Assembly (NCBI RefSeq): GCF_007746795.1
Contig: NZ_CP036343.1
Coordinates: 2,965,369 to 3,029,368 of the forward strand
Direction: 5' to 3'
DNA: 64,000 nucleotides
Source: Gimesia algae
GTDB taxonomy: Bacteria > Planctomycetota > Planctomycetia > Planctomycetales > Planctomycetaceae
This document shows, one piece after another, positions 1-64,000 of the stretch (its first letter is position 1; every line of letters begins with the position of its first letter). The position numbers and the translations under genes were made by a program. The notes under the pieces are model-generated. The model saw nothing but the letters and a program-made list of their open reading frames with translations. It made no database searches and was not told the DNA's origin.

Positions 1-1349
1 TCATCATGCTCGCGTTCGACGGCACCTGTCACGCGATGCTTGTCATCAAAGGTCAGTTTTACTTCGGCAAGATGCAATTCCAGAGCGCCAGCAGAAAATC
101 GGCGTCCCCGCAGCAGCATGGCCAGATGATACATATTTTTCAGCAGGTCACGCACTTCCGATGAAACGTTCTTTCCTTCTTCATCGTTCTCCTGGACAAT
201 GGGCAGTACCTGCTCGTAGGCAAATCGCTGTTTCACTTTGATCGCGGTGTTGGCAAATTCAGTATGAACAGGAATTCCTTCGGGAGTGAATTCGATGAAG
301 GCTGATTTGGTAAACCGGATCTGACCTTCCTGCAGACTGGCCAGGCCATTGGAAATGATCTCCGGTAACATCGGAATGACTCTGCCGGGCAGATACACGC
401 TGGTTCCACGGCGTTTGGCCTCCCGATCCAACAGCGAACCTTCTTTGACAAAGTGCGCCACATCCGCAATGTGCACCCCCAGCAGCCAGTGCCCCTTTTC
501 ATCTCGGGTGAGGGAAATCGCATCATCGAAGTCACGCGCATCCGCGGGATCGATGGTCACAATCGTTTCCCTGGTCAGGTCACGTCGATTGCCGAGCTTC
601 GTTTCGTCAAACAGGCTGGCCTGTTCGCGTGCTTCTGCCAGCACTTCATCCGGAAAATCGAGAGGAATCCCAAACTCATAAATGATCGACAGCAGGTCGA
701 CACCGGCTTTCCCATGGGGCCCCAGTACTTTGGCAATGACCCCCTGGCCCAGGTAATTTTTAGAAGGGAAATGCAGGATGTCGATGACGACTTTATCTTC
801 AGAACGCACTCCTTTGGCACCCGGGTCGCCTACATGGATCGGCGAATTGAAGATTTTGCCGTCTACGTGCACATAACCTTCACCCTGTGTTTCAAAGTAG
901 GTTCCTACAAAGGTCGTCGATGCCCGCTCGATAATTTCGACAACCCGACCACAGATCTGCCCGCTACTGCGCTGGCGATTAAGCACCGTGGCATAAACTT
1001 CATCCCCGGTCTGGGCATCACCCAGATCACGTTCTGAGATGTAGAGATCCCCGGCATGCCGCTGGTCATGCGCAATGTCATCCGGCTTGTGATGGGGAAT
1101 CAGATAACCGGCGCCGGAATTGGTTTTCTTGATCATCCCTGCAATCCAGCCCTCTTTTTTAACAGGACGGATCAAACCGGAGTCGGAAATCAGAATATCC
1201 TTGCGCGTTCGCAGGCTGGCAATTGCCTGTTCAAATTCCGGGGAATTTGATTTTGAGCCCCCCACTTTTTTCAGCAGCGTTTTTTCGCGGACCGGTGTGT
1301 ATCCGGTTCTGTTGACATAATCGAGAATTTTCTTCTCAAAATCGGGCAT
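1..1349 (-). CDS. rnr: Ribonuclease R (3'-5' exoribonuclease), C-terminal part cut by window edge
   Basis: RNase R degrades structured RNA processively from the 3' end, in mRNA and rRNA turnover. The minus-strand frame opens at ATG 1349 with MPDFEKKILDYV and stays open to base 1, giving about 449 N-terminal residues; the end of the catalytic domain and the S1 domain lie outside the window. A cold-shock/OB region precedes the RNB domain. The RNB signature DPADARDFDDAISL reads at about 575-530 and supplies the acidic Mg2+ ligands. HIADVAHFVKEGS and YLPGRVIPMLPE follow, both typical of the RNase II/R family. The start lies 4 bases after the stop of the YhaM-like gene, with a GAGG overlapping that stop, so the two exonucleases look co-transcribed and translationally coupled. 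I am confident of the family; RNase II is less likely because of the N-terminal winged-helix-like extension. Confidence 0.93.
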   Translation of the reverse strand, partial: MPDFEKKILDYVNRTGYTPVREKTLLKKVGGSKSNSPEFEQAIASLRTRKDILISDSGLIRPVKKEGWIAGMIKKTNSGAGYLIPHHKPDDIAHDQRHAGDLYISERDLGDAQTGDEVYATVLNRQRSSGQICGRVVEIIERASTTFVGTYFETQGEGYVHVDGKIFNSPIHVGDPGAKGVRSEDKVVIDILHFPSKNYLGQGVIAKVLGPHGKAGVDLLSIIYEFGIPLDFPDEVLAEAREQASLFDETKLGNRRDLTRETIVTIDPADARDFDDAISLTRDEKGHWLLGVHIADVAHFVKEGSLLDREAKRRGTSVYLPGRVIPMLPEIISNGLASLQEGQIRFTKSAFIEFTPEGIPVHTEFANTAIKVKQRFAYEQVLPIVQENDEEGKNVSSEVRDLLKNMYHLAMLLRGRRFSAGALELHLAEVKLTFDDKHRVTGAVEREHD

Positions 1350-1353
1350 CACC

Positions 1354-2325
1354 TCAATCCTCGGTTATTCCCTTGAATAATTTTCGCTGCAAGCGAGGCG
1401 AATAAGGGGTCCAGTTTGATGTGGAATTCAGATCATCGTCAATGAATCTCGCAAACTCATTCACCTTGGCATCCAGGTTATCCAGATGATGCAATGCCAC
1501 CGCTTCCGGAGTCATCGGCAAGCGGGCACTGCCGAACTCATAAGTCCCATGATGACTGACAATCATATGCTTCAGCCGCAACTCTGCCTCTTTCGGAAAC
1601 GATTCTCCGGTCATTTCCTGATAAGCACGGATTTTCTCGGTCAGCATCTCGACGCCGATAATCAGATGCCCCAGTAACTGACCTTCATCCGTATAGATAA
1701 ATTCGTTCTCATATCCGAGTTCCCGGACTTTGCCCAGGTCATGCAGGAAGACCCCTGCCAGCAGCAGGCTCATGTCCGCTTTGGGATACAGATCAGAAAT
1801 GCGATGCGCGGTCTCCATCAGATTGACGACATGTTCGATTAACCCGCCGTGGTAGGCATGATGCGTTTTCACACCCGCTGGTGCTCGGCAGAATTCATCC
1901 ATCAAGGCTTCATCAACCAGAAAACATTCCATCAGCGTTCGGATTTCATTATTTTCGATACCCAGCAGCATCTCACGCAGCTTCGTCAGCAGTTGCTGTA
2001 CATCCTGAGGTGCCTGGGGCTGGAAATCAGCCGGATCCAGGTTTTCTGCGGAGACCGGTTCGATGTAAGTCAAAATGATCTGCAGAGTTCCCTGAAACAG
2101 ATGCACTTTGCCTTTGGCCTGCACATAGTTTCCCGACTGAAAATGCTGCATCCGCTCTTCAAGCACGTTCCACATCCGGGCATTCACAACGCCGGTCGAG
2201 TCCCGCAGGTCGGCTGATAGAAACAGACTGGCATTACGATTTGCACGTAACTGCTTATCAACTAAGAGATAAACCTCATTTACTGTATCACCATCCTTGA
2301 GTTGATTTATATTTTGTCGAGACAT
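1354..2325 (-). CDS. yhaM: YhaM-type 3'-5' exoribonuclease (OB fold + HD domain)
   Basis: The protein has 323 residues. An N-terminal OB-type nucleic-acid-binding region (about 15-95, with AKGKVHLFQGTLQIIL) is followed by an HD phosphohydrolase domain (about 150-300). Metal ligands are visible as HHAYHGGLIEHV (155-166), FLHDLGKV with the HD pair at 195-196, and IVSHHGTYEFG further on. This order and length match the Bacillus YhaM/CBF1 family, which trims RNA and single-stranded DNA from the 3' end. It lies directly upstream of RNase R in the same transcript, giving a small RNA-decay operon. The gene is divergent from proS across a 480-bp spacer that holds a decayed copy of the dispersed repeat. 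Assignment is by domain order and motifs; the substrate is inferred from the family. Confidence 0.85.
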   Translation of the reverse strand: MSRQNINQLKDGDTVNEVYLLVDKQLRANRNASLFLSADLRDSTGVVNARMWNVLEERMQHFQSGNYVQAKGKVHLFQGTLQIILTYIEPVSAENLDPADFQPQAPQDVQQLLTKLREMLLGIENNEIRTLMECFLVDEALMDEFCRAPAGVKTHHAYHGGLIEHVVNLMETAHRISDLYPKADMSLLLAGVFLHDLGKVRELGYENEFIYTDEGQLLGHLIIGVEMLTEKIRAYQEMTGESFPKEAELRLKHMIVSHHGTYEFGSARLPMTPEAVALHHLDNLDAKVNEFARFIDDDLNSTSNWTPYSPRLQRKLFKGITED

Positions 2326-2614
2326 CTCGATTCGGCTTTCAGAATCACATTTAAAACGCTGTTGTCGATCTTAAGTTTCGCTAAGAAACACAATAGAACG
2401 ATCTTAAGCCGTTCCATTCTGCTCAACAAGTCCGACACCAGTCCGTTCTGAAAGTCTCTTCTATTTGCCTGAATTGATGATGCCCGATTCCCCGAGAACG
2501 CCCTCCCCGATCCGTGACGAAACTCAACAAACTGCTGTTTTCAGGGAACTTAGAGCCACGGGAATATTTTCACTCCAGACAAGTCCGAACCTTTTGAAGC
2601 CGAATCGGTTCTGC

Positions 2615-2708
2615 TAGACTGTGTCCAGTTTTACTGTCACGTCTCCAGGACCATTTGGATTGAGTATTTTCGATTGAGAGACGCGATTATTAAATGCCAT
2701 GCAATCAA
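2615..2708 (-). repeat. Dispersed palindromic MITE-like element, copy A (decayed)
   Basis: This is one of six related ~94-bp elements in the window. It begins TAGACTGTGTCCAG and carries CACGTCTCC and GAGAGACGC as the two inner arms. The far end is decayed: ATGCAATCAA replaces the ATGCGCTCTA of intact copies. Removing the element leaves CTAG as the empty site. It lies in the divergent intergenic region between the YhaM-like gene and proS (2326-2805), about 100 bp from the proS start, so it is close to the promoters of both. I saw no other gene or clear structure in that spacer. Confidence 0.75.
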
Positions 2709-2805
2709 GATTATGCGGCCGTTGATATCTAGTCACGTCCTGTACTCAAACGGACTCGCCTTCAACCTCATAAACTTATTCTCATCAAATACTTAAGGAA
2801 ATAAC

Positions 2806-4560
2806 GTGCGCTGGTCGAATACTCTGATCCCCACCATCAAAGAAGTTCCCGCCGACGCGGAGATTCCCAGCCATCAACTCATGCTGAGAGCCGGTCTGAT
2901 CCGTCAGTTGATGGCGGGGGCGTATACTTACCTTCCCCTGGGTTGGAAGGCGATTCAGAAAGCATCACAGATTATCCGGGAAGAAATGGACGCCGCCGGA
3001 GCCGCGGAACTTCATATGCCCGCTTTGCAACCGATCGGCCTGTTTGAACGCACACAGCGAAAAGAGGCCTTTGGATCCGTGCTGATCCAGTTCAATGTTC
3101 CCCGCGGAAATCGCCTGATTCCCATGGCACTTGGCCCTACACACGAAGAAGTCGTGACCGATCTCATCAGTCATTGCATCAGCAGCTACAAACAGCTGCC
3201 TCTGACGGTTTACCAGATTCAGACAAAATTCCGCAACGAAGAACGCCCCCGTTTTGGCGTGCTGCGTACCAGTGAATTTCTGATGAAAGACGCTTACAGC
3301 TTCAGTTCCTGCGTCGAACAACTCGATGAAATCTATGACCGCATGTACCGGGCCTACTGCCGCATTTTCGCCCGTTGTGGCCTGAAATACCTGCCTGTCG
3401 AAGCAGAAAGTGGCCCGATTGGCGGCGATGCCTCACACGAATTCATGATCCCCTCTGACAACGGTGAAGACTCCATCGTCTACTGTGAAGCCTCGGGCTA
3501 TGCAGCCAATATGGAACGGGCCGACACAGGGCGTACTTCGCCGGAAATCGCGACCAGCGACAATGCAGGTCTCCTGGAGAAAAAAGCAACTCCCGAGGCA
3601 ACAACTATTGAGCAGGTCAGTCAATTCCTGGGATGTGAACCATCCCAGATGATCAAAACCCTGATTTATCTGGCAGATGGCGAGCCAGTGGCCGTCCTGA
3701 TCCGTGGCGATCACGAAGCCAACGAAGGCAAAATCCGCCGCGCCCTGTCTGCCAGCTCAGTCGAGCTAGCGGATGACAAGACCATTCAGCAGGTCACAAA
3801 CGCGCCGACCGGTTTTGCCGGGCCGGTCGGCATCAAGTGCAAAATCATCGCTGACCACGACATCCCCATCATCGAAAACGCGATCACCGGGGCGAATGAA
3901 GCAGACACACACTACCTGAATGTGAATGTGGGCCGGGACTATCAGCTCGATACCACTTACGATCTACGCAATGCGGAAGCGGGCGACCCCTGTCCGAAGA
4001 GTGGCAAACCGCTGACGATTGTGCATGGCATCGAAGTCGGTCATGTATTCAAGCTGGGTACCAAGTACACAGAAGCCCTGGATGCGAACTTCCTGGACGA
4101 AAAAGAAAAGCGACATCCGATTATCATGGGTTGTTACGGGATCGGCGTGAATCGAATTGTCGCTGGTCTGGCAGAAACACGACATGACGAGAACGGCCTC
4201 ATCTGGCCCCTTTCGATTGCCCCCTATGAAGTACTGGTGATTCCGTTGAACATAAAAGACGACGAAGTCATGCAGACTGCGGAACGCTATTACAACGAAC
4301 TTAAAGCAGCCGGCGTTGATGTCCTGTTTGATGATCGCAATGCCCGGCCCGGCGTTAAATTCAAAGACGCGGACCTGGTCGGCATTCCCTATCGGGTCGT
4401 CATCGGCGGTAAGGGGCTGCAGAATGGAGAAATCGAAACCAAGTGGCGGACCGCAGAAAATGCAGAAATGATTGCCCTTGATGCCGGCATCACACCTGTT
4501 CTCGAAGCTCTGGAATCACGCAAGGCAGAAGAGTATCAGGCGGCGAATGTCCCTGAGTGA
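2806..4560 (+). CDS. proS: Prolyl-tRNA synthetase, bacterial type with editing insertion
   Basis: This class II aminoacyl-tRNA synthetase charges tRNA-Pro in the cytosol. It has 584 residues, normal for the bacterial form. Class II motif 2 is visible in [17 protein letters not shown], and motif 3 in [15 protein letters not shown]. The segment between them, about 250-390, is the YbaK/INS editing domain that hydrolyses mischarged Ala-tRNA-Pro. A C-terminal anticodon-binding domain follows ([13 protein letters not shown] onward). The start is GTG at 2806, supported by AAGGA at 2796-2800 and by the conserved opening [10 protein letters not shown]. The gene stands alone, divergent from the YhaM-like gene, and ends at a strong hairpin at 4596-4634. 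Confidence 0.97.
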
Positions 4561-4595
4561 ATTGCTTATATCCAGTAAGCGATAATCTATCAATA

Positions 4596-4634
4596 ATACA
4601 GGCGGGCTGAGAAATCTTCTCAGCCCGCCTGTAT
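4596..4634. terminator. Perfect 18-bp-stem hairpin between convergent genes
   Basis: ATACAGGCGGGCTGAGAA is followed by a 3-nt loop (ATC) and its exact reverse complement. It lies 36 bases after the proS stop and 28 bases before the stop of the convergent DUF1080 gene, so it can act for both. No long T-run follows (only GTTAAT), so the terminator function is inferred from stem strength and position. Confidence 0.75.
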
Positions 4635-4661
4635 GTTAATGAATTCGTAAACACAACCGGA

Positions 4662-5345
4662 TTACTTCAGCTCTTTAATCCGAATGTTTTTCCAGGCAAC
4701 AGAATAAGGACCGGTTCCCTTTTTGATACCATGTACCTGCAGACCGATGAACCCTGAAGGATGAGATTTGAAAACCCGCTCATCGACCAGATCTGATACC
4801 TGTTCTCCGTTAATCCAGGTTTGGATTCTGGGACCATTGGCGACAACCCGGAACTTGTTCCATTCGCCATCTTTCAGATTCTTGTGAGGCTTACGCTGAT
4901 CTTCTGGCGTCATCCAGCCAATGCCTTTATTTCCGTACCTGATCGCTTCGCCATAGATGTATCCCGCTTCCGCACCGTTGTCACCACTGGCTTCGATCTC
5001 GACCTGAGGCCCATTCACACGTCCGTCACCATTCTCCTGCTGGCTGCGGATCTGCACGCCAGAATTCAGGTTATCGTGAACTTTGACTTCAAATTCCAGT
5101 TCAAAATTACCATAGTTTTTCTTGGTACATAAAAACGAATTCGGGCTGCCTTCTGAGGTGGTGCCTTCAATCGTGCCATCTTTGACCATATAGGTCGCCG
5201 TTCCATTATGTTGTACCCAGTTATTGAGAGTCTTCCCGTCAAACAGACTCACCCAGCCAGAATTTGCTCCGGCCTGTACGCTCGCACTCAGGCAGACAGC
5301 AGTGAATAAAGCTGCACTCAATCCTACGATTTGATGTCGTTTCAT
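4662..5345 (-). CDS. Secreted DUF1080 (3-keto-disaccharide hydrolase-type) protein
   Basis: The product is 227 residues with a signal peptide (MKRHQIVGLSAALFTAVCL, cleavage near SVQA-GAN). The DUF1080 concanavalin/LamG-like fold opens with GWVSLFDGKTLNNWV and continues through NFELEFEVKVHDNLNSGVQIRS and WNKFRVVANGPRIQTWINGE. These are the conserved strands of this family, which is greatly expanded in planctomycetes and annotated as 3-keto-disaccharide hydrolase or glucanase-like. The start at 5345 is chosen over an in-frame upstream codon (5396) because GGAGAG lies just upstream and the signal peptide begins there. It lies downstream of a sulfatase on the same strand, so a joint role in polysaccharide breakdown is plausible but inferred. 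Confidence 0.85.
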   Translation of the reverse strand: MKRHQIVGLSAALFTAVCLSASVQAGANSGWVSLFDGKTLNNWVQHNGTATYMVKDGTIEGTTSEGSPNSFLCTKKNYGNFELEFEVKVHDNLNSGVQIRSQQENGDGRVNGPQVEIEASGDNGAEAGYIYGEAIRYGNKGIGWMTPEDQRKPHKNLKDGEWNKFRVVANGPRIQTWINGEQVSDLVDERVFKSHPSGFIGLQVHGIKKGTGPYSVAWKNIRIKELK

Positions 5346-5440
5346 GTTTCTCTCCAAAAAAGTCGCAATGTTGATAGTTCTTCGATAGTAGTTCAAAAGC
5401 CTGGTTCAGCGAGGTTCGCCTCTCCGGCAGACTGAATGGT

Positions 5441-6913
5441 TCAATCAATCGACGAGGACAAGACAGGTCCCGGCGCATTAATCTTCTGCGCCTGTTTCGC
5501 ATCCCCGGGCATTTCACGGTGTTCAAATTCGGGGGGCTCAGGTTCTCCCGGACGCTGATTTCTGTCGGGAGTCGGATTCTCCGGAATGGTATCTCCCGTC
5601 TGAACCGTCCATTGATCGAGGGCTTTGCTGAGCCGCGCCAGTTCCGCGGCGTGCGCGGGCTGTAATGCCAGATTATGAAACTGGTAGGGATCTTTGCTCA
5701 CCCGATACAGTTCTTCACGAGGTCGGGGTTTTAAAAATACGTCCTGCTGCCTCTCGTTCAGTTTACCCGCATTGAAACGGTCCCAGAGTACTTCGCCTGA
5801 AGGAAATTCGATTGACTCCACACACAGGTTACGCTGCTCAGGCCAGGCGTTGCGAATGTAAAGCCAGTCACCAGATCGTACCATCCGTTCGTGGGCTTTG
5901 AAGACATGCCAGTTATGTTCGGCAAAGGCAAAGTCACGGATTTTCGCATCCGGCTGTTTAAGGACCTTTTCAAAACTGACCCCCTGAATGCGTTTGTCGG
6001 GAGCGACACCTGCCACATCGAGAAATGTGGGGCCGATGTCCAGGGAACTGATCAGGCTGTGACTCACGCCGCCTGCTTTTACCGCGGCGGGCCAGCGGAC
6101 AATCAGAGGCGTTTTGATGCCGCTGTCATATAATCGGGTTTTACAGCGGGGAAAGGGGCGGCCATTGTCTGCGAAAAATAACACCAGTGTATTCTCAGCG
6201 ATCCCCTGGGCATCCAGCTCGTCCAGGATCTGGCCGGTAAAATAATCGATGCGACTGATCTCGTCATAGTACTGCGCCAGATCACGGCGTGTTTCTTCAC
6301 AGTCAATCAGGTAGGGAGGGACGACGACTTCAGAAGGCTGATGGGGCTGGTATTCTTTGGATGCCTGCCACGCGCGGTGGGCATCGACGGACGCGAACCA
6401 GCAGAAAAAAGGTTTGTCTTTGGGTCGTTCTTTCAGGATAGGAACCCAGTCAGCTTCGCGTCCCGGCCCTTTTCCTTTTGAGACAAGATCGAAGGATGTC
6501 AAGGCATAATTACCCATATGCTGCTTACCGGAGATCACCGTATAGTAACCGGCATCACGTAGTAACTGTGGAAATAACACCTGACCTTCAGGTAATGGGG
6601 TATGCAGTTCGGGTGCACCTGTGTTGTGAGGATAACGGCCTGTGATCACACTGCAACGGCTCGGACTGCAACTGCTGATCGTCAGATAGGCATTGTCAAA
6701 CCGCAGGCCTTCTTTAGCCAGTCGATCCAGATTGGGAGTTCGTATGGACGGATGACCGTAGCATCCCAGGTCGTTCCAGGAAACATCGTCGGCGAAAATC
6801 ATGACAATGTTCGGCGGAGCGGCAACGATGCGCTCAGACTGAAAAAAAGACGTCAGCAGAAAAATTGCCAACAGACAAAAGAGATGGTTCAAGGAAGAAA
6901 ATCGAACCTGCAT
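5441..6913 (-). CDS. Secreted sulfatase (formylglycine-dependent)
   Basis: A 490-residue sulfatase with an N-terminal signal peptide (hydrophobic stretch 8-24). The alkaline-phosphatase-superfamily core is clear: NIVMIFADDVSWNDLG gives the metal-binding Asp pair (42-43), and SCSPSRCSVITGR carries the C-x-P-S-R formylglycine site at Cys82. LVLFFADNGRPF supplies the later Asp-Asn. A formylglycine-generating enzyme encoded elsewhere would be needed for maturation. The layout resembles N-sulfoglucosamine sulfohydrolase-like and other polysaccharide sulfatases, but the substrate cannot be read from the sequence. The gene is followed on the same strand by the DUF1080 gene. Its C-terminal ~40 residues are proline- and glutamate-rich and probably disordered. 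Confidence 0.9.
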   Translation of the reverse strand: MQVRFSSLNHLFCLLAIFLLTSFFQSERIVAAPPNIVMIFADDVSWNDLGCYGHPSIRTPNLDRLAKEGLRFDNAYLTISSCSPSRCSVITGRYPHNTGAPELHTPLPEGQVLFPQLLRDAGYYTVISGKQHMGNYALTSFDLVSKGKGPGREADWVPILKERPKDKPFFCWFASVDAHRAWQASKEYQPHQPSEVVVPPYLIDCEETRRDLAQYYDEISRIDYFTGQILDELDAQGIAENTLVLFFADNGRPFPRCKTRLYDSGIKTPLIVRWPAAVKAGGVSHSLISSLDIGPTFLDVAGVAPDKRIQGVSFEKVLKQPDAKIRDFAFAEHNWHVFKAHERMVRSGDWLYIRNAWPEQRNLCVESIEFPSGEVLWDRFNAGKLNERQQDVFLKPRPREELYRVSKDPYQFHNLALQPAHAAELARLSKALDQWTVQTGDTIPENPTPDRNQRPGEPEPPEFEHREMPGDAKQAQKINAPGPVLSSSID

Positions 6914-7078
6914 GATGCACGCTACCTCATTCAGAATTAGAGAATTCAGGTCTCGACCTGCCAGACACTGTAGACCCTACAGTACTACAACAGGTCAGAC
7001 TTCTCAATCATGAGGCGGGAATTCTGCCGGTAAGTTCCGGTCAATCAATTACATAACAATCATTAGTAACTGGCAGGG

Positions 7079-7597
7079 TTATTCGACCTCCGGATCGATG
7101 CCAAAATCTTCCGGTTCTTCCTGGTCCAGAAACGGGTTTTCGTCTGTTTCGGTCTGTTCTTCCTCTTCCGCTGGTTCAAACGAAATAGTCAGGTGAACCT
7201 GATGTTTTACAATGGGATTGAACTGTGAACCCAGAGGCTCAAATCGCAGATGAATATTAGCTTCTGATGCAATCTCATCGGCGGTTTTTTCAGCGCTGTC
7301 TGCCAGATCACTCTGGCCACTTTCGCGGTAGCAGGCTCCCAGGGATTTCCAGGGAAGCTGACTATGGGGTATCGGCAGCAAATCAGCCGCGTATTGTAAT
7401 GGTTGGATCGCTTCTGAGTAGCGACCAACTCGTTTCAAAGATTCCCCTCGTAAAAAAGAATACGAGGCGGTTAACGATCCTGGATCTATAACCTGATCCA
7501 ATTCTCTGAGCGCCTGTCGAGGCATTCCCAGTTCCAGATAGCCTTCAGCGGCCATCAATCGTCGTATCGTTTTTTGAGGAATTCGAGGGATCATCAT
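7079..7597 (-). CDS. Small TPR protein, paralogue of the protein at 9637-10098
   Basis: A 172-residue soluble protein with no signal peptide. Two to three TPR-like helical pairs cover about 10-125, including MAAEGYLELGMPRQAL and YSEAIQPLQYAADLL; an acidic Glu/Asp-rich tail follows. It is clearly paralogous to the product at 9637-10098, which shares MAAEGYLELGMPxQAL and the same spacing of repeats. The start at 7597 is supported by GGGAGGT eight bases upstream and by alignment to that paralogue; a longer upstream frame to 7726 lacks both. The paralogues bracket a lipoprotein gene on the same strand. Function is unknown; a scaffold or adaptor role would be a guess. Confidence 0.7.
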   Translation of the reverse strand: MMIPRIPQKTIRRLMAAEGYLELGMPRQALRELDQVIDPGSLTASYSFLRGESLKRVGRYSEAIQPLQYAADLLPIPHSQLPWKSLGACYRESGQSDLADSAEKTADEIASEANIHLRFEPLGSQFNPIVKHQVHLTISFEPAEEEEQTETDENPFLDQEEPEDFGIDPEVE

Positions 7598-8023
7598 TTT
7601 AATACCTCCCGTTTTCACCATCTCATGGTGAGTATCGCTGTATTGAAAAAATGGGAAATCAACGCCTCTGGGCTCATTTACATTTCCGTTGTACTGAAAA
7701 ACGTAATTTAAAGCCCGCTGGATCAATTTTACCGCACAGAATGTGCCAAATCTGCCTCCGTCTCTATCAAAAAAACCATAAGATCAATATATAAAACAAC
7801 TTAAAACACTTTTTCAATTAAAAATCAGCGTTAGACAGTGTCAGTTTGGCGGTCGCTCTGACACCAATCTGGTGGCAGGTTGCATCAAACTCATACAGAC
7901 ACAGGGCTTTTTAATAGACAAGACAGAAGAGAGGGCGGTTCGCGCGAGTAGAAACTGGAATAAGCCAGCCCGACAAACGGACTTGCCAAGTCACTCTATT
8001 GATAACTACGTGAAAAACAGCGT
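7598..8023. other. Gene-free spacer between TPR and lipoprotein genes
   Basis: This 426-base stretch is A+T-rich in its middle part (about 7770-7830). I see no credible coding frame, hairpin terminator or repeat copy. Short frames on the plus strand overlap the lipoprotein 3' end and have no ribosome-binding site. Confidence 0.5.
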
Positions 8024-9181
8024 TTATTCGGAAATAATTCTGCGAAACGTTTCATCTGCCTCAAACTTTTCCTGCTGTTCTGTTGCCACAGGCTCGCTAA
8101 GCGGTTTCTTCTGAGGCTCTTCCGGAATTTGGGGCCACACAGTTGAGATCCGCGAAGTATCTCCCTGCAGCCAGTCGTGATGTCCATTGGCTTTTTCGGG
8201 CTCTAAAAAGAGAACCGTTTTTATCTGGGAGGGCTCAATCTCAAGTTCTGATTTCGCTTTCGTAGAGGACTTCTCATCACCCTGCGACTCTTTCGCAGCT
8301 ACAGGCTCGGTTTTCGGTTGTTTCGCCTCTACTGCAGAATCCGCTTTTTTCTTTTCTTTACCAGCGATCTCCGCTTTAATCCATTCATCCAGTGTTTTCA
8401 CATTCCGTTTTTTGGTTTCCTCTTTCACCTTCGGCTTTACATTAGTCTCCACAAAGCGTGCCGGTTCCAGATAATCCACGGTGCTTTCATTGGCAAAATC
8501 CTCACCAGTTCCCAGCGGGATTTCTATTTTAGACCCGGCAAATTGAGCTCCATCCTTGTAAATCGTCCCACGCTGAAAAGGACCAGCCCCTAAGATCCAG
8601 GTATCACGGGCAGTACTTTTGGCCTGCAGCACACCTGACTGCCAGACGCGTTCACGTGTTTTCTGATTATAGGCAAATACACTGATTTTCGCTGCGGCGG
8701 ACTGATTGTTCTTCTTCGCGAGCGAGATTTCGGGAATGGTAGGAATTGCTGGTGCGGCTGGCATCAGTGTCGCCGCGGAGGAAAGCATATTACTGGCCGG
8801 TATTCCATAATTCACTTCGTGGCCATTCGTAGCCAAAGTGCCGACGCGCGCCTCAATGACGTAGTCCGCTTCTTCTTTCTTCTCCTGAATCAGACAATTG
8901 GCGGCGACGATCTGTTGTCGCAATGAGCTGATAATATAGTCTCCATTGACAAAACCGACCCCTTTGACGTTCTTGATGTAAGTGGTATCAAAAAAGACTT
9001 TTTTATTTGCCAGTGTGCTGAAATCGAGGTGTGAGATAGTCTGGTCGACGGCATCTGATGTCAGCAACTGTTCTGTCGCACTATTACTGATCATCTTTCC
9101 GCAACCTGATAACAGGAGCAGCAGTCCCATGAGCAAACAGCTCTGAATGCGATTAGTAAGGTACCGATTAATATCAAACAT
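8024..9181 (-). CDS. Putative lipoprotein, conserved planctomycete type (DUF6655-like)
   Basis: The 385-residue product opens with a lipoprotein signal: a hydrophobic run ending LLLLLSGC, with the lipobox Cys at about residue 27. A folded domain at about 40-260 (DFSTLANKKVFFDTTYIKN, YIISSLRQQIVAANCLI, ADYVIEARVGTL) resembles the planctomycete family I know as DUF6655; that name is from memory. A long Lys/Glu/Ala/Ser-rich low-complexity region follows (about 265-330). The start at 9181 gives a normal lipoprotein signal; an upstream GTG at 9208 is possible, and neither has a strong Shine-Dalgarno. It sits between two paralogous small TPR genes on the same strand. Function is unknown. Confidence 0.7.
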   Translation of the reverse strand: MFDINRYLTNRIQSCLLMGLLLLLSGCGKMISNSATEQLLTSDAVDQTISHLDFSTLANKKVFFDTTYIKNVKGVGFVNGDYIISSLRQQIVAANCLIQEKKEEADYVIEARVGTLATNGHEVNYGIPASNMLSSAATLMPAAPAIPTIPEISLAKKNNQSAAAKISVFAYNQKTRERVWQSGVLQAKSTARDTWILGAGPFQRGTIYKDGAQFAGSKIEIPLGTGEDFANESTVDYLEPARFVETNVKPKVKEETKKRNVKTLDEWIKAEIAGKEKKKADSAVEAKQPKTEPVAAKESQGDEKSSTKAKSELEIEPSQIKTVLFLEPEKANGHHDWLQGDTSRISTVWPQIPEEPQKKPLSEPVATEQQEKFEADETFRRIISE

Positions 9182-9636
9182 GAGTCTTGGCGATCGTCTT
9201 TTCAGCACAAAGTTCGTCTACACGATTTCCACTGACTGAACGGGCCCCCCCGACAGACAGCAGCCCGGAAATACGGTGTGAAATGCAACAGCCATACGCA
9301 ATCAGAGAGAAATCAATATTCACATTGATTCTTTGATTGTATTTGTTGTTGTTAATTGTGTGGGAAAGTTGGCCAGAACCAGGAAGGAACTTTGACCAGG
9401 AGGTAAGTCTGACTCGCGCTGTAGGGGCTACAGTTGAAGACAGGATTCCGTTCCGAATGACTTCTTAAATGAGAGGTGTTAAGTAATCACTCGAGGGCTG
9501 AAGTATAGCGAACACATCGTGAAACTCAAATATGATTTTGATCTTGTATATTTCTACGTATTCTCAATCTAAATAAAGACTTAAATCAATTAACAAAACA
9601 TTGGATTACTGGAAAAACTCCATGTTTTTTGATTTT
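9182..9636. other. Gene-free spacer upstream of the lipoprotein gene
   Basis: This 455-base stretch holds no credible coding frame, repeat copy or terminator hairpin that I can see. The part from about 9520 to 9620 is A+T-rich. Confidence 0.5.
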
Positions 9637-10098
9637 TTAGCGAGGAATGCGGGGGCCGACACTCCGATTCGACAGTGAAAAGTCAGTCATGCGGGAGGCA
9701 GAATCAGGCCACATCCAGGATGATCCATGGTCCTGTGTCAAACACAATACTTCGCAACTCGCTTCAATCTCTTCTACCGCTTCTGCCGTCATGGATGCGA
9801 CCTCTGCCAGTTCCTGATAGCCTCCCAGGCGAAAGCATTCGCTTAAGGCGTTCCAGGCTTTGCGACTTTCCATGACAGGAAACAGGCGTGCGGCCTGATG
9901 CAGAGGCTCAATCGCCTCCTGATATCGTTCCTGACGCAGGTATGCTTCCCCCGTCAGAAACAGACGCATGGCTTCCAGTGGACCAGCGTCTTCTAATGCA
10001 GCAAGTGCATCCAGAGCCTGAATGGGCATTCCCAGTTCCAGGTATCCCTCGGCGGCCATAATTTTGTGAATTACTTTGGGAGAAACGTTGTCAAACAT
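9637..10098 (-). CDS. Small TPR protein, paralogue of the protein at 7079-7597
   Basis: A 153-residue soluble protein built mainly of TPR-like helical pairs: MAAEGYLELGMPIQAL, FLTGEAYLRQERYQEAI and ALSECFRLGGYQELAE. It lacks the acidic tail of its paralogue at 7079-7597 and ends in a short basic/Ser-rich tail. The start is ATG 10098, with AAGGA about 8 bases upstream; an in-frame TTG two codons earlier is less likely. It is divergent from the second sulfatase gene, and copy B of the dispersed repeat lies between the two. Function is unknown. Confidence 0.7.
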   Translation of the reverse strand: MFDNVSPKVIHKIMAAEGYLELGMPIQALDALAALEDAGPLEAMRLFLTGEAYLRQERYQEAIEPLHQAARLFPVMESRKAWNALSECFRLGGYQELAEVASMTAEAVEEIEASCEVLCLTQDHGSSWMWPDSASRMTDFSLSNRSVGPRIPR

Positions 10099-10159
10099 AA
10101 TCAATTCCTTTTTTTACCGGTGGGGCAAGCAATCCATTGCCCGGCTGCAGTGTTGTTTC

Positions 10160-10253
10160 TAGAGCGCATCACATTTAACTATAGCGTCTCCCAATCTATT
10201 ATGCTCGGCCCAAATGGCCCTGGAGACGCTACAGTAAAACTGGACACAGTCTA
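10160..10253 (+). repeat. Dispersed palindromic MITE-like element, copy B
   Basis: An intact ~94-bp copy reading TAGAGCGCATCACATTT at the left and GGACACAGTCTA at the right. The inner arms AGCGTCTCC and GGAGACGCT are exact complements. The bounding TA is present on both sides, and the empty site is CTAA (TTAG on the other strand). It lies in the 500-bp divergent spacer between the small TPR gene and the sulfatase gene; I saw nothing else in that spacer. Confidence 0.85.
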
Positions 10254-10599
10254 AAACGTTTCAATCCTATGAAACGTTGACTTGATGAAATTCTTAAATG
10301 CAACCTCCATACCAAACAGGGGCCTTCGGGCGAGGATTTCACCTATCTCAAGTCAGGACAACACCTTCAAACACACAGATATTTCCCTGAGTATCCGCAA
10401 TCGCAGCCAAAATGCAGTTTCTACCCAAACGGCTTCTGTAACATCTACATCTCCCGATCTATAAACCGGTACGATGAGTGGCTGACGCAATACCATGCGA
10501 AAACTTGCACTTCTCCCGATAAACATGCATGATAGAGATTGCCTAATTCACGAGCCTTCGCCTGTGATCTGACTTCTTTTGAGACTGAGGATGAACCCG

Positions 10600-12225
10600 A
10601 TGCTGTCGCTCTTCCAACCTGCAATTCGATTTTCTATTTCATTTGTGATGAGTCTGCTGCTCACTTCGTCTCTCTTGATGATCTGTCCGCAGTCTGAGAG
10701 TGCTGCCGCGGAAGCAGGCCGCCCTAACATTCTGTTTATCTTCACCGACGACCATGCCTCGCATGCGATGAGCTGTTATGGCTCGAAAGTCAACGAGACC
10801 CCGAATCTGGATCGCATCGCCCATGAAGGCATGCGGTTCAATAACTGTTTCTGCACGAACAGTATCTGCGGTCCCAGTCGCGCAGTCATTCTGACCGGCA
10901 AACACAGTCATTTGAACGGATTCAAACAGAACGGCAATAAATTTGACGGCGCGCAGCAGACGTTTCCCAAGATTCTCCGAAAACATGGCTATCAGACTGC
11001 CATTGTCGGGAAATGGCATCTGACCTCTGATCCAACGGGTTTCGACTATTCTGAAATTCTGATTGGACAGGGGCCTTATTATAACCCACCGATGATCAAG
11101 AACGGGGAACGTGTCAAACACGTGGGGTACACCACTGATATCATCACCGATCTGGCGCTCGACTATCTCAAAAATGATCGCGATCCTGACAAACCTTTTA
11201 TGTTGATGTTTCAACACAAGGCACCGCATCGTAACTGGCAACCCGGCCCCAAATACCTCCACATGTATGACGATGTGACCATCCCGGAACCGGATAACCT
11301 GTTTGATAATTATGAAGGTCGTGGCACCGCAGCGCATCAGCAGGATATGACCATCGAAAAAACAATGACCCCGTTTGATCTGAAATTAACTCCCCCCAAC
11401 AATCTGACTCCCGAACAGCTGGCGACGTGGAATACCGCGTATGAACCCAAAAACGAAGCATTCCGCAAAGCAAATCTCACGGGAAAAGATCTGGTACGCT
11501 GGAAATATCAGCGTTACATGAAAGACTATCTCAGATGTGTCGCTTCCGTCGATGATAACGTCGGCCGCATGCTGGATTACCTGGAATCTTCGGGCCTGGC
11601 GAAGAATACAGTCGTGATCTACTCTTCTGACCAGGGCTTTTATCTGGGAGATCATGGCTGGTTCGATAAACGATTCATGTATGAAGAATCATACCGGATG
11701 CCCTTGCTGGCACGCTGGCCCGGCGTCATCAAACCAGGGAGCGTTAATAACGATCTGGTATCCAACCTGGATTTCGCGGAAACCTTTCTGAATCTGGCCC
11801 AGGCCCCCATTCCGGCTGACATGCAGGGGGTCAGTCTGGTGCCTCTGTTCAAAGGGGAAGAAGTGAAATGGCGCGAAAGCCTCTACTACCATTATTACGA
11901 ATTCTATAATGATCGACGTTCCGCCCATATGGTCCGTCGGCACAATGGAGTCCGCACGAAACGCTATAAGCTGATTGACTTTTACAACCTGGGTGAATGG
12001 GAACTATACGATCTGGAAAAAGATCCCCGCGAGATGAAGAATGTGTATGCGGAACCGGAATATGCTCAGGTGGTCAAAGACCTGAAAGCGGAGCTGAAAC
12101 TGCTGCAGGCAAAGTACCAGGTACCTGATGACACAGGCTCTGTTGAGAAGGACCCTCCTTCACTTTATCTCAAACCGAGAAACAGTGGCGCTGCTCAGAA
12201 AAAGAAAGCAGCCGGTAAAAAATAA
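10600..12225 (+). CDS. Secreted sulfatase (formylglycine-dependent)
   Basis: A 541-residue sulfatase with an N-terminal signal peptide (hydrophobic [15 protein letters not shown], cleavage near ESAAA). The core begins at [16 protein letters not shown] with the metal-binding Asp pair. [14 protein letters not shown] carries the C-x-P-S-R formylglycine site (Cys at about 90), and [20 protein letters not shown] gives the later metal and sulfate ligands. C-terminally, [17 protein letters not shown] is the DUF4976-type end of many planctomycete sulfatases. ATG 10600 is preferred because GAGG lies 9 bases upstream; ATG 10591 and TTG 10579 are in frame. The C-terminus is Lys-rich. The substrate is unknown. 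It is convergent with the methyltransferase gene. Confidence 0.9.
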
Positions 12226-12274
12226 TTCCGGCAAACTGCTTTCTTCGACCGAACGGGAGATTCGTATATTTCGC

Positions 12275-13171
12275 TTATTCAGTCATACGCAGGTAAAAAC
12301 GGAGCCCTGCGACTGCATACTGCCGCGCGCCCAGATCCCAGCGCCAAGGCGGCAGCATCTCCACATCTTGAACCAGTTTTGCCAGGGGCGCTTTCCCTTT
12401 CAATTGTGCAAACAACAGACCGGGATGCACACCATGAAAAAAATTACGTGATGACAGCAGTTGTGATAAATACTGGGTGAATTGGAAATCAGGGACATCC
12501 TTCAAATCAGCCGCAGATTCTGAAGAGACAAAATCACTGATAATCAGGCCCGCGCCCCCCTCACCAATCAAATCCAGTACGCTGCGAAAGTGCTGCTCGC
12601 GCACGGCGACCATCAGCTCTTCAAACTGTGGATGAGTCTCACCGACAGCATGCACGACCTGAAGAATCAGTTGACTCAAAATGCAAGTAGAACAGACGAC
12701 GTCATACGGACCAGGCAGGTTCAATTCTTGAACGCCAGTTAATGCGGTAATGATCTCCCGCAGCTCTGCCTCCCCCTGATCTGGATCTGATTTAAAAGCG
12801 GCCAACCTGTCTCCAATTCCGGTCAAATCCAGCACATGCATGCTGATCGCCGGGTTGTCAGAGACCGACTGAAAATCGATCGCGTATCTCAATGCCGATT
12901 CGTCCAGATCCACCAGATGAATTTCGCTGTACACTTGAAGCAACTTCTGCAAATCCAGGTCGTTACAGTTTCCTGCCCCCAGTACACATAACCGCCCCCT
13001 GGAAGAATCCGCCAGGTCTGTCAGATATCCTGTAATCAGATTGCGATGCGTTGCCCCCTGTTCCCAGTTGGGACGACTCGCCTGATTAAATCGAACTTCT
13101 TCCTCAAATAATTCATTTATCACTGTCGTTGAAAAACTCCTTTTTCCATAATCGCCGCTCGGATTATACAA
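12275..13171 (-). CDS. Putative SAM-dependent methyltransferase (class I)
   Basis: The product is about 298 residues. A Rossmann-type methyltransferase core is suggested by LCVLGAGNCNDLDL (about 61-74, glycine-rich motif I) and by IHLVDLDESAL (84-94, the acidic end of strand 2 that binds SAM ribose). GPYDVVCSTCILSQLI resembles motif IV, and GGAGLIISDFVSSE the next strand. It has no membrane segment. The start is uncertain: the frame opens at TTG 13171 without a clear ribosome-binding site, and a GTG at 13123 lies 13 bases after AAGGAG. The methyl acceptor cannot be inferred. The gene is divergent from the WecA-like gene. Confidence 0.65.
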   Translation of the reverse strand: MYNPSGDYGKRSFSTTVINELFEEEVRFNQASRPNWEQGATHRNLITGYLTDLADSSRGRLCVLGAGNCNDLDLQKLLQVYSEIHLVDLDESALRYAIDFQSVSDNPAISMHVLDLTGIGDRLAAFKSDPDQGEAELREIITALTGVQELNLPGPYDVVCSTCILSQLILQVVHAVGETHPQFEELMVAVREQHFRSVLDLIGEGGAGLIISDFVSSESAADLKDVPDFQFTQYLSQLLSSRNFFHGVHPGLLFAQLKGKAPLAKLVQDVEMLPPWRWDLGARQYAVAGLRFYLRMTE

Positions 13172-13304
13172 GTGAGGTCAACTGTAAGTCATGCACAGGA
13201 TATATCAATCGAAAACCACCAGGAAATCCATTTTTCGCTACCACTAATCCCTGATTTCAGCCAAACTAGAGCATATTATTCAAGATCCAACTCTGTCATT
13301 CTGA

Positions 13305-14438
13305 ATGTCATCTGAAATGCTATTCTTTGTTTTTGCCTGCCTTGTCCCCGCATTTTTAATTTCCTTTCTCGCTACGGCAGCAATGCGCAAACTGGCGCCT
13401 CGCTGGGGACTCATTGATCAGCCTGCCCAACGCAAAGTACATACTAACCCCACTCCCCTTGGTGGAGGTGTCGGCATCTGGCTGGGAGTCATCATCCCGA
13501 TCGTCTGCGCCCAGCTGATCGCACTGGTGATTGTCAAATCAGGCATCAAACCAGCCTGGATTCCCGCCGAACTCGTTCCTCATCTGGAAGGAGTTCTCTA
13601 TCGCTCGGGACAACTCTGGATGGTGCTCGGGGGAGGAACGGTTCTCGCAGTTATGGGACTGCTTGACGATAAACTCAATATCTCCTGGAAGCCACGCCTG
13701 ATCATTCAATTGCTCGTGGCTGGTGGCCTGGTGATGGGGGGCATCCGGGGCACTCTTTTTATTCAGCAACCCTGGATCGGGATGCTGCTGACAGTCGCCT
13801 GGATTATCGTCCTGGTCAACTCATTGAACTTTCTGGATAATATGGATGGCCTCACATCGGGTATCGGACTCATCGCCGCCGTCCTGTTTGCTTTAATCAT
13901 GTTACGTTACACCGGAGAACCACGCTGGCTGGTCGCAGGCGTTCTACTCGTTCTCGCGGGCTCGATTGCTGGTTTTTTATGCCATAACTGGCCTCCAGCG
14001 AAAATCTTCATGGGAGACTCGGGCAGCTATTTTATCGGACTGATCCTGTCTACGATGACCGTCCTGGGAACATTTTATCCAGGTGCGACTTCAGCCGGCG
14101 AGAACATCGTGAATCGGCATGTCATCCTGGCCCCGCTTTGTATTCTGGCAATTCCCCTGTATGATTTCTGCACGGTGATGCTCATTCGATTAAAAGAGGG
14201 GCGCAGCCCATTTCACGCGGATAAAAGTCATTTCTCACATCGCCTGGTCGAGCTCGGCTTAACTAAACGGGATACTGTTCTGACAATCCACCTCGCGACC
14301 TTGACCACTGGTATCGGTGGACTGATTTTATATGAAGTCTCGTCCTGGAGCGCTGCCCTGCTGGTCATGCTCATGATTCTGTGTGTCCTTTTGATCGTGA
14401 CGATCCTGGAAAATGTAGGTCGGAAAAATCGGGAATGA
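13305..14438 (+). CDS. WecA/TagO-like polyprenyl-phosphate sugar-1-phosphate transferase
   Basis: This 377-residue polytopic membrane protein belongs to the MraY/WecA family, which transfers a HexNAc-1-phosphate from UDP-sugar to undecaprenyl phosphate and starts surface-glycan synthesis. Visible motifs in order are GLLDD (Asp121-122), NFLDNMDGLTSG (177-186), KIFMGDSGSYF (233-243) and HADKSHFSHRL near 305-315, the His motif that separates WecA/TagO types from MraY. About ten membrane helices are apparent. Its stop overlaps the start of the O-antigen-ligase-like gene by four bases (ATGA), so the two are coupled and probably act in one pathway. The exact sugar is unknown. Confidence 0.88.
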   Translation: MSSEMLFFVFACLVPAFLISFLATAAMRKLAPRWGLIDQPAQRKVHTNPTPLGGGVGIWLGVIIPIVCAQLIALVIVKSGIKPAWIPAELVPHLEGVLYRSGQLWMVLGGGTVLAVMGLLDDKLNISWKPRLIIQLLVAGGLVMGGIRGTLFIQQPWIGMLLTVAWIIVLVNSLNFLDNMDGLTSGIGLIAAVLFALIMLRYTGEPRWLVAGVLLVLAGSIAGFLCHNWPPAKIFMGDSGSYFIGLILSTMTVLGTFYPGATSAGENIVNRHVILAPLCILAIPLYDFCTVMLIRLKEGRSPFHADKSHFSHRLVELGLTKRDTVLTIHLATLTTGIGGLILYEVSSWSAALLVMLMILCVLLIVTILENVGRKNRE

Positions 14439-16831
14439 GTAAGCAGCGTAAAAAAAAACCGCCCCAGCTGACTCGGGTTGAGACGACCTCGACAGCATCC
14501 TCTCTCCTCTGGCTGACCAGTCTACTCCAGGGAGCCCAGCTGTTTCTGGTTGGCACGCTCATATTAGCTCGTTACTTTGTACCAGCAGAATCTGCACCGG
14601 ACGGGGATACGCTCACGTTCGCACTGGGCTGGTTCCTGGTCTCGATTCTCTATGCCGCCAGCCTGCTGACAGATCGCTCACGATCCTTTCGGCTGGACCT
14701 GTTTGACTGCGCGGTCTGGCTGCTGGTAGCAGGTCAGGTTCTCTCCACGCTGGTGATGATCTGGCTTGGAGAAGGACAACAGCGCGATGCTTTAAATATG
14801 ATGTGGGAATGGGTCGCGCTGGGCTGCAGCTTCTCCCTGATCCGCCGTCTGATTGACACATCTGCGCTGCGCGGCACATTGATTGTGGGATTCATCACCA
14901 CGGTTGTAGTCCTGTCAGTATATGGGATCTGGCAGCATCATTGGATGTATGATCAACTCTCTAAAGAATACCTGGATGCACGGCAGCAGTATGATGCCAC
15001 GCGCTCTCCCGAAGCCTTACAGAAGCTGCTTTCGATGGGAGTTCCCTCCGATGCCATCCATGGCAGCAGTCGCAAGTTGTTTGAACAACGACTGTTAAAC
15101 AGCTCCGAACCGCTGGGCTTGTTCGCGCTCGCAAACACGTTTGCCGGTCTGTTAGCTGTGGGCTTTCTGCTTTCGTTTGCTCTAACCATTGATTGTTTTT
15201 TTCAGAAATCCTCGCAATCCAGGTCTCTCTGGAAGCGGTGGAAACCGGGAATCTTTCTGCTCGCGACGATGCTGATCGGTTACTGCCTGATCCTGACTAA
15301 AAGCCGCACGGCCTGGGTCGGTCTCATCGGTGGCCTTGTCAGTCTGGGACTGCTGAAACTGCTTCAATCACGCCGGAGCACAACAGCCGATCCTCAACGC
15401 TGGAAAAAGCAGGTTCTCAAATGGGGAGGTCTTGCCGCGATCCTCTGTGTAGGATTCTTACTGTTGGCGACTCTGAGTGGAGGTTTTGACCGGGCAGTGT
15501 TGACCGAAGCGCCAAAATCGCTTCAATACCGCATCGAATACTGGACGGCAACCTGGGATGTCATCAAAGAAAACCCCCTCTGGGGCACAGGCCCCGGGAA
15601 TTTCCGTTCGCATTATCTGAAGTTTAAACTGCCTGGATCCAGTGAAGAAATTGCGGATCCGCATAACTTTCTGCTTGATGTCTGGGCCAACGGCGGTCTG
15701 ATTGCATTCGTGGGATTATTACTGATTCTGTGTCTGACCTGTTACCGTTGGATAATCAAGCCATTGCCCGATCAAGACACTTTGGACTCAGAAACTTTCT
15801 CCACAGAAAATTATTTCTCACAATCACAATTGATGCTCCTGCTCGGATTCGGGCTGTCATTTGCCCTGCTCTGGGGAATTCAATTATTTGTGTTCTCCAT
15901 TGATCAATCGATTCTCGGGCTGTTCTGCCTGGGTTGGCTGGCACTCTTTTTCATTTTGAACGCTAGCGCCAGCTTGAGAGCGACTGATCAGGGTGTAACC
16001 ACTTCATTATTGCCCCTCGCGTTTGCGGCAGCTTTTATTGCCTTATGTATCCATTTATCAGGTGCGGGGGGAATAGCGATGCCCGCCATCACACAAACCT
16101 GGCTGCTGCTACTGGCACTTGCTTTTCCCGTCGTTACTGCATCAGACAATCCTAACGTAAGTTCAGTAGAACAATCGAGACCAGGTTCGTCTCAAACAGA
16201 GCCAGCTATACATTTGAGAGCACTTTCATTAACAGTCTGCCTGATCCTGACGTTTTTCTTTATCGTGTCTTCGTTTGCGCCAACAATCCAGAGGAAATCA
16301 CTCGTACTACAAGCGGAACAGTCACTTCTGCGTGGCTCATCGGTTCGCAATGCGCAACGTTATTTCAGTCAGGCCAGTCAGGCAGATCCACTCTCTCCGG
16401 CTCCCTGGCAGGCTTTGGCTGAGATTGAATTTCGAGAAGGAGAACAGAATCGCAGTACGTTTGAACGAGGTGTCGAATTGAAAAAAGAGGCAATTCAACG
16501 GGATCCCTTAAATCCACGCCACTACTTCGATCTGGGCCGTCAGTGGGAATTGCAGTATCAGGCCACACATCATCAGACTGATCTGACGTCAGCGCTCAAA
16601 TATTTCCAGCGCGCCATTGCAGGATATCCCCATAATTCCCTCTATCGAGCCAAATATGCGGAAGCTCTGTCAGACGCAGGAGAGTCTGCCGCAAGTCAGA
16701 ATGAGGCGCAGCGAGCGATTGAACTGGATGCAGCCAATAGACGTGGTCAGCACGTGGACAAATACTTAAATGAAGAGACTGTAAGTCGAATGAAAGAAAT
16801 AATTAACGCAACTCAATCGAATCAGAATTGA
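14435..16831 (+). CDS. O-antigen ligase/polymerase-like membrane protein with C-terminal TPR domain
   Basis: The product is 798 residues. About 12 hydrophobic helices cover roughly 25-600. The Wzy_C/WaaL signature region lies at about 310-420: LTKSRTAWVGLIGG, then a large periplasmic loop with WDVIKENPLWGTGPGNF and DPHNFLLDVWANGGL. The last ~180 residues form TPR-like repeats (AQRYFSQASQADPLSPAPW, ALKYFQRAIAGYP). This layout is typical of ligases that move undecaprenyl-linked glycans onto lipid A or protein. The start ATG 14435 overlaps the TGA of the WecA-like gene, so the pair is coupled. Whether it is a ligase or polymerase, and its acceptor, cannot be told from the sequence. Confidence 0.82.
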   Translation: MSKQRKKKPPQLTRVETTSTASSLLWLTSLLQGAQLFLVGTLILARYFVPAESAPDGDTLTFALGWFLVSILYAASLLTDRSRSFRLDLFDCAVWLLVAGQVLSTLVMIWLGEGQQRDALNMMWEWVALGCSFSLIRRLIDTSALRGTLIVGFITTVVVLSVYGIWQHHWMYDQLSKEYLDARQQYDATRSPEALQKLLSMGVPSDAIHGSSRKLFEQRLLNSSEPLGLFALANTFAGLLAVGFLLSFALTIDCFFQKSSQSRSLWKRWKPGIFLLATMLIGYCLILTKSRTAWVGLIGGLVSLGLLKLLQSRRSTTADPQRWKKQVLKWGGLAAILCVGFLLLATLSGGFDRAVLTEAPKSLQYRIEYWTATWDVIKENPLWGTGPGNFRSHYLKFKLPGSSEEIADPHNFLLDVWANGGLIAFVGLLLILCLTCYRWIIKPLPDQDTLDSETFSTENYFSQSQLMLLLGFGLSFALLWGIQLFVFSIDQSILGLFCLGWLALFFILNASASLRATDQGVTTSLLPLAFAAAFIALCIHLSGAGGIAMPAITQTWLLLLALAFPVVTASDNPNVSSVEQSRPGSSQTEPAIHLRALSLTVCLILTFFFIVSSFAPTIQRKSLVLQAEQSLLRGSSVRNAQRYFSQASQADPLSPAPWQALAEIEFREGEQNRSTFERGVELKKEAIQRDPLNPRHYFDLGRQWELQYQATHHQTDLTSALKYFQRAIAGYPHNSLYRAKYAEALSDAGESAASQNEAQRAIELDAANRRGQHVDKYLNEETVSRMKEIINATQSNQN

Positions 16832-16952
16832 ACTCGGCTGCGATTCGGCCCATAATAACTGAGTGTTCTCTGTCGGAATCCAGTCTGACCTGATTCTTCT
16901 GACATCATTATTAAATCAATTTTATTCAAACTACTTCATTGCTGGTGAAATC

Positions 16953-18215
16953 ATGAATTTACGAGCCGCTACGGCGATAATTGCTCTTGTTATTGCACTT
17001 GCTGGTACAGTCTGGCTGGGTCGAGGTAACGGAGATGTCCAGCCTGAGGCTCCTGTTCAAAAACAGGTTGAGACCTCAGAAGACCGCCCGAAAATTTCCC
17101 CTACCGGCCCCTACCCCAAAGCGGTTGTAGAAAAGGCGCGTTACAACTTCGGCAGTATGGCTGTGGGACAGACACTGTCGTATAACTTCATTCTGAAGAA
17201 TGAAGGGGAAGCGCCTCTGGAAGTCCAAAAAGGCGCAACCACCTGCAAATGCACACTCAGCGAAATGAAAGAAAATCTGGTTGCCCCGGGTGAGTCTGTA
17301 AAAATTGAATTGACCTGGACTCCCAAAAGTCCGCAGGAGCATTTTGGACAGACTGCAACAATCTGGACCAACGACCCGGAAAACCAGGAAATCAAACTGC
17401 AGATAGAAGGTACTGCGAACAAGCTGATCGCTTTTACCGGTGACTATGCGGGCAGCCCGCAGTGGTCTCTGCCCACCATGTCCACCACGGATCCAGTTTC
17501 GTTCTCGGGAAAAATTCACACCAAATATCTGAACGATTTTAAAATTCTGAATATTGAATCGAGTAAGTCGGGACTGACATCAAAGTTCAAACCACTCACG
17601 CCGGAAGAACTGAAAGAAGCCGATGCAAAATGCGGCTATGCCATCGAAGTCACAGCGCACCCCGATCAGTTTCCATTGGGAGGATTCAACGAACGACTCA
17701 CTGTCAAAACTGATATTCCACATGATTTATCACCACCCGGTATCGGAGAGAAACACGACCACGAGGAACTCCAAGACCCCAAACATGATCATGAACATGC
17801 AGAACCAGAGGGACCACGAAATTTCGTGATTCAGGTTTCTGGAAATCACACTGGCCCGATCCGTATTGTTCCCACATTTGGCGTACAGTGGAACCCGAAA
17901 ACCATGATTTTGAACCTGGGTGAATTCTCAGCTAAGGAGGGAAAGTCAGTCACGCTGTCCATGTTTGTCGAAGGAAAAGAGCAGCCACTGGAAATTGTTG
18001 ACCAGGAAGTGGCTCCGAATTTTCTTGAATTTGAATTGAAAAAAGATGACAAATTTGAGTCAAAAACCAAGCAGCGTTATGAATTGAAATTTGCCGTTCC
18101 TCCCGAGATGTCTCCTGTTTTCTTCGGGAGAACCAATCTGGCGAAAGTCAAACTGCAGACGAATCATCCCGAGGCAAAAGAAATTGAGTTTCGGGTCCAG
18201 TTTATTTCTCTGTGA
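16953..18215 (+). CDS. Membrane-anchored or secreted DUF1573 protein with His/Asp-rich segment
   Basis: A 420-residue protein with one N-terminal hydrophobic segment (MNLRAATAIIALVIALAGTV), read as a signal anchor or signal peptide. A DUF1573 immunoglobulin-like domain follows at about 60-150 (YNFGSMAVGQTLSYNFILKN, then TTCKCTLSEM with its Cys pair). A second beta-sandwich-like region fills the C-terminal half. Between them, around 265-285, is a cluster rich in His, Asp and Glu (KHDHEELQDPKHDHEHAE) that could bind metal. ATG 16953 is preferred over the upstream 16863 codon because the signal segment begins there and GGTGA precedes it. It lies 184 bp upstream of the tetrahaem lipoprotein on the same strand, and a joint cell-envelope role is an inference. 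Confidence 0.75.
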   Translation: MNLRAATAIIALVIALAGTVWLGRGNGDVQPEAPVQKQVETSEDRPKISPTGPYPKAVVEKARYNFGSMAVGQTLSYNFILKNEGEAPLEVQKGATTCKCTLSEMKENLVAPGESVKIELTWTPKSPQEHFGQTATIWTNDPENQEIKLQIEGTANKLIAFTGDYAGSPQWSLPTMSTTDPVSFSGKIHTKYLNDFKILNIESSKSGLTSKFKPLTPEELKEADAKCGYAIEVTAHPDQFPLGGFNERLTVKTDIPHDLSPPGIGEKHDHEELQDPKHDHEHAEPEGPRNFVIQVSGNHTGPIRIVPTFGVQWNPKTMILNLGEFSAKEGKSVTLSMFVEGKEQPLEIVDQEVAPNFLEFELKKDDKFESKTKQRYELKFAVPPEMSPVFFGRTNLAKVKLQTNHPEAKEIEFRVQFISL

Positions 18216-18399
18216 TACTTGATCCCCAGAAAAAAACAAACCGGGCTTTCAGACAACCAGTAACTTTTTTGTCGAAGACCTTTCCAGGGCCAGGGTCAGA
18301 TCTACTTTGACGCAATACCACGTTTTGAGCTAAGATAAACAACGAGGGAGTTCCCCAATGTTTACTTTCCTCAATCACCTCCACGGAAGGTCAAACTGA

Positions 18400-20064
18400 A
18401 TGTTAAGCAACCGATTTTCAACTCAGATACTCCTGATCGCGTTTCTGAGCATTTCCTTACAGACAGGGTGTGAGACAAGTTCCACACCTGAAGTCAGTCT
18501 GACTCCTGAGGAATCAAATCAACCAGAAACACAATCAGACCAAAAGGTTACTACTGAACCTGCTGTCAAAAAAGAGCAATCTGCTGCAATAAATACACCA
18601 GAGGCTAATCATTCGGCGTCTCAACACGCGACAACACCCGTAAAAAAAACAGCTGCTTCCCCCAGTCCTCCCAAGCCGCTGTTCAAAGACTGGCCGGCTC
18701 CCAGACTGGCGATCGTCCTGACCGGAGAACGGCACGGTTATCTTGAGCCCTGTGGCTGCACACAAAATCAGACGGGGGGCGTTTCCCTGCTGGCCAATCT
18801 CTTCAAACAGATCGAAGAGCGAAAATGGCCTGTGACAGCCTTCGATCTGGGGGGACTGGTCAAACGCAATCGCCGTCAGAGTCAGATCAAATACGAAACC
18901 ATTCTGGCTTCCCTTAAAGACATGAACTATGCAGGCGTCGGACTCGGACCGGAAGAACTTCGTTTCGGAGCTGACATCTTCCTGCAACTGCACAATCCGG
19001 AACCACAGACTCCCAATACTACACCCACATTTCTGGCAGCCAACATCCTTATCCTGGAAACTCCCGAACTTGGTAAAACGGCATTTAAAATTGTAGAAGT
19101 GAGTGGCGTGAAGATGGCGGTCACTTCGATCCTGAGTAAAAGTCACGTCGAAAAATTTCCCGATATTACCTGGCAGGAACCCGCAAAAGTACTGCCCGAT
19201 GTCATCAAACAGATGCAGGCTGCCAAACCCGACCTGATGATTCTCCTCTCGCAGTCGGAAAAAGAAGAATCAAAAGCACTCGCTGAAAAATTTCCTGAGT
19301 TTGACCTTCTGCTGACTTCTGGTGGTGTGGAAGACCCCCTCGGCGAACCTGAGTTCATTGGAAAAACAATGATGGTGGATGTCGGCCATAAAGGGAAAAG
19401 TGCCGGAGTTGTTGGCTACTACCCTGACCAGGCTGACAAAGCAGATCCCTCGAAACGCTTCCGCTTCACGGTAATCGAACTGGATAAACAGCGGTTCAAC
19501 GATACCCCGAAAATGGCTGAACAGATGCAGTTTTATCAGGATCGTCTCAAGCAGGAAGATCTCGCTGCAAAAGAACTACCCATCGATCACCCTCGTGGCG
19601 CCACCTTTGTTGGGGCAGAAACCTGTGGCGAATGCCACACGAAAGCCTATGAAAAATGGCTCACCACCGCACATGCCCACGCCTACGAAAGCCTGATTAA
19701 CGGCCGTAAAGATCAGATTGAACGAGGTGAGAAAATCGTCTCGCGAATCTACGATCCCGAATGTCTCTCCTGCCATGTTACCGGCTGGCATCCTCAAGAA
19801 GTGCTTCGCTACAAAAGTGGATTCGTCAACAAGCAGGAATCTCCCCATCTGTTAGGTCAGCAATGTGAAAACTGCCATGGACCCGGTAGCGGGCATATTG
19901 AACTGGTCGAAATGGATAAGCTCGAAGAAGCAAAGAAAGTCATGCGGGTCACGCTTGCCGAAGCCAAAAAGAACACCTGTTATCAGTGTCATGATCTGGA
20001 CAATAGCCCCAAATTCGAATTCGATTCCTACTGGGAAAAAATCAAACATCCCTGGCGCGATTAA
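18400..20064 (+). CDS. Lipoprotein with metallophosphatase-like domain and four CxxCH haem motifs
   Basis: The product is 554 residues with a lipoprotein signal ending SLQTGC (Cys at about 24). A Ser/Thr/Pro/Gln-rich linker leads to a domain at about 100-350 resembling the UshA/5'-nucleotidase-type metallophosphatase fold: LAIVLTGERHGYLEPCGC, TAFDLGGLVKR, PDLMILLSQSEKEE. The C-terminal part carries CxxCH motifs at residues 409 (CGECH), 455 (CLSCH), 489 (CENCH) and 527 (CYQCH), as in the cytochrome c554-like tetrahaem family. Haem would be attached outside the cytoplasm by the Ccm system. The domain pairing suggests an envelope electron carrier, but its partner and substrate are unknown. GGAAGG lies about 10 bases before the ATG. 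Confidence 0.78.
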   Translation: MLSNRFSTQILLIAFLSISLQTGCETSSTPEVSLTPEESNQPETQSDQKVTTEPAVKKEQSAAINTPEANHSASQHATTPVKKTAASPSPPKPLFKDWPAPRLAIVLTGERHGYLEPCGCTQNQTGGVSLLANLFKQIEERKWPVTAFDLGGLVKRNRRQSQIKYETILASLKDMNYAGVGLGPEELRFGADIFLQLHNPEPQTPNTTPTFLAANILILETPELGKTAFKIVEVSGVKMAVTSILSKSHVEKFPDITWQEPAKVLPDVIKQMQAAKPDLMILLSQSEKEESKALAEKFPEFDLLLTSGGVEDPLGEPEFIGKTMMVDVGHKGKSAGVVGYYPDQADKADPSKRFRFTVIELDKQRFNDTPKMAEQMQFYQDRLKQEDLAAKELPIDHPRGATFVGAETCGECHTKAYEKWLTTAHAHAYESLINGRKDQIERGEKIVSRIYDPECLSCHVTGWHPQEVLRYKSGFVNKQESPHLLGQQCENCHGPGSGHIELVEMDKLEEAKKVMRVTLAEAKKNTCYQCHDLDNSPKFEFDSYWEKIKHPWRD

Positions 20065-20119
20065 TGTTCAACAAGAGCGCTGACCACTTTCACCACTTTA
20101 TTTCAGATGGCTCTCGTTA

Positions 20120-20686
20120 ATGCTGGAAGTCGAACAAAAATTCCGGATTCATGACAAAGAGAAACTCATCGACCAGTTGGCGCATCTGGGTGCCACTCCT
20201 GGTGAACCGATCGAGCAGCATGACTACTACTTTGCACATCCCGTGCGGAACTTCGCGGAAACAGATGAAGCACTCCGCATCCGCCGCAATGGCGCTGATA
20301 ACCGGATTACCTACAAAGGTCCGAAACGGGCTACCATCAGTAAGGTTCGCAAAGAGATCGAACTGGGCTTTGAGTCGGGAGAATCTGCGTTTGAACAACT
20401 GGCAGAAACACTGGAGCTGCTCGGATTCGAACAGGTCCGCACGGTCAAAAAACGACGCACCCCCTATGCTTATTCGCACAATCAGCAAACGTTCGAAATC
20501 ACGATCGATGAAGTTCAGGAACTGGGTACCTTTGCAGAAATCGAGTTGCTTGCCCAAGAAGATCAGCTGGCAGCCGCCGAAGCAGCGATCATCGAACTGG
20601 CAAAATCACTCGAGCTTTCCAATCAAATTCGACTGTCCTATCTGGGCATGCTGATGGATCGGGAAACGGAATCGGCCTCGCAATGA
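20120..20686 (+). CDS. cyaB: CYTH-domain protein, class IV adenylate cyclase (CyaB)-like
   Basis: The 188-residue product opens with MLEVEQKFRI, the E-x-E-x-K signature of CYTH (CyaB-thiamine triphosphatase) enzymes that act on triphosphates in a beta-tunnel. Further charged strands fit the fold: ALRIRRNG, RITYKGPKR, TVKKRRTPYAY, FEITIDEVQELGTFAEIEL. The length matches the CyaB group, annotated as class IV adenylate cyclase. Triphosphatase activity is equally possible and cannot be separated by sequence. It lies 56 bp after the tetrahaem lipoprotein gene and may share its transcript. Confidence 0.85.
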   Translation: MLEVEQKFRIHDKEKLIDQLAHLGATPGEPIEQHDYYFAHPVRNFAETDEALRIRRNGADNRITYKGPKRATISKVRKEIELGFESGESAFEQLAETLELLGFEQVRTVKKRRTPYAYSHNQQTFEITIDEVQELGTFAEIELLAQEDQLAAAEAAIIELAKSLELSNQIRLSYLGMLMDRETESASQ

Positions 20687-20971
20687 GCTTCTTTAATTTT
20701 TCGAAGTTTTCCCCGCTTTTATTCCTTTTCAGACTGGTGTGATTCTGAAATAATTGCCGACAGCAATAAATGTCTCATGTTTTCTATTGTGACAGGAAAG
20801 GGAATATTTTAATATATCTTTGTCCACAATAGGCATTTCTTTTAAAACCATGGGTCGAGACGGCGTTCAATAATAGCGTCCCCGCAATTCTCGATAAATT
20901 AGGCAGTTGCTTCGCCTGACGAACTCGAACTCATTGCGGGGCAAGTGTTATATTATTGAAGGAAGACCTCA

Positions 20972-22063
20972 ATGGCCGCTAAATCTAGATCAAAAAGAGC
21001 AACCCCCCCCGCTCCCCGCACCAATGGCTCCGGCGATTCGGAAGGGATGCTGAAAAACGCCCTGGGACAAATTGAGCAGGCATTCGGCAAAGGCGCAATT
21101 ATGAAACTGACGGGCGCGAATGCCCGGTCGGTTCCCTCTATCGCCAGTGGAGCGCTTTCGCTCGACCTGGCACTGGGTGGTGCCGGATTTCCCCGTGGTC
21201 GTATCATCGAACTCTACGGCCCGGAGTCGAGTGGTAAAACAACACTCGCACTGCATGTCATTGCCAGCGCTCAGAAAGAAGGAGGCATCGCCGCCTTCAT
21301 TGATGCCGAACATGCCCTGGATCCGATCTGGGCCAAAAAACTGGGTGTCAACATTTCCGAACTGCTGGTCAGCCAGCCGACCTTCGGCGAAGAAGGTCTG
21401 CAGATTGCTGAAATGCTGATTAAATCGAACTCTGTAGACGTAATCGTGGTTGACTCAGTCGCAGCCCTGGTCCCCAAAGCGGAACTGGACGGCGAAATTG
21501 GTGATACGCATGTTGGTCTGCAGGCGCGCATGATGAGCCAGGCCATGCGAAAACTGACCGGTGCGATTTCCAAATCGAAAACGACAGTGATTTTCATTAA
21601 CCAGATTCGTGAGAAGATCGGCGTTATGTTCGGTAGCCCCGAAACAACACCCGGTGGTCGCGCATTGAAATTCTACAGCTCTGTACGTGTGGACGTCCGC
21701 CGGATTGCAACTCTCAAAGATGGGGATACGGTGACAGGCATTCGCATGAAAGCCAAGATCGTCAAAAACAAAATTGCGCCCCCATTCCGGATTGCCGAAT
21801 TTGACATGCTCACTACAGGTGGGATTAACTACGAACTCGACCTGCTTGATCTGGCGGTCGAAAACAAAATCGTCAAGAAGAGCGGTAGTTGGTTCAGCTA
21901 TGGTGAATTGCGACTGGGACAAGGCCGTGACAAATCCAAAGTGGTTCTTGAAGAAAATCCGGATATCTGTGAGGAGATCAAACAGAAAATTCTGGCGGCA
22001 CAAGGGGTCATCCCCACTCCCGAAGAAGAGTCCGAACCGGAAACAGAGGCCGTCGAAGCCTGA
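20972..22063 (+). CDS. recA: Recombinase A
   Basis: RecA forms ATP-dependent filaments on single-stranded DNA for homologous recombination and SOS induction. The product has 363 residues, normal for the family. Walker A is GPESSGKT, Walker B is [14 protein letters not shown], and the loops [19 protein letters not shown] and [22 protein letters not shown] are diagnostic. A Lys/Ser/Pro-rich N-terminal extension (residues 1-20) precedes the core. AAGGA ends about 8 bases before ATG. I see no clear LexA operator of the Gram-negative or Gram-positive type in the 285-bp leader; a GAAC-TC-GAAC direct repeat at about 20924-20933 is the only candidate and is weak. It ends at a hairpin at 22104-22145. 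Confidence 0.98.
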
Positions 22064-22103
22064 CCCGATGCCGGGCTGCCCGGCTGAAACATAACCTGAA
22101 TGA

Positions 22104-22145
22104 CAAAGCGACCTTGATGCCCGATCGGTATTCAAGGTCGTTTTG
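22104..22145 (+). terminator. Probable recA terminator
   Basis: CAAAGCGACCTTGA pairs with TCAAGGTCGTTTTG across a 14-base loop, with one G-T mismatch. The 3' arm ends in TTTT. It starts 40 bases after the recA stop and precedes the HtrA-like gene. Confidence 0.7.
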
Positions 22146-22255
22146 CATTGGGTTCGCCCTGAAAAAAATGTAAAATCAAGTCTGGATGATCAGGTGGAAT
22201 TACCGGAGACTCTTCCCACTCTCCAAAACACTTCTGTTTTAATACAAGGTCCTGC

Positions 22256-23869
22256 ATGTTTGATGCTCAACCAACAATATCTGCTCCAGGTCGCCTGTGG
22301 TTAATGAAAACATTCCTCTCAGGAATGCTGATGCTCCCATTCCTGGGCGGTTTACCACTCAGGGGACAAACGCCAGATGCCTCTACTGTAGCGCTGGCGA
22401 TGCAACAGCAAATTATCAAAGCCATTGAACTGTCAGAACCTTCTGTGGTGGCAATCTCAAAAATTAAGATTCCCAAGCAGAAATTTCAATCACGCATCCC
22501 TGCTCCGTTCGGCATCGACCCCAATCAGGGATTCAGTATTTCACAGGATCCACAGGATCTGAATTTCATTCCCAATGAATTTGGATCAGGGGTCCTGATA
22601 CCAGACCCGACTAAACAGAATCGGGTACTGGTACTAACCAATTTCCACCTCACTGAAGGGGGGCCGGTCGCAGAACAAGCGTCCGCTCCGGAAAGCCGAA
22701 TTTATGTGCATACAGCCAACCGACAGGGGTTCTATGCAGAGATTCTCGCTGCAGATCCACGTAGCGACCTGGCCGTTCTCACACCCGTGCAGCCTGTGTC
22801 TCCCGAATATGCACGCTCCCTGACTCCCATCCGATATGGCAATCAGAAACCTGTTAAAAAAGGTCAGTTCGTCATCGCTTTGGGGAACCCCTATGCCATC
22901 GCCCGCGATGGTTCACCCAGTGCGAGTTGGGGGATTATCAGCAATTTTCATCGCTATCCGGTTCCCATTTTTAAACATTTTTTAAATCAGGAAATTGCCA
23001 AGGAAGAAACCCTGCATCACTTTGGCACACTGCTGCAGGTCGATACCCATCTGGACCTGGGAACCAGCGGCGGAGCTCTGCTGGACCTCGAAGGCAACCT
23101 GATTGGAGTCACGACCGCACTGGCAGCACTGGAGGGATATGAAAAGTCGGTTGGCTATGCGATTCCCATTGATCAATCAACTTTGAGAATCATCGACAGT
23201 CTCGCTGCAGGTCTCGAAGCCGAATATGGTTTCCTGGGCATCGAACCTGCCACGCTGGATCGGGGTCAGGTACGCAGCAGCTTTCCTGGAGCAGTTGGTC
23301 TGGTCGCCCCTTTTTACGTGGAAGCTTCTCGGGTCAAACAGCATTCACCTGCACAACTGGCCGGGATGCTGCCCCATGACCTCATTCTTTCCGTGAATGG
23401 TCAGAAATTGACTCATGATCTGGATCTGATGCGTGAAGTTGGTAAAGCTGGTGCAGGAAATGAGATAAAGCTTCAAATATTGAGAGGAAAAAAAGCGCGT
23501 GAGTTGACTCTGAACGTGAAACTGGGAAAATGGCCCGTAGCGGATGATGAAGGGATTGTGCAAACCCGCTATCGCCATCCTCTCTGGCGCGGACTTAGAG
23601 TCGATTATCCTACTGCTCGCAGGAAATATACATTCAGTCCGTTCAGTTATCCACCTGCTGTCGTCGTAACTCATGTTGCTCCGGACAGCCCTGCACAACA
23701 GGCTGGGCTCAAGGAAGGTGCCTTTATCAGCCAGATCAATGGACAAGCGGTTCAAACACCGGATTCGTTCTATCAGGAAGCACAAAAAGTCAACAACTCA
23801 CCGGTAACCTTACTATATCTGGATGGCCAAAAGCTGATCCTTCCCCCAGCAAGCAATAAGAAACAATGA
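22256..23869 (+). CDS. HtrA/DegP-like secreted serine protease with two PDZ domains
   Basis: The product is 537 residues with an N-terminal hydrophobic segment (about 17-35) acting as signal peptide or anchor. The trypsin-like domain shows the catalytic triad: His131 in [11 protein letters not shown], Asp171 in DPRSDLAVL, and Ser271 in [22 protein letters not shown]. Two PDZ regions follow, about 325-420 and 440-530, each with the xAxxAG-type loop ([38 protein letters not shown]). The family handles misfolded envelope proteins. ATG 22256 has AAGGT five bases upstream; ATG 22304 is an alternative. The stop overlaps the alaS start by four bases, an unexpected coupling of a protease to a tRNA synthetase. 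Confidence 0.88.
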
Positions 23870-26493
23870 AAACAGACGAACTTCGCGAAAGCTATCTTTC
23901 CTTCTTTGAAGAAAAAGGTTGTGTCAAGCGCCCCTCTGATGTGCTGGTCCCCCGGGATGATAAAACAGTTCTGTTCACACCAGCCGGGATGAACCAGTTC
24001 AAGGAGCAGTTTCTTGGAGTCGGTAAACTCGATTTCACCCGTGCCACAACCTGCCAGATGTGTCTGCGAACCGGCGATATCCAGAACGTGGGCGTCACCG
24101 CATACCACCACACATTCTTCGAAATGCTGGGCAACTTCTCGTTTGGCGATTACTTCAAACGCGAAGCCATCCACTGGGCCTGGGAATATCTCACCGATAA
24201 AAAATATCTGGGACTCGATCCGAGTCTGCTCTCAGTTACCGTCTATCAGGAAGATGATGAAGCCTACAGTATCTGGCATGATGAGATCAAACTGCCTGCG
24301 AACCGAATCAGTCGTGAAAACGAACACGAAAACTTCTGGCCCGCCGGTGCTCCCTCTGACGGCCCCGATGGAGTTTGTGGCCCGTGCAGTGAAATTTTCT
24401 ATCATCCCAACGGTGGTAAAGATAACGTCGAGATCTGGAACCTCGTCTTCACACAGTTTAACCGGGTGGGAGGTCCTCCCGATAATCTCAAGCCCCTTCC
24501 CAAAAAGAACATCGATACCGGAATGGGTCTGGAGCGGACCGCCTCCGTACTCCAGGGAGTCCGCAGCAACTTTGAGATCGACACGCTCAAACAGCTCTGC
24601 CTGGCCGCCGGTGATATCGTCGGTACAGGTTACGATTTCGATGCCGCTTCCGGACGACCGGTCCGTCGTATTTCGGACCATGTACGGGCCATCACATTCA
24701 GTATCCATGAAGGGGTCAATCCAGGCAGAGACAGAGAGAGCTACGTGGTCAGGCAGCTACTGCGTCGCGCGCTGCTGGAAGGATACCTGCTCGGCAAACA
24801 TGAACCGTTTCTGCACAAGTTGGTACCGGCTGTTGTTGAGATCATGAAAACTCCCTACCCCGATATCGCTAAAACTGTCGAAAATGTGCAGAACACAATC
24901 AAAGAAGAAGAAGAGCAGTTCCTGGGCGTCGTCGAAAAAGGACTCTCCCGTTTTGAAGGTTTCCTGAAATCAGCAGAACAGGCAGGCAGTTCGGTCATCT
25001 CCGGGGAAGATGCCTTTGACCTGCATCAGACCGATGGTTTCCTGATCGAACTGACGGAAGCCCTCGCTGCCAAGAACAACATGTCCGTCAACCGGACCGA
25101 GTTCAATAACATGATGCAGCAGCACAAAGAAGGTAGTGGCAGCGGTGCCTTCCTGGACTCCGTCATGTCAGAAGGCCCCCTGACGGCACTTCATAAAACG
25201 ATCAGTGAAACTGACTTTAAAGGCTACCAGACTACGGAGACGGAATCCAAAGTCATGGGCATCATCGCCGAAGACAGACTGGTCGAGTCCATGGTCGAGA
25301 AAGGCCATGCACACCCGGTTGTTGTCGTTCTCGACCAGACCCCTTTCTACGCAGAAGCAGGTGGACAGGTAGGCGACACCGGATACCTCGAAGCTGACGG
25401 AATTAAATTCGAAGTCACAAATACCCAGAAAAACGCAGGCCTGACTCTGCATATCGGACACCTGCTGACAGGCAAGCTGGAACAGGGACAGACCCTTACA
25501 GCAACGGTCACAGAACCACGACGTTCCGGAATTCAACGCGCGCACTCGGCGACACATCTGCTGCATCATGCACTGCATACTGTTCTGGGAGATAACGCCA
25601 TGCAGCGTGGATCCAAGGTGGAAGAAGATACGCTCCGCTTCGACTTTTCCCACAGTAAAGCAGTCACACCGGAACAGATCAGCCGGATTGAAGATATTAT
25701 CAACCAACGCGTCTCCGAAGGGGCGCCCGTCACGACGGAACTGATGAAACTTCAGAAAGCCAAGACCCTTGGTGCCATGGCACTTTTCGGCGAAAAATAT
25801 CCCGATAACGTACGCGTGGTCCAGATGGGTGACTTCAGTACCGAACTCTGTGGGGGCACCCACCTTTCCAATACAGGACAGGTCGGCTTATGCAAGATCA
25901 TTAACGAAGAACTCGTCGCCAAAGGGGTGCGTCGTATCTATGCTCTCACTGGTCCGAAGGCACTGGAAAAAACCAGAAACACAGAGAAACTGCTGCTGGA
26001 AATTGCTGCCCAGTTGAAAGTCCCGCGTCCCGACGATTTGCCGGTCCGCATTCAACACCTGCAGGACGAACTCCGCGAAACCAAAAAACAGCTCACCAAA
26101 TTTTCCAGTAAGTCACTCGCGGGAACCGCTGATGATCTACTGGAAGAGGCACCTGTTGTGAACGATGTTAAAATCGTAGCTTATCATGCCAAAGATGCGT
26201 CACGTGATCAACTGCGAGAGTTGGCGGATCATCTGCGGAAAAAAGGCAAACAGGTCGCGCTGATCCTGGGAACGGTACTCGACGGCAAAGTCGCATTGAT
26301 GGCTGCCGTCAATGCCGACCTGGTAAAACAGGGTCTCAAAGCCGGTGACTGCGTCAAAGCAGCCGCCAAGGTGGTAGGCGGCGGTGGTGGAGGTCGTCCC
26401 GATATGGCTGAAGCCGGCGGAAAAGATCCCGAGAAACTGGACGAAGCACTCAAAACCGGCGCAGACTACTACCGCAGTCAGTTGGAAGCCTGA
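23866..26493 (+). CDS. alaS: Alanyl-tRNA synthetase
   Basis: AlaS charges tRNA-Ala and edits Ser/Gly mischarging. The product is 875 residues, full length. The class II catalytic core opens with [20 protein letters not shown] and includes [15 protein letters not shown] and [20 protein letters not shown]-type sequence. Editing-domain zinc ligands are visible in [11 protein letters not shown] and [13 protein letters not shown]. The C-terminal DHHA1 domain contains the glycine run in [20 protein letters not shown]. Its ATG overlaps the TGA of the HtrA-like gene (ATGA), so translation is likely coupled. It is convergent with the DapA-family gene 27 bases downstream. Confidence 0.98.
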
Positions 26494-26520
26494 GGCTGAC
26501 TGAGAATCCGGTTCTACCTC

Positions 26521-27546
26521 TTAGAGTAGATTACGGCGATTGAGTTCCGCGACAACACGTTGCACGATTTGTGAAACATCGTTGTTGCCGAGCTCTTCCG
26601 TAATTCCAGTGGCACAACCACCGATGGGCTCATTGGTAAAACCATGTTCGGAGAGCATGCACTGCAGAGTCCGACTCAGCGTAGAAATATCTGTCTTCTG
26701 CTCTGATGTGATCGGCTGCCGTCCCTGCCCCATCTGAAAACCACGCAGTTCAACCGCAGCCCGGAATCCTTCCGGGAATTCAGCGGAATAAATCATCGTG
26801 TCGAACAAGGTCAACAGGTCATACTGTACGCGGCGGGCTTCATCCAGTTGGGCCGACATCGTCAAATCATATAACTTGCGTGTCAGTTCAGGAACAACGC
26901 CTGAACTCGCATTGGTCCCGCCGTCGGCACCACTCAGTAGTAACGGCATTAAGGCGGCATCCCAACCGGTCAGAAATGAGAACTCAGGACGATTCGGACG
27001 CACTGCCTGAATCATACGGATCATATTGGGAATGTCGCCTGAAGAATCCTTGATTGCGACGATCTTCTCGCACTCTTCTGAGAGACGCTGAATCGTAGGC
27101 ACGTCAATCGGACTGGCGAACATCGGAATGTTGTAGAGAGTCACGTCGATCGGAGTATTATCACCAATTTCCTTGAAATAAGCATAAACCGATGCTGGAC
27201 TCAATTTGTAATAAAAGGGGGCCACAATTGCGACAGCACGGATTCCCAGGCCATGATAATACTCACAGGCCTTGATGGTTTCGCGGACATTCGCTTCGGC
27301 TGCTCCTGCCAGAATTGGAACGCGTCCTCGAGTCTGGTCAGCGATGATGGCTACGATCCGTCGCCGCTCTTCGGGTGTGAATCGAGTAAATTCCCCCGTG
27401 GACCCATTGGGATACAGGCCGTGTACCCCTTTTTCAATCAGCCAGTCGATATAACGTCTGAGTTCCGGCTCATTGATTTCGCCGCGAGAGTCATAAGGGA
27501 CCAGATTGGGTGTAAAAATTCCACTGAGCTTAGATTGGGGATTCAT
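26521..27546 (-). CDS. DapA/NanA-family class I aldolase
   Basis: A 341-residue (beta/alpha)8 lyase of the dihydrodipicolinate synthase/N-acetylneuraminate lyase family. The pyruvate carboxylate-binding motif NGSTGEF lies at 47-53, the catalytic Tyr at 138 (LYNIPMF) and the Schiff-base Lys at 166 ([10 protein letters not shown]). It is about 45 residues longer than typical DapA, with an extra C-terminal helix-rich segment ([12 protein letters not shown] onward). No lysine-pathway neighbour is present, so a role in sugar-acid or sialic-acid-like catabolism is as likely as lysine synthesis. The NhaC-type antiporter gene lies 89 bp upstream on the same strand. Confidence 0.85.
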
Positions 27547-27635
27547 TCTGAGAGCTACCTATACCTAGAAACAGATTCGCTAACTTACGGAGTCTAGGAA
27601 GAGTATAGCATACAAATCAAAGGGACGACACAGTT

Positions 27636-29795
27636 TCAGGCCTCTTCAGTGGACTCTTCTGCAGACTCTGGGTCAGCTTCGGAATCTGAATCATTCGTAT
27701 CGGTTATGCCCTCTTCATCGGTTTCACGATCCTCAGAAAGGTTAAAATCCTCAGCACGCACCCCGGCATCCAATAGTTTTTGGGCCTCCGCTTCGGCAGA
27801 TTTCCCGTAAAACTGCAGGATCAGAAATAATACAACCAGGCCGACCGGCAATAGAATATAAGGTTGAATTCCAAAACCAACAGGAATATATCCAAACAAA
27901 ACAGAAACGGTGGCGACAGTCATAGCATAAGGCATTTGTGTCAGCACATGATCCAGATGATCAGATCCCGAAGCCGCTGAAGAGAGTACAGTGGTATCCG
28001 AAATCGGGGAGCAGTGATCTCCGAAAATCGCTCCCGCCAGCACCCCACCGATTGTCCCCAGCATCAGATGATGATTCGGATCCGCTTCATTTAAGGGAAC
28101 CAGGAGGCTGTAAGTCAATGAAATCGACAAAGGCATCAACAGTCCCATCGTTGACCAGGAACTACCGGTCGCAAAACTGACAGCCGCTGCTAATAGAAAT
28201 GTAATCGTCGGCATCCAGTTTGGTGACAGGCTGCCTGAGAGAAGTTCCACCAGCACACCAGCTGTATTCAGGTGATTTTCATCACACACCGTCGCCACCG
28301 ACCAGGCAAGGACCAGAATCAAAATGGCCAGGAACATACTCTTCGCTCCCGCAGACCAGGCTTCGACACATTCGTTTAACGAGAGTGATTTGGAAAAACT
28401 GCAGCTGGCAACCGCGGCAATGGAAGCCAGAAAAGAGGAAATCAGCAGCACCCGATTCGGCGAAGCATGCTCGAGAATTTTACTCATCGATTTATCAAGT
28501 AACGGTAGTCCCTGCTGGAGCCGTCCCAAATTCAACCGATCGATCTCAATCGCCCCCGTCCACCACAAACCAATCATCGCCAGTCCCAGTAATACCGAGA
28601 GCGGAATCAATGCGTTGCGTAACAAGTGACGGCGTGCCAGATCACCATTATCAGCCCCCAACTCGGCTTCCACCACATTGAAACGCCCCGGTCGTACCAG
28701 TTGGTTATAAGCAATCGCACGTGTTTCGGCTTTGAGCATCGGACCAAAATCGTTGCCCAGATAGGCCACTAACCAGACAAAAGCCAGCAGATGCAGTGGA
28801 TAAAACCGATAAGGCAGACTATATAAAAATGTGGTGTAGTAATCTTCGCTGATTCCCAGGCTGCTGTAGGTATCTGCAATATATCCGATTTCCACGCCAA
28901 CCCAGGTCGAGATAATCGCGATTCCCGATACCGGAGCCGCGGTGGAATCCACCAGGAATGCCAGTTTCTCCCGTGAGACTTTCATCCGGTCAGTAAAGGG
29001 ACGCATGGAAGTCCCTACCAGCAGTGAGTTGGCATAGTCATCAAAAAACACGACCAGCCCCAGAAACCAGGTCATCAACTGACTGTGTTCACGCTTCGTC
29101 GCATAACGCGAAAGCCGATTGACCAGCGCAGCAGTCCCCCCACCAGCCGACATCACTCCCACCATCGCACCTAGAAACATCGTAAACAGGATGATCATCA
29201 TATGGGAATAACTGCTGCTTCCCGGTTCGACGATCTCATGAATTACGAACGTATCCAGAGTATGCACGAAACCCAGAAACAGATTCCCATGCGCTAAAAT
29301 GACCGCCCCGACCCAGATGCTGACCAGTAAAGCCAGAATGATATTTCGAAACCAGACCGCGAGAATGACAGCAATGATGGGAGGCAGCAGACTTAACCAG
29401 CGTGAGATTCGATAAACCACGACTGTAGCGGCACCGCGACTGTCAGGGTCAACAACGATTGTATCTGCAGTAATGAAGACCTTCTGATTTTGTGCCAGGT
29501 CCGTTTTGAGCTCAAGTACCCCGTTTTCAAATGGCGGTAATGCGGTATCAACGTCTCTGACCCACAATTCCAGACCAATAATCTGTTTCGGATGCCCCGA
29601 GAATTCTCTATCGAGAGTTCCATCCAGTTTGATCGCACGGAGCGTTACCTGGCTGACGGGAATACCAATTACGGCAATGTCGGGTGCTTCAATCTCGTAG
29701 CGGGCAGGCTCTTTCTGGAGAGGCACATCCGTAATCTGATCGGTCTGCGCCAGAAAGCTGGTTAATATAATCAGCAATGAATGAATCGCCGCCAT
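27636..29795 (-). CDS. NhaC-family Na+/H+ antiporter with periplasmic N-terminal domain
   Basis: The 719-residue product has a short signal-like segment (1-17) followed by about 130 residues of predicted beta-rich extracytoplasmic sequence (ITDVPLQKEPARYEIEAPDI). A large polytopic region then holds about 12 helices, with antiporter-family signatures GAMVGVMSAGGGTAALV, FFDDYANSLLVGTSMRPFTD and AGAIFGDHCSPISDTTVLSS. The C-terminal ~50 residues are a Glu/Asp/Ser-rich acidic tail. The core fits the NhaC/SLC transporter group common in marine bacteria; the exchanged ion or organic substrate is not known. GAGGGACG precedes ATG 29795. Confidence 0.82.
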   Translation of the reverse strand: MAAIHSLLIILTSFLAQTDQITDVPLQKEPARYEIEAPDIAVIGIPVSQVTLRAIKLDGTLDREFSGHPKQIIGLELWVRDVDTALPPFENGVLELKTDLAQNQKVFITADTIVVDPDSRGAATVVVYRISRWLSLLPPIIAVILAVWFRNIILALLVSIWVGAVILAHGNLFLGFVHTLDTFVIHEIVEPGSSSYSHMMIILFTMFLGAMVGVMSAGGGTAALVNRLSRYATKREHSQLMTWFLGLVVFFDDYANSLLVGTSMRPFTDRMKVSREKLAFLVDSTAAPVSGIAIISTWVGVEIGYIADTYSSLGISEDYYTTFLYSLPYRFYPLHLLAFVWLVAYLGNDFGPMLKAETRAIAYNQLVRPGRFNVVEAELGADNGDLARRHLLRNALIPLSVLLGLAMIGLWWTGAIEIDRLNLGRLQQGLPLLDKSMSKILEHASPNRVLLISSFLASIAAVASCSFSKSLSLNECVEAWSAGAKSMFLAILILVLAWSVATVCDENHLNTAGVLVELLSGSLSPNWMPTITFLLAAAVSFATGSSWSTMGLLMPLSISLTYSLLVPLNEADPNHHLMLGTIGGVLAGAIFGDHCSPISDTTVLSSAASGSDHLDHVLTQMPYAMTVATVSVLFGYIPVGFGIQPYILLPVGLVVLFLILQFYGKSAEAEAQKLLDAGVRAEDFNLSEDRETDEEGITDTNDSDSEADPESAEESTEEA

Positions 29796-29959
29796 CGTCC
29801 CTCAGGCTGCTAAATCAAAAAAAGATCGGTCTGGCGGATTGCAAAGCCTGCAATAACGCCATCCAGTGAACGTCCTGCTCGGTATATTGAAACCGATCCC
29901 CGCCTGATCTGCAAGCGATGATTTCAGAAAGCCGTCAGTTTCGAGAATCCAGTCACCAG

Positions 29960-31210
29960 CTATTTTTGTCTCTCATTGAGCGGCCAGAGCAGATGCAACG
30001 TCACACCGTGCCCCTGACTGATTTCAGCCTCGATTTGACCTCCATGCAGATCGACAATCCGCCAGCATTTAGAAAGACCAAAGCCCAGTCCTCGCCCCGC
30101 CTGTCTGGCTGAGTAGAATGGATCGAACAGATGCTTCTGCTCCTGTTCTGACAGGCCTGGGCCATTGTCCTTGATTCGTAAATGCAGCATCGGAACCGCA
30201 TCCACAGTTTCCTCCTCCGCGGAAATGCAAATCTGCCCTCCCGCTTCGAGTACATTCAGACAGTTCGAAATCAGATTACTGATCACGACTTTCAACTGAG
30301 TTTCATCCGCCCAGAGACAGGCTGTCGCTGGGAGATCAACAGTCAGCAGGACCTCTGAAGTATGAATCGCCTCACTCAGGCTTTGTTGAACTTCGTCGAT
30401 CGCTTTAGAAAGGTTGACTGCTGTTGGTCGGGGAGCAGGCGGTCGGCCAAACAGCATTGCATCGCCAATCATATCCCTGATCCGATATGCCTGCCCGCCA
30501 ATCGTCGCCAGTGATTGCCTGCGTTCGGGATCTGTCTCATGTTTCAGCAGCATCTGGACGCGCCCGGCAATTGTTGCGACGGGATTATTGATTTCATGTC
30601 CGGCACCAGCAGCAAATTCAGCCATCGCTTCCAGCTTGTCAAGATCCGGTAAAACCCTCTGCTTTTCAGGATTCCCATCTTCAGCAACAGAATGGCAAGA
30701 CTGACAATTATTGTACTGAGAGTCCTGGGGCTTGCCCGTTTTTAATACCTGAGTGAAAAGTCGGCGGCTGATCTCTGTTAATTCAGAAATCAGAGAAAGC
30801 GTGTCATTCTGACTATGAGCCGAAAACAGAAACACACCCGCCAAGGAAATCTGACCACAGGGGATAGGAAAAAATTGAACGGGGCTGCTGGAAATCAGAT
30901 GAAAAGGTCGCCCCTGCTCTGCAATCAAATGAGACTGCGCGAGGAGGGAACGATTCTGATCAATCCGAATTGATGACTGAGTGAAACAGTCTGACTCCGT
31001 CTGAGAGCGACGAAACACGCCGGCTGTTAATTCCAGGGATGATTGATCAAACAGAATGAGGTAAGTGGCTTTCGCAGCGGTGGCTTCACACCAGACTGCT
31101 GCCAGTTCTCCCAGGATAGAATCCGAAGATTCTATCGGGATCAAAGAAAACAGACGTCGGTAAAAAATATCCGGCAGACCAAGGCTCACTCCACCGGTTT
31201 CGCTCGCCAT
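29960..31210 (-). CDS. Soluble sensor histidine kinase with GAF-like N-terminus and a CxxCH motif
   Basis: A 416-residue kinase with no membrane segment. The N-terminal ~165 residues look like a divergent GAF-type sensor (ATYLILFDQSSLELTAGVF). A short linker contains NNCQSCHS (Cys169, Cys172, His173), a CxxCH motif unusual in a cytosolic protein. The HisKA dimerisation helix carries the phospho-accepting His205 in GAGHEINNPVATIAGR. The HATPase domain shows the N box (NLISNCLNVLEAGG), G1 (DNGPGLSEQEQ) and G2 (GRGLGFGLSKCWRIVDLHGG). The HTH-receiver gene lies just upstream (31293-31886) and is the likely partner. Confidence 0.87.
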   Translation of the reverse strand: MASETGGVSLGLPDIFYRRLFSLIPIESSDSILGELAAVWCEATAAKATYLILFDQSSLELTAGVFRRSQTESDCFTQSSIRIDQNRSLLAQSHLIAEQGRPFHLISSSPVQFFPIPCGQISLAGVFLFSAHSQNDTLSLISELTEISRRLFTQVLKTGKPQDSQYNNCQSCHSVAEDGNPEKQRVLPDLDKLEAMAEFAAGAGHEINNPVATIAGRVQMLLKHETDPERRQSLATIGGQAYRIRDMIGDAMLFGRPPAPRPTAVNLSKAIDEVQQSLSEAIHTSEVLLTVDLPATACLWADETQLKVVISNLISNCLNVLEAGGQICISAEEETVDAVPMLHLRIKDNGPGLSEQEQKHLFDPFYSARQAGRGLGFGLSKCWRIVDLHGGQIEAEISQGHGVTLHLLWPLNERQK

Positions 31211-31292
31211 CTGACGCTCCCATCAGCAGTATCCATGACGATCGGGACGTAATCCGATCGTCATGTTACTGATATTTCACCTGATTCTGAAA

Positions 31293-31886
31293 TCAGCCGG
31301 CAGTATGAACGGATTCCAGATTCAGTAGCGTACAGACGCGATCCGCCAGTTGCTCCACCTCAAACGGCTTTTGCATAAAGTCATTTGCACCGGCCGCTTT
31401 CAGATCTTCAATCTTGTCTGCTTCAACCATACCGCTGATGCAGATAATTTTGACATCGTCCATCGAGGAATCACCGCGAACCCGCTGGCAGACTTCCTTA
31501 CCATTGATATCAGGCAGCATTACATCCAGAATGATAATGTCCGGATGATATTCTTTGACCATCATCCCAGCATCAAACCCGTTATTTGCTACGCGAATTT
31601 CGAAGCGGGAATCTGCATCCAGTACGTCACGGATCAATTCTACCAACTCTTCATCGTCGTCCACGATTAAAGCTTTTCGTTTTCCACTTTCCAAGGCATC
31701 AGTAGGAATTCCGTTGTCTTTCATAAACTTAAAAAGCACATCGCGCGGAATTCTACGAAAGCGAGAGCCCGGTACCCGAAATCCCTTTAATTGGCCTGAA
31801 TCAAAACAGCGAATAATCGTTTGTTGACTCACTTTGCAAATCTTTGCGGCTTCGCCCGTGGTAAAGACCGTTTTCATATTGCTCAT
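31293..31886 (-). CDS. Response regulator with N-terminal MerR/excisionase-type HTH and C-terminal receiver
   Basis: The product is 197 residues. Residues 5-57 form a helix-turn-helix of the excisionase/MerR-like class (FTTGEAAKICKVSQQTIIRC, then GQLKGFRVPGSRFRRIPRD). Residues 70-190 form a CheY-like receiver: acidic pocket IVDDDEE (75-80), phospho-accepting Asp121 in IIILDVMLPD, and the conserved Lys in DFMQKPFEVE. The order is reversed from most regulators, where the receiver comes first. It is the first gene of a pair with the soluble histidine kinase 82 bp downstream, which suggests they signal together. ATG 31886 and ATG 31877 are both possible starts. An inverted repeat 160 bp upstream is a candidate operator. 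Confidence 0.85.
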   Translation of the reverse strand: MSNMKTVFTTGEAAKICKVSQQTIIRCFDSGQLKGFRVPGSRFRRIPRDVLFKFMKDNGIPTDALESGKRKALIVDDDEELVELIRDVLDADSRFEIRVANNGFDAGMMVKEYHPDIIILDVMLPDINGKEVCQRVRGDSSMDDVKIICISGMVEADKIEDLKAAGANDFMQKPFEVEQLADRVCTLLNLESVHTAG

Positions 31887-32432
31887 CCATCCTTTGAAGA
31901 CCCGCCTCTAAGCTGCGGGAAAGACCAAGCGCTGTAAGGCTATTACAACATGCAATAACCGAGCCCCTGCGCAGAGATAGTGATGACCCGATCATCAACA
32001 CCACTGCATGAAACTGACATCTCCATAATCAGCCTCTTACCTATTTACCTGAAACTAAGGTAAAGCGATAAAAAACCACATCCTCCAAGGTGCAGTTATA
32101 TGGCCCGTTCACTTGCCAAACACTACTGATTTTCCAGACGCTTTAAGTATCCCACATAGATACAAACGCCAAAACTTTCAATACCGCTTGACTTTACCAG
32201 TATTATCAATAACTCCGATTGTATCTATTCTGTCGATATGGTCAACACGCATTCGCTATCTTGACTGAATTATGGAAATAAACATATACTGATCCTACAC
32301 TTACACTCATTGAAAATGGCTGAATTTGCCCCTTGAAATTATTTTCCATGGCATAAACAGGCATAAAAGGTGCGCAAAAACTACCTGTGAAGTAAAGAGT
32401 TAGGGATTTTTGACCACCTTCAGGGAGGATTT
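31887..32432. other. Gene-free spacer upstream of the two-component pair
   Basis: This 546-base stretch lies between the mnmG stop and the regulator start, both on the minus strand. I find no credible coding frame and no copy of the dispersed repeat. The one clear structure is the inverted repeat at 32044-32064. The segment 32200-32340 is A+T-rich. Confidence 0.5.
32044..32064. promoter_or_regulatory. Inverted repeat TTTACCT-N7-AGGTAAA, candidate operator
   Basis: Two perfect 7-bp arms are separated by 7 bases, about 160 bp upstream of the HTH-receiver gene. The size and spacing would suit a dimeric HTH protein. Binding by that regulator itself is only an inference. Confidence 0.3.
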
Positions 32433-34265
32433 TCAGGTCGCCAGCCGGCTGGAACTGTTTAAATAAATCACTAAAACTGTCAGGTCAGCCGGTGTTACCC
32501 CGCTGATTCTCCCCGCCTGCCCGACATTTCGTGGCTTGACGCGACTTAGCTTTTCCTTGGCTTCATTTCGCAGATTGGGAACCAGTTGATAGTCGATATG
32601 ATCCGGAATATGCAGTGTTTCCACATTCTTCTGCTTCTCAATCTCAGCAGTTTGACGTTTGATATAGCCGGCATACTGAACCTCGATCAGTGTCTGCTGA
32701 ATGGCCCGTTCCGATAGCGGGATCGCCTTCAATTCAGGCGCGAACTCGCAAATTTCTTCCCAGCCGGTATCCTGTCGCCGCAACCATTCTTCCAGGGTCT
32801 GGCCCTGATGCCGGTTACCGCGAATGAACTCCATAATCTGCGTAATTTCTGCTTCGTATGCCTGGTACTGATCCCAGCGTTCCTGGTCGACCGAACCGAC
32901 ACGGCGCCCAACGGGAGTCATTCGCCGATCGGCATTATCCTGACGCAGCAGTAAACGGAACTCTGCCCGTGAAGTAAACATGCGATAGGGCTCATCAACG
33001 CCTTTCGTCACCAGATCATCGATCAACACTCCCAGGTAGGCTTCGTTACGATCCAGAATCAGATCTTCTTTCCCGGCAATTTTTAACGCGGCATTCAAAC
33101 CTGCCAGCAATCCCTGGCCCGCTGCTTCCTCATACCCGGTGGTTCCGTTCAACTGCCCCGCAAAATACAGTCCCGCAACACGTTTTGTTTCAAGCGTGGG
33201 CTTTAACTGTGTCGGAGTCGCAAAATCGTATTCCACCGCGTAGCCGTATCGCATGATTTCCGTTTTTTCCAGACCGCGGATGGAATGAATCATCTCATCC
33301 TGCACATCACGGGGCAGACTGGTTGAAATCCCGTTGCAGTAATACTCGTTCGTATAACGCCCTTCAGGCTCCAGAAAGATCTGATGGGAATTTCGCTCTG
33401 AGAACCGCACCACTTTATCTTCGATGGAAGGACAATAGCGGGGGCCGGTTGAGTTAATCTGCCCCGAGTACATGGGAGCGCGATGCAGGTTCTCATTAAT
33501 CAATCGATGCACTTGCTCATTCGTTTCAGTCAGATAGCAGGGCAGCTGCTGCTGAGTCAGTTGCTCAGTCATATAGGAGAATGGCTGGGGACGTTCATCT
33601 CCGGGCTGTTCATCCAGCACTGAGAAATCAATCGTGCGTCCATTCAGTCGCGCGGGTGTCCCTGTTTTAAATCGCTGAAGTTCAAAGCCCAACTGCGCCA
33701 GGCTGTCGGACAGGGTTCCCGTCGTACCTTCGCCTGCGCGTCCCCCTTTGGTTTTTGCTTCTCCCGTATGCATGATCGCCTGCAGGAATGTGCCCGTTGT
33801 CAGGATCACTGCGCGGGCACGATATGTGGCATCGCCGTGCACCTGCACTCCGGTAATCTGATCATTTTCCACGATCAGACTTTTCACGATTTCCTGTCGC
33901 AGCGCCAGATTGTCCTGCTGCTCCACTTTCCATTTCATACAGAACTGATAAGCTTTTTTGTCCGCCTGTGCCCGGGGACTATGCATGGCGGGGCCTTTGG
34001 AAAGGTTGAGCATACGGAACTGAATTCCCGTTTCATCAATCACGCGTCCCATTTCACCGCCCAGGGCATCGATTTCACGAACGATCTGCCCCTTTGCGAC
34101 TCCACCAATCGCAGGGTTACAGCTCATCTGCCCTACCGTATCACAATTCATGGTTAAGAGCGCGGTTTTGGCACCCAGCCGCGCAGACGCGAGAGCGGCT
34201 TCACAACCAGCGTGCCCGGCACCAACAACAACGACATCATAATCATACGAAACAGACTGACTCAT
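32433..34265 (-). CDS. mnmG: tRNA uridine-5-carboxymethylaminomethyl modification enzyme MnmG (GidA)
   Basis: MnmG is an FAD-dependent enzyme that, with MnmE, adds the carboxymethylaminomethyl group to wobble uridine 34 of certain tRNAs. The product has 610 residues, normal for the family. The FAD-binding motif VVVGAGHAGCEAALASARLG is at the N-terminus. Family signatures include MSCNPAIGGVAKGQIVREID, YCPSIEDKVVRF and GTTGYEEAAGQGLLAGLNAA, and the C-terminal helical region with QTLIEVQYAGYIKRQ is intact. It follows ruvB by 39 bp on the same strand, so the two probably share a transcript. Confidence 0.97.
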   Translation of the reverse strand: MSQSVSYDYDVVVVGAGHAGCEAALASARLGAKTALLTMNCDTVGQMSCNPAIGGVAKGQIVREIDALGGEMGRVIDETGIQFRMLNLSKGPAMHSPRAQADKKAYQFCMKWKVEQQDNLALRQEIVKSLIVENDQITGVQVHGDATYRARAVILTTGTFLQAIMHTGEAKTKGGRAGEGTTGTLSDSLAQLGFELQRFKTGTPARLNGRTIDFSVLDEQPGDERPQPFSYMTEQLTQQQLPCYLTETNEQVHRLINENLHRAPMYSGQINSTGPRYCPSIEDKVVRFSERNSHQIFLEPEGRYTNEYYCNGISTSLPRDVQDEMIHSIRGLEKTEIMRYGYAVEYDFATPTQLKPTLETKRVAGLYFAGQLNGTTGYEEAAGQGLLAGLNAALKIAGKEDLILDRNEAYLGVLIDDLVTKGVDEPYRMFTSRAEFRLLLRQDNADRRMTPVGRRVGSVDQERWDQYQAYEAEITQIMEFIRGNRHQGQTLEEWLRRQDTGWEEICEFAPELKAIPLSERAIQQTLIEVQYAGYIKRQTAEIEKQKNVETLHIPDHIDYQLVPNLRNEAKEKLSRVKPRNVGQAGRISGVTPADLTVLVIYLNSSSRLAT

Positions 34266-34304
34266 AGTTCTACTTTGTGAAATAAAAGTGTGTAGTTCAG
34301 ATCT

Positions 34305-35387
34305 CTATCTGAAGAGACCGCCACCCGCAGGAGGGTTCAGGTTTAAATGCTCCATGGCAGCCATTGTAACAACACGACCTCGAGGTGAACGCTGAATAAA
34401 TCCGCAGCGCAATAAGAACGGCTCCACTTCGTCTTCCAGGGTATCCGACGGGATGTTCAAGGTGTGTCCCAACGCCTGCACGCCAGCAGGTCCACCGGAA
34501 AAAGTTTTCACCAAAGCCTCCAGATACCGCCGATCCTGGCGTTCCAGGCCGAGCTGATCAATCTCCAGCATTTCAAAGGCTCGTTTGACCACTTCATTGG
34601 TAATATTACCATCGGCCTTACTTGTGGCAAAGTCTCGCGCCCAGCGCAACAGATTATTGGCTTTCCGTGGAGTGCCTCGACTGCGGCGGGCGATTTCAAA
34701 TGCGGCATCATCCGTAATCGGCGTTCTCAGCTTGCGGGCATTTCTGCGGACGATTTCCACCAGTTCCTGATCTTCATAAAAGTCCAGATGCTCGCGGCGG
34801 ACAAAACGATCACGCAAGGGAGCAGTCAACATCCCACTCCGCGTCGTCGCGCCAATGACTGTAAACTTCTGTAACTTCATGTTGACGGTCCGGGCATTCA
34901 GACCTTCACCAAGAGTAATATCCACCCGAAAATCTTCCATCGCAGGGTAGATAAACTCTTCGACGGTCGCCGGCATCCGGTGAATCTCATCGATAAACAG
35001 AAACGATCCGTGGCTGGCATTCGTCAGAAAAGGAAGCAGGTCTTTCGGTGCACTTAAAGAAGGTCCTGAGGTGATCTGCAGTTCGGTTCCCAGCTCACGA
35101 GGCAGTACGGACGCCAGAGTAGTCTTTCCCAATCCGGGGGGGCCATCCAGCAGCAGGTGTCCCAGTGGCTCATTGCGCTTCCGCGTGGCATCCAGAAATA
35201 CTTCCAGACGCTCAACAACGGCCCGCTGCCCTACCACTTCACTCAGCCGCTGAGGGCGCAAAGCGTCATCGTACTCAATATCGTCGGCCAGAAAACTGGA
35301 ATCCCAGCCGCTTTCACCACCCGAAGATTCATCTTCCGGTTCATCATCTCCCTTAATGACAGGCTCTCGTACCATGCTCTCATCCAT
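34305..35387 (-). CDS. ruvB: Holliday junction branch-migration ATPase RuvB
   Basis: RuvB is the hexameric AAA+ motor that, with RuvA, drives Holliday junction branch migration. The product has 360 residues, with an acidic N-terminal extension of about 35 residues before the family start ([14 protein letters not shown]). Walker A is [11 protein letters not shown], Walker B is [10 protein letters not shown], and sensor motifs include [17 protein letters not shown]. The winged-helix domain ends in [12 protein letters not shown]. ruvA and ruvC are not in the window. Copy C of the dispersed repeat lies about 105 bp upstream of the start. Confidence 0.97.
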
Positions 35388-35493
35388 AACCTGGAATGCA
35401 TCCCATCCCGCTATCGCTTCATCCCAATAATGAGACTTGTAATGTATAACCGGAGAGACGCCTCCATTAACCTCAACACAGGCTGATGCATAC

Positions 35494-35585
35494 TAGAGCG
35501 CATCACATTTCACCATAGCGTTCTCAATCTATTTTACCAGGTGCAAATCGCCCTGGAGACGCTACAGAAAACTGGACACAGTCTA
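35494..35585 (+). repeat. Dispersed palindromic MITE-like element, copy C
   Basis: A 92-bp copy with ends TAGAGCGCATCACATTT and GGACACAGTCTA, two bases shorter than the others. The inner left arm reads AGCGTTCTC rather than AGCGTCTCC. The empty site is CTAA (TTAG on the other strand). It lies in the 362-bp spacer between ruvB and the zinc-ribbon gene at 35750, inverted relative to copy D on the other side of that gene. I see nothing else in the spacer. Confidence 0.85.
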
Positions 35586-35749
35586 AATGAAACACCACCG
35601 CCTCATCTGACGGCTGGTATCATAGCAAATCAACGCCCCTGCCGTAAAACCCCCGGAGCAGCTCCTTGCCCTGAATCCAGATTTAATATGACGCCTGTTG
35701 AGTCAAAGGTAAGCAGGTCTGAAAAGACCCGCTGCTGCTCTCACTCATC

Positions 35750-36817
35750 TCAGTTAATGCGAGTCATACACCGGTAAGCAACAGCCCTCACCAGCATTTG
35801 GAAAGTGTACACAAAGCCAAAGACGACAAAGGCAAAAACCCCACCAGTAAGAATGACTGGTAAGGGAGAAACATTCAAAAACTCAATCAGCATCATCCCT
35901 CCGAGGATGAGCCCTGCTCCCAACAGTAACGGTATCCCAATAATAGCCAGAAAGACAAGCGTCATACTCAGCAGGTTCTTTTTCGTAAGATCAATTGAAC
36001 CGGTAAAGGCTTCAATTCCGGGTAGATTTCGATCGATCAGCAGATAGGGATAAGGCCAGAACAACAACCCCAGAAAGAAGCCGATCAAAAAGAAAATCAT
36101 ATTGCCAAACCCGACCACCAGCTGAAACACGATACCGCAAAGTATCATTCGCAGTAAAAAGCGGCCTCCGCTAAATAAATCGTTTAACCCGGTTTCCTCA
36201 CCCAGCGCAATCTTTAGCAACACGACCTGGGTACCAGCTTCAAAATAATTAAGCACAACCGTAGAAGCGATGATAAATATCAGGATCATCAATCCCATAC
36301 TGAACGCAGCTGGCGCCCCATTAATCATCAGCGCACCATTGATCAAGATAAAGAGCAATATGAGTACCGCAAACAATGCCATCAGAAGCAGCATACTGAG
36401 CAGACTGGCCAGGAACGGCACTGCCACACAAAGCCCTAGATGCTCGGTATACAATTGCCAGGAGCGTGAAAATACTTCGCCAACCTTTATCTGGTTGGGT
36501 TCCCAACGTTGATGTACCGTGTGGTGCATCATCTCACCACAGTAGTCGCACGTCAGCGTGCCGCGTGGGTTGGCCGCACCACACATGGGACATTGAATAT
36601 CTGCGGGAGAATTCGAACCAGCCAGAAAGCTTTCACGTTCCGGCACAGGTAGATCTGTATCAAACTGCTCAAAACCATCATCAAAGAGATCTGGTTCCTG
36701 CGCGGCTGGTACAGTGATCGGTTCTCCACACTGGGGGCATTTCGCCCGTCGCCCAGCCTTGTCATCGGAAGTTTTCAGGACTTTTTCGCATCCGGGGCAG
36801 CTGAACTCACTTGTCAA
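35750..36817 (-). CDS. Zinc-ribbon membrane protein, paralogue of 37123-38250
   Basis: The product is 355 residues. An MJ0042-type zinc finger opens it (SCPGCEKVLKTSDDKAGRRA, then CPQC), followed by a short acidic linker with PVPERESFLAGS. A second ribbon follows (IQCPMCGAANPRGTLTCDYC). From about 115 onward are about six membrane helices in a layout seen in DUF975- or YciC-like integral membrane proteins. Its paralogue at 37123-38250 has the same architecture and near-identical zinc-finger sequence. Repeat copies C and D, inverted to each other, bracket this gene. Function is unknown. Confidence 0.75.
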   Translation of the reverse strand: MTSEFSCPGCEKVLKTSDDKAGRRAKCPQCGEPITVPAAQEPDLFDDGFEQFDTDLPVPERESFLAGSNSPADIQCPMCGAANPRGTLTCDYCGEMMHHTVHQRWEPNQIKVGEVFSRSWQLYTEHLGLCVAVPFLASLLSMLLLMALFAVLILLFILINGALMINGAPAAFSMGLMILIFIIASTVVLNYFEAGTQVVLLKIALGEETGLNDLFSGGRFLLRMILCGIVFQLVVGFGNMIFFLIGFFLGLLFWPYPYLLIDRNLPGIEAFTGSIDLTKKNLLSMTLVFLAIIGIPLLLGAGLILGGMMLIEFLNVSPLPVILTGGVFAFVVFGFVYTFQMLVRAVAYRCMTRIN

Positions 36818-36852
36818 AACACCAGGCCTTTAGCAATTCATCAATTAATACT

Positions 36853-36946
36853 TAGACTGTGTCCAGTTTTACTGTAGCGTCTCCAGAGCAATTTGGATCG
36901 AGTAGAGAAGATTGAGAGACGCTACGGTTATCTGTGACGCGCTCTA
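36853..36946 (-). repeat. Dispersed palindromic MITE-like element, copy D
   Basis: A 94-bp copy reading TAGACTGTGTCCAG at the left and GACGCGCTCTA at the right, with inner arms AGCGTCTCC and GAGACGCT. The empty site is TTAG. It starts 36 bp upstream of the start codon at 36817, so it must lie in or against that gene's promoter or leader. The rest of the 305-bp spacer shows no gene. Confidence 0.85.
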
Positions 36947-37122
36947 GCACGCAATATTAACTGATATCATGCACCGAATTCAGGGCAAATGAAAGCCTGA
37001 ATATACAATTGAAAAAAACGTAAAGCGGATGCCAGGACTGATTCCAATATCAACTTCTGAGTCTGGATGATCAGGATTAGCCAGACGAAATTGGATTCAG
37101 ATCCGATCTACTTAGAAGGCGC

Positions 37123-38250
37123 TTATTGATTAGTCATCTCTGCATAACTCACAGTATTCAGCAGCATGGAAAACGGGATCAGCAGTAGATAAAACAAAGC
37201 CACGAAACCAAATAATATCAGGAGCCCGAGTGCGGACGCCTGTCCCCCCGGCTGTTGCATACCGGTCATGGTTGCCAGCATCAATACATAGGGGACCATC
37301 GTAATCCCTGTCATGATCAGATAGATCAGGAACATGGTGAGCTTATTCCCATCGGTGACTTTTCTGGATTCCGTGAAAGCATCAATTCCAGGCAAATCAC
37401 GGTCAATCAGCAGATAGGCATAGGGCCAGAACATACATACGACTATCAGACCAGGGATAATCAAACAGATCAGTCCAGCACTATAAGCCAGTATAAAGAC
37501 TATACTGCAGAGCACCATTCTGCCTAAAAACGGACCTCCACTGAAAATTTCTCCTATCCCTGGATACTCATTTTTCACCAGTTTCAATAAATAATTCATG
37601 ACTCCCAGCATCAGGTAAAACACGATACTGTAGACGAGTAAAATCGCGAGGATGTAGATCGCGATCAGTCCGGCAATCATCAGACCCGGATCAGCCTGTG
37701 CCAGCACCAATGCCCCTGCGAAAGCAATGGCTCCCAACACCATGAAGACCGCCGTTGCTCCCACAGCATAAAGTACATACGCAATGATATGGATCCCGAT
37801 GATTGAGCCCAGGTTTGCTTTATAGACTTCCCAGGTGCGGGAAAAAACTTCTCCGATCTTAATCTTGCGAGGAACCCATTCCCCTTTTTGCAGAGTTTCT
37901 CCACAGTGTTGACACCGTTTTGAATCGGCGGGAATGGATTCTCCACACATGGGACAATCCATCTGATTCCCAGACAGAAAGCTATCCTCTTCTCTCACAG
38001 GACGTTCAGCCAGAAAACTGTCTTCTTCCCGCACAGGGCCTTCAGCCAGAAAACTCTGATCTTCAGGAACCGGTGTCCCGGATTCAAGTTGATCAAAGCC
38101 ATCAAAACCGTCATCCATTGGAGCGGAGGGATCAGTCGCGGGGACGAGAATCGGTTCACCACACTGTGGGCACTTGGCACGACGACCGGCTTTATCATCA
38201 GAGGTTTTCAGGACTTTATTACAATGCGAGCAACTGAATTCAATCGTCAA
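37123..38250 (-). CDS. Zinc-ribbon membrane protein with expanded 12-residue repeats
   Basis: The product is 375 residues and paralogous to the preceding gene product. The N-terminal zinc finger reads SCSHCNKVLKTSDDKAGRRA plus CPQC, and a second ribbon reads DCPMCGESIPADSKRCQHC. Between them are three tandem 12-residue units (PVPEDQSFLAEG, PVREEDSFLAER, PVREEDSFLSGN) where the paralogue has one. About six membrane helices follow, ending SMLLNTVSYAEM. The pair looks like a tandem duplication later separated by the repeat element. Function is unknown; the start ATG 38250 fits the conserved opening of the zinc finger. Confidence 0.75.
   Translation of the reverse strand: MTIEFSCSHCNKVLKTSDDKAGRRAKCPQCGEPILVPATDPSAPMDDGFDGFDQLESGTPVPEDQSFLAEGPVREEDSFLAERPVREEDSFLSGNQMDCPMCGESIPADSKRCQHCGETLQKGEWVPRKIKIGEVFSRTWEVYKANLGSIIGIHIIAYVLYAVGATAVFMVLGAIAFAGALVLAQADPGLMIAGLIAIYILAILLVYSIVFYLMLGVMNYLLKLVKNEYPGIGEIFSGGPFLGRMVLCSIVFILAYSAGLICLIIPGLIVVCMFWPYAYLLIDRDLPGIDAFTESRKVTDGNKLTMFLIYLIMTGITMVPYVLMLATMTGMQQPGGQASALGLLILFGFVALFYLLLIPFSMLLNTVSYAEMTNQ
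37966..38073 (-). repeat. Three tandem 36-bp coding repeats
   Basis: Units at 38038-38073, 38002-38037 and 37966-38001 encode PVPEDQSFLAEG, PVREEDSFLAER and PVREEDSFLSGN. The period is exact and in frame. The neighbouring paralogue has a single unit (PVPERESFLAGS), so the array most likely grew by slippage or unequal crossing over. Confidence 0.8.
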
Positions 38251-38281
38251 AGTGGGATCCTCTGTCCTGTCTGCCTGGTGC

Positions 38282-39034
38282 TTAGTCGGCTAGAACCTCT
38301 GCCATGATGTCATCCGGGATATTAAAATTCGCGGTTACACTTTGCACATCATCATGATCTTCCAGCGCTTCCATGAGTTTCAATACTTTTTTACCATCTT
38401 CTACTCCCAGATCAACGGTTGTATCCGGAATTCGTGACAGCTCGGCCAGATTTGTAGGTATGTCGCGCTTTTCAAATTCTTCAGAAACCTGCTGAAATGC
38501 GTCAATACTGCAGGTGACCTCAAAAACATCCCCATTTGCAGCCACATCATCTGCCCCCACTTCCAGGGCCACTTCAAACAGTTCATCTTCCTCAATGGCA
38601 TCAGAGGGAATCAGAAACAGACCTTTGCGCTCAAACATCCACGCCACGCAACCCGTACTACCCAGATTTCCGCCATGCACTTCAAAGATCTTGCGAACTT
38701 CACCGGCAGTTCGATTTCGATTTTCCGTCAGGATATCACACAAAACAGCAACACCAGCGGAACCATAACCTTCGTAGACCAGCTCTTCAAAATTTTCGCC
38801 GGATAATTCCCCGCAGCCTTTTTTAACAGCACGGTCGATATTTTCTTTCGGCATACTGGCTTTGCGGGCCTTGTCAATTGCATACCGCAGCGAGAGATTC
38901 ATGACCGGGTCTCCCCCACCATGTTGTGCCGCTACGATAATCGCACGACTCAGCTTGCCAAAGAGTTTACCCCGCTTCTTATCGACTACACCTTTCTTGG
39001 CGGCGATATTTGCCCAGTGAGAATGACCTGCCAT
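38282..39034 (-). CDS. YebC/PmpR-family protein (transcriptional regulator or translation factor)
   Basis: The product is 250 residues, the usual length for the family. It begins with the invariant MAGHSHWANIAAKKGVVDKK and contains ENIDRAVKKG, YEGYGSAGVAVLCDILTENRNR and NLGSTGCVAWMFERKG, which are family signatures. YebC proteins were described as DNA-binding regulators, and some members relieve ribosome stalling at proline-rich sequences. It lies 31 bp upstream of the zinc-ribbon gene on the same strand. Confidence 0.95.
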   Translation of the reverse strand: MAGHSHWANIAAKKGVVDKKRGKLFGKLSRAIIVAAQHGGGDPVMNLSLRYAIDKARKASMPKENIDRAVKKGCGELSGENFEELVYEGYGSAGVAVLCDILTENRNRTAGEVRKIFEVHGGNLGSTGCVAWMFERKGLFLIPSDAIEEDELFEVALEVGADDVAANGDVFEVTCSIDAFQQVSEEFEKRDIPTNLAELSRIPDTTVDLGVEDGKKVLKLMEALEDHDDVQSVTANFNIPDDIMAEVLAD

Positions 39035-39144
39035 TTGTAACTTTACTCAGCTCTAAGTATGCGTGAATTCACTGCGAATGAAGGTCGCAGAAAAGGATAA
39101 TACCAAGCCTTATACTACAATAAATGGACAGGGAAGGAAATCGA

Positions 39145-41421
39145 TTACTGGTTCAGTTTTTTCTGAAGCTGATCAATCAATTTCGGGTCTGCGGGAGAGG
39201 ACTGTTGTGCTTCTTCCAGCGCTTTCTTCCAGAGCTCGTTCGCTTCTTTGGTTTTGTTAAGCTTGTGGTAGCAGTCTGCCAGATGATCCAGGATCGTACT
39301 GTCTCCCCCCCCTGGCAGCTTGCTGGCTTTCTCAAGATATCCAGCCGCTTCCTGAAAACGTTCCAGCTTGAATAAAACCCAGCCCATACTGTCAAGATAA
39401 GCCATATTGTCCGGTTCGGACTTCAGCGCGATCCGAATCATCTTTTCAGCTTTTTCCAGGTTTTTTCCCTGGTCAGCGTACAGATAACCCAAGTCATTAT
39501 TGATGGAGGGATTCTCAGGATCGTCCTCCAGCATCTCCTCCAGGACGGCTTCCCCTTTGCTAATATCCCCCTGTTGCACATAGGTATTAGAGAGCATCAT
39601 CTTCACTTGATAGACACGCTCTTTCTGTTCTGGATATTTCTTGATGAAATTCTGCATCTGCACAATGGCTTTGTCCCAATCGTGGCTGTGATAGTAGATC
39701 CAGGCGTGCTGATAATCCAGCAGAGGGAATTTGGGCGCAGCCTGCCGAGCTTCTTCATTCACTTTGATCGCTGCTTCCGTCTCTCCGTTTCGCTCTTGTG
39801 CGTCAGCCAGGAAATACAACAGATTGATCCGCTGCGGTGCCAGCAAGGGGTTCTCAACCGCTTTCTTCAGCAGGACAGCCAGCTCGCCATACTTGTCTTC
39901 TTCGCGTAGCAGCTGGCTGTATTCCTGAAGGATTAACAGCGTCCAGTTACCGCGAATCTGTGGTTTTTCATGTTTGGCGGCGGAATCCATGGCAAACTGA
40001 TAAAACTCAGCAGCAGCCTGTTTCTGATCGGCCTCGGAAGCGAGTTTAGCGATGATGAATGCAGAAAACACATCCACTCCGGGTGGATCTTCTTCCTTCA
40101 GCTTCTTCGCTTCCGCAATCAGACCTTTCACCAGTTCCGGATCTTTGGACATTTTTTCCAGATTGGATTGGATCCGCTGAACGCCATCCCCGGTCTGTAC
40201 GATTTTAGAGAGCGTCTCGATCAACTTGGCATATTTCTGATTTTTCTGATACAGCGATAACAGGCCTGCCAGGCCTTCCGTATTCGAAGATTTTCCAATG
40301 GATTCGAGATAAGTTTTTTCGGCGTCATCAAAACGTCCGTCTTCCCCGTATTGTTCTGCCAGATAATAATGCAGTGTCCGATTGAAGCGATCCTTTTCCG
40401 CGAGTTTTTCCAGCTGGGGAATCAGGTCGTCTGAACGATCCAATGCTGTTAAAATCTCCGCTAAAAACTCGTATGCTTTACGACCTTTGGATTGCAGCTG
40501 TTCATCGAAATACGACTGCAGTGAATCCAAAGCCTGCTGATACTGTTTGGACTGGTAATAAACCTGTGCCAGATGATACTTCAGGATCCCGGGACGTCCC
40601 TTCTGCGATTCAGCCGCTTTATTAAAAGCGTCTACCGCCAGTTTGAGGCGGTCTGTTTCCAGAAAAGACTGTCCGATTCGCTCATACAGCTTGCCCTGCT
40701 TGGCTTCCAGTTGTGAACGTGTATTGTACTCGAATGTAAATTCATCCGGTTTTGTGAGGGCGCGAAATACGACTTCCCAGCACTGGGCCGCCTCCTCTTT
40801 TTTACCCAGCCGCTCATACAGGTTTGCCTGATCGTGCTGGATGATGACATAGACTCCCGACTTCTTATCAATCGAAGGAGAATCCGAAGCCTTTTTCAGA
40901 AAAGTGACCGCCTCTTCAAAGCGTCCCTGTCCTGCCATATGCAGCCCCAGTTTCCGCATCAGCTCATAATCTTCGGGATCCAGCTCAACCGCCTTCTGAG
41001 CATATTCGATTGCTTCATCGGTCTTATCCAGCCCGGAAGCCAGCCTGATCAGAACCCGGTAAATCTCAACGGAATTGGGGTTATATTCCATTGCCTTTTT
41101 ATAGGCATCGTAGGCACCGATGAAATCATTCCGTGCCTCACGCATCCGCCCGGTCATATACCAGGCTGCTGAATCGATCTCTTTCTGATCCATGGGTGTG
41201 CGTGGTGTGGCAGGTACAAAAGGCAGCACCACATCATCGGCAATCCCTTCTTCCAGGGAAAATACCTTGGGAGCTTTCTGCTTCTGAGAATCTTTCTCGC
41301 CCCCTTTCTTCCCCGGCATTTTCGCAGACAGGATATCCAGGCTGGCTGTCAACACAAATGCTGCTAACCACAATGACAGACAGGCCCTCAAGATTGGCGT
41401 CCGGGGAAATCGACTCATCAT
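39145..41421 (-). CDS. Large secreted TPR protein
   Basis: The product is 758 residues with a signal peptide (hydrophobic LRACLSLWLAAFVLTASL, about 9-26). A Lys-rich spacer leads into TPR repeats over most of the chain, for example AYDAYKKAMEYNPNSVEIY, AIEYAQKAVELDPEDYELM, AVDAFNKAAESQKGRPGIL and AEKMIRIALKSEPDNMAYL. The protein probably acts as an envelope scaffold or assembly factor, an inference from repeat type only. GGAG lies just upstream of the tandem ATG codons at 41421/41418. It is the last gene before a 243-bp spacer to the HhH-GPD-like gene. Confidence 0.8.
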   Translation of the reverse strand: MMSRFPRTPILRACLSLWLAAFVLTASLDILSAKMPGKKGGEKDSQKQKAPKVFSLEEGIADDVVLPFVPATPRTPMDQKEIDSAAWYMTGRMREARNDFIGAYDAYKKAMEYNPNSVEIYRVLIRLASGLDKTDEAIEYAQKAVELDPEDYELMRKLGLHMAGQGRFEEAVTFLKKASDSPSIDKKSGVYVIIQHDQANLYERLGKKEEAAQCWEVVFRALTKPDEFTFEYNTRSQLEAKQGKLYERIGQSFLETDRLKLAVDAFNKAAESQKGRPGILKYHLAQVYYQSKQYQQALDSLQSYFDEQLQSKGRKAYEFLAEILTALDRSDDLIPQLEKLAEKDRFNRTLHYYLAEQYGEDGRFDDAEKTYLESIGKSSNTEGLAGLLSLYQKNQKYAKLIETLSKIVQTGDGVQRIQSNLEKMSKDPELVKGLIAEAKKLKEEDPPGVDVFSAFIIAKLASEADQKQAAAEFYQFAMDSAAKHEKPQIRGNWTLLILQEYSQLLREEDKYGELAVLLKKAVENPLLAPQRINLLYFLADAQERNGETEAAIKVNEEARQAAPKFPLLDYQHAWIYYHSHDWDKAIVQMQNFIKKYPEQKERVYQVKMMLSNTYVQQGDISKGEAVLEEMLEDDPENPSINNDLGYLYADQGKNLEKAEKMIRIALKSEPDNMAYLDSMGWVLFKLERFQEAAGYLEKASKLPGGGDSTILDHLADCYHKLNKTKEANELWKKALEEAQQSSPADPKLIDQLQKKLNQ

Positions 41422-41664
41422 TCAACTCCATTATTAGAAATAGAGAATCTCTATACTCAATCGGAAACCGACAACTGCAGGCGCGCAACAACCTGCCGGG
41501 TCAGTTTATTGTAACGCGTCTTCACCATCTTCTCCAAGCCTGGTTTTACAGGATTCCGTGATTTTCGCTTGGGGAAACAGAAGACCGGGTATAAATGGGG
41601 GGCAGGAGATAGCGGTCTCAGGCAGACCAGACCGTGTGATTCGCTTGATTATGCCGCTGACAGC

Positions 41665-42594
41665 TTACTTTTTGTTTGAAGAGGATTTCTTTTTCGGAAC
41701 TTTTTTCGTAGTCGTCGTGCGTTTCGCTGCAGGGGTTTTCCTGGGCGTTTTTTTGACCGTTTTTTTGGCAGCTTTTGTTTTCGCGGGGACTTTCTTTTTG
41801 ACTTTGGTCGCCGTCGTTTTTGTTTTCGAAGGAGCTTTCGCTTTCTTCTTTTTCACCACTTTTTTCTTCTGCTTCGAAAGCGGATTGGCAAACATCGCTT
41901 CCATTCGACTGGGGGCATCCATCAGATCAACGCCCTCTTCGGGAAGCGGATTTTTTGCCAGATTGAAGTCGGCAGCCAGTTCTTCGTCAGTCGCCAGACA
42001 ACGTAACAGATGGCTGAACAAGGGCGCATCTGTTTTCCGCACTGCGGACTTCAAAGTGTCACTTGCAGTTTCAATAGACTCATCTTCCGACAATAATCCC
42101 AGCCATTTACTGGCATTCAGAATTTTTTCATCGGCTGGTACCAGATGGCTGCCCAGCACAACCTGTAACGTATGATGCAACACAAAAGGCGTTAAAGTTT
42201 TCATGCGAGCCAGCTGTTTCTGAGCCTGCTCCAGCGTCTTCTTTCGCAGCATCTCCAGATCAAAACAGTACTCTTTATCAAACACATACTGCAGTACGGT
42301 CCGGATCCTGTAAGCACGCCATTCAGCATCACCTACATCTGCAAACACCAATTCCAACTCCGATATCGTACTGACACGAATCTCATTCAGATCATGAAAG
42401 CCATCCAGCAGGGAGTCGAATACTTCGTCTGCTTTTTCGTTTGTCGTGTTCTCCAGGCAAATCGCATGCAGAATGGTCTCCAGCACGGGACGATCGTATT
42501 TCGGTAAAGTCGCTGAATAGCGTTTCTTAAGCGACGCAATCAGCTTCTTGCAAACAGCCTGTTTATCCGATGTGGAAATTTTTTTAGCAACCAT
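41665..42594 (-). CDS. HhH-GPD (endonuclease III)-like protein with histone-H1-like tail
   Basis: The product is 309 residues. Residues 20-210 resemble the all-helical HhH-GPD fold: RPVLETILHAICLENTTNEK matches the start of endonuclease III-like proteins, and LGSHLVPADEKILNASKWLG aligns with the VDTHVxRVxNRLG segment, keeping the Asp (155). The catalytic Lys of the HhH loop and the FeS cysteine loop are absent. Residues 241-309 form a Lys/Thr/Ala/Pro-rich tail (KKKVVKKKKAKAPSKTKTTA and onward) like eukaryotic histone H1 and bacterial H1-like proteins. A DNA-binding role is likely; glycosylase activity is doubtful. It is followed by a spacer and then the secreted TPR gene, and lies 79 bp downstream of rbfA. 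Confidence 0.7.
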   Translation of the reverse strand: MVAKKISTSDKQAVCKKLIASLKKRYSATLPKYDRPVLETILHAICLENTTNEKADEVFDSLLDGFHDLNEIRVSTISELELVFADVGDAEWRAYRIRTVLQYVFDKEYCFDLEMLRKKTLEQAQKQLARMKTLTPFVLHHTLQVVLGSHLVPADEKILNASKWLGLLSEDESIETASDTLKSAVRKTDAPLFSHLLRCLATDEELAADFNLAKNPLPEEGVDLMDAPSRMEAMFANPLSKQKKKVVKKKKAKAPSKTKTTATKVKKKVPAKTKAAKKTVKKTPRKTPAAKRTTTTKKVPKKKSSSNKK

Positions 42595-42673
42595 ATCTGT
42601 CTGTACAATATTTGAGATGTATCAATTGGAAAGTAATGAAAACAGTTCTTTTCATGGACGAAAGCACTGCCTG

Positions 42674-43093
42674 CTATTCCTGAGGAGTTTCTTCTTCAGT
42701 GCCCTGTTCTTCTTCCGAAGAAGAATTTTCCGCTAACTCTTCCGCTTCTCTCTCGGCCTGTAACTCATCCAGTATACGAATCGTATCCATCGAATCTTTC
42801 ACAGCAGTGTCCAGCACAAATTTGATCACAGGAGTATATTTGGTTTGAATGCGATCTGCGATTTTGGATTGGAGAAACCCTTTTGCAGATTCCAGACCAT
42901 GCATACAAAGTGCTTTTGTCTTTTCATCTCCCATGATCGAAATATAAATCTTGGCTGACTGCACATCCGGTGCAACATCAACATGCAGGACTGTCACATC
43001 ACGGATCCGGGGATCGCGTAAATGCAGCAGAATCGTTGTACTTACTGTTTCTAATATCGCCTGTGCGATTTTTTCTAATCGACGTGATGTCAT
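42674..43093 (-). CDS. rbfA: Ribosome-binding factor A
   Basis: RbfA assists late maturation of the 30S subunit and 16S rRNA 5' end. The product is 139 residues with the KH-like fold signatures RRLEKIAQAILETVSTTIL, DPRIRDVTVLHVDVAPDVQSA and KIYISIMGDEK, then VLDTAVKDSMDTIRILDEL. The last ~25 residues are Glu-rich. It lies 38 bp after infB, the classic nusA-infB-rbfA order. Confidence 0.95.
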   Translation of the reverse strand: MTSRRLEKIAQAILETVSTTILLHLRDPRIRDVTVLHVDVAPDVQSAKIYISIMGDEKTKALCMHGLESAKGFLQSKIADRIQTKYTPVIKFVLDTAVKDSMDTIRILDELQAEREAEELAENSSSEEEQGTEEETPQE

Positions 43094-43131
43094 TCAGTTT
43101 CCACCAGCATTCCTGTTTGAATTGAACCCGC

Positions 43132-45930
43132 TTACGAACTGGACTCGAGAGTTCGTTTCACCTCGTTAATCCGGAATGCTTCCAGCAGGTCTCCTTCTTT
43201 AATATCATTGAATCCGGAGAGCAAAATACCGCATTCCATGCCTTCGCGTACTTCCTTGACATCGTCTTTTTCACGTTTCAATGAAGCGATGGGATACTGA
43301 TTCAGAATCTTCTGATCCCGAATTACGTGCACGCGATCATTTCGATTGATCGTACCGTTCAGTACGCGACAACCGGCAATTTTTCCAAACCGGCTGACTG
43401 AGAACGTCTGTAGAACCAGGGCACGTCCGGTCTGCTCCTGAACCAGTTCGGGACGCAACATGCCTTCCAGTGACGCCCGGATATCATCCACCACTTCGTA
43501 AATGATGCTGTAACGACGAATTTCAACGTCTTCCTGTGTCGCCAGGTTGAGAGCACGATCTTCCGCAACTACATGGAACGCGATAATAATCGCATTCGAG
43601 GCACTCGCCAGATAAACGTCACTTTCGTTGACTCCGCCAATCCCTTCATGCAGGATTTTGACTCGGACTTCCGGATGTTCAAATTTATTGATTTCACTGC
43701 GAATGGCTTCGAGAGAGCCTGGCGTATCTGCTTTAAGAATCAGAGGCAGATCCTGAATTGCTCCTTCAATTGCTGATCCCAGAATATCTTCCAGGGTCCG
43801 CGGCCCACCACTGTGCCGAGACAGCGTGTCGGCACGACCTTCATGTCGCCGCTCTTCTGCCAGTTCTCTGGCCTGATCGATCGTTTCCACAACCACAAAA
43901 TGATCGCCGGCACCGGGAACCGAATCCAGACCAGTAACCTTGACGGGCATGGAGGGAGGTGCTTCCTCAATCTGCTGATCCATATCATCGTACATGGCAC
44001 GAATATAACCATACGATTTACCACAGATAACGGCATCACCAATCCGCAAGGTCCCTTTCTGGACAATCAGCCAGGCGACCGAACCACGACCTTCATCGCG
44101 GAAACCTTCCAGACAGGCTCCCACGGCAGGTCGATTTGGATTGGCTTTGAGCTCATGCAGTTCGGCTGTCAGCAACAGAGTCTCCAGCAGGTTATCCAGC
44201 CCCATTTCTTTTAAGGCTGAGACGCGGACCACTTCCGTTTCACCACCCCATTCCGAAGGCAGGACATTTTGTGAAGCCAGCTCCTGCAGAACTTTCTGTT
44301 CATTGATATCTGGCAAATCAATTTTATTCAGTGCCACGACCATCGGAACACCCGATGCTTTCACATGACTGATACTTTCAGCCGTCTGAGGCATCACTCC
44401 GTCATCGGCGGCAACGACCAGTACGACCATATCAGTCACATTCGCTCCCCGAGATCGCATCTCACTGAAAGCCGCGTGACCGGGTGTGTCAACAAAAGTC
44501 AGTTTATGGTCGTTATATTCAACCTGATAGGCGGCGATATGCTGCGTGATGCCGCCTGCTTCACCTTCAACCACTTTGACGTTGGATTTTCTCAGCGTAT
44601 CAACCAGAGTCGTTTTACCATGGTCGACGTGTCCGAGAACTGTAATAATTGGTGGGCGGGTAACCAGATCTTCGGGCGCGTCTTCCTGCTCGACAATATC
44701 GTTGACCAACTCCAGTGCGCCTCGTTGCCGTTTGAAGGTTAAATCCACTCCCAGCTCCATCGCGACTGCCAGAGCGACATCTTCTTCGATGATCTGGTTA
44801 ATGGTGACCATCTCACCAAATTCTTTGAACATGATGGACATGATGGCTTTAGCAGGACGTCCCATTGCTTCCGACAGACTGCGCACCGTCATCGGTACTT
44901 CGACTTCTACATCGGTCTTATGGACGACATTGCCGGCATCATGCTTCCGCTTGGAACGGCGGGGACGACGGCCCACGACATCCTGTTGATCTCCGCCACC
45001 CTCTCCTGAGAATCCCCGGCGGCCTTCCTTACGCTGCTCACGACGCTGTTTACGCGCCTCGACCAGGCTCAGACTGCCACGACGGGTCTTTGAATCATCA
45101 TCCTGAGGATCACGATCCTTCTCTTTCTTTTTCTGCTCTGTATGTTGGGCTAGATGCGCAGCCAATGGGCTTTTCTGTTCCAGGATATCCGCAGTCAAAC
45201 GCACTTCCGGCTTTTGTGCTTTCTCTTCTTTTTTCTTGGGTTTTGGAATCACTGGCTGCTTATAAGCGGGAGGAGCTGCAACGTTCGGCAAAGCAGACTT
45301 CGGCTTCGATTTCGGCTGAGGCTTGCCCGAGCGGTTAGATCCAATTGGCTTCATTTCTCGAATATTAGAACCCGAGGCACCTCCTGCTGGAACATAATCA
45401 TCCCGGGTCATAGCCTGATCAGAGTCTGACTTTACCGTTTCCTCGATTGATTCCTCGGATCGACGCTTAAGTGCCGCCGATCGCCCTTCGGTGACTTCCT
45501 CTGTTTCTTCAATGGACTCATCAACCTGAACAGTTGGCGTCTCGTCTTCTGAAACGGGTTCTGCCTCTTCTTGTTCCACCACCACCCCAGATGTACCCTC
45601 TTCGGTATAGGACTCTTCATCAGAGGTATTGGATGACTTCTGTGTGGCAGAACGGGATGACTGCGGACGGGCAGTCATCGTCTTTATATTCCGCAACTTT
45701 GGTGGTTCCCGTTGAGGTGTCAGAGTCTCGGGAGTTGCTGACTCGGCTGATGAACTATCAGCTGGCTTACCCTTCTGATCCAGATAGGCAATGACAATGT
45801 CACGTTGTTCGGGCGTAATGCTGGCCAAAGCGGAGTTTTTCAACTTCACTCCCGCCTTGTTACATTCATCGATCAGCACTTTGCTGTCCATTCCCAACTC
45901 TTTTGCAAGAGCAAAAATACGAATCTTCAA
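43132..45930 (-). CDS. infB: Translation initiation factor IF-2
   Basis: IF-2 is the GTPase that places initiator tRNA on the 30S subunit. The product is 932 residues. The N-terminal IF2_N domain starts MKIRIFALAKELGMDSKVLI, followed by a long charged, Glu/Lys/Arg-rich region (about 55-400). The G domain shows GHVDHGKTTLVD (G1), DTPGHAAFSEMRSRGA (G3) and ALNKIDLPD (G4), and domains II-IV are complete. TTG 45930 is chosen as the start: the canonical KIRIFALAKEL begins there and GGAG lies 8 bases upstream. The frame extends further to 45951, but without family similarity. It follows nusA by about 104 bp. Confidence 0.97.
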   Translation of the reverse strand: MKIRIFALAKELGMDSKVLIDECNKAGVKLKNSALASITPEQRDIVIAYLDQKGKPADSSSAESATPETLTPQREPPKLRNIKTMTARPQSSRSATQKSSNTSDEESYTEEGTSGVVVEQEEAEPVSEDETPTVQVDESIEETEEVTEGRSAALKRRSEESIEETVKSDSDQAMTRDDYVPAGGASGSNIREMKPIGSNRSGKPQPKSKPKSALPNVAAPPAYKQPVIPKPKKKEEKAQKPEVRLTADILEQKSPLAAHLAQHTEQKKKEKDRDPQDDDSKTRRGSLSLVEARKQRREQRKEGRRGFSGEGGGDQQDVVGRRPRRSKRKHDAGNVVHKTDVEVEVPMTVRSLSEAMGRPAKAIMSIMFKEFGEMVTINQIIEEDVALAVAMELGVDLTFKRQRGALELVNDIVEQEDAPEDLVTRPPIITVLGHVDHGKTTLVDTLRKSNVKVVEGEAGGITQHIAAYQVEYNDHKLTFVDTPGHAAFSEMRSRGANVTDMVVLVVAADDGVMPQTAESISHVKASGVPMVVALNKIDLPDINEQKVLQELASQNVLPSEWGGETEVVRVSALKEMGLDNLLETLLLTAELHELKANPNRPAVGACLEGFRDEGRGSVAWLIVQKGTLRIGDAVICGKSYGYIRAMYDDMDQQIEEAPPSMPVKVTGLDSVPGAGDHFVVVETIDQARELAEERRHEGRADTLSRHSGGPRTLEDILGSAIEGAIQDLPLILKADTPGSLEAIRSEINKFEHPEVRVKILHEGIGGVNESDVYLASASNAIIIAFHVVAEDRALNLATQEDVEIRRYSIIYEVVDDIRASLEGMLRPELVQEQTGRALVLQTFSVSRFGKIAGCRVLNGTINRNDRVHVIRDQKILNQYPIASLKREKDDVKEVREGMECGILLSGFNDIKEGDLLEAFRINEVKRTLESSS

Positions 45931-46034
45931 CAGCCCTTCTCCCGTGAACAAATTTGCAATACGCTTTCAAGCCTGAACAGACTGAAACGACATGCCTGAT
46001 GAGACGACAGCCTCATCACACTTAATCGAACGAA

Positions 46035-47561
46035 TTATTCCTGTTTCTCAGTAGATTCTTCTGCGGAATTCTCTACATTCACTGGCTCTTCTTCCACCAG
46101 CGATTCTTCAGAAACAGTCGTTACGTCTGCCTCTGCAGTATCCTCTGAATCATTTACAACAGCCCCGGTTTCTTCAACCGGTTCATTTTCAACAACAGCC
46201 GTTTCCGACGGTTTTTCCTCTGCGGACTCCAGTTCCTCCGCTGCAGCAGACTCATCCTGTTCCACAGGCTCATCCTGAATTGCAGCTTCTTCCTGCTGTG
46301 CAGTTTCTTCACCCTGTGCCCCAGCATCTACTGGTGCAGCAGGTTTCTGTGCGCCACTGGCAGGAGAATTTCTCTGAGCGGTCCGCATTGCTTCTTCTTC
46401 TGCTTCGACTCGTTCACTTTCCCGATCAGCCACATCAACAATCTGTTCGCACTGTTCGGCGGTCAGACCTCCCAGTTCTGCGAGCTGATCCGGCTCAATG
46501 ACTGACAGGTCGTAGTAACTGAAGAAGCCCTGAGAAACCAGACTTTCCGCAAGTTCTTCAGAAACCCCGGGAATCGAAGAAAAAGCTTCCACTGTTTTAT
46601 CCAGTTGCTCATCCAGTTCGGTTTGCGTCATGACTTCAATGTCCCAACCGACCAGCTTGGAAGCCAACCGCACGTTCTGACCTTTGCGGCCAATCGCCAG
46701 AGGCAACTGATCGTCCCGAACCAGTACGATCACGCGGCCCAACATGGGGCACAGAATGACATCTTCCACTTCCGCTGGCTGGAGCGAGTTCGGTACCAGG
46801 ACCTGTAACGAGTCGTTCCAGCGAACAATGTCAATCCGCTCACCAGCCAACTCGTCGACGATATTCTTAATTCGGGCTCCCCGCATCCCGACACAGGCAC
46901 CGACACAGTCGATACTGCTGTCTATACAGGACACAGCAACTTTTGATCGATAGCCGGCTTCTCGCGCCAGCGAACGCACATCGATAATCCGATCGGCCAC
47001 TTCCGGGATTTCCAGTTCAAATAACCGGCGTACCATATCAGGATGAGTTCGAGAAAGAATCACCTTGACGCGACTACCCGCTTTACGAACATCCAAAACG
47101 ACTGCACGTACACGGTCATTCACACGGAAAGACTCGCCAGGGATCTGCTCGCCCCGTGGCAGAATCCCTTCGATTTTCCCCAGATTGATCAGCACTGCAC
47201 CACCTTCGACACGAGAAACCGTTCCCGAAACCGACTGGTACTGCATTTCCATGTATTCATCGAAGACCGTGTCGCGTTCGGCTTCTCGGATTTTTTGAAT
47301 CATGACCTGCTTGGCTGTCTGTGCAGCGACACGACCCAGAATTTCGCCCAGGATGTCTTTCCCCAGTTTTTCGCTATCACAAAGAACGGTCGGTTCGCCT
47401 GTATCTCGATCAATGTCTACAGAAAGCTCATGGTCATCTCCAAAGTGCCGACGCGCAGCTGACAGGATGGCCTGTTCAATTCCACCAAACACGATCTCTT
47501 TATCTATATTTTTATCGCGTTGAATGGCATCAACAATCCGGAGAACTTCCTTACCGTCCAT
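46035..47561 (-). CDS. nusA: Transcription termination/antitermination factor NusA
   Basis: The product is 508 residues. The N-terminal RNA-polymerase-binding domain (about 1-130) is followed by S1 ([19 protein letters not shown]), then KH1/KH2 ([38 protein letters not shown]). A helix-hairpin-helix-type region ([19 protein letters not shown]) lies at about 335-380. The last ~125 residues are strongly acidic and Ala/Glu-rich and probably disordered, longer than in most NusA proteins. No rimP gene lies upstream, unlike the usual bacterial order. A terminator at 47689-47712 separates it from whatever is transcribed upstream. Confidence 0.96.
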
Positions 47562-47688
47562 AATTGTGTTTCCTTCATTCGACAGTTGAGATCTTCAACT
47601 GACTCGAAAACTACTCAAACAAGACCTGAACTGGTCAAATCTATTTATCTATCGCGGGAACTTAAGCCCCTGCGATACCGCTATTAAC

Positions 47689-47712
47689 AAAAAAAAGCGG
47701 GAACATGCCCAC
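47689..47712 (-). terminator. Rho-independent terminator upstream of nusA
   Basis: On the minus strand GTGGG-CATGTT-CCCGC is followed directly by eight T residues. Just before it, at 47718-47747, GACTACC pairs with GGTAGTC around an inner ACCG-TTTT-GCGGT hairpin. The site ends a minus-strand transcript that stops about 130 bp before nusA, so nusA should have its own promoter between about 47570 and 47690. Confidence 0.7.
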
Positions 47713-47745
47713 TTTATGACTACCCGTACCACCGCAAAACGGTAG

Positions 47746-47946
47746 TCAGGCGTAGCCGCGATTGGCATTTTTCAATACAACAAACGCGACAATCGGATTG
47801 GTGAGCCAAAGCTCGTGTTCCAACCAGCCTACATATTTGAGGACTCCATTCGAGTTTACGAATGCCGATTCATCACAAAGAAACAAACAGCCAGAGCGGC
47901 ATGTCACCCCTTGCAAGCACAATGCGTACTGAACACCAGTATGCAA
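47746..47946 (-). CDS. Possible small ORF ending at the terminator upstream of nusA
   Basis: This is a 66-codon frame with a TTG start and no clear ribosome-binding site. Its stop lies within the hairpin at 47718-47747 and 34 bases before the terminator. The C-terminal half (NSNGVLKYVGWLEHELWLTN) reads like a real protein, but I recognise no family and the N-terminal half is Cys-rich and odd. The region could instead encode a non-coding RNA. The rest of the 848-bp spacer up to 48409 shows nothing convincing; a long frame running into the TPR gene from 48188 is an upstream extension without signal features. Confidence 0.25.
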   Translation of the reverse strand: MHTGVQYALCLQGVTCRSGCLFLCDESAFVNSNGVLKYVGWLEHELWLTNPIVAFVVLKNANRGYA

Positions 47947-48409
47947 AACAATTGCGCATAAAGCACCACTACAATGAATACTTCACTATCAAGTGAAATT
48001 AATCTTCGCGCGTTCAGATGTCAAGCACCGCAGGCAACTATTTCATAACGACTTAACTTCACCGAAATAGATTTACCAAAACAGCAGCAGATACGGAAAA
48101 CCCGTACAGTTACGCGACGCTATTTCCAACACCTCTCCCAAATCTCAAGCAGATCAAATTCAGCACTTTCTTCCCGATGAGAGCAGATTGATCTCCATCA
48201 AAATACAAAAGTTCTATAGTATCATACGCAGAGCCCTGAAATTGGCGACCCCTTTCTTCCAGAGAAAGCTGCGTCAATCGGAAGCTCATTTGCTGCAGCT
48301 TTCAGACAGACTGATCCCGGATCAGCTCCCCTGCGATTGCCTGCATCATGTTAAACCCGCTCGAAAGAGCCTAATTTTCTACCCTCAAATATTGAAGGAC
48401 AACCCTGCA

Positions 48410-49831
48410 ATGTCTCGCATTTTACCAATGCTGGTTCTCTGCCTTGGAATCCCGCTCTCCGCATCTGCACAACCACCTACTGCCACAAACGACCCTTATG
48501 CTCAGCAGAAAATCCAGGCTGACCAGGCGCAGCAGCAAGGGGACTACGCAAAATCAATCACCATTACCTCACAAGTCCTGCAACAGAAGCCCGATGATCA
48601 CGTTGCTTATTATCTGCGGGCCAGTGCCCGTGTCGAAGCAGGTCGTGAGCAAGGCAACGTCCAGTCCATCCGCGAAGGAGTAGGCGATGCCCGCGAGGCG
48701 ATCCGCTTCAGCCAGAACCAGAATGTCAACTATTACCTGCCCTACCTGTATGGGATGATGAATCTGGCGGTCATGGAAAACAAAAAAAGCCATGCAGAGA
48801 CTGCACTCGGTGTTGCAAACCAGGTACTGGCCCGCACGACATTGACCCCGGAAGAAAAAGCCAACTTTCATTACCAGCGCGGCATGATTTACCTGCCTTT
48901 GAACAAACCACAGGAGGCAGCGCAGGATTTCACGGAAACCATCAAATTGTCACCTGATCACTTTGCAGCACTCCTCGCCCTGCCTGACGCATATGCTCTT
49001 GCCGGCAATAATGATATGGCCCTGGCCAGTTTCAACCAGGTAATTCAGAAACAGCCAAATTCTCCCGTGGTCTATAACAACCGGGCGATGTTCTACCAGC
49101 AGCAGGGAAAGCTACAGGAAGCCATCAATGACTTCTCCCAGGCAATCCAGATCGATCCGAAGTACCATCACGCCATCACCAACCGTGGCTTTGCCTACCT
49201 GGAAGGTGGTAAACCGGATACTGCGGAAGCCGACCTGACACAATCCCTGTCAATTGAGCCCAATCAACCCTTTGTCCTGGGGATGCGGGGAGAAGCCCGA
49301 CTTCTGCAGGGTAAAATCACGGAAGCGATTGACGACCAGAAAAAAGCAGTTCAAATGGATCCGCAAAACCCGGCCCTGCACTCCGATCTGGGTTTCTCCT
49401 ATTTCTTTAACCATGACTATCCGGCTGCCCTGACCGAATTCAAACTGGCCGCACAACTGGCTCCGGAACAGATGAAAGTTCTCGATCCATGGATCTATCT
49501 GGCATTGACTCAGAGTAACCAGAAATCAGCCGCTGATGCCAGGTTCCAGTCAGTCATCGCTAAAAAACCGGACACTCGCGACTCCATCGACAACCTGCTT
49601 CTATTTTTGATGGGAACCATCTCAAACACTGAACTGCTCGATTCCATCGACCAGAAAGATGTGGAACGAGCGAAAGCTCAAATCTGTGAAGCCTATTACT
49701 TCATCGGACAGAAAGCACTTCTGGCCGGTGACACTGCAACCGCCTCCCAGAACTTCCAGGCCTCGTTGAACACAAAAATGACGGGCCTGTCCGCATACCG
49801 CGGCGCTCAATATGCCCTGAAGAAATTTTAG
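48410..49831 (+). CDS. Secreted TPR protein; stop codon lies in a repeat element
   Basis: The product is 473 residues with a signal peptide (MSRILPMLVLCLGIPLSASA, cleavage before QPP). TPR repeats fill most of it: YAKSITITSQVLQQKPDDH, AAQDFTETIKLSPDHFAAL, AINDFSQAIQIDPKYHHAI, AEADLTQSLSIEPNQPFVL and AIDDQKKAVQMDPQNPALH. ATG 48410 is chosen over 48188 because AAGGA lies about 10 bases upstream and the signal peptide begins there. The TAG stop (49829-49831) coincides with the first bases of repeat copy E. The protein probably mediates envelope protein contacts; the partner is unknown. Confidence 0.8.
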   Translation: MSRILPMLVLCLGIPLSASAQPPTATNDPYAQQKIQADQAQQQGDYAKSITITSQVLQQKPDDHVAYYLRASARVEAGREQGNVQSIREGVGDAREAIRFSQNQNVNYYLPYLYGMMNLAVMENKKSHAETALGVANQVLARTTLTPEEKANFHYQRGMIYLPLNKPQEAAQDFTETIKLSPDHFAALLALPDAYALAGNNDMALASFNQVIQKQPNSPVVYNNRAMFYQQQGKLQEAINDFSQAIQIDPKYHHAITNRGFAYLEGGKPDTAEADLTQSLSIEPNQPFVLGMRGEARLLQGKITEAIDDQKKAVQMDPQNPALHSDLGFSYFFNHDYPAALTEFKLAAQLAPEQMKVLDPWIYLALTQSNQKSAADARFQSVIAKKPDTRDSIDNLLLFLMGTISNTELLDSIDQKDVERAKAQICEAYYFIGQKALLAGDTATASQNFQASLNTKMTGLSAYRGAQYALKKF

Positions 49832-49922
49832 ACTGTGTCCCGTTTTACTGTAGCGTTCCCAGGGCTGCTTGACCCAGACATACTGCATTGAGGGACGCTA
49901 TGGCTAAATGTAATGCGCTCTA
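49829..49922 (-). repeat. Dispersed palindromic MITE-like element, copy E
   Basis: A 94-bp copy reading TAGACTGTGTCCCG at the left and ATGCGCTCTA at the right. The first TAG is the stop codon of the TPR gene. The reconstructed empty site, AAATTTTAGTTTC, has the same amber stop, so insertion at TA left the protein unchanged. The inner arms are AGCGTTCCC and GGGACGCT. It lies between two convergent genes. Confidence 0.85.
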
Positions 49923-49942
49923 GTTTCTAATGTGGAAACAAC

Positions 49943-49983
49943 AAAAGCCCTGTAAAGATCGGTGATCCTTACAGGGCTTTTTT
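49943..49983. terminator. Bidirectional terminator between convergent genes
   Basis: AAAAGCCCTGTAA pairs with TTACAGGGCTTTT across a 13-base loop and is followed by further T residues; the 5' A-run serves the opposite strand. It serves the TPR gene (plus) and the ketosynthase-like gene (minus). Confidence 0.85.
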
Positions 49984-50004
49984 ATGATCACCATGATGGT
50001 TAAC

Positions 50005-51306
50005 TCAAATGCCACAAACCACAGAGGCACTGGCCTGACCAAAAGTGGTAGTGCTGATCTTTAGAAACAGCTTGTTATCTGTCGCCAGAGGCTCATTCCG
50101 AACCACATTTAACGGGCAATCCGGATCAGGGGTTTCATAATTCAAGGTCGCAGGAATGAAGCCCTGCTTTAAGCCCACCAGAGAACCGCTGACTTCCACG
50201 ATCCCACAGGCAGAACCAGAATTACCAAAATAACTCTTCAATGCAGTCACAGGAACTTCACTGGCTTTGTCACCAAAAACATCCTGGATCGCGAGATATT
50301 CCTGGACATCAATTACCTGCTCTCCCAGTCCATGAGCGTTAATATGACCGATATCCCCCACTTCCACATCAGCCCTTTTCAACGCCAGTCTGATGGCATT
50401 GGCAATCGCTGCTTTTGTATCCACCGATCCATCCCGTTTTACAACGCAGGAAGCCCCTGTGCCCAGAACTTCACCCCAGATCTTTGCACCTCGCTGTTCA
50501 GCGTGTGACTTTTCTTCCAGCAACAGCGAACAGGCTGCCTCGCCCAGAATCTGCCCGGTGCGCGCCTTGTCAAATGGACGTGAACGTTTCTCAAATTCGG
50601 CAGGGGAATCTGCCAGCTGATCCCAGAATTTTGCATGAATGGATTTCACTTCATGCACCCGGGTTCCGGTCACACCCGCGACCATGACATCTGCCCAGCC
50701 TCGCTCAATGACTCGCTGGGCTTCACCTAGCACCAGGTTTCCGGACGCTTCCGCCTGGGTAATCGAGTTATTTGGACCTCGAGCGTCAATGATGATACCA
50801 ATATGACAGGCAGGCATGTTGGGCAGGTATTTAAGCAGCCACAATGGCTCCATTTTGGCCAGGCCTTCCCCACCCCAGCGTTGATACTGAAATTCATGCC
50901 CTTCAGAAGCAGCCATACAGGCCCCTACCAGAACTTCAGGAGGACTGAGCATCAGATTAGCACCGAATTCGATGCCAAAACGCTCACTGTCGACGGCTGA
51001 GAGATCCAGAGCCGAATCAACCATGGCCAGATTCGCAGAAGCGACTCCCAGCTGGATCTCACGGCACATGACCTTGAGACTCTTCCGCTGCTGTTTCAGA
51101 TACTCTTTTTTTATTGTGGTTGCATTGAAGTCGGAAATTTCCGCAACGCAGGTATCAGGGGCTGCCAGATGAGCAAAGAGTTCGGATTTTTTGACTCCTG
51201 ATTTCCCGGTCATCAGGCTGTCTTGAAATGCTTGTACTCCGATTCCGATCGGGCTGAGAATCCCCATCCCGGTAATCAGAATTCGCCGCTTTGATTCTGT
51301 ATTCAT
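50005..51306 (-). CDS. Beta-ketoacyl synthase-like protein lacking catalytic Cys and one His
   Basis: The 433-residue product has the thiolase fold of FabF/KAS II throughout (ILITGMGILSPIGIGVQAFQ; HINAHGLGEQVIDVQEYLAI). By alignment to FabF at 51709-52953, the nucleophilic Cys in TACASAT is Glu186 here (TQAEASGN). The second catalytic His of GHLLGAS is Asn362 (GNSGSAC), while the first His (325) remains. Loss of the Cys is typical of chain-length-factor subunits that pair with an active ketosynthase in type II polyketide systems. It lies about 400 bp downstream of fabF on the same strand, so a non-catalytic or decarboxylase partner role is possible. A truly inactive paralogue is the alternative. 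Confidence 0.8.
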   Translation of the reverse strand: MNTESKRRILITGMGILSPIGIGVQAFQDSLMTGKSGVKKSELFAHLAAPDTCVAEISDFNATTIKKEYLKQQRKSLKVMCREIQLGVASANLAMVDSALDLSAVDSERFGIEFGANLMLSPPEVLVGACMAASEGHEFQYQRWGGEGLAKMEPLWLLKYLPNMPACHIGIIIDARGPNNSITQAEASGNLVLGEAQRVIERGWADVMVAGVTGTRVHEVKSIHAKFWDQLADSPAEFEKRSRPFDKARTGQILGEAACSLLLEEKSHAEQRGAKIWGEVLGTGASCVVKRDGSVDTKAAIANAIRLALKRADVEVGDIGHINAHGLGEQVIDVQEYLAIQDVFGDKASEVPVTALKSYFGNSGSACGIVEVSGSLVGLKQGFIPATLNYETPDPDCPLNVVRNEPLATDNKLFLKISTTTFGQASASVVCGI

Positions 51307-51708
51307 TTGAATCTCTTAAGAAAGTCCCGCTTATCAACTACGCCAGCTGCACTCGAATAATGTATCTTCATCGTAGAACATAATTCTTCCCAGACAAGAG
51401 CTTTGCCTGTTTCAATCGGAAAATCTGCTGAGGCAGTTAACCATGTTCAGAAAAGAAGAGTTTGAGGGATCACGACACCTGATCAGCCTGCCGACCGACC
51501 CTAAAACAACGCCCCCACACAGACATACACCACTTTGACCCAGTAAAGCAGCTGTAACAAGGGATAGCTAAGACAATCATGCGCCGATTTTCAACCCTGA
51601 AGCGACAATCAGATCAGGAATTATTCGGGAAAACTCTAACCCCTTACAAGTAAACCCAAAAAGAGAGCAGGAATGCGTGCAGTAAGCCAGAAGACAGCGA
51701 CAGGCGCC
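51307..51708. other. Gene-free spacer between fabF and the second ketosynthase-like gene
   Basis: This 402-base gap separates two minus-strand ketosynthase genes. I see no coding frame with a ribosome-binding site, no strong hairpin and no repeat copy. Its length suggests the downstream gene has its own promoter. Confidence 0.45.
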
Positions 51709-52953
51709 CTAAGGCGCCTTCTGCAGAACCAGACAGGCATTATGTCCGCCGAACCCGAAGCTGTTCTTCATCACCCTGTTCAGCTTCATTTCACGTGGCT
51801 CGTTGGGAATGTAATCGAGATTACAATTTTCGTCCGGATTATCGAGATTGATGGTTGGCGGTGCCACCTGTTCCTGCAACGCTTTCACACCGACTACAAA
51901 CTCGACACCCCCTGATGCTCCCAGTAGATGCCCCAAATGCCCTTTCGTACTGGAGACCGGCATCTGCTTCACATGTGAATGAAACACGGAATTGATGGCA
52001 GCGGTCTCCGCCACATCTCCCAGAGGTGTACTGGTTCCATGTGTGTTAATATAGTCGATATCTTCCGGATTCAAACCCGCATCTTTAATCGCATGCAGCA
52101 TGGCGCGGGCCGCACCCCGTCCTTCAGGATCAGGAGCTGTCATATGTGTCCCATCTGCAGACATACCATAACCGACGATTTCCGCGAGAATCGGAACCCC
52201 CCGCTTTTTAGCATGTTCGTACTCCTCAAGCACGATGATACCGGCCCCTTCTGCCATGACAAATCCATCTCGATCACGATCGAAGGGACGACTGGCTGAC
52301 TGAGGATCATCGTTGCGTGTCGACAGTGCATTCATCCGGGCAAAACCAGACAACCCCATCGGAGTCACCGCAGCTTCACTCCCGCCTGTGATCATTATGT
52401 CTGCAACATCATGCTGAATCAGCTTGAACGCATCCCCGATCGCATTGGTGGCGGAAGCACAAGCAGTCGCCACAGCGCTGTTCGGTCCTTTTAATTCGTA
52501 AGTGACCGATATATTCCCACTGGCAGCATTGACCATCAGCTTGGGAATCATAAAGGGAGAAACACGTGCTGGCCCCTGGTTGTAAAGTCGATCATGCTGA
52601 CTTTCGATTTCATTCAGACCGCCAATACCACTACCGACCAGAACTCCTCTGCGATAGGGATCACCGTCAAAATCTTCGAGCTGAGCCTGGCGATAAGCAA
52701 TATGCGCCCCTACCAGACCGAACTGCACAAACCGGTCAACACGCTTCAGATCTTTCGCTGAGATATTCGTATATTCGCTGGCATTGAAATCCTTGATCTC
52801 ACCACCAAAACGAACTTTGTAGTCTGAACAGTCAAAGCGTTCCAGCGGACCAACACCACTCTTACCAGCGCATAACTTGTCCCAGAACTCTGAGACATCT
52901 AAACCCAGAGCCGTTACAACAGATACTCCGGTAACGACAACTCTCCTGCGCAT
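51709..52953 (-). CDS. fabF: 3-oxoacyl-[acyl-carrier-protein] synthase II
   Basis: FabF condenses malonyl-ACP with acyl-ACP in fatty-acid elongation. The product is 414 residues. The catalytic Cys165 lies in VATACASATNAIGDAF, the first His in INTHGTSTPLGD and the second in STKGHLGHLLGASG, so the Cys-His-His triad is intact. The N-terminal RRVVVTGVSVVTALGLDV and C-terminal NSFGFGGHNACLVL are family signatures. It lies 84 bp after acpP on the same strand. Confidence 0.96.
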   Translation of the reverse strand: MRRRVVVTGVSVVTALGLDVSEFWDKLCAGKSGVGPLERFDCSDYKVRFGGEIKDFNASEYTNISAKDLKRVDRFVQFGLVGAHIAYRQAQLEDFDGDPYRRGVLVGSGIGGLNEIESQHDRLYNQGPARVSPFMIPKLMVNAASGNISVTYELKGPNSAVATACASATNAIGDAFKLIQHDVADIMITGGSEAAVTPMGLSGFARMNALSTRNDDPQSASRPFDRDRDGFVMAEGAGIIVLEEYEHAKKRGVPILAEIVGYGMSADGTHMTAPDPEGRGAARAMLHAIKDAGLNPEDIDYINTHGTSTPLGDVAETAAINSVFHSHVKQMPVSSTKGHLGHLLGASGGVEFVVGVKALQEQVAPPTINLDNPDENCNLDYIPNEPREMKLNRVMKNSFGFGGHNACLVLQKAP

Positions 52954-53037
52954 TCGTGAGCACTTCCTACAATGAAAAGACAGGACCAGATAGTTTCAAA
53001 ACAAAGGACAGCTCAGCTGACTGGAATCGAACCGGGT

Positions 53038-53271
53038 TCAGCTTGCCTTTTCAGTGATGTAGCCAACTACATCGCCGACAGTTTTGATTTTGTCATAGTC
53101 GTCATCAGGAATGGTCACATCAAACTCGTCTTCGAATTCCATTACGAGTTCTACAATGTCCAGAGAATCGGCCTTGAGGTCGTCGATAAATTTGCTGTCC
53201 AGCGTAATATCTTCCTTAGGGTGGCCTAATTGCTCGCTAACGATACCAACCACTTTTTCTTCAATTGACAC
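53038..53271 (-). CDS. acpP: Acyl carrier protein
   Basis: The product is 77 residues, highly acidic, and carries the phosphopantetheine-attachment Ser36 in the motif [12 protein letters not shown]. It carries growing acyl chains in the cytosol. The gene sits between fabD and fabF, the usual order, with a 389-bp gap upstream to fabD that contains an inverted repeat at 53413-53436. Confidence 0.96.
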
Positions 53272-53412
53272 TCTTCTTCTCCTTCACCGTCTTAGTGATT
53301 TTTTTAACTTCAGGATGGCTGGAAACATTATTACCAGACCGACTTGGATGGATTCGCCAACAGATGTAGCGATGATATATCCACTTTCCCGATTTATGTA
53401 AACCTTAAAATG

Positions 53413-53436
53413 AGACAAGAATTATGAGTCTTGTCT
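53413..53436. promoter_or_regulatory. Perfect inverted repeat in the acpP leader
   Basis: AGACAAGA and TCTTGTCT (8-bp arms) flank an 8-base loop ATTATGAG. A second, longer-range pair (AATTATGAG 53420-53428 with CTCATAATT 53453-53461) overlaps it, so two exclusive structures could form. It lies about 140 bp upstream of the acpP start within the 389-bp fabD-acpP spacer. It could be an operator or an RNA structure; neither is shown. No gene is visible elsewhere in the spacer. Confidence 0.3.
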
Positions 53437-53660
53437 ACTTCACCAAAGTTCTCTCATAATTTGATCGGGCTGACTTTACCAGTCTGAGAACCCATGATTT
53501 TGGGTTCTACAGAATTTTCTTCAGAGTTCCCGCGTAAGTTGTTGTAGCACAAATTGATAGACCAGATCAAGCTCTGAATTACCAGCAAAAATGTACCTCG
53601 CGACACCACTGTCCTTATGCACGCTTTAATAAATACACACCGATTACTGCTGCGAACCCC

Positions 53661-54569
53661 CTATGAATCGTTAACCGTTTCACAGGAAATTTTTCGATCG
53701 ACGCGTTTCATCAAACCTTTCAGAACTTTACCAGGACCGATTTCATAAAACTCATCAAAACCTGACGCCAGCATCGTCCGCAGGGAATCCTCCCAGAGCA
53801 CCGGACTGATCACCTGGCGTACCAGTAAATCGCGAATCTCATCGGGTTCTTCGTGAATTTCCGCATCAACATTAGAAATTACGGGAATTTCCGGCTTCTT
53901 CAGACCAACTCCCGCCAACGCTTCTGACAGACGACTGTCAGCCGGCTTCATGATTTCCGTGTGAAACGCTCCTGCGACGGCCAGAGGAATCGCTCGCCCC
54001 CCCTCCTGCTCAGCCAGTTCCGCCGCCAGTTCACAGGCACTGTTTTCACCGGACAGAACGATATTTCCAGGGCAGAGATAATTGGCAATCCAGATTTTAC
54101 CAGCAGAGGATGCAGACTGACAGATCTCGGAGACTTTTTCCCGATCCAGCAGCAGAACACTGACCATTCCCGAAGGATTGGCATCGGCGGCGGCCTGCAT
54201 TGCTTCGCCACGACGTTGCACCACACGCAGCCCGTCCTCAAAGCTCATCGCGCCCGCAAAAACCAAAGCAGTATACTCTCCCAGGCTCAAACCAGCTGCC
54301 ATCTCACAAGCCAGAACCTTATCAGGTGAATCTGCACGCAACATCTCTAAAGCGGCCAGACTGGTCACAAACAAAGCGGGTTGACTGATGACGGTCGAAT
54401 CCAGTTCTTCACTGGGACCTTCAAAGCAGAGCTTTGCCAGATCGTATTCCAGAATTTCCGATGCGCGATGATACAGTTCCCGGGCTGCCGGATATTTTTC
54501 GGCGATCGTTTTACCCATCCCGACATGCTGAGCACCCTGTCCGGGAAATAAAAAAGCGATTCTGCTCAC
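53661..54569 (-). CDS. fabD: Malonyl-CoA-ACP transacylase
   Basis: FabD moves malonate from CoA to ACP. The product is 302 residues. It opens with IAFLFPGQGAQHVGMG, and the nucleophile Ser95 lies in GLSLGEYTAL, where Leu replaces the His of the usual GHSLG box, a variant seen in other FabD proteins. The catalytic His appears in VAGAFHTEIM and the active-site Gln/Arg segments are present. It lies 51 bp after plsX on the same strand. Confidence 0.95.
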   Translation of the reverse strand: MSRIAFLFPGQGAQHVGMGKTIAEKYPAARELYHRASEILEYDLAKLCFEGPSEELDSTVISQPALFVTSLAALEMLRADSPDKVLACEMAAGLSLGEYTALVFAGAMSFEDGLRVVQRRGEAMQAAADANPSGMVSVLLLDREKVSEICQSASSAGKIWIANYLCPGNIVLSGENSACELAAELAEQEGGRAIPLAVAGAFHTEIMKPADSRLSEALAGVGLKKPEIPVISNVDAEIHEEPDEIRDLLVRQVISPVLWEDSLRTMLASGFDEFYEIGPGKVLKGLMKRVDRKISCETVNDS

Positions 54570-54620
54570 GAGTCGATCCCTCTATTTTTGGAATTGCACT
54601 GCTAGTTATAAGATGCCGAC

Positions 54621-55622
54621 TCAGGCGACAGGCTTCTGCGCCAGATGTTCGGCGATCTGCGAATTGATGCCACGGTTCTTGAACATGGCACTTCCCTTCA
54701 ATGCGTTTGCGATCGAGTGAGCATCACTGGAACCATGACAGATAATACAAATGCCGTCGATCCCGAGTAATGGTGCACCGCCGGTTTCATGGTAATGGAA
54801 CCGCTTGCCCATTTCCTGAAAGGCCAGCTTAGCCTTATCCCGCTCCGCATCCAGGCTGCCGATGATCTGCCGGGAAGCTTCCTTCATCAGAAAATCAGCC
54901 ATCCCCTCACTGACCTTTAACACCACATTGCCGACAAAACCTTCACAGATCAATACGTCAGCTTCCCCCTGATAGAGCCCGCGACCTTCAACATTGCCGA
55001 CAAAGCTGTCTTTCAGTAGCCCTTCATTAAGCAGGCGGTAGGTGTCGCGATAGAGATCATTCCCCTTCACGTCTTCACTCCCGATATTGATCAGACCAAT
55101 CTTGGGAGACTCAACCCGCAGTACTTCGCGAGCATAGATTTCACCCATCACTGCGTACTGATAGAGATGAGAAGGCCGTGCAGAAGGATTGGCACCGACA
55201 TCCATCAGCACGGCATGGCCGGCACTGGTGGGTAATGTCACTGCAATCCCGGGACGTTTGACACTTTTCAGGAACAGGCGGGTTTTCAGACCAGAAGCGA
55301 CAACCGCACCGGTATTCCCGGCACTGACAACCGCATCTACCTCACGGGCCGCCATCAGTTTCCAGCAGACAGAAATCGAGCTGTCCGGTTTCTGACGCAT
55401 GGCATCAGTCGGTTTTTCCTCCATCCCCACAACCTGACTGGCATGGACAATCGAAAGACGATCGCCATTATAGCCCGATGCTTCTACCTGAGCTTCAAGC
55501 AGGTCACGGGGACCAACCAGAACGACATTGAGTGCAGGGTCCGCCTGCAATGCAACGATTGCTCCTGTTATGTTCGGTTCGGGGGCATAATCTCCCCCCA
55601 TTGCATCCAGTGCAATCCGCAT
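54621..55622 (-). CDS. plsX: Phosphate acyltransferase PlsX
   Basis: PlsX makes acyl-phosphate from acyl-ACP for phospholipid synthesis. The product is 333 residues and begins MRIALDAMGGDYAPEPNITG, a family signature. Others are SAGNTGAVVASGLKTRL, GANPSARPSHLYQYAVMG, FVGNVEGRGLYQG and CEGFVGNVVLKVSEGMADF. It follows rpmF by six bases, the widespread rpmF-plsX arrangement that ties ribosome and lipid synthesis. Confidence 0.97.
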   Translation of the reverse strand: MRIALDAMGGDYAPEPNITGAIVALQADPALNVVLVGPRDLLEAQVEASGYNGDRLSIVHASQVVGMEEKPTDAMRQKPDSSISVCWKLMAAREVDAVVSAGNTGAVVASGLKTRLFLKSVKRPGIAVTLPTSAGHAVLMDVGANPSARPSHLYQYAVMGEIYAREVLRVESPKIGLINIGSEDVKGNDLYRDTYRLLNEGLLKDSFVGNVEGRGLYQGEADVLICEGFVGNVVLKVSEGMADFLMKEASRQIIGSLDAERDKAKLAFQEMGKRFHYHETGGAPLLGIDGICIICHGSSDAHSIANALKGSAMFKNRGINSQIAEHLAQKPVA

Positions 55623-55628
55623 TGACCA

Positions 55629-55808
55629 CTAGTCCTCAGTATCAACGATGGTTCGCCCCTGATAGAAACCACAACTAGGGCAAATGGCATGAGAAGGGGA
55701 CGCGGTACCACATTGTGGGCAATAGGTGGGCTTACTTGCCTTAACACCATTATGACTGCGTCTCTTACGAGAATTGGATTTTGACATCCGTCTTTTAGGA
55801 ACTGCCAT
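55629..55808 (-). CDS. rpmF: 50S ribosomal protein L32
   Basis: A 59-residue basic protein beginning MAVPKRRMSKSNSRKRRSHN, the standard L32 start. A zinc-ribbon with two Cys pairs follows (YCPQCG and ICPSCG), ending GFYQGRTIVDTED. The four Cys mark the zinc-binding form of L32. The start is ATG 55808 and the stop TAG ends six bases before the plsX start. It is the first gene of the rpmF-plsX-fabD-acpP-fabF cluster. Confidence 0.95.
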   Translation of the reverse strand: MAVPKRRMSKSNSRKRRSHNGVKASKPTYCPQCGTASPSHAICPSCGFYQGRTIVDTED

Positions 55809-56078
55809 GAAAAAGACCGCCTTTAAACACCTGACTTATCTTAAACTAAACGTAATACGTAACTTAACACTTTTTTTAGACCCTGTAAGCGCACGGAGAT
55901 CTCTCATACCAGCTTTTCTGACAGGAATCGAACATACTATGCAATTTTCAAAACAACTGTCAAGCTACAGGGCCTACATCAGACGATATCAAAAATGATA
56001 TTTCCATATTGATTCGCGTAATCAAAACATCGGTACACACATTAATCCCTATGGGATCCCAGGAAAACGAGTAAAGCA

Positions 56079-57311
56079 ATGACGGATCATCGCCTCAAAC
56101 CACCTGCATCACGAACCTTTCAGATCATTCTGACAGTCGCCACGCTCATTCTGCTCCTGCAGAATCATGTCTCGGCTGCGCCACAACAGATGACTCCGCA
56201 AGAACTTCAGTCATTTGGCAAGCAGATTCAGGACACTGCCACTGCTCAGGATCCGACAAAATTTCGGGCCCTGTTTGACTGGAAAACATTCATTAATCGG
56301 GTTCTGGCAGAATACGAACAGAATTCCGCCGTCAAACAGGCGATTCAACCCGTTCGCCAGCAGCTTGAAGCCGCCTACACAGCTGAAAACCAGGGCATTG
56401 ACTCGGAAATTCTAGCAGAAGTCGCCAACGGAGCGGACTATCGCTTCCTCGCCATGCGAAAGGAAGATGACCAGTATAAAGTTATTTTCCGCTTTCTCAG
56501 ACCCGACTGGACGCTCAATTACCAGGCCCTGATTATTGAAAAGCAGGATTCCGGAGAACTGAAAATCATCGACATCGACAGCTTCTCTACAGGAGAACTG
56601 ATCTCTCAGTCACTGCAGCGACTGTACCTGCCTGAACTGTATAAAGCGCATGGAGCGAATCAGGATAAACTGACTCCCGATGAAAAAACACGGATTCTGG
56701 ATCAGAAAAAACGCTATGACTTTTTGACTTCCACAGATGAAAAATCAGATCCATTCCAAGCATATACACAACTTCCGACTCAATACAAAAGCGACAAAAC
56801 CGTCCTGCTCTTTCTGGCACAAGACTCGATTGCAAAAGAAGACAGCAAAAAATACCAGCAGGTATTAAACGTTTATCGCAAGTATCATCCTCAGGATTCC
56901 GCTGCGGAACTTCTGAGTATCGATTATTTCAGCATGGAAAAACAATATCCCCAGGCAATCGACAGCCTGGAGCGTCTGTCCGCTTCACTGAAAACGGTGG
57001 ACCCTTATCTGTACTCCCTGCGGGCCGGCATCCTGATCGAAATGGGTGACATCAATCTGGCTGGAAAGTATGCAGGCAAAGCATCTGAAATCGAACCGGA
57101 TCTGTTGCAACCTTACCTGCATCTGCTCAATATTTCCGTAATGCAAAGCAACTTCGACGAAACCATCAGGCACCTGGAAACTCTTGAAACCAAATTCGGA
57201 TTTGCCTACGAAGACCTGGATCTCAGCGAGTTGGAAAACATCGACAAATTCACCGCCTCACCTCAATTCAAAAAATGGCAGTCTGAAAGGCTGCCTCCCA
57301 AAGCAAAATAA
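56079..57311 (+). CDS. Secreted protein of unknown function with C-terminal TPR-like repeats
   Basis: The product is 410 residues with a signal peptide (hydrophobic IILTVATLILLLQNHVSA, cleavage near AA-PQQ). A predicted alpha/beta region at about 35-175 (FRALFDWKTFINRVLAEYEQ, YKVIFRFLRPDWTLNYQAL) is followed by TPR-like helices (AAELLSIDYFSMEKQYPQAI; AGKYAGKASEIEPDLLQPYL). I do not recognise the family. The gene ends TAA 10 bases before repeat copy F and is convergent with the prenyltransferase-repeat gene. Confidence 0.7.
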   Translation: MTDHRLKPPASRTFQIILTVATLILLLQNHVSAAPQQMTPQELQSFGKQIQDTATAQDPTKFRALFDWKTFINRVLAEYEQNSAVKQAIQPVRQQLEAAYTAENQGIDSEILAEVANGADYRFLAMRKEDDQYKVIFRFLRPDWTLNYQALIIEKQDSGELKIIDIDSFSTGELISQSLQRLYLPELYKAHGANQDKLTPDEKTRILDQKKRYDFLTSTDEKSDPFQAYTQLPTQYKSDKTVLLFLAQDSIAKEDSKKYQQVLNVYRKYHPQDSAAELLSIDYFSMEKQYPQAIDSLERLSASLKTVDPYLYSLRAGILIEMGDINLAGKYAGKASEIEPDLLQPYLHLLNISVMQSNFDETIRHLETLETKFGFAYEDLDLSELENIDKFTASPQFKKWQSERLPPKAK

Positions 57312-57321
57312 CAGACAAGCC

Positions 57322-57415
57322 TGGAACGCATCACATTTAACCATAGCGTCTCTCAATCTAGCATACTCGGTCCAAATGGCCCTGGAGACGCTACGGTAAA
57401 ACTGGACACAGTCTA
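57322..57415 (+). repeat. Dispersed palindromic MITE-like element, copy F
   Basis: A 94-bp copy with ends TGGAACGCATCACATTT (left, TA changed to TG) and GGACACAGTCTA (right). The inner arms AGCGTCTC and GAGACGCT pair. It fills nearly the whole spacer between two convergent genes. Its right-end TA plus one base supplies the TAG stop of the minus-strand gene at 57413. The reconstructed empty site is CTAG, also an amber stop in that frame. Confidence 0.85.
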
Positions 57416-58603
57416 GCGGGCTGTGGTCTGTTTCAATGCAGGTAAGACCCCACAGCGTTTCAGCGCCAGCAATGGATAAAAAGTCCCACTGTAGGTAATA
57501 AAATGCCAACGATCCGTATTCAGGGAGCGTGTCCACCAGCGACCCGATTCACGCTGATGGGTCAACAGCCACTCGACTCCTTTTTGAATCTGAGGATCAT
57601 TGGCAGGCACGCCACTTTCGAGCAAAACGAGTATCGTCAGACCGGTCTGATGACCATCACTCGAAAGGTTTTTCCAGCCACCTGCCTTTTGATCGTATTC
57701 CGGCTCTGATCGCAGCTTTTCCGCCCGATTCCCCCGCCCCCAGGCTGCGGGAGAAGCAAAAGTCCGAATCGACCAGCCACCATCAGGCAACTGATGCTCG
57801 CGAATCATCTTGATCAGAGTCTGCTTTTTCTCCGCATTGATCAGATCCGGATACGAGGCCGCTGTCCACAACAAAAGCAACCTGCCATAATCATGTGCCG
57901 GCTCTGTCTTCTGCAGATAAGAAATCAATCGTTCCACACTCGTGTGTAGTTTTGGATCCTGCAGGTTTTCCCGCCACCCGGGCGCTGCCGCAATCGCCTG
58001 GGCTGCGACCGTCGCCCCCTGATAACTGCTTGACTCAAACGGTGGCCAGCAGTCGGTATTCCCCCAACTCCCGTCTTTCGACTGCACACTCAACATGAAC
58101 TGTAACGCCTCGTCGGTCTCCGGCGACAGCTTTCTGCTCACATGCTGATCCCATTCCGCCAGCCCGGCCGCCACATACGCAATCTGTGTCGGACGAATTC
58201 CACTTAACTGTTTCTCCCGATCCATGGCTTTCAGCTTTCGCAACTCAGCGATAAAGAAGTCGCGTTTCTCTTTCCCGGGGACCCCCAGCTCCGGAGTCAG
58301 TTCCGGCCGCGACAAGAGATACATCCCGTTCGTGTGACAGCTCACACATTTCCGCTGTGTGGACCACGCATCGCTGCCCTGCTCCAGATAATGCTCAGCC
58401 TGTTGCAGTGAAAATTCCTTACGGACTGGTTCGTCTGCATACGCTTCAGGGACCTGGATCTCATCCGTTTGATATTGGAACTTTTTTGCTTTTTCAGGTT
58501 TGAGCGGAAGGGTTGCCGCTGAGTTCGAGGTCTGTGCAATCGCCTGCAGACTCCAGAAACTGATCACTAAAATAATGCAGTTCACTCTGACCGGATTGAT
58601 CAT
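57413..58603 (-). CDS. Secreted prenyltransferase/squalene-cyclase-repeat protein with CxxCH motif
   Basis: The product is 396 residues with a signal peptide (about 8-24, cleavage near AIAQ). A CxxCH haem-binding motif (CVSCH, 86-90) precedes alpha/alpha-toroid repeats of the prenyltransferase/squalene oxidase type: FMLSVQSKDGSWGNTDCW, MIREHQLPDGGWSIRTF and GVEWLLTHQRESGRWWTRSL. The DxDD motif of cyclases is not visible, so catalysis as a terpene cyclase is unlikely. ATG 58603 is chosen for its strong GAAGGAG seven bases upstream. The TAG stop coincides with repeat copy F. The substrate is unknown. Confidence 0.8.
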   Translation of the reverse strand: MINPVRVNCIILVISFWSLQAIAQTSNSAATLPLKPEKAKKFQYQTDEIQVPEAYADEPVRKEFSLQQAEHYLEQGSDAWSTQRKCVSCHTNGMYLLSRPELTPELGVPGKEKRDFFIAELRKLKAMDREKQLSGIRPTQIAYVAAGLAEWDQHVSRKLSPETDEALQFMLSVQSKDGSWGNTDCWPPFESSSYQGATVAAQAIAAAPGWRENLQDPKLHTSVERLISYLQKTEPAHDYGRLLLLWTAASYPDLINAEKKQTLIKMIREHQLPDGGWSIRTFASPAAWGRGNRAEKLRSEPEYDQKAGGWKNLSSDGHQTGLTILVLLESGVPANDPQIQKGVEWLLTHQRESGRWWTRSLNTDRWHFITYSGTFYPLLALKRCGVLPALKQTTAR

Positions 58604-58643
58604 GTTGGCTCCTTCAATCAATGATTCAATGATTTAACAAAAT

Positions 58644-58687
58644 CCTGCTGACAAAAGCAGGAACCCATCAGCATATGCAAATGGGTT
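58644..58687 (-). promoter_or_regulatory. Two adjacent hairpins in the leader of the 57413-58603 gene
   Basis: On the plus strand CCTGCT-GACAAA-AGCAGG (58644-58661) directly abuts AACCCAT-N12-ATGGGTT (58662-58687), whose loop contains the palindrome GCATATGC. They lie 41-84 bases upstream of the start codon, so in the mRNA leader or promoter. No T-run follows, which argues against a simple terminator. The rest of the ~600-bp spacer to 59209 is A+T-rich with no gene seen. Confidence 0.35.
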
Positions 58688-59209
58688 CAGAACCACCACA
58701 AAAAAAACCAGAGTCGCTTTCCTCTGCTCAATGAAGCACCAGATTCGCTGTGGGTAAAAAATAAAAAAACCACCATCATATCTCAATGCTACTTAAACTA
58801 TAGATTCATAGTACCTTACAACATTGACACTTTGATTCTTATAATTCCACCTTCTCATACTTTCATCTACGTATCTCCATTTATTGCTTTCACTTAGACA
58901 GATTCGCCCCCAGTCTTAGTGATGCGTGATTAAGCGTTTCAATCACTTGTCGCGCACTTTTCAAAAATGGCCCACGCATAGTTGAGATACCTGAAACAAG
59001 CGATTTTACCAGAATCCCCGCAGTGGTTTTAATTGTCGCCAAAAGAGTAAACCATTCGCACAATCGACTGCTCTAAAGGAAATCTGCCAGATTGCATCTT
59101 ATTACAGGGACTTGAAACAGGAGAGATGAAAACGGCGAAGTAGTTCCGGAGCATCCCTGCTTCCAGTAAACGAATCCAACCTGTAAACAAACGGCATTCG
59201 ATTTCAGTC

Positions 59210-59662
59210 TTAATACTCTCCCACGACCTGCCCGTCATTGCGTACCGCCAGTCGTTGAAAGGTTGAATTGATATCCTGCAGATGAGTCGCGCTGCCAACG
59301 CTACCTTTCTTGTAATCAATATTCTCACTCAGAAAATGGACTGACCCATCGCAGAAAACAAAGTGCGCTCCCCCCACATGGTTACTGCTGAAACCACGGA
59401 CGTCATGTTCTGCACCTGCAATCGCGTTAATGCCGTTATAGGTGAGACCAATCACAGCCATTCCATTTCCTTTACGGGCATAGCTGCTGCTTTGCGTATT
59501 ATTCGAAGCAGAAAAACCGATGGCATTCGCTCCTCCCACCTTGTTGTTACTTTTGTAAACATACGCACGCTCACCCACCAGAATAGTGTTACTGCTCCCA
59601 TCAGTAATATCACGAAAACGGATGCTGGAATTGACCCAGAGCAAATGAATCCATCTCCCCGA
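59210..59662 (-). pseudogene. C-terminal remnant of a DUF1559 (prepilin-like) protein
   Basis: About 150 codons are open, from after an in-frame TGA at 59663-59665 to the stop at 59210. They encode the C-terminal part of a DUF1559 protein: INSTF-type end, DITDGSSNTILVGERAYVY, and the family's H-X9-DG signature in HVGGAHFVFCDGSVHFLSEN. Family members are usually about 300-350 residues and start with a prepilin cleavage/methylation site and a long hydrophobic helix; none is present here or in the other frames just upstream. The only possible start is TTG 59644 without a ribosome-binding site, so this looks like a 5'-truncated gene. Confidence 0.75.
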
Positions 59663-59839
59663 TCAGCATCACAGCACACTCATCACCCTGTTAATAACGA
59701 GCGAAATAGCGATCCACACTGGACACAACAGGGAGGTCCGAGTCTAATGATCAGCGCCTGTCAAAATAAAAACCCGCCAATACAGATACTGCAGGGAATC
59801 GCTGTGTCTGGTGTATTGATTTGATTCCCGGAGTCAAAC

Positions 59840-61192
59840 GTGACCGTCTCATTCGAACAACAGAATTACTGGCCGATGGCACGGAAAATTCTGTGGGTAA
59901 TCCTGTTCCTGTTAGCACTCACAGTCTTTGCTCCCGGATACCTCGCCGCGCTACGTCCGGCCGATGGCCAGGTGTTCGACTTTTTCAAAGAGTGGGCCGC
60001 CGTCCAGAATCGCCTGTCAGGCATGCCCGTTTACGCTGATCAGGAAGTTTCGTTACTCAAACACCTGAACCTGAAACTGACCAACTCGGACGGATTTTTC
60101 GATCGCTATAACACGCATCCTCCCTCGGCCAACCTGATCGCAGTCCCTTTTGCCTGGCTCACCTATCAGGACGCGCAACTTGCCTGGAGCCTGTCATCCC
60201 TGGGTATGCTTTTTCTGGCGATCTTCTGGATCGTACAGGCGCTCAAAATCCGGATGACATTCTGGAGTTTCCTCGCCTTACTGACGGTCCTGCTGGCCTG
60301 TGATCCGCTGCAACAGTCGCTGATCCAGGGACAACCAAACCTGCTGCTTGCACTGCTGATTGTCGCCGCCTGGAAAACAGGGCGGTCCGGAAATTCTCTG
60401 ATGGCAGGTGCCTGCCTGGGATTAGCCACGGCAGTCAAAATCTATCCCGCTTATCTGTTCCTCTACTTTCTGATCAGGCGCGACGTTCACGCACTCGCGG
60501 GTGGGGCGCTGGCCTTTGGCAGCATTACCCTGCTGACAATCGCCATCTTTGGCAGCGCCTCTTATCACGACTATCTGACAGTGGTGCTGCCTTCCCTGGC
60601 CGACATCACCAACAACTGGGGCAACGCATCGCTGCTCGCCTTCTGGGAACGCCTGTTTGATCGGCCTACAGACACGATCAGCCCCGTCGTTGATTCCCCG
60701 CTGCTCCTGCGGGGAACGGTCTGGACATCCTGGCTGGCACTGACTGCGCTGGTGGCGGGCGTCATCTGGAAAACCCGCCATGCAAAATTCAGCGATCAAA
60801 GCTTTGCCATTACGATTGTCGCCATGTTGCTGATGACTCCTACCACCTGGCATCATTATTTCATCATCCTGCTGGTTCCTATCGGGATATTAGTGGAAGA
60901 ATACCCTCCCTACTCGGGAAAACGCTGGCTGGTGAATCTGACACTCCTTGCTCTGATAATCAGCCCGCGACTCACCTGGGCCCTGCTGATTCCCGCTCAG
61001 AAAACCATAACTTCTGCAACAGCTTCCGCTCCCTGGCAACAGGGAGGCATGGTCGCAATCCCCTGGCAGTCGCTGACGGCACTTTCCTATCAGTGCTTTG
61101 CCCTGCTCTTCATGATTACTCTGCTCTGGCCTAATGAATTCCCCGCCCGTCAATCTGCGCAGGATTCAACAACCACCGGAGTCGCTTCCTGA
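59840..61192 (+). CDS. GT87-like (DUF2029) polyprenyl-phosphate-sugar glycosyltransferase
   Basis: A 450-residue polytopic membrane protein with about ten helices. The extracytoplasmic loop after helix 1 holds the acidic segment FDFFKEWAAVQNRLSGMPVY and then RYNTHPPSANLIAVPFAWL, typical of DUF2029/GT87 mannosyltransferases that use lipid-linked sugar donors. Later segments CLGLATAVKIYPAYLFLYFL and MTPTTWHHYFIILLVPIG also match. The start is GTG 59840, with GGAG seven bases upstream. Its 3' end overlaps the convergent acyltransferase gene by 43 bp. The acceptor glycan is unknown. Confidence 0.82.
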   Translation: MTVSFEQQNYWPMARKILWVILFLLALTVFAPGYLAALRPADGQVFDFFKEWAAVQNRLSGMPVYADQEVSLLKHLNLKLTNSDGFFDRYNTHPPSANLIAVPFAWLTYQDAQLAWSLSSLGMLFLAIFWIVQALKIRMTFWSFLALLTVLLACDPLQQSLIQGQPNLLLALLIVAAWKTGRSGNSLMAGACLGLATAVKIYPAYLFLYFLIRRDVHALAGGALAFGSITLLTIAIFGSASYHDYLTVVLPSLADITNNWGNASLLAFWERLFDRPTDTISPVVDSPLLLRGTVWTSWLALTALVAGVIWKTRHAKFSDQSFAITIVAMLLMTPTTWHHYFIILLVPIGILVEEYPPYSGKRWLVNLTLLALIISPRLTWALLIPAQKTITSATASAPWQQGGMVAIPWQSLTALSYQCFALLFMITLLWPNEFPARQSAQDSTTTGVAS

Positions 61193-62310
61193 GGTTCCTC
61201 TCGTGGAAAAAAACGCTTCAGCTTCAGAAACTGTTTCTCGTAACAATGCCAGCTGATTTCAGACAGTAACAGGATAATCAAGACCGAGGCACAAAACGCG
61301 AGAACACTTCGTATTGGACTCGCATCAGTCACATTCCAGTAAGTCAGATACACTTTTCTGACAGGGATCAACACCATCATCTGGAAAATGTAGATCGCGT
61401 AACTGCGATTTCCGAAGTAGCGCAATACCGGGTTTTCCAGCAATCGGCTCAAAATGCCTGACTGCGTCGACTTTAATACGACCACTGCGATCAGCAATGC
61501 GCTCGCGACAGCAAACAGAGAGTACCCGATGGTCTGACTGGCAGGCCCGTCAATATAAAACCCGTGATCGACTGCGATCACCGTCAGCAAACCAGAACCG
61601 ACTATAATCAGGCCGGTCAAAGCCCGTCGATCCAGATACGATTCCAGCACAGGATTTCTCAGCCAGACGGCAATCAATGCGCCCGCGCTTAAGGTATCCA
61701 GTCGAAACAGCGTGACTGTGTAAACGGTCATCGCATCGACTCCCTGATAACAGGCCACACACCGTGAAATCAGAGACAACAGAAACAGAGATCCGCAAAA
61801 CACTCCGAGGGAACGATGCCCCAGTAACCAGACAGCAAACGGCCACAGCAGGTAGAACTGTTCTTCAACGGCCAGGGACCAGAACGGTTGCACGACCATG
61901 GGAGGTGTACTTCCCCCGAAAACCGGTCCCCAGTTCTGCAGGTAAAGCCAGTACCAGATCTGATCAGGAAACTCAGGATTCTGGAGAAACAGCCACAGGA
62001 TGACGCCATAGTACAGCGGAAAGATTCGCAGAATCCGCCGCAGATAAAAGTTGCGAAAGTAATGGGGGCTCTCTCGCGTATCCAGCAGGATGCCGGTGAT
62101 CAGAAATCCGGACAACACAAAAAACAGATCCACGCCACACCAGCAGGACCGGGAGACAATCTCATAGATCTGCCCTGCCGTTCCTGTTCCGGAAACAATG
62201 ATCAGACCGCTGTGAAAAAAAAGGACCAGCAGGATGGCCACGCCGCGCACCCCATCAAGCGCTGGCACATGCTTCGCAGAGTCAACCGATTTGAGTGGGG
62301 GGACGTTCAT
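61150..62310 (-). CDS. Acyltransferase-3 (OafA/YrhL-type) membrane protein
   Basis: The product is 386 residues with about ten membrane helices. The N-terminal family motif VPALDGVRGVAILLVLFFHS carries the catalytic His, and RSCWCGVDLFFVLSGFLITG, FYLRRILRIFPLYY and FWSLAVEEQFYLLWPFAVWL are the next conserved blocks. The family O-acetylates or otherwise acylates surface glycans at the membrane. Its last 43 bp overlap the 3' end of the GT87-like gene, and both may modify the same envelope glycan, an inference. Confidence 0.9.
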   Translation of the reverse strand: MNVPPLKSVDSAKHVPALDGVRGVAILLVLFFHSGLIIVSGTGTAGQIYEIVSRSCWCGVDLFFVLSGFLITGILLDTRESPHYFRNFYLRRILRIFPLYYGVILWLFLQNPEFPDQIWYWLYLQNWGPVFGGSTPPMVVQPFWSLAVEEQFYLLWPFAVWLLGHRSLGVFCGSLFLLSLISRCVACYQGVDAMTVYTVTLFRLDTLSAGALIAVWLRNPVLESYLDRRALTGLIIVGSGLLTVIAVDHGFYIDGPASQTIGYSLFAVASALLIAVVVLKSTQSGILSRLLENPVLRYFGNRSYAIYIFQMMVLIPVRKVYLTYWNVTDASPIRSVLAFCASVLIILLLSEISWHCYEKQFLKLKRFFPREEPQEATPVVVESCAD

Positions 62311-62489
62311 GGTACAGCGTACATCAGAGGCAGTAGAAAAGTTCAGACGGATTCACCAAAGTTGATTTTCCACCACAGCCCCCTATGGCACAATGCCCGC
62401 CTGCCGGAAAGCCAGTCAAGCTGCACGACAGGAATCGATTCTGACGATTGTCTGGATCAGAACGCCATATCCAGTCTGCCCGGGCAGGT

Positions 62490-63767
62490 TTATTCGCCGA
62501 TCTTGACTGAAATCTTTCCGCTGTTATCAGCCAGTTCGTGCCAGTGGTCGCGACATCGGAGAAACAGCTTTCCACTCGCGGGCGCTTGAAAACGGTCTGC
62601 TTCACCCAGTTCGAATGCTTCACTCAACTTGTATTCCTCATCTTCGTTTTCATACAGGACGACCCCCATCAAAGTACCACTCCCGGAATCATCCCCACTG
62701 GCAGTCACGTTCTTACTTTCCGTGGCAGTGTTCCACTCTCCCACTGTTGAAATCTGATATTCCTGCCCCTCTTCCACAAGCACCCGGGAGGCCTGCCAGC
62801 CCTGGTTTGCTAAGATTTTGGAAGTCAGCGGACGTACCGAATTAGGTTTACGAAACTTGGTTTTCCAGTCCCACTGACACAGATCACAGCGATACCCCTG
62901 ATCAAAGTGTCTCAGGAAGAACAGATATTCGAATGAAATCTCGCGGTCCATCGATCCATAAGTCTGATTGAAGGAGACCGGCTTATTCATCAGCAAACCA
63001 AGTCCCAGCGGCCGAAACCGCGCGGCATAATTTGGATTTGTTGCCAGTAAATGACACAACGCCCACCGCCAGCAGTAATTCTGCCAGGAATCCCCGGTTG
63101 TTTCTCTGGAATTGACGATCTCGTTCAGGCTTTTAGGTTCACTCCGCTTGATATAATCAATCACATATTGCTCACAGGTAACGGCCAGTGGTTGGCCTTT
63201 TCGGGGCACCACTTTCCAGTTATTTCCCATCTCGGCCATGCCTTCACTGTACCAGACTGGCCCTGTACGACCGAAAGTTTGTGCGCAATAGGCGTGCACG
63301 GCTTCGTGCTGAGGCGTTCCGTTGCCCGCGGTTGCATACACAATCGATTTAGCAGCCACAATCTGTCCCCCCCGATACGTGGTGCGACTCATCGTGACGC
63401 CACCTCCCCCCTCAACCGACTGCATCCCCGCCGGATGCAGACTCCCCGCAGGCCAGTTCGCCAGATCCTTCACCACGTAGCATTCAATCACAGTCCGATT
63501 TGGACTCGCCCAGTAGGTCGAAATGATGACCAGCATTTTTTCCAGGCGTTCCAGTAAATCTTTTGCGTCCTCAGCCGACAAATCGGTATGGATCAGAAAA
63601 TTTTTGGAGCGGTAATCTGCTGGCGCAGCGGGAGAGGCAGGCCGCTGGTTCACCGCACGTCGATTTCCCTGGGCAGAGAGACTGCCAACAGAAACGGTTA
63701 CCAGAAACGTAAACACCAGCACCGACCGGAAACACAATGAATTGATGATTTTTGCTGCTGACTCCAC
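62490..63767 (-). CDS. Secreted DUF1570-like zinc metallopeptidase with C-terminal beta-sandwich domain
   Basis: The product is 425 residues with a signal peptide (hydrophobic VLVFTFLVTVSVGSLSAQ, about 17-33). The gluzincin signature HEAVH (154-158) with downstream EGMAEMG (Glu175) indicates a zinc peptidase, as in the planctomycete DUF1570 family. The last ~100 residues form a beta-rich domain (EEGQEYQISTVGEWNTATES; FQAPASGKLFLRCRDHWHEL) resembling LecA-like lectin modules. The start is GTG 63767, with GAGGAAA about 8 bases upstream. Substrate and cell-surface binding are not known. No gene follows to the window end. Confidence 0.78.
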   Translation of the reverse strand: MESAAKIINSLCFRSVLVFTFLVTVSVGSLSAQGNRRAVNQRPASPAAPADYRSKNFLIHTDLSAEDAKDLLERLEKMLVIISTYWASPNRTVIECYVVKDLANWPAGSLHPAGMQSVEGGGGVTMSRTTYRGGQIVAAKSIVYATAGNGTPQHEAVHAYCAQTFGRTGPVWYSEGMAEMGNNWKVVPRKGQPLAVTCEQYVIDYIKRSEPKSLNEIVNSRETTGDSWQNYCWRWALCHLLATNPNYAARFRPLGLGLLMNKPVSFNQTYGSMDREISFEYLFFLRHFDQGYRCDLCQWDWKTKFRKPNSVRPLTSKILANQGWQASRVLVEEGQEYQISTVGEWNTATESKNVTASGDDSGSGTLMGVVLYENEDEEYKLSEAFELGEADRFQAPASGKLFLRCRDHWHELADNSGKISVKIGE

Positions 63768-64000
63768 AGACAGTTTCCTCCTTGTTGATTCAGCCCGGCA
63801 TTGGATTTACAGAAATGTTGATTGCAGAAGACGTGGTTGATTGCAGCAGATGATGTGCGAAAACAATTGTACCACGCTTCATACCAGAAACAAATTATAA
63901 TTGTCGAAACAGGCAAGCTCATATCCCGTACGCTTGATATGTCACCGTTCCCACTTTACCCTGAATGAACAGTTTTTAAAGAATGTTTAGTTTGTTCGTC

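Follow-up and report, generated by a model that had tools for sequence, protein, structure and literature searches.

Six repeats in a 64,000-nucleotide stretch of the Gimesia algae genome (contig NZ_CP036343.1, positions 2,965,369 to 3,029,368; "the window" below) are very probably non-autonomous MITEs of about 94 bp, moved by an IS630-type transposase acting in trans. This reading, which was the original prediction for the window, is supported by the discovery of an IS630-type insertion sequence with matching ends, by the restriction of the family to one genus among the genomes searched, by empty sites in relatives and by a CTAR flanking motif. On this identification the nature of an abundant short dispersed planctomycete repeat is settled, and its likely transposase is named and can now be tested.

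All six repeats were found where they had been predicted and align as one family (Table 1); here "left" means the TAGAGCGC end, and element orientation is given relative to it. They are 94 bp long except for copy C (92 bp), and the 94-bp consensus carries no transposase gene, so that the family is short (<200 bp), multi-copy and gene-less. The predicted imperfect palindrome with about 70% agreement between its halves is borne out by the consensus, whose terminal inverted repeats are complementary at 21 of 31 positions and whose inner arm, TAGCGTCTC, is perfect. On the other hand, the shared ends and bounding TA dinucleotides that had been ascribed to all six copies are present only in B through E, since the left ends of A and F differ and lack the TA. 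The pattern TAGAGCGCATCAC, with at most two mismatches, has six matches in the window against 1.22 expected, a number reached in none of 100 shuffles; five of these are copies B–F (copy A is missed by the pattern), and the sixth, at 39588, is unmatched by the family profile.

Table 1. MITE copies in the window; a slash separates the flanking base from the TA, and related genomes are given by number
Copy	Position	Strand	Length (bp)	Ends and flanks	ORF relationship	Site in relatives
A	2615..2708	-	94	left end degenerate (TTGATTGC); right end TCTA intact		
B	10160..10253	+	94	C/TA ... TA/A		
C	35494..35585	+	92	C/TA ... TA/A		empty in both G012 and G008, without gaps
D	36853..36946	-	94	C/TA ... 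TA/A (element orientation)		G012 site empty
E	49829..49922	-	94		ORF 48188-49831 (+) stops at the TAG of the right end	G008 site empty
F	57322..57415	+	94	left end TGGAACGC	ORF 57413-58621 (-) stops at the TAG of the right end	G008 site empty

A search of this and related genomes, as had been proposed, gives an estimated 220 or so copies in the 7.93-Mb G. algae genome (where the right-end pattern has 272 matches, against 52 for the reversed control), and finds the family in all 17 Gimesia genomes and in none of the 23 genomes from outside the genus, among the 40 searched. About 1.8 copies are thus predicted per 64 kb, and six in the window exceed this genome average (Poisson P ~0.01, a value that ignores how the window was chosen). 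We extracted 108 distinct copies, of which 96 are full length. The 82 that are exactly 94 bp have a mean identity to the consensus of 0.94, and among their 3,321 pairs 14 are identical. A first look gives between 8 and 296 candidates per genome across the genus, and lineage-specific consensus sequences are found in G010 and in G014/G016; we infer that the family was probably amplified separately in several lineages, from differing consensus sequences. A literature search, mostly outside the subscription journals, gave no description that we recognised as this family. The family is most likely new, while a short gene-less mobile element that uses the transposase of a larger transposon is of a well-known kind.

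The flanking motif is CTAR, with C at position -1 in 87 and A or G at position +1 in 91 of the 96 full copies (the 12 partial copies among the 108 are omitted from these end counts). TA is present at both ends in 74 of the 96, as expected of a duplicated TA target, and the remaining 22 are omitted from site counts. IS630 itself is said, following Tenzen and Ohtsubo in 1991, to prefer the TA in CTAG. The original prediction had YTAG at every locus. Read in element orientation, A and F are flanked by C to the left and by G to the right, and B through E are all C/TA/A. At such asymmetric sites the orientation is in fact fixed, with 31 CTAA against 2 TTAG. Our initial query held two flanking A's and so favoured copies followed by AA, and polarity was therefore recounted on copies with the exact right-end pattern only (loci for 86 of 90 exact places). 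Just inside the duplicated TA the element has G as its first base and C as its last, and insertion into CTAG therefore leaves CTAG at both ends; to judge from the sequences, the MITE would in effect duplicate this 4-bp target instead of consuming it.

In syntenic relatives all four sites compared (C, D, E and F) are empty, with clean junctions. The predicted site with a single TA aligns without gaps at C in both relatives compared, G008 and G012, and likewise over the junctions of D (in G012) and of E and F (in G008). The check that had originally been proposed, for empty YTAG sites, fails in its strict form, with YTAG at none of the five clean junctions: one is TTAA, one is CTAC and three have no TA, so that TA survives in two of five. 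Flank identity at these sites is about 75–87%, which leaves room for sequence change. Where G008 lacks copy E, the gene terminates in TTT TAA. A comparison of 24 G008 copies gave two shared sites.

Full-length IS630-type elements with the same ends, which the original prediction had suggested looking for, are present in two sister genomes. They are 1,025 bp long (L147 in G016 and L148 in G001), lie at C/TA...TA/G and have ends TAGAGCGCATCACATTTTAG.ATAGC and TAGAGCGCATCACAGTTAA.CGTAGC, which are identical to the MITE left end at 23–24 of 26 positions and to its right end (TAGACTGTGTCC...), a poorer fit, at 15–17 of 26. Both MITE ends and the IS630 ends have TAGC at positions 23–26. The transposase matches PF13358 (1.6e-33) and NCBIfam NF033545 transpos_IS630 (5.3e-42). 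A script covered 36 of 80 more distant relatives of this insertion sequence and found a terminal pair in 26, of which 20 have TAGAGC at both ends; every available base flanking these 20 is C or T. In the proposed mechanism a DDE transposase of IS630 type (Tc1/mariner superfamily), provided in trans by the 1,025-bp insertion sequence whose ends are TAGAGCGCATCAC, would recognise the MITE ends, and the MITE would be cut and pasted into the TA of CTAR with duplication of that TA. By analogy with known IS630 elements, an L147-type transposase most likely moved the present copies by such cut-and-paste chemistry.

Full-length partner transposase genes are found in G016 and G001, and fragments in G001, G008, G012 and G013; in G. 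algae nothing matches the partner transposase at E 0.001 or better (eight candidates scored). Orphan MITEs are known, and a partner in the same genome is desirable but not defining. Since the partner is unmatched here, mobility is probably past or dormant, and the copies in this genome are probably now immobile. The resident IS630-type gene L061 is an unlikely partner: it is split by an IS5-type element, and neither MITE end motif occurs at up to two mismatches in its 3.5-kb locus. L062, the only other PF13358 match in the genome, falls below the family cut-off.

We had first suspected a partnership with IS5-family (IS427-like) elements, because those of this genus also start with TAGA, insert at CTAG and remain multi-copy in the G. 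algae genome (PF13340 has nine matches there and up to 24 in G010). The main resident IS5-type element, with ends TAGAGGGTATCC... and TAGAGGTGGTCC..., lies at CTAG in five of six copies and at CTAT in the sixth. A parallel of this sort is MITEPsy1 of Pseudomonas syringae, a 100-nt MITE listed as "IS5?", for which transposition was shown and whose insertions follow CTAG or YTAA (PMC3189936); it is like the Gimesia MITE in size class and CTAG-type sites, but its duplication is of 4 bp and its ends resemble those of ISPsy2. Eight ends, taken from four IS5-type elements, however, match the MITE ends at only 8–12 of 26 positions, against the 23–24 of the IS630 ends on the left, and none of the eight has TAGC at positions 23–26. 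These end scores make movement by an IS5-family transposase very unlikely.

Equally improbable is that the repeats are not mobile at all but are a structural RNA or regulatory hairpin (a terminator or riboregulator) under selection. The consensus does fold well, with a minimum free energy of -33.4 kcal/mol for the TAGACTG strand and of -21.0 for its complement, a gap that at first resembled selection on RNA, and real copies average -28.9 against -26.0 kcal/mol for randomly mutated consensus sequences; conservation of the MITE ends could account for this better-kept hairpin. Location is suggestive too, in that 44 of 57 copies are outside any ORF of at least 80 residues and 16 of 57 are between convergent ORFs. 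Against this, wobble-keeping changes are not spared (of the single transitions at Watson-Crick pairs, 148 leave the pairing intact and 174 disrupt it), and pair-keeping double changes number only 15 in 6,018 cells. In a separate count, double changes (17) are no commoner than when partners are slid by 1–3 columns (23–57), and no excess of compensatory changes is seen. Rfam has no match in the window at gathering threshold, and the empty sites in relatives and the varying number of candidates per genome also disfavour an RNA. REP elements are characterised by an associated RAYT gene and a GTAG/CGTC-tagged palindrome. Least credible of all is that the repeats are palindromes of the REP/BIME type, mobilised by a RAYT (Y1 HUH) transposase, for although the Gimesia repeat is short, palindromic, mostly intergenic and of high copy number, its anatomy of 94 bp with two TA-flanked terminal inverted repeats that match a DDE-type insertion sequence differs from the REP, a 20–40-bp palindrome (PMC3733652).

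As an IS630-type MITE the family most resembles RUP, the repeat unit of pneumococcus, which PMC2229807 and PMC3049150 describe as about 107 bp long, intergenic, in more than 100 copies and at a TA target, with ends that resemble the IS630-family element IS630-Spn1, and with mobilisation in trans proposed. The Gimesia MITE shares shortness, copy number over 100, intergenic location, TA target and IS630-like ends with RUP, and differs from it in its unrelated host, its size, the lack of a partner match in its own genome, its strict CTAR flank and its single orientation at asymmetric sites. By description (PMC2229807), Correia/NEMIS and ERIC are likewise short TA-bounded bacterial repeats with terminal inverted repeats; effects on mRNA stability or promoters are reported for them and not for the Gimesia MITE. 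IS630 of Shigella sonnei and ISY100 (the latter with cut-and-paste transposition demonstrated in vitro, PMC2170065) duplicate TA as the MITE does but are autonomous, and the Gimesia partner, unlike them, comes from an IS630 group that has TAGAGC...TAGC ends and two frames that overlap.

The orientation bias at CTAA sites is unexpected for a simple symmetric TA target and counts against the IS630-type explanation in its plainest form. A tentative extension, which we consider rather doubtful, is that the target recognised at integration is an asymmetric one of 4 bp, CTAR, which would fix orientation with the left end against the C; CTAG would be regenerated at both ends, and in a CTAG-poor genome these ends might be self-renewing landing pads for other CTAG-seekers (a second MITE and IS5-type insertion sequences), giving nested clusters by positive feedback. 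The second MITE adjoins the IS630-type MITE in 17 of 30 copies (30 of its 32 matches were covered), three of the 17 lying beside partial copies. This is far above the estimated 12% or so of all CTAG sites that are at an IS630-type MITE (P 6e-9), and above the share of about 24% of intergenic CTAG sites, extrapolated from one window (P 1e-4). It would be unsurprising if the IS630-type MITE accounted for half of the usable sites (P 0.29), as in the dense window, where it has 7 of 14, and a preference of the second MITE for MITE ends beyond the supply of CTAG is therefore not established. The few hundred natural insertions in this family bear on how a Tc1/mariner-type transposase picks its orientation at an asymmetric site, and also on how stop codons and rare CTAG sites are restored when TA-targeting elements insert; copies E and F both regenerate stop codons.

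The original prediction took the ~94-bp repeats to be MITEs moved in trans by an IS630-type transposase and called for a search for full-length IS630 elements with the same ends; two elements whose ends match the MITE left end were found. A PF13358 search of 17 Gimesia genomes gave 31 matches, 30 of them with loci, and terminal pairs were scanned in 29 of these loci. In L147 (relative G016) and L148 (relative G001) the best-scoring pair delimits a 1,025-bp element that has the MITE left end at each terminus and sits at C/TA...TA/G in both cases. The ends of this putative partner are identical to the MITE left end at 23–24 of 26 positions and to its right end at 15–17; the eight ends of four IS5-type elements match the MITE ends at 8–12 of 26. 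The partner is encoded in two overlapping open frames, one of 122 residues (HTH; HTH_Tnp_IS630 match above cut-off) and one of 223 residues (DDE; PF13358 1.6e-33, NCBIfam transpos_IS630 5.3e-42), and since these meet at an A-run, the run suggests a programmed frameshift. Transposase matches occur in five of the 17 genomes searched, full length in two, and none was found in the G. algae genome. Relatives of the partner are encoded by 270 stretches of named genomes, 80 of which were retained; a terminal-pair scan of 36 of the 80 gave pairs in 26 and none in 10. TAGAGC stands at both ends in 20 of the 26, with C or T as every available flanking base, which places the MITE with a broader set of IS630 elements that have ends of this kind. 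A preference of IS630 elements for TA/CTAG and their cut-and-paste action are established in the account of PMC2170065, and the closest parallel to the MITE and its partner, as far as PMC2229807 and PMC3049150 describe it, is RUP with IS630-Spn1. Our literature search found no description of the Gimesia MITE family.

All six window copies lie at the predicted positions and align as one family (see table). The predicted length holds except for copy C, and the claim that all are bounded by TA stands for B–E only, because the left ends of A and F are changed. Copy D lies between two adjacent zinc-ribbon ORFs, probably tandem paralogues, that have in common a 102-nt repeat (76%) and a 36-nt repeat motif.

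MITE copies and neighbouring features in the window (strand in element orientation, the left end being the TAGAGCGC end)
Feature	Position	Strand	Length (bp)	Remark
Copy A	2615	-	94	left end altered
Copy B	10160	+	94	TA at both ends
Copy C	35494	+	92	TA at both ends
Copy D	36853	-	94	TA at both ends
Copy E	49829	-	94	TA at both ends
Copy F	57322	+	94	left end altered
Zinc-ribbon ORF	35750-36817
Zinc-ribbon ORF	37123-38250
Repeat of zinc-ribbon ORFs	36717 and 38150		102	76%
Gene ending at copy E	48188-49831
ORF ending at copy F	57413-58621

In the single 7,929,454-bp contig of G. algae (G000) the right-end pattern ACTGGACACAGTCTA, with at most two mismatches, has 141 + 131 matches and the reversed control 25 + 27, which gives an estimate of about 220 copies. 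About half of these, 108 distinct copies (96 full length), were extracted from the loci examined; mean identity to the consensus is 0.94 for the 82 that measure exactly 94 bp, and their 3,321 pairwise comparisons include 14 identical pairs. In a search scoring the best ~22 matches per genome, the MITE was found in all 17 genus genomes (16 relatives and G. algae) and in none of 23 outside Gimesia; first-look candidates ranged from 8 to 296 per genus genome. G010 has its own consensus, as do G014/G016, and these sequences would fit separate amplification in these lineages.

The mean folding energy of the copies (-28.9, against -26.0 for a randomly mutated consensus) counts toward a structural RNA, but conservation of transposase-bound ends could explain it. 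Of the single transitions at Watson-Crick pairs among 177 distinct copies, 148 leave pairing intact and 174 disrupt it, which disfavours the RNA reading; Rfam has no match anywhere in the window at gathering thresholds.

C precedes the left end in 87 of the 96 full G. algae copies, and the right end is followed by A in 53, G in 38 and T in 5. The 67 copies with the exact right-end pattern and TA at both ends give CTAA 31, CTAG 27, CTAT 3, TTAA 3, TTAG 2 and TTAT 1; 89 sites in relatives give CTAG 38, CTAA 33, TTAG 6 and others 12. CTAA and TTAG are one site read from opposite sides, so the ratio of 31:2 (P 1.3e-7) means that orientation is strongly fixed. The relatives' ratio is 33:6 (P 1.4e-5, from partly dependent copies selected as best matches to copy B), and G006 alone lacks the polarity (3:4). 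Because the two MITE ends differ, the fixed orientation could plausibly stem from a contact that one end makes specifically with the base next to it. In the window CTAA is under-represented (60 versus 98 expected) and CTAG scarce (23 versus 41), seven of the 23 CTAGs being at the six MITE copies.

Empty sites of copies C–F were sought in the infB region of ten relatives (18 stretches), nine of which could be compared, as G006's 7,676-bp contig stops short of the sites. A search at E 1e-3 gave no hit to the element at the syntenic position in any of the nine. Alignment extends over both flanks for C in nine relatives, D in G012, E in eight and F in four. The one-TA prediction fits ungapped for C in G012 and G008 and for copy F in G008; it also fits over the junctions of D (G012) and E (G008). 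On the window + strand the junctions read CTAC (C, G012), CTGC (C, G008), GATG (D), TTAA (E) and TCAG (F), with TA in two of five and YTAG in none, a result that counts against the strict claim of YTAG at element-free loci. Comparison of 24 G008 copies with the 108 extracted from G. algae gave two that occupy a common site, each flank matching clearly; in three further pairs (one from G008, two from G006) the two flanks match in displaced register only.

Copy E's right end supplies the TAG of a gene ending TTT TAG; the aligned sequence in G008 and G014 is TTT TAA, and the insertion therefore falls within the stop codon and restores it. The right-end TAG of copy F is likewise an ORF stop. Among 57 G. 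algae copies flanked by 1 kb or more on each side (ORFs called mechanically), seven (eight ends) provide the stop for an ORF of at least 80 residues, six overlap ORFs otherwise and 44 overlap none; 16 of the 57 lie between convergent ORFs.

Because the element starts with G and ends with C inside its TAs, insertion at CTAG yields CTAG at both ends. Head-to-tail MITE copies with one common TA form four junctions (L340 twice, L013, L303), an arrangement that recombination duplication might also produce. IS5-type elements L063–L068 (one element), L070 and L071 have ends TAGAGG... or TAGAAG...; the first is at CTAG in five of six copies, with two copies (L066 and L067) directly against a MITE end at its boundary. 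At L061 (G000:C1:6794431) an IS630-type transposase gene is apparently disrupted by an IS5-type element whose ends lie at CTAG. A second, ~110-bp MITE family, TAGTGGAGTGTC...GACAAAGCACTA, has 32 matches in G. algae (for example L442–L471 from position 1501 onward; genome 1166595, 3267712, 795442 and others). Of 30 copies examined, 17 adjoin the first MITE (three of them next to partial copies), and the one in L457 splits a first MITE at an internal site. The likely partner of the second family is another IS630-type element (L152, L162), whose ends are similar to those of this MITE.
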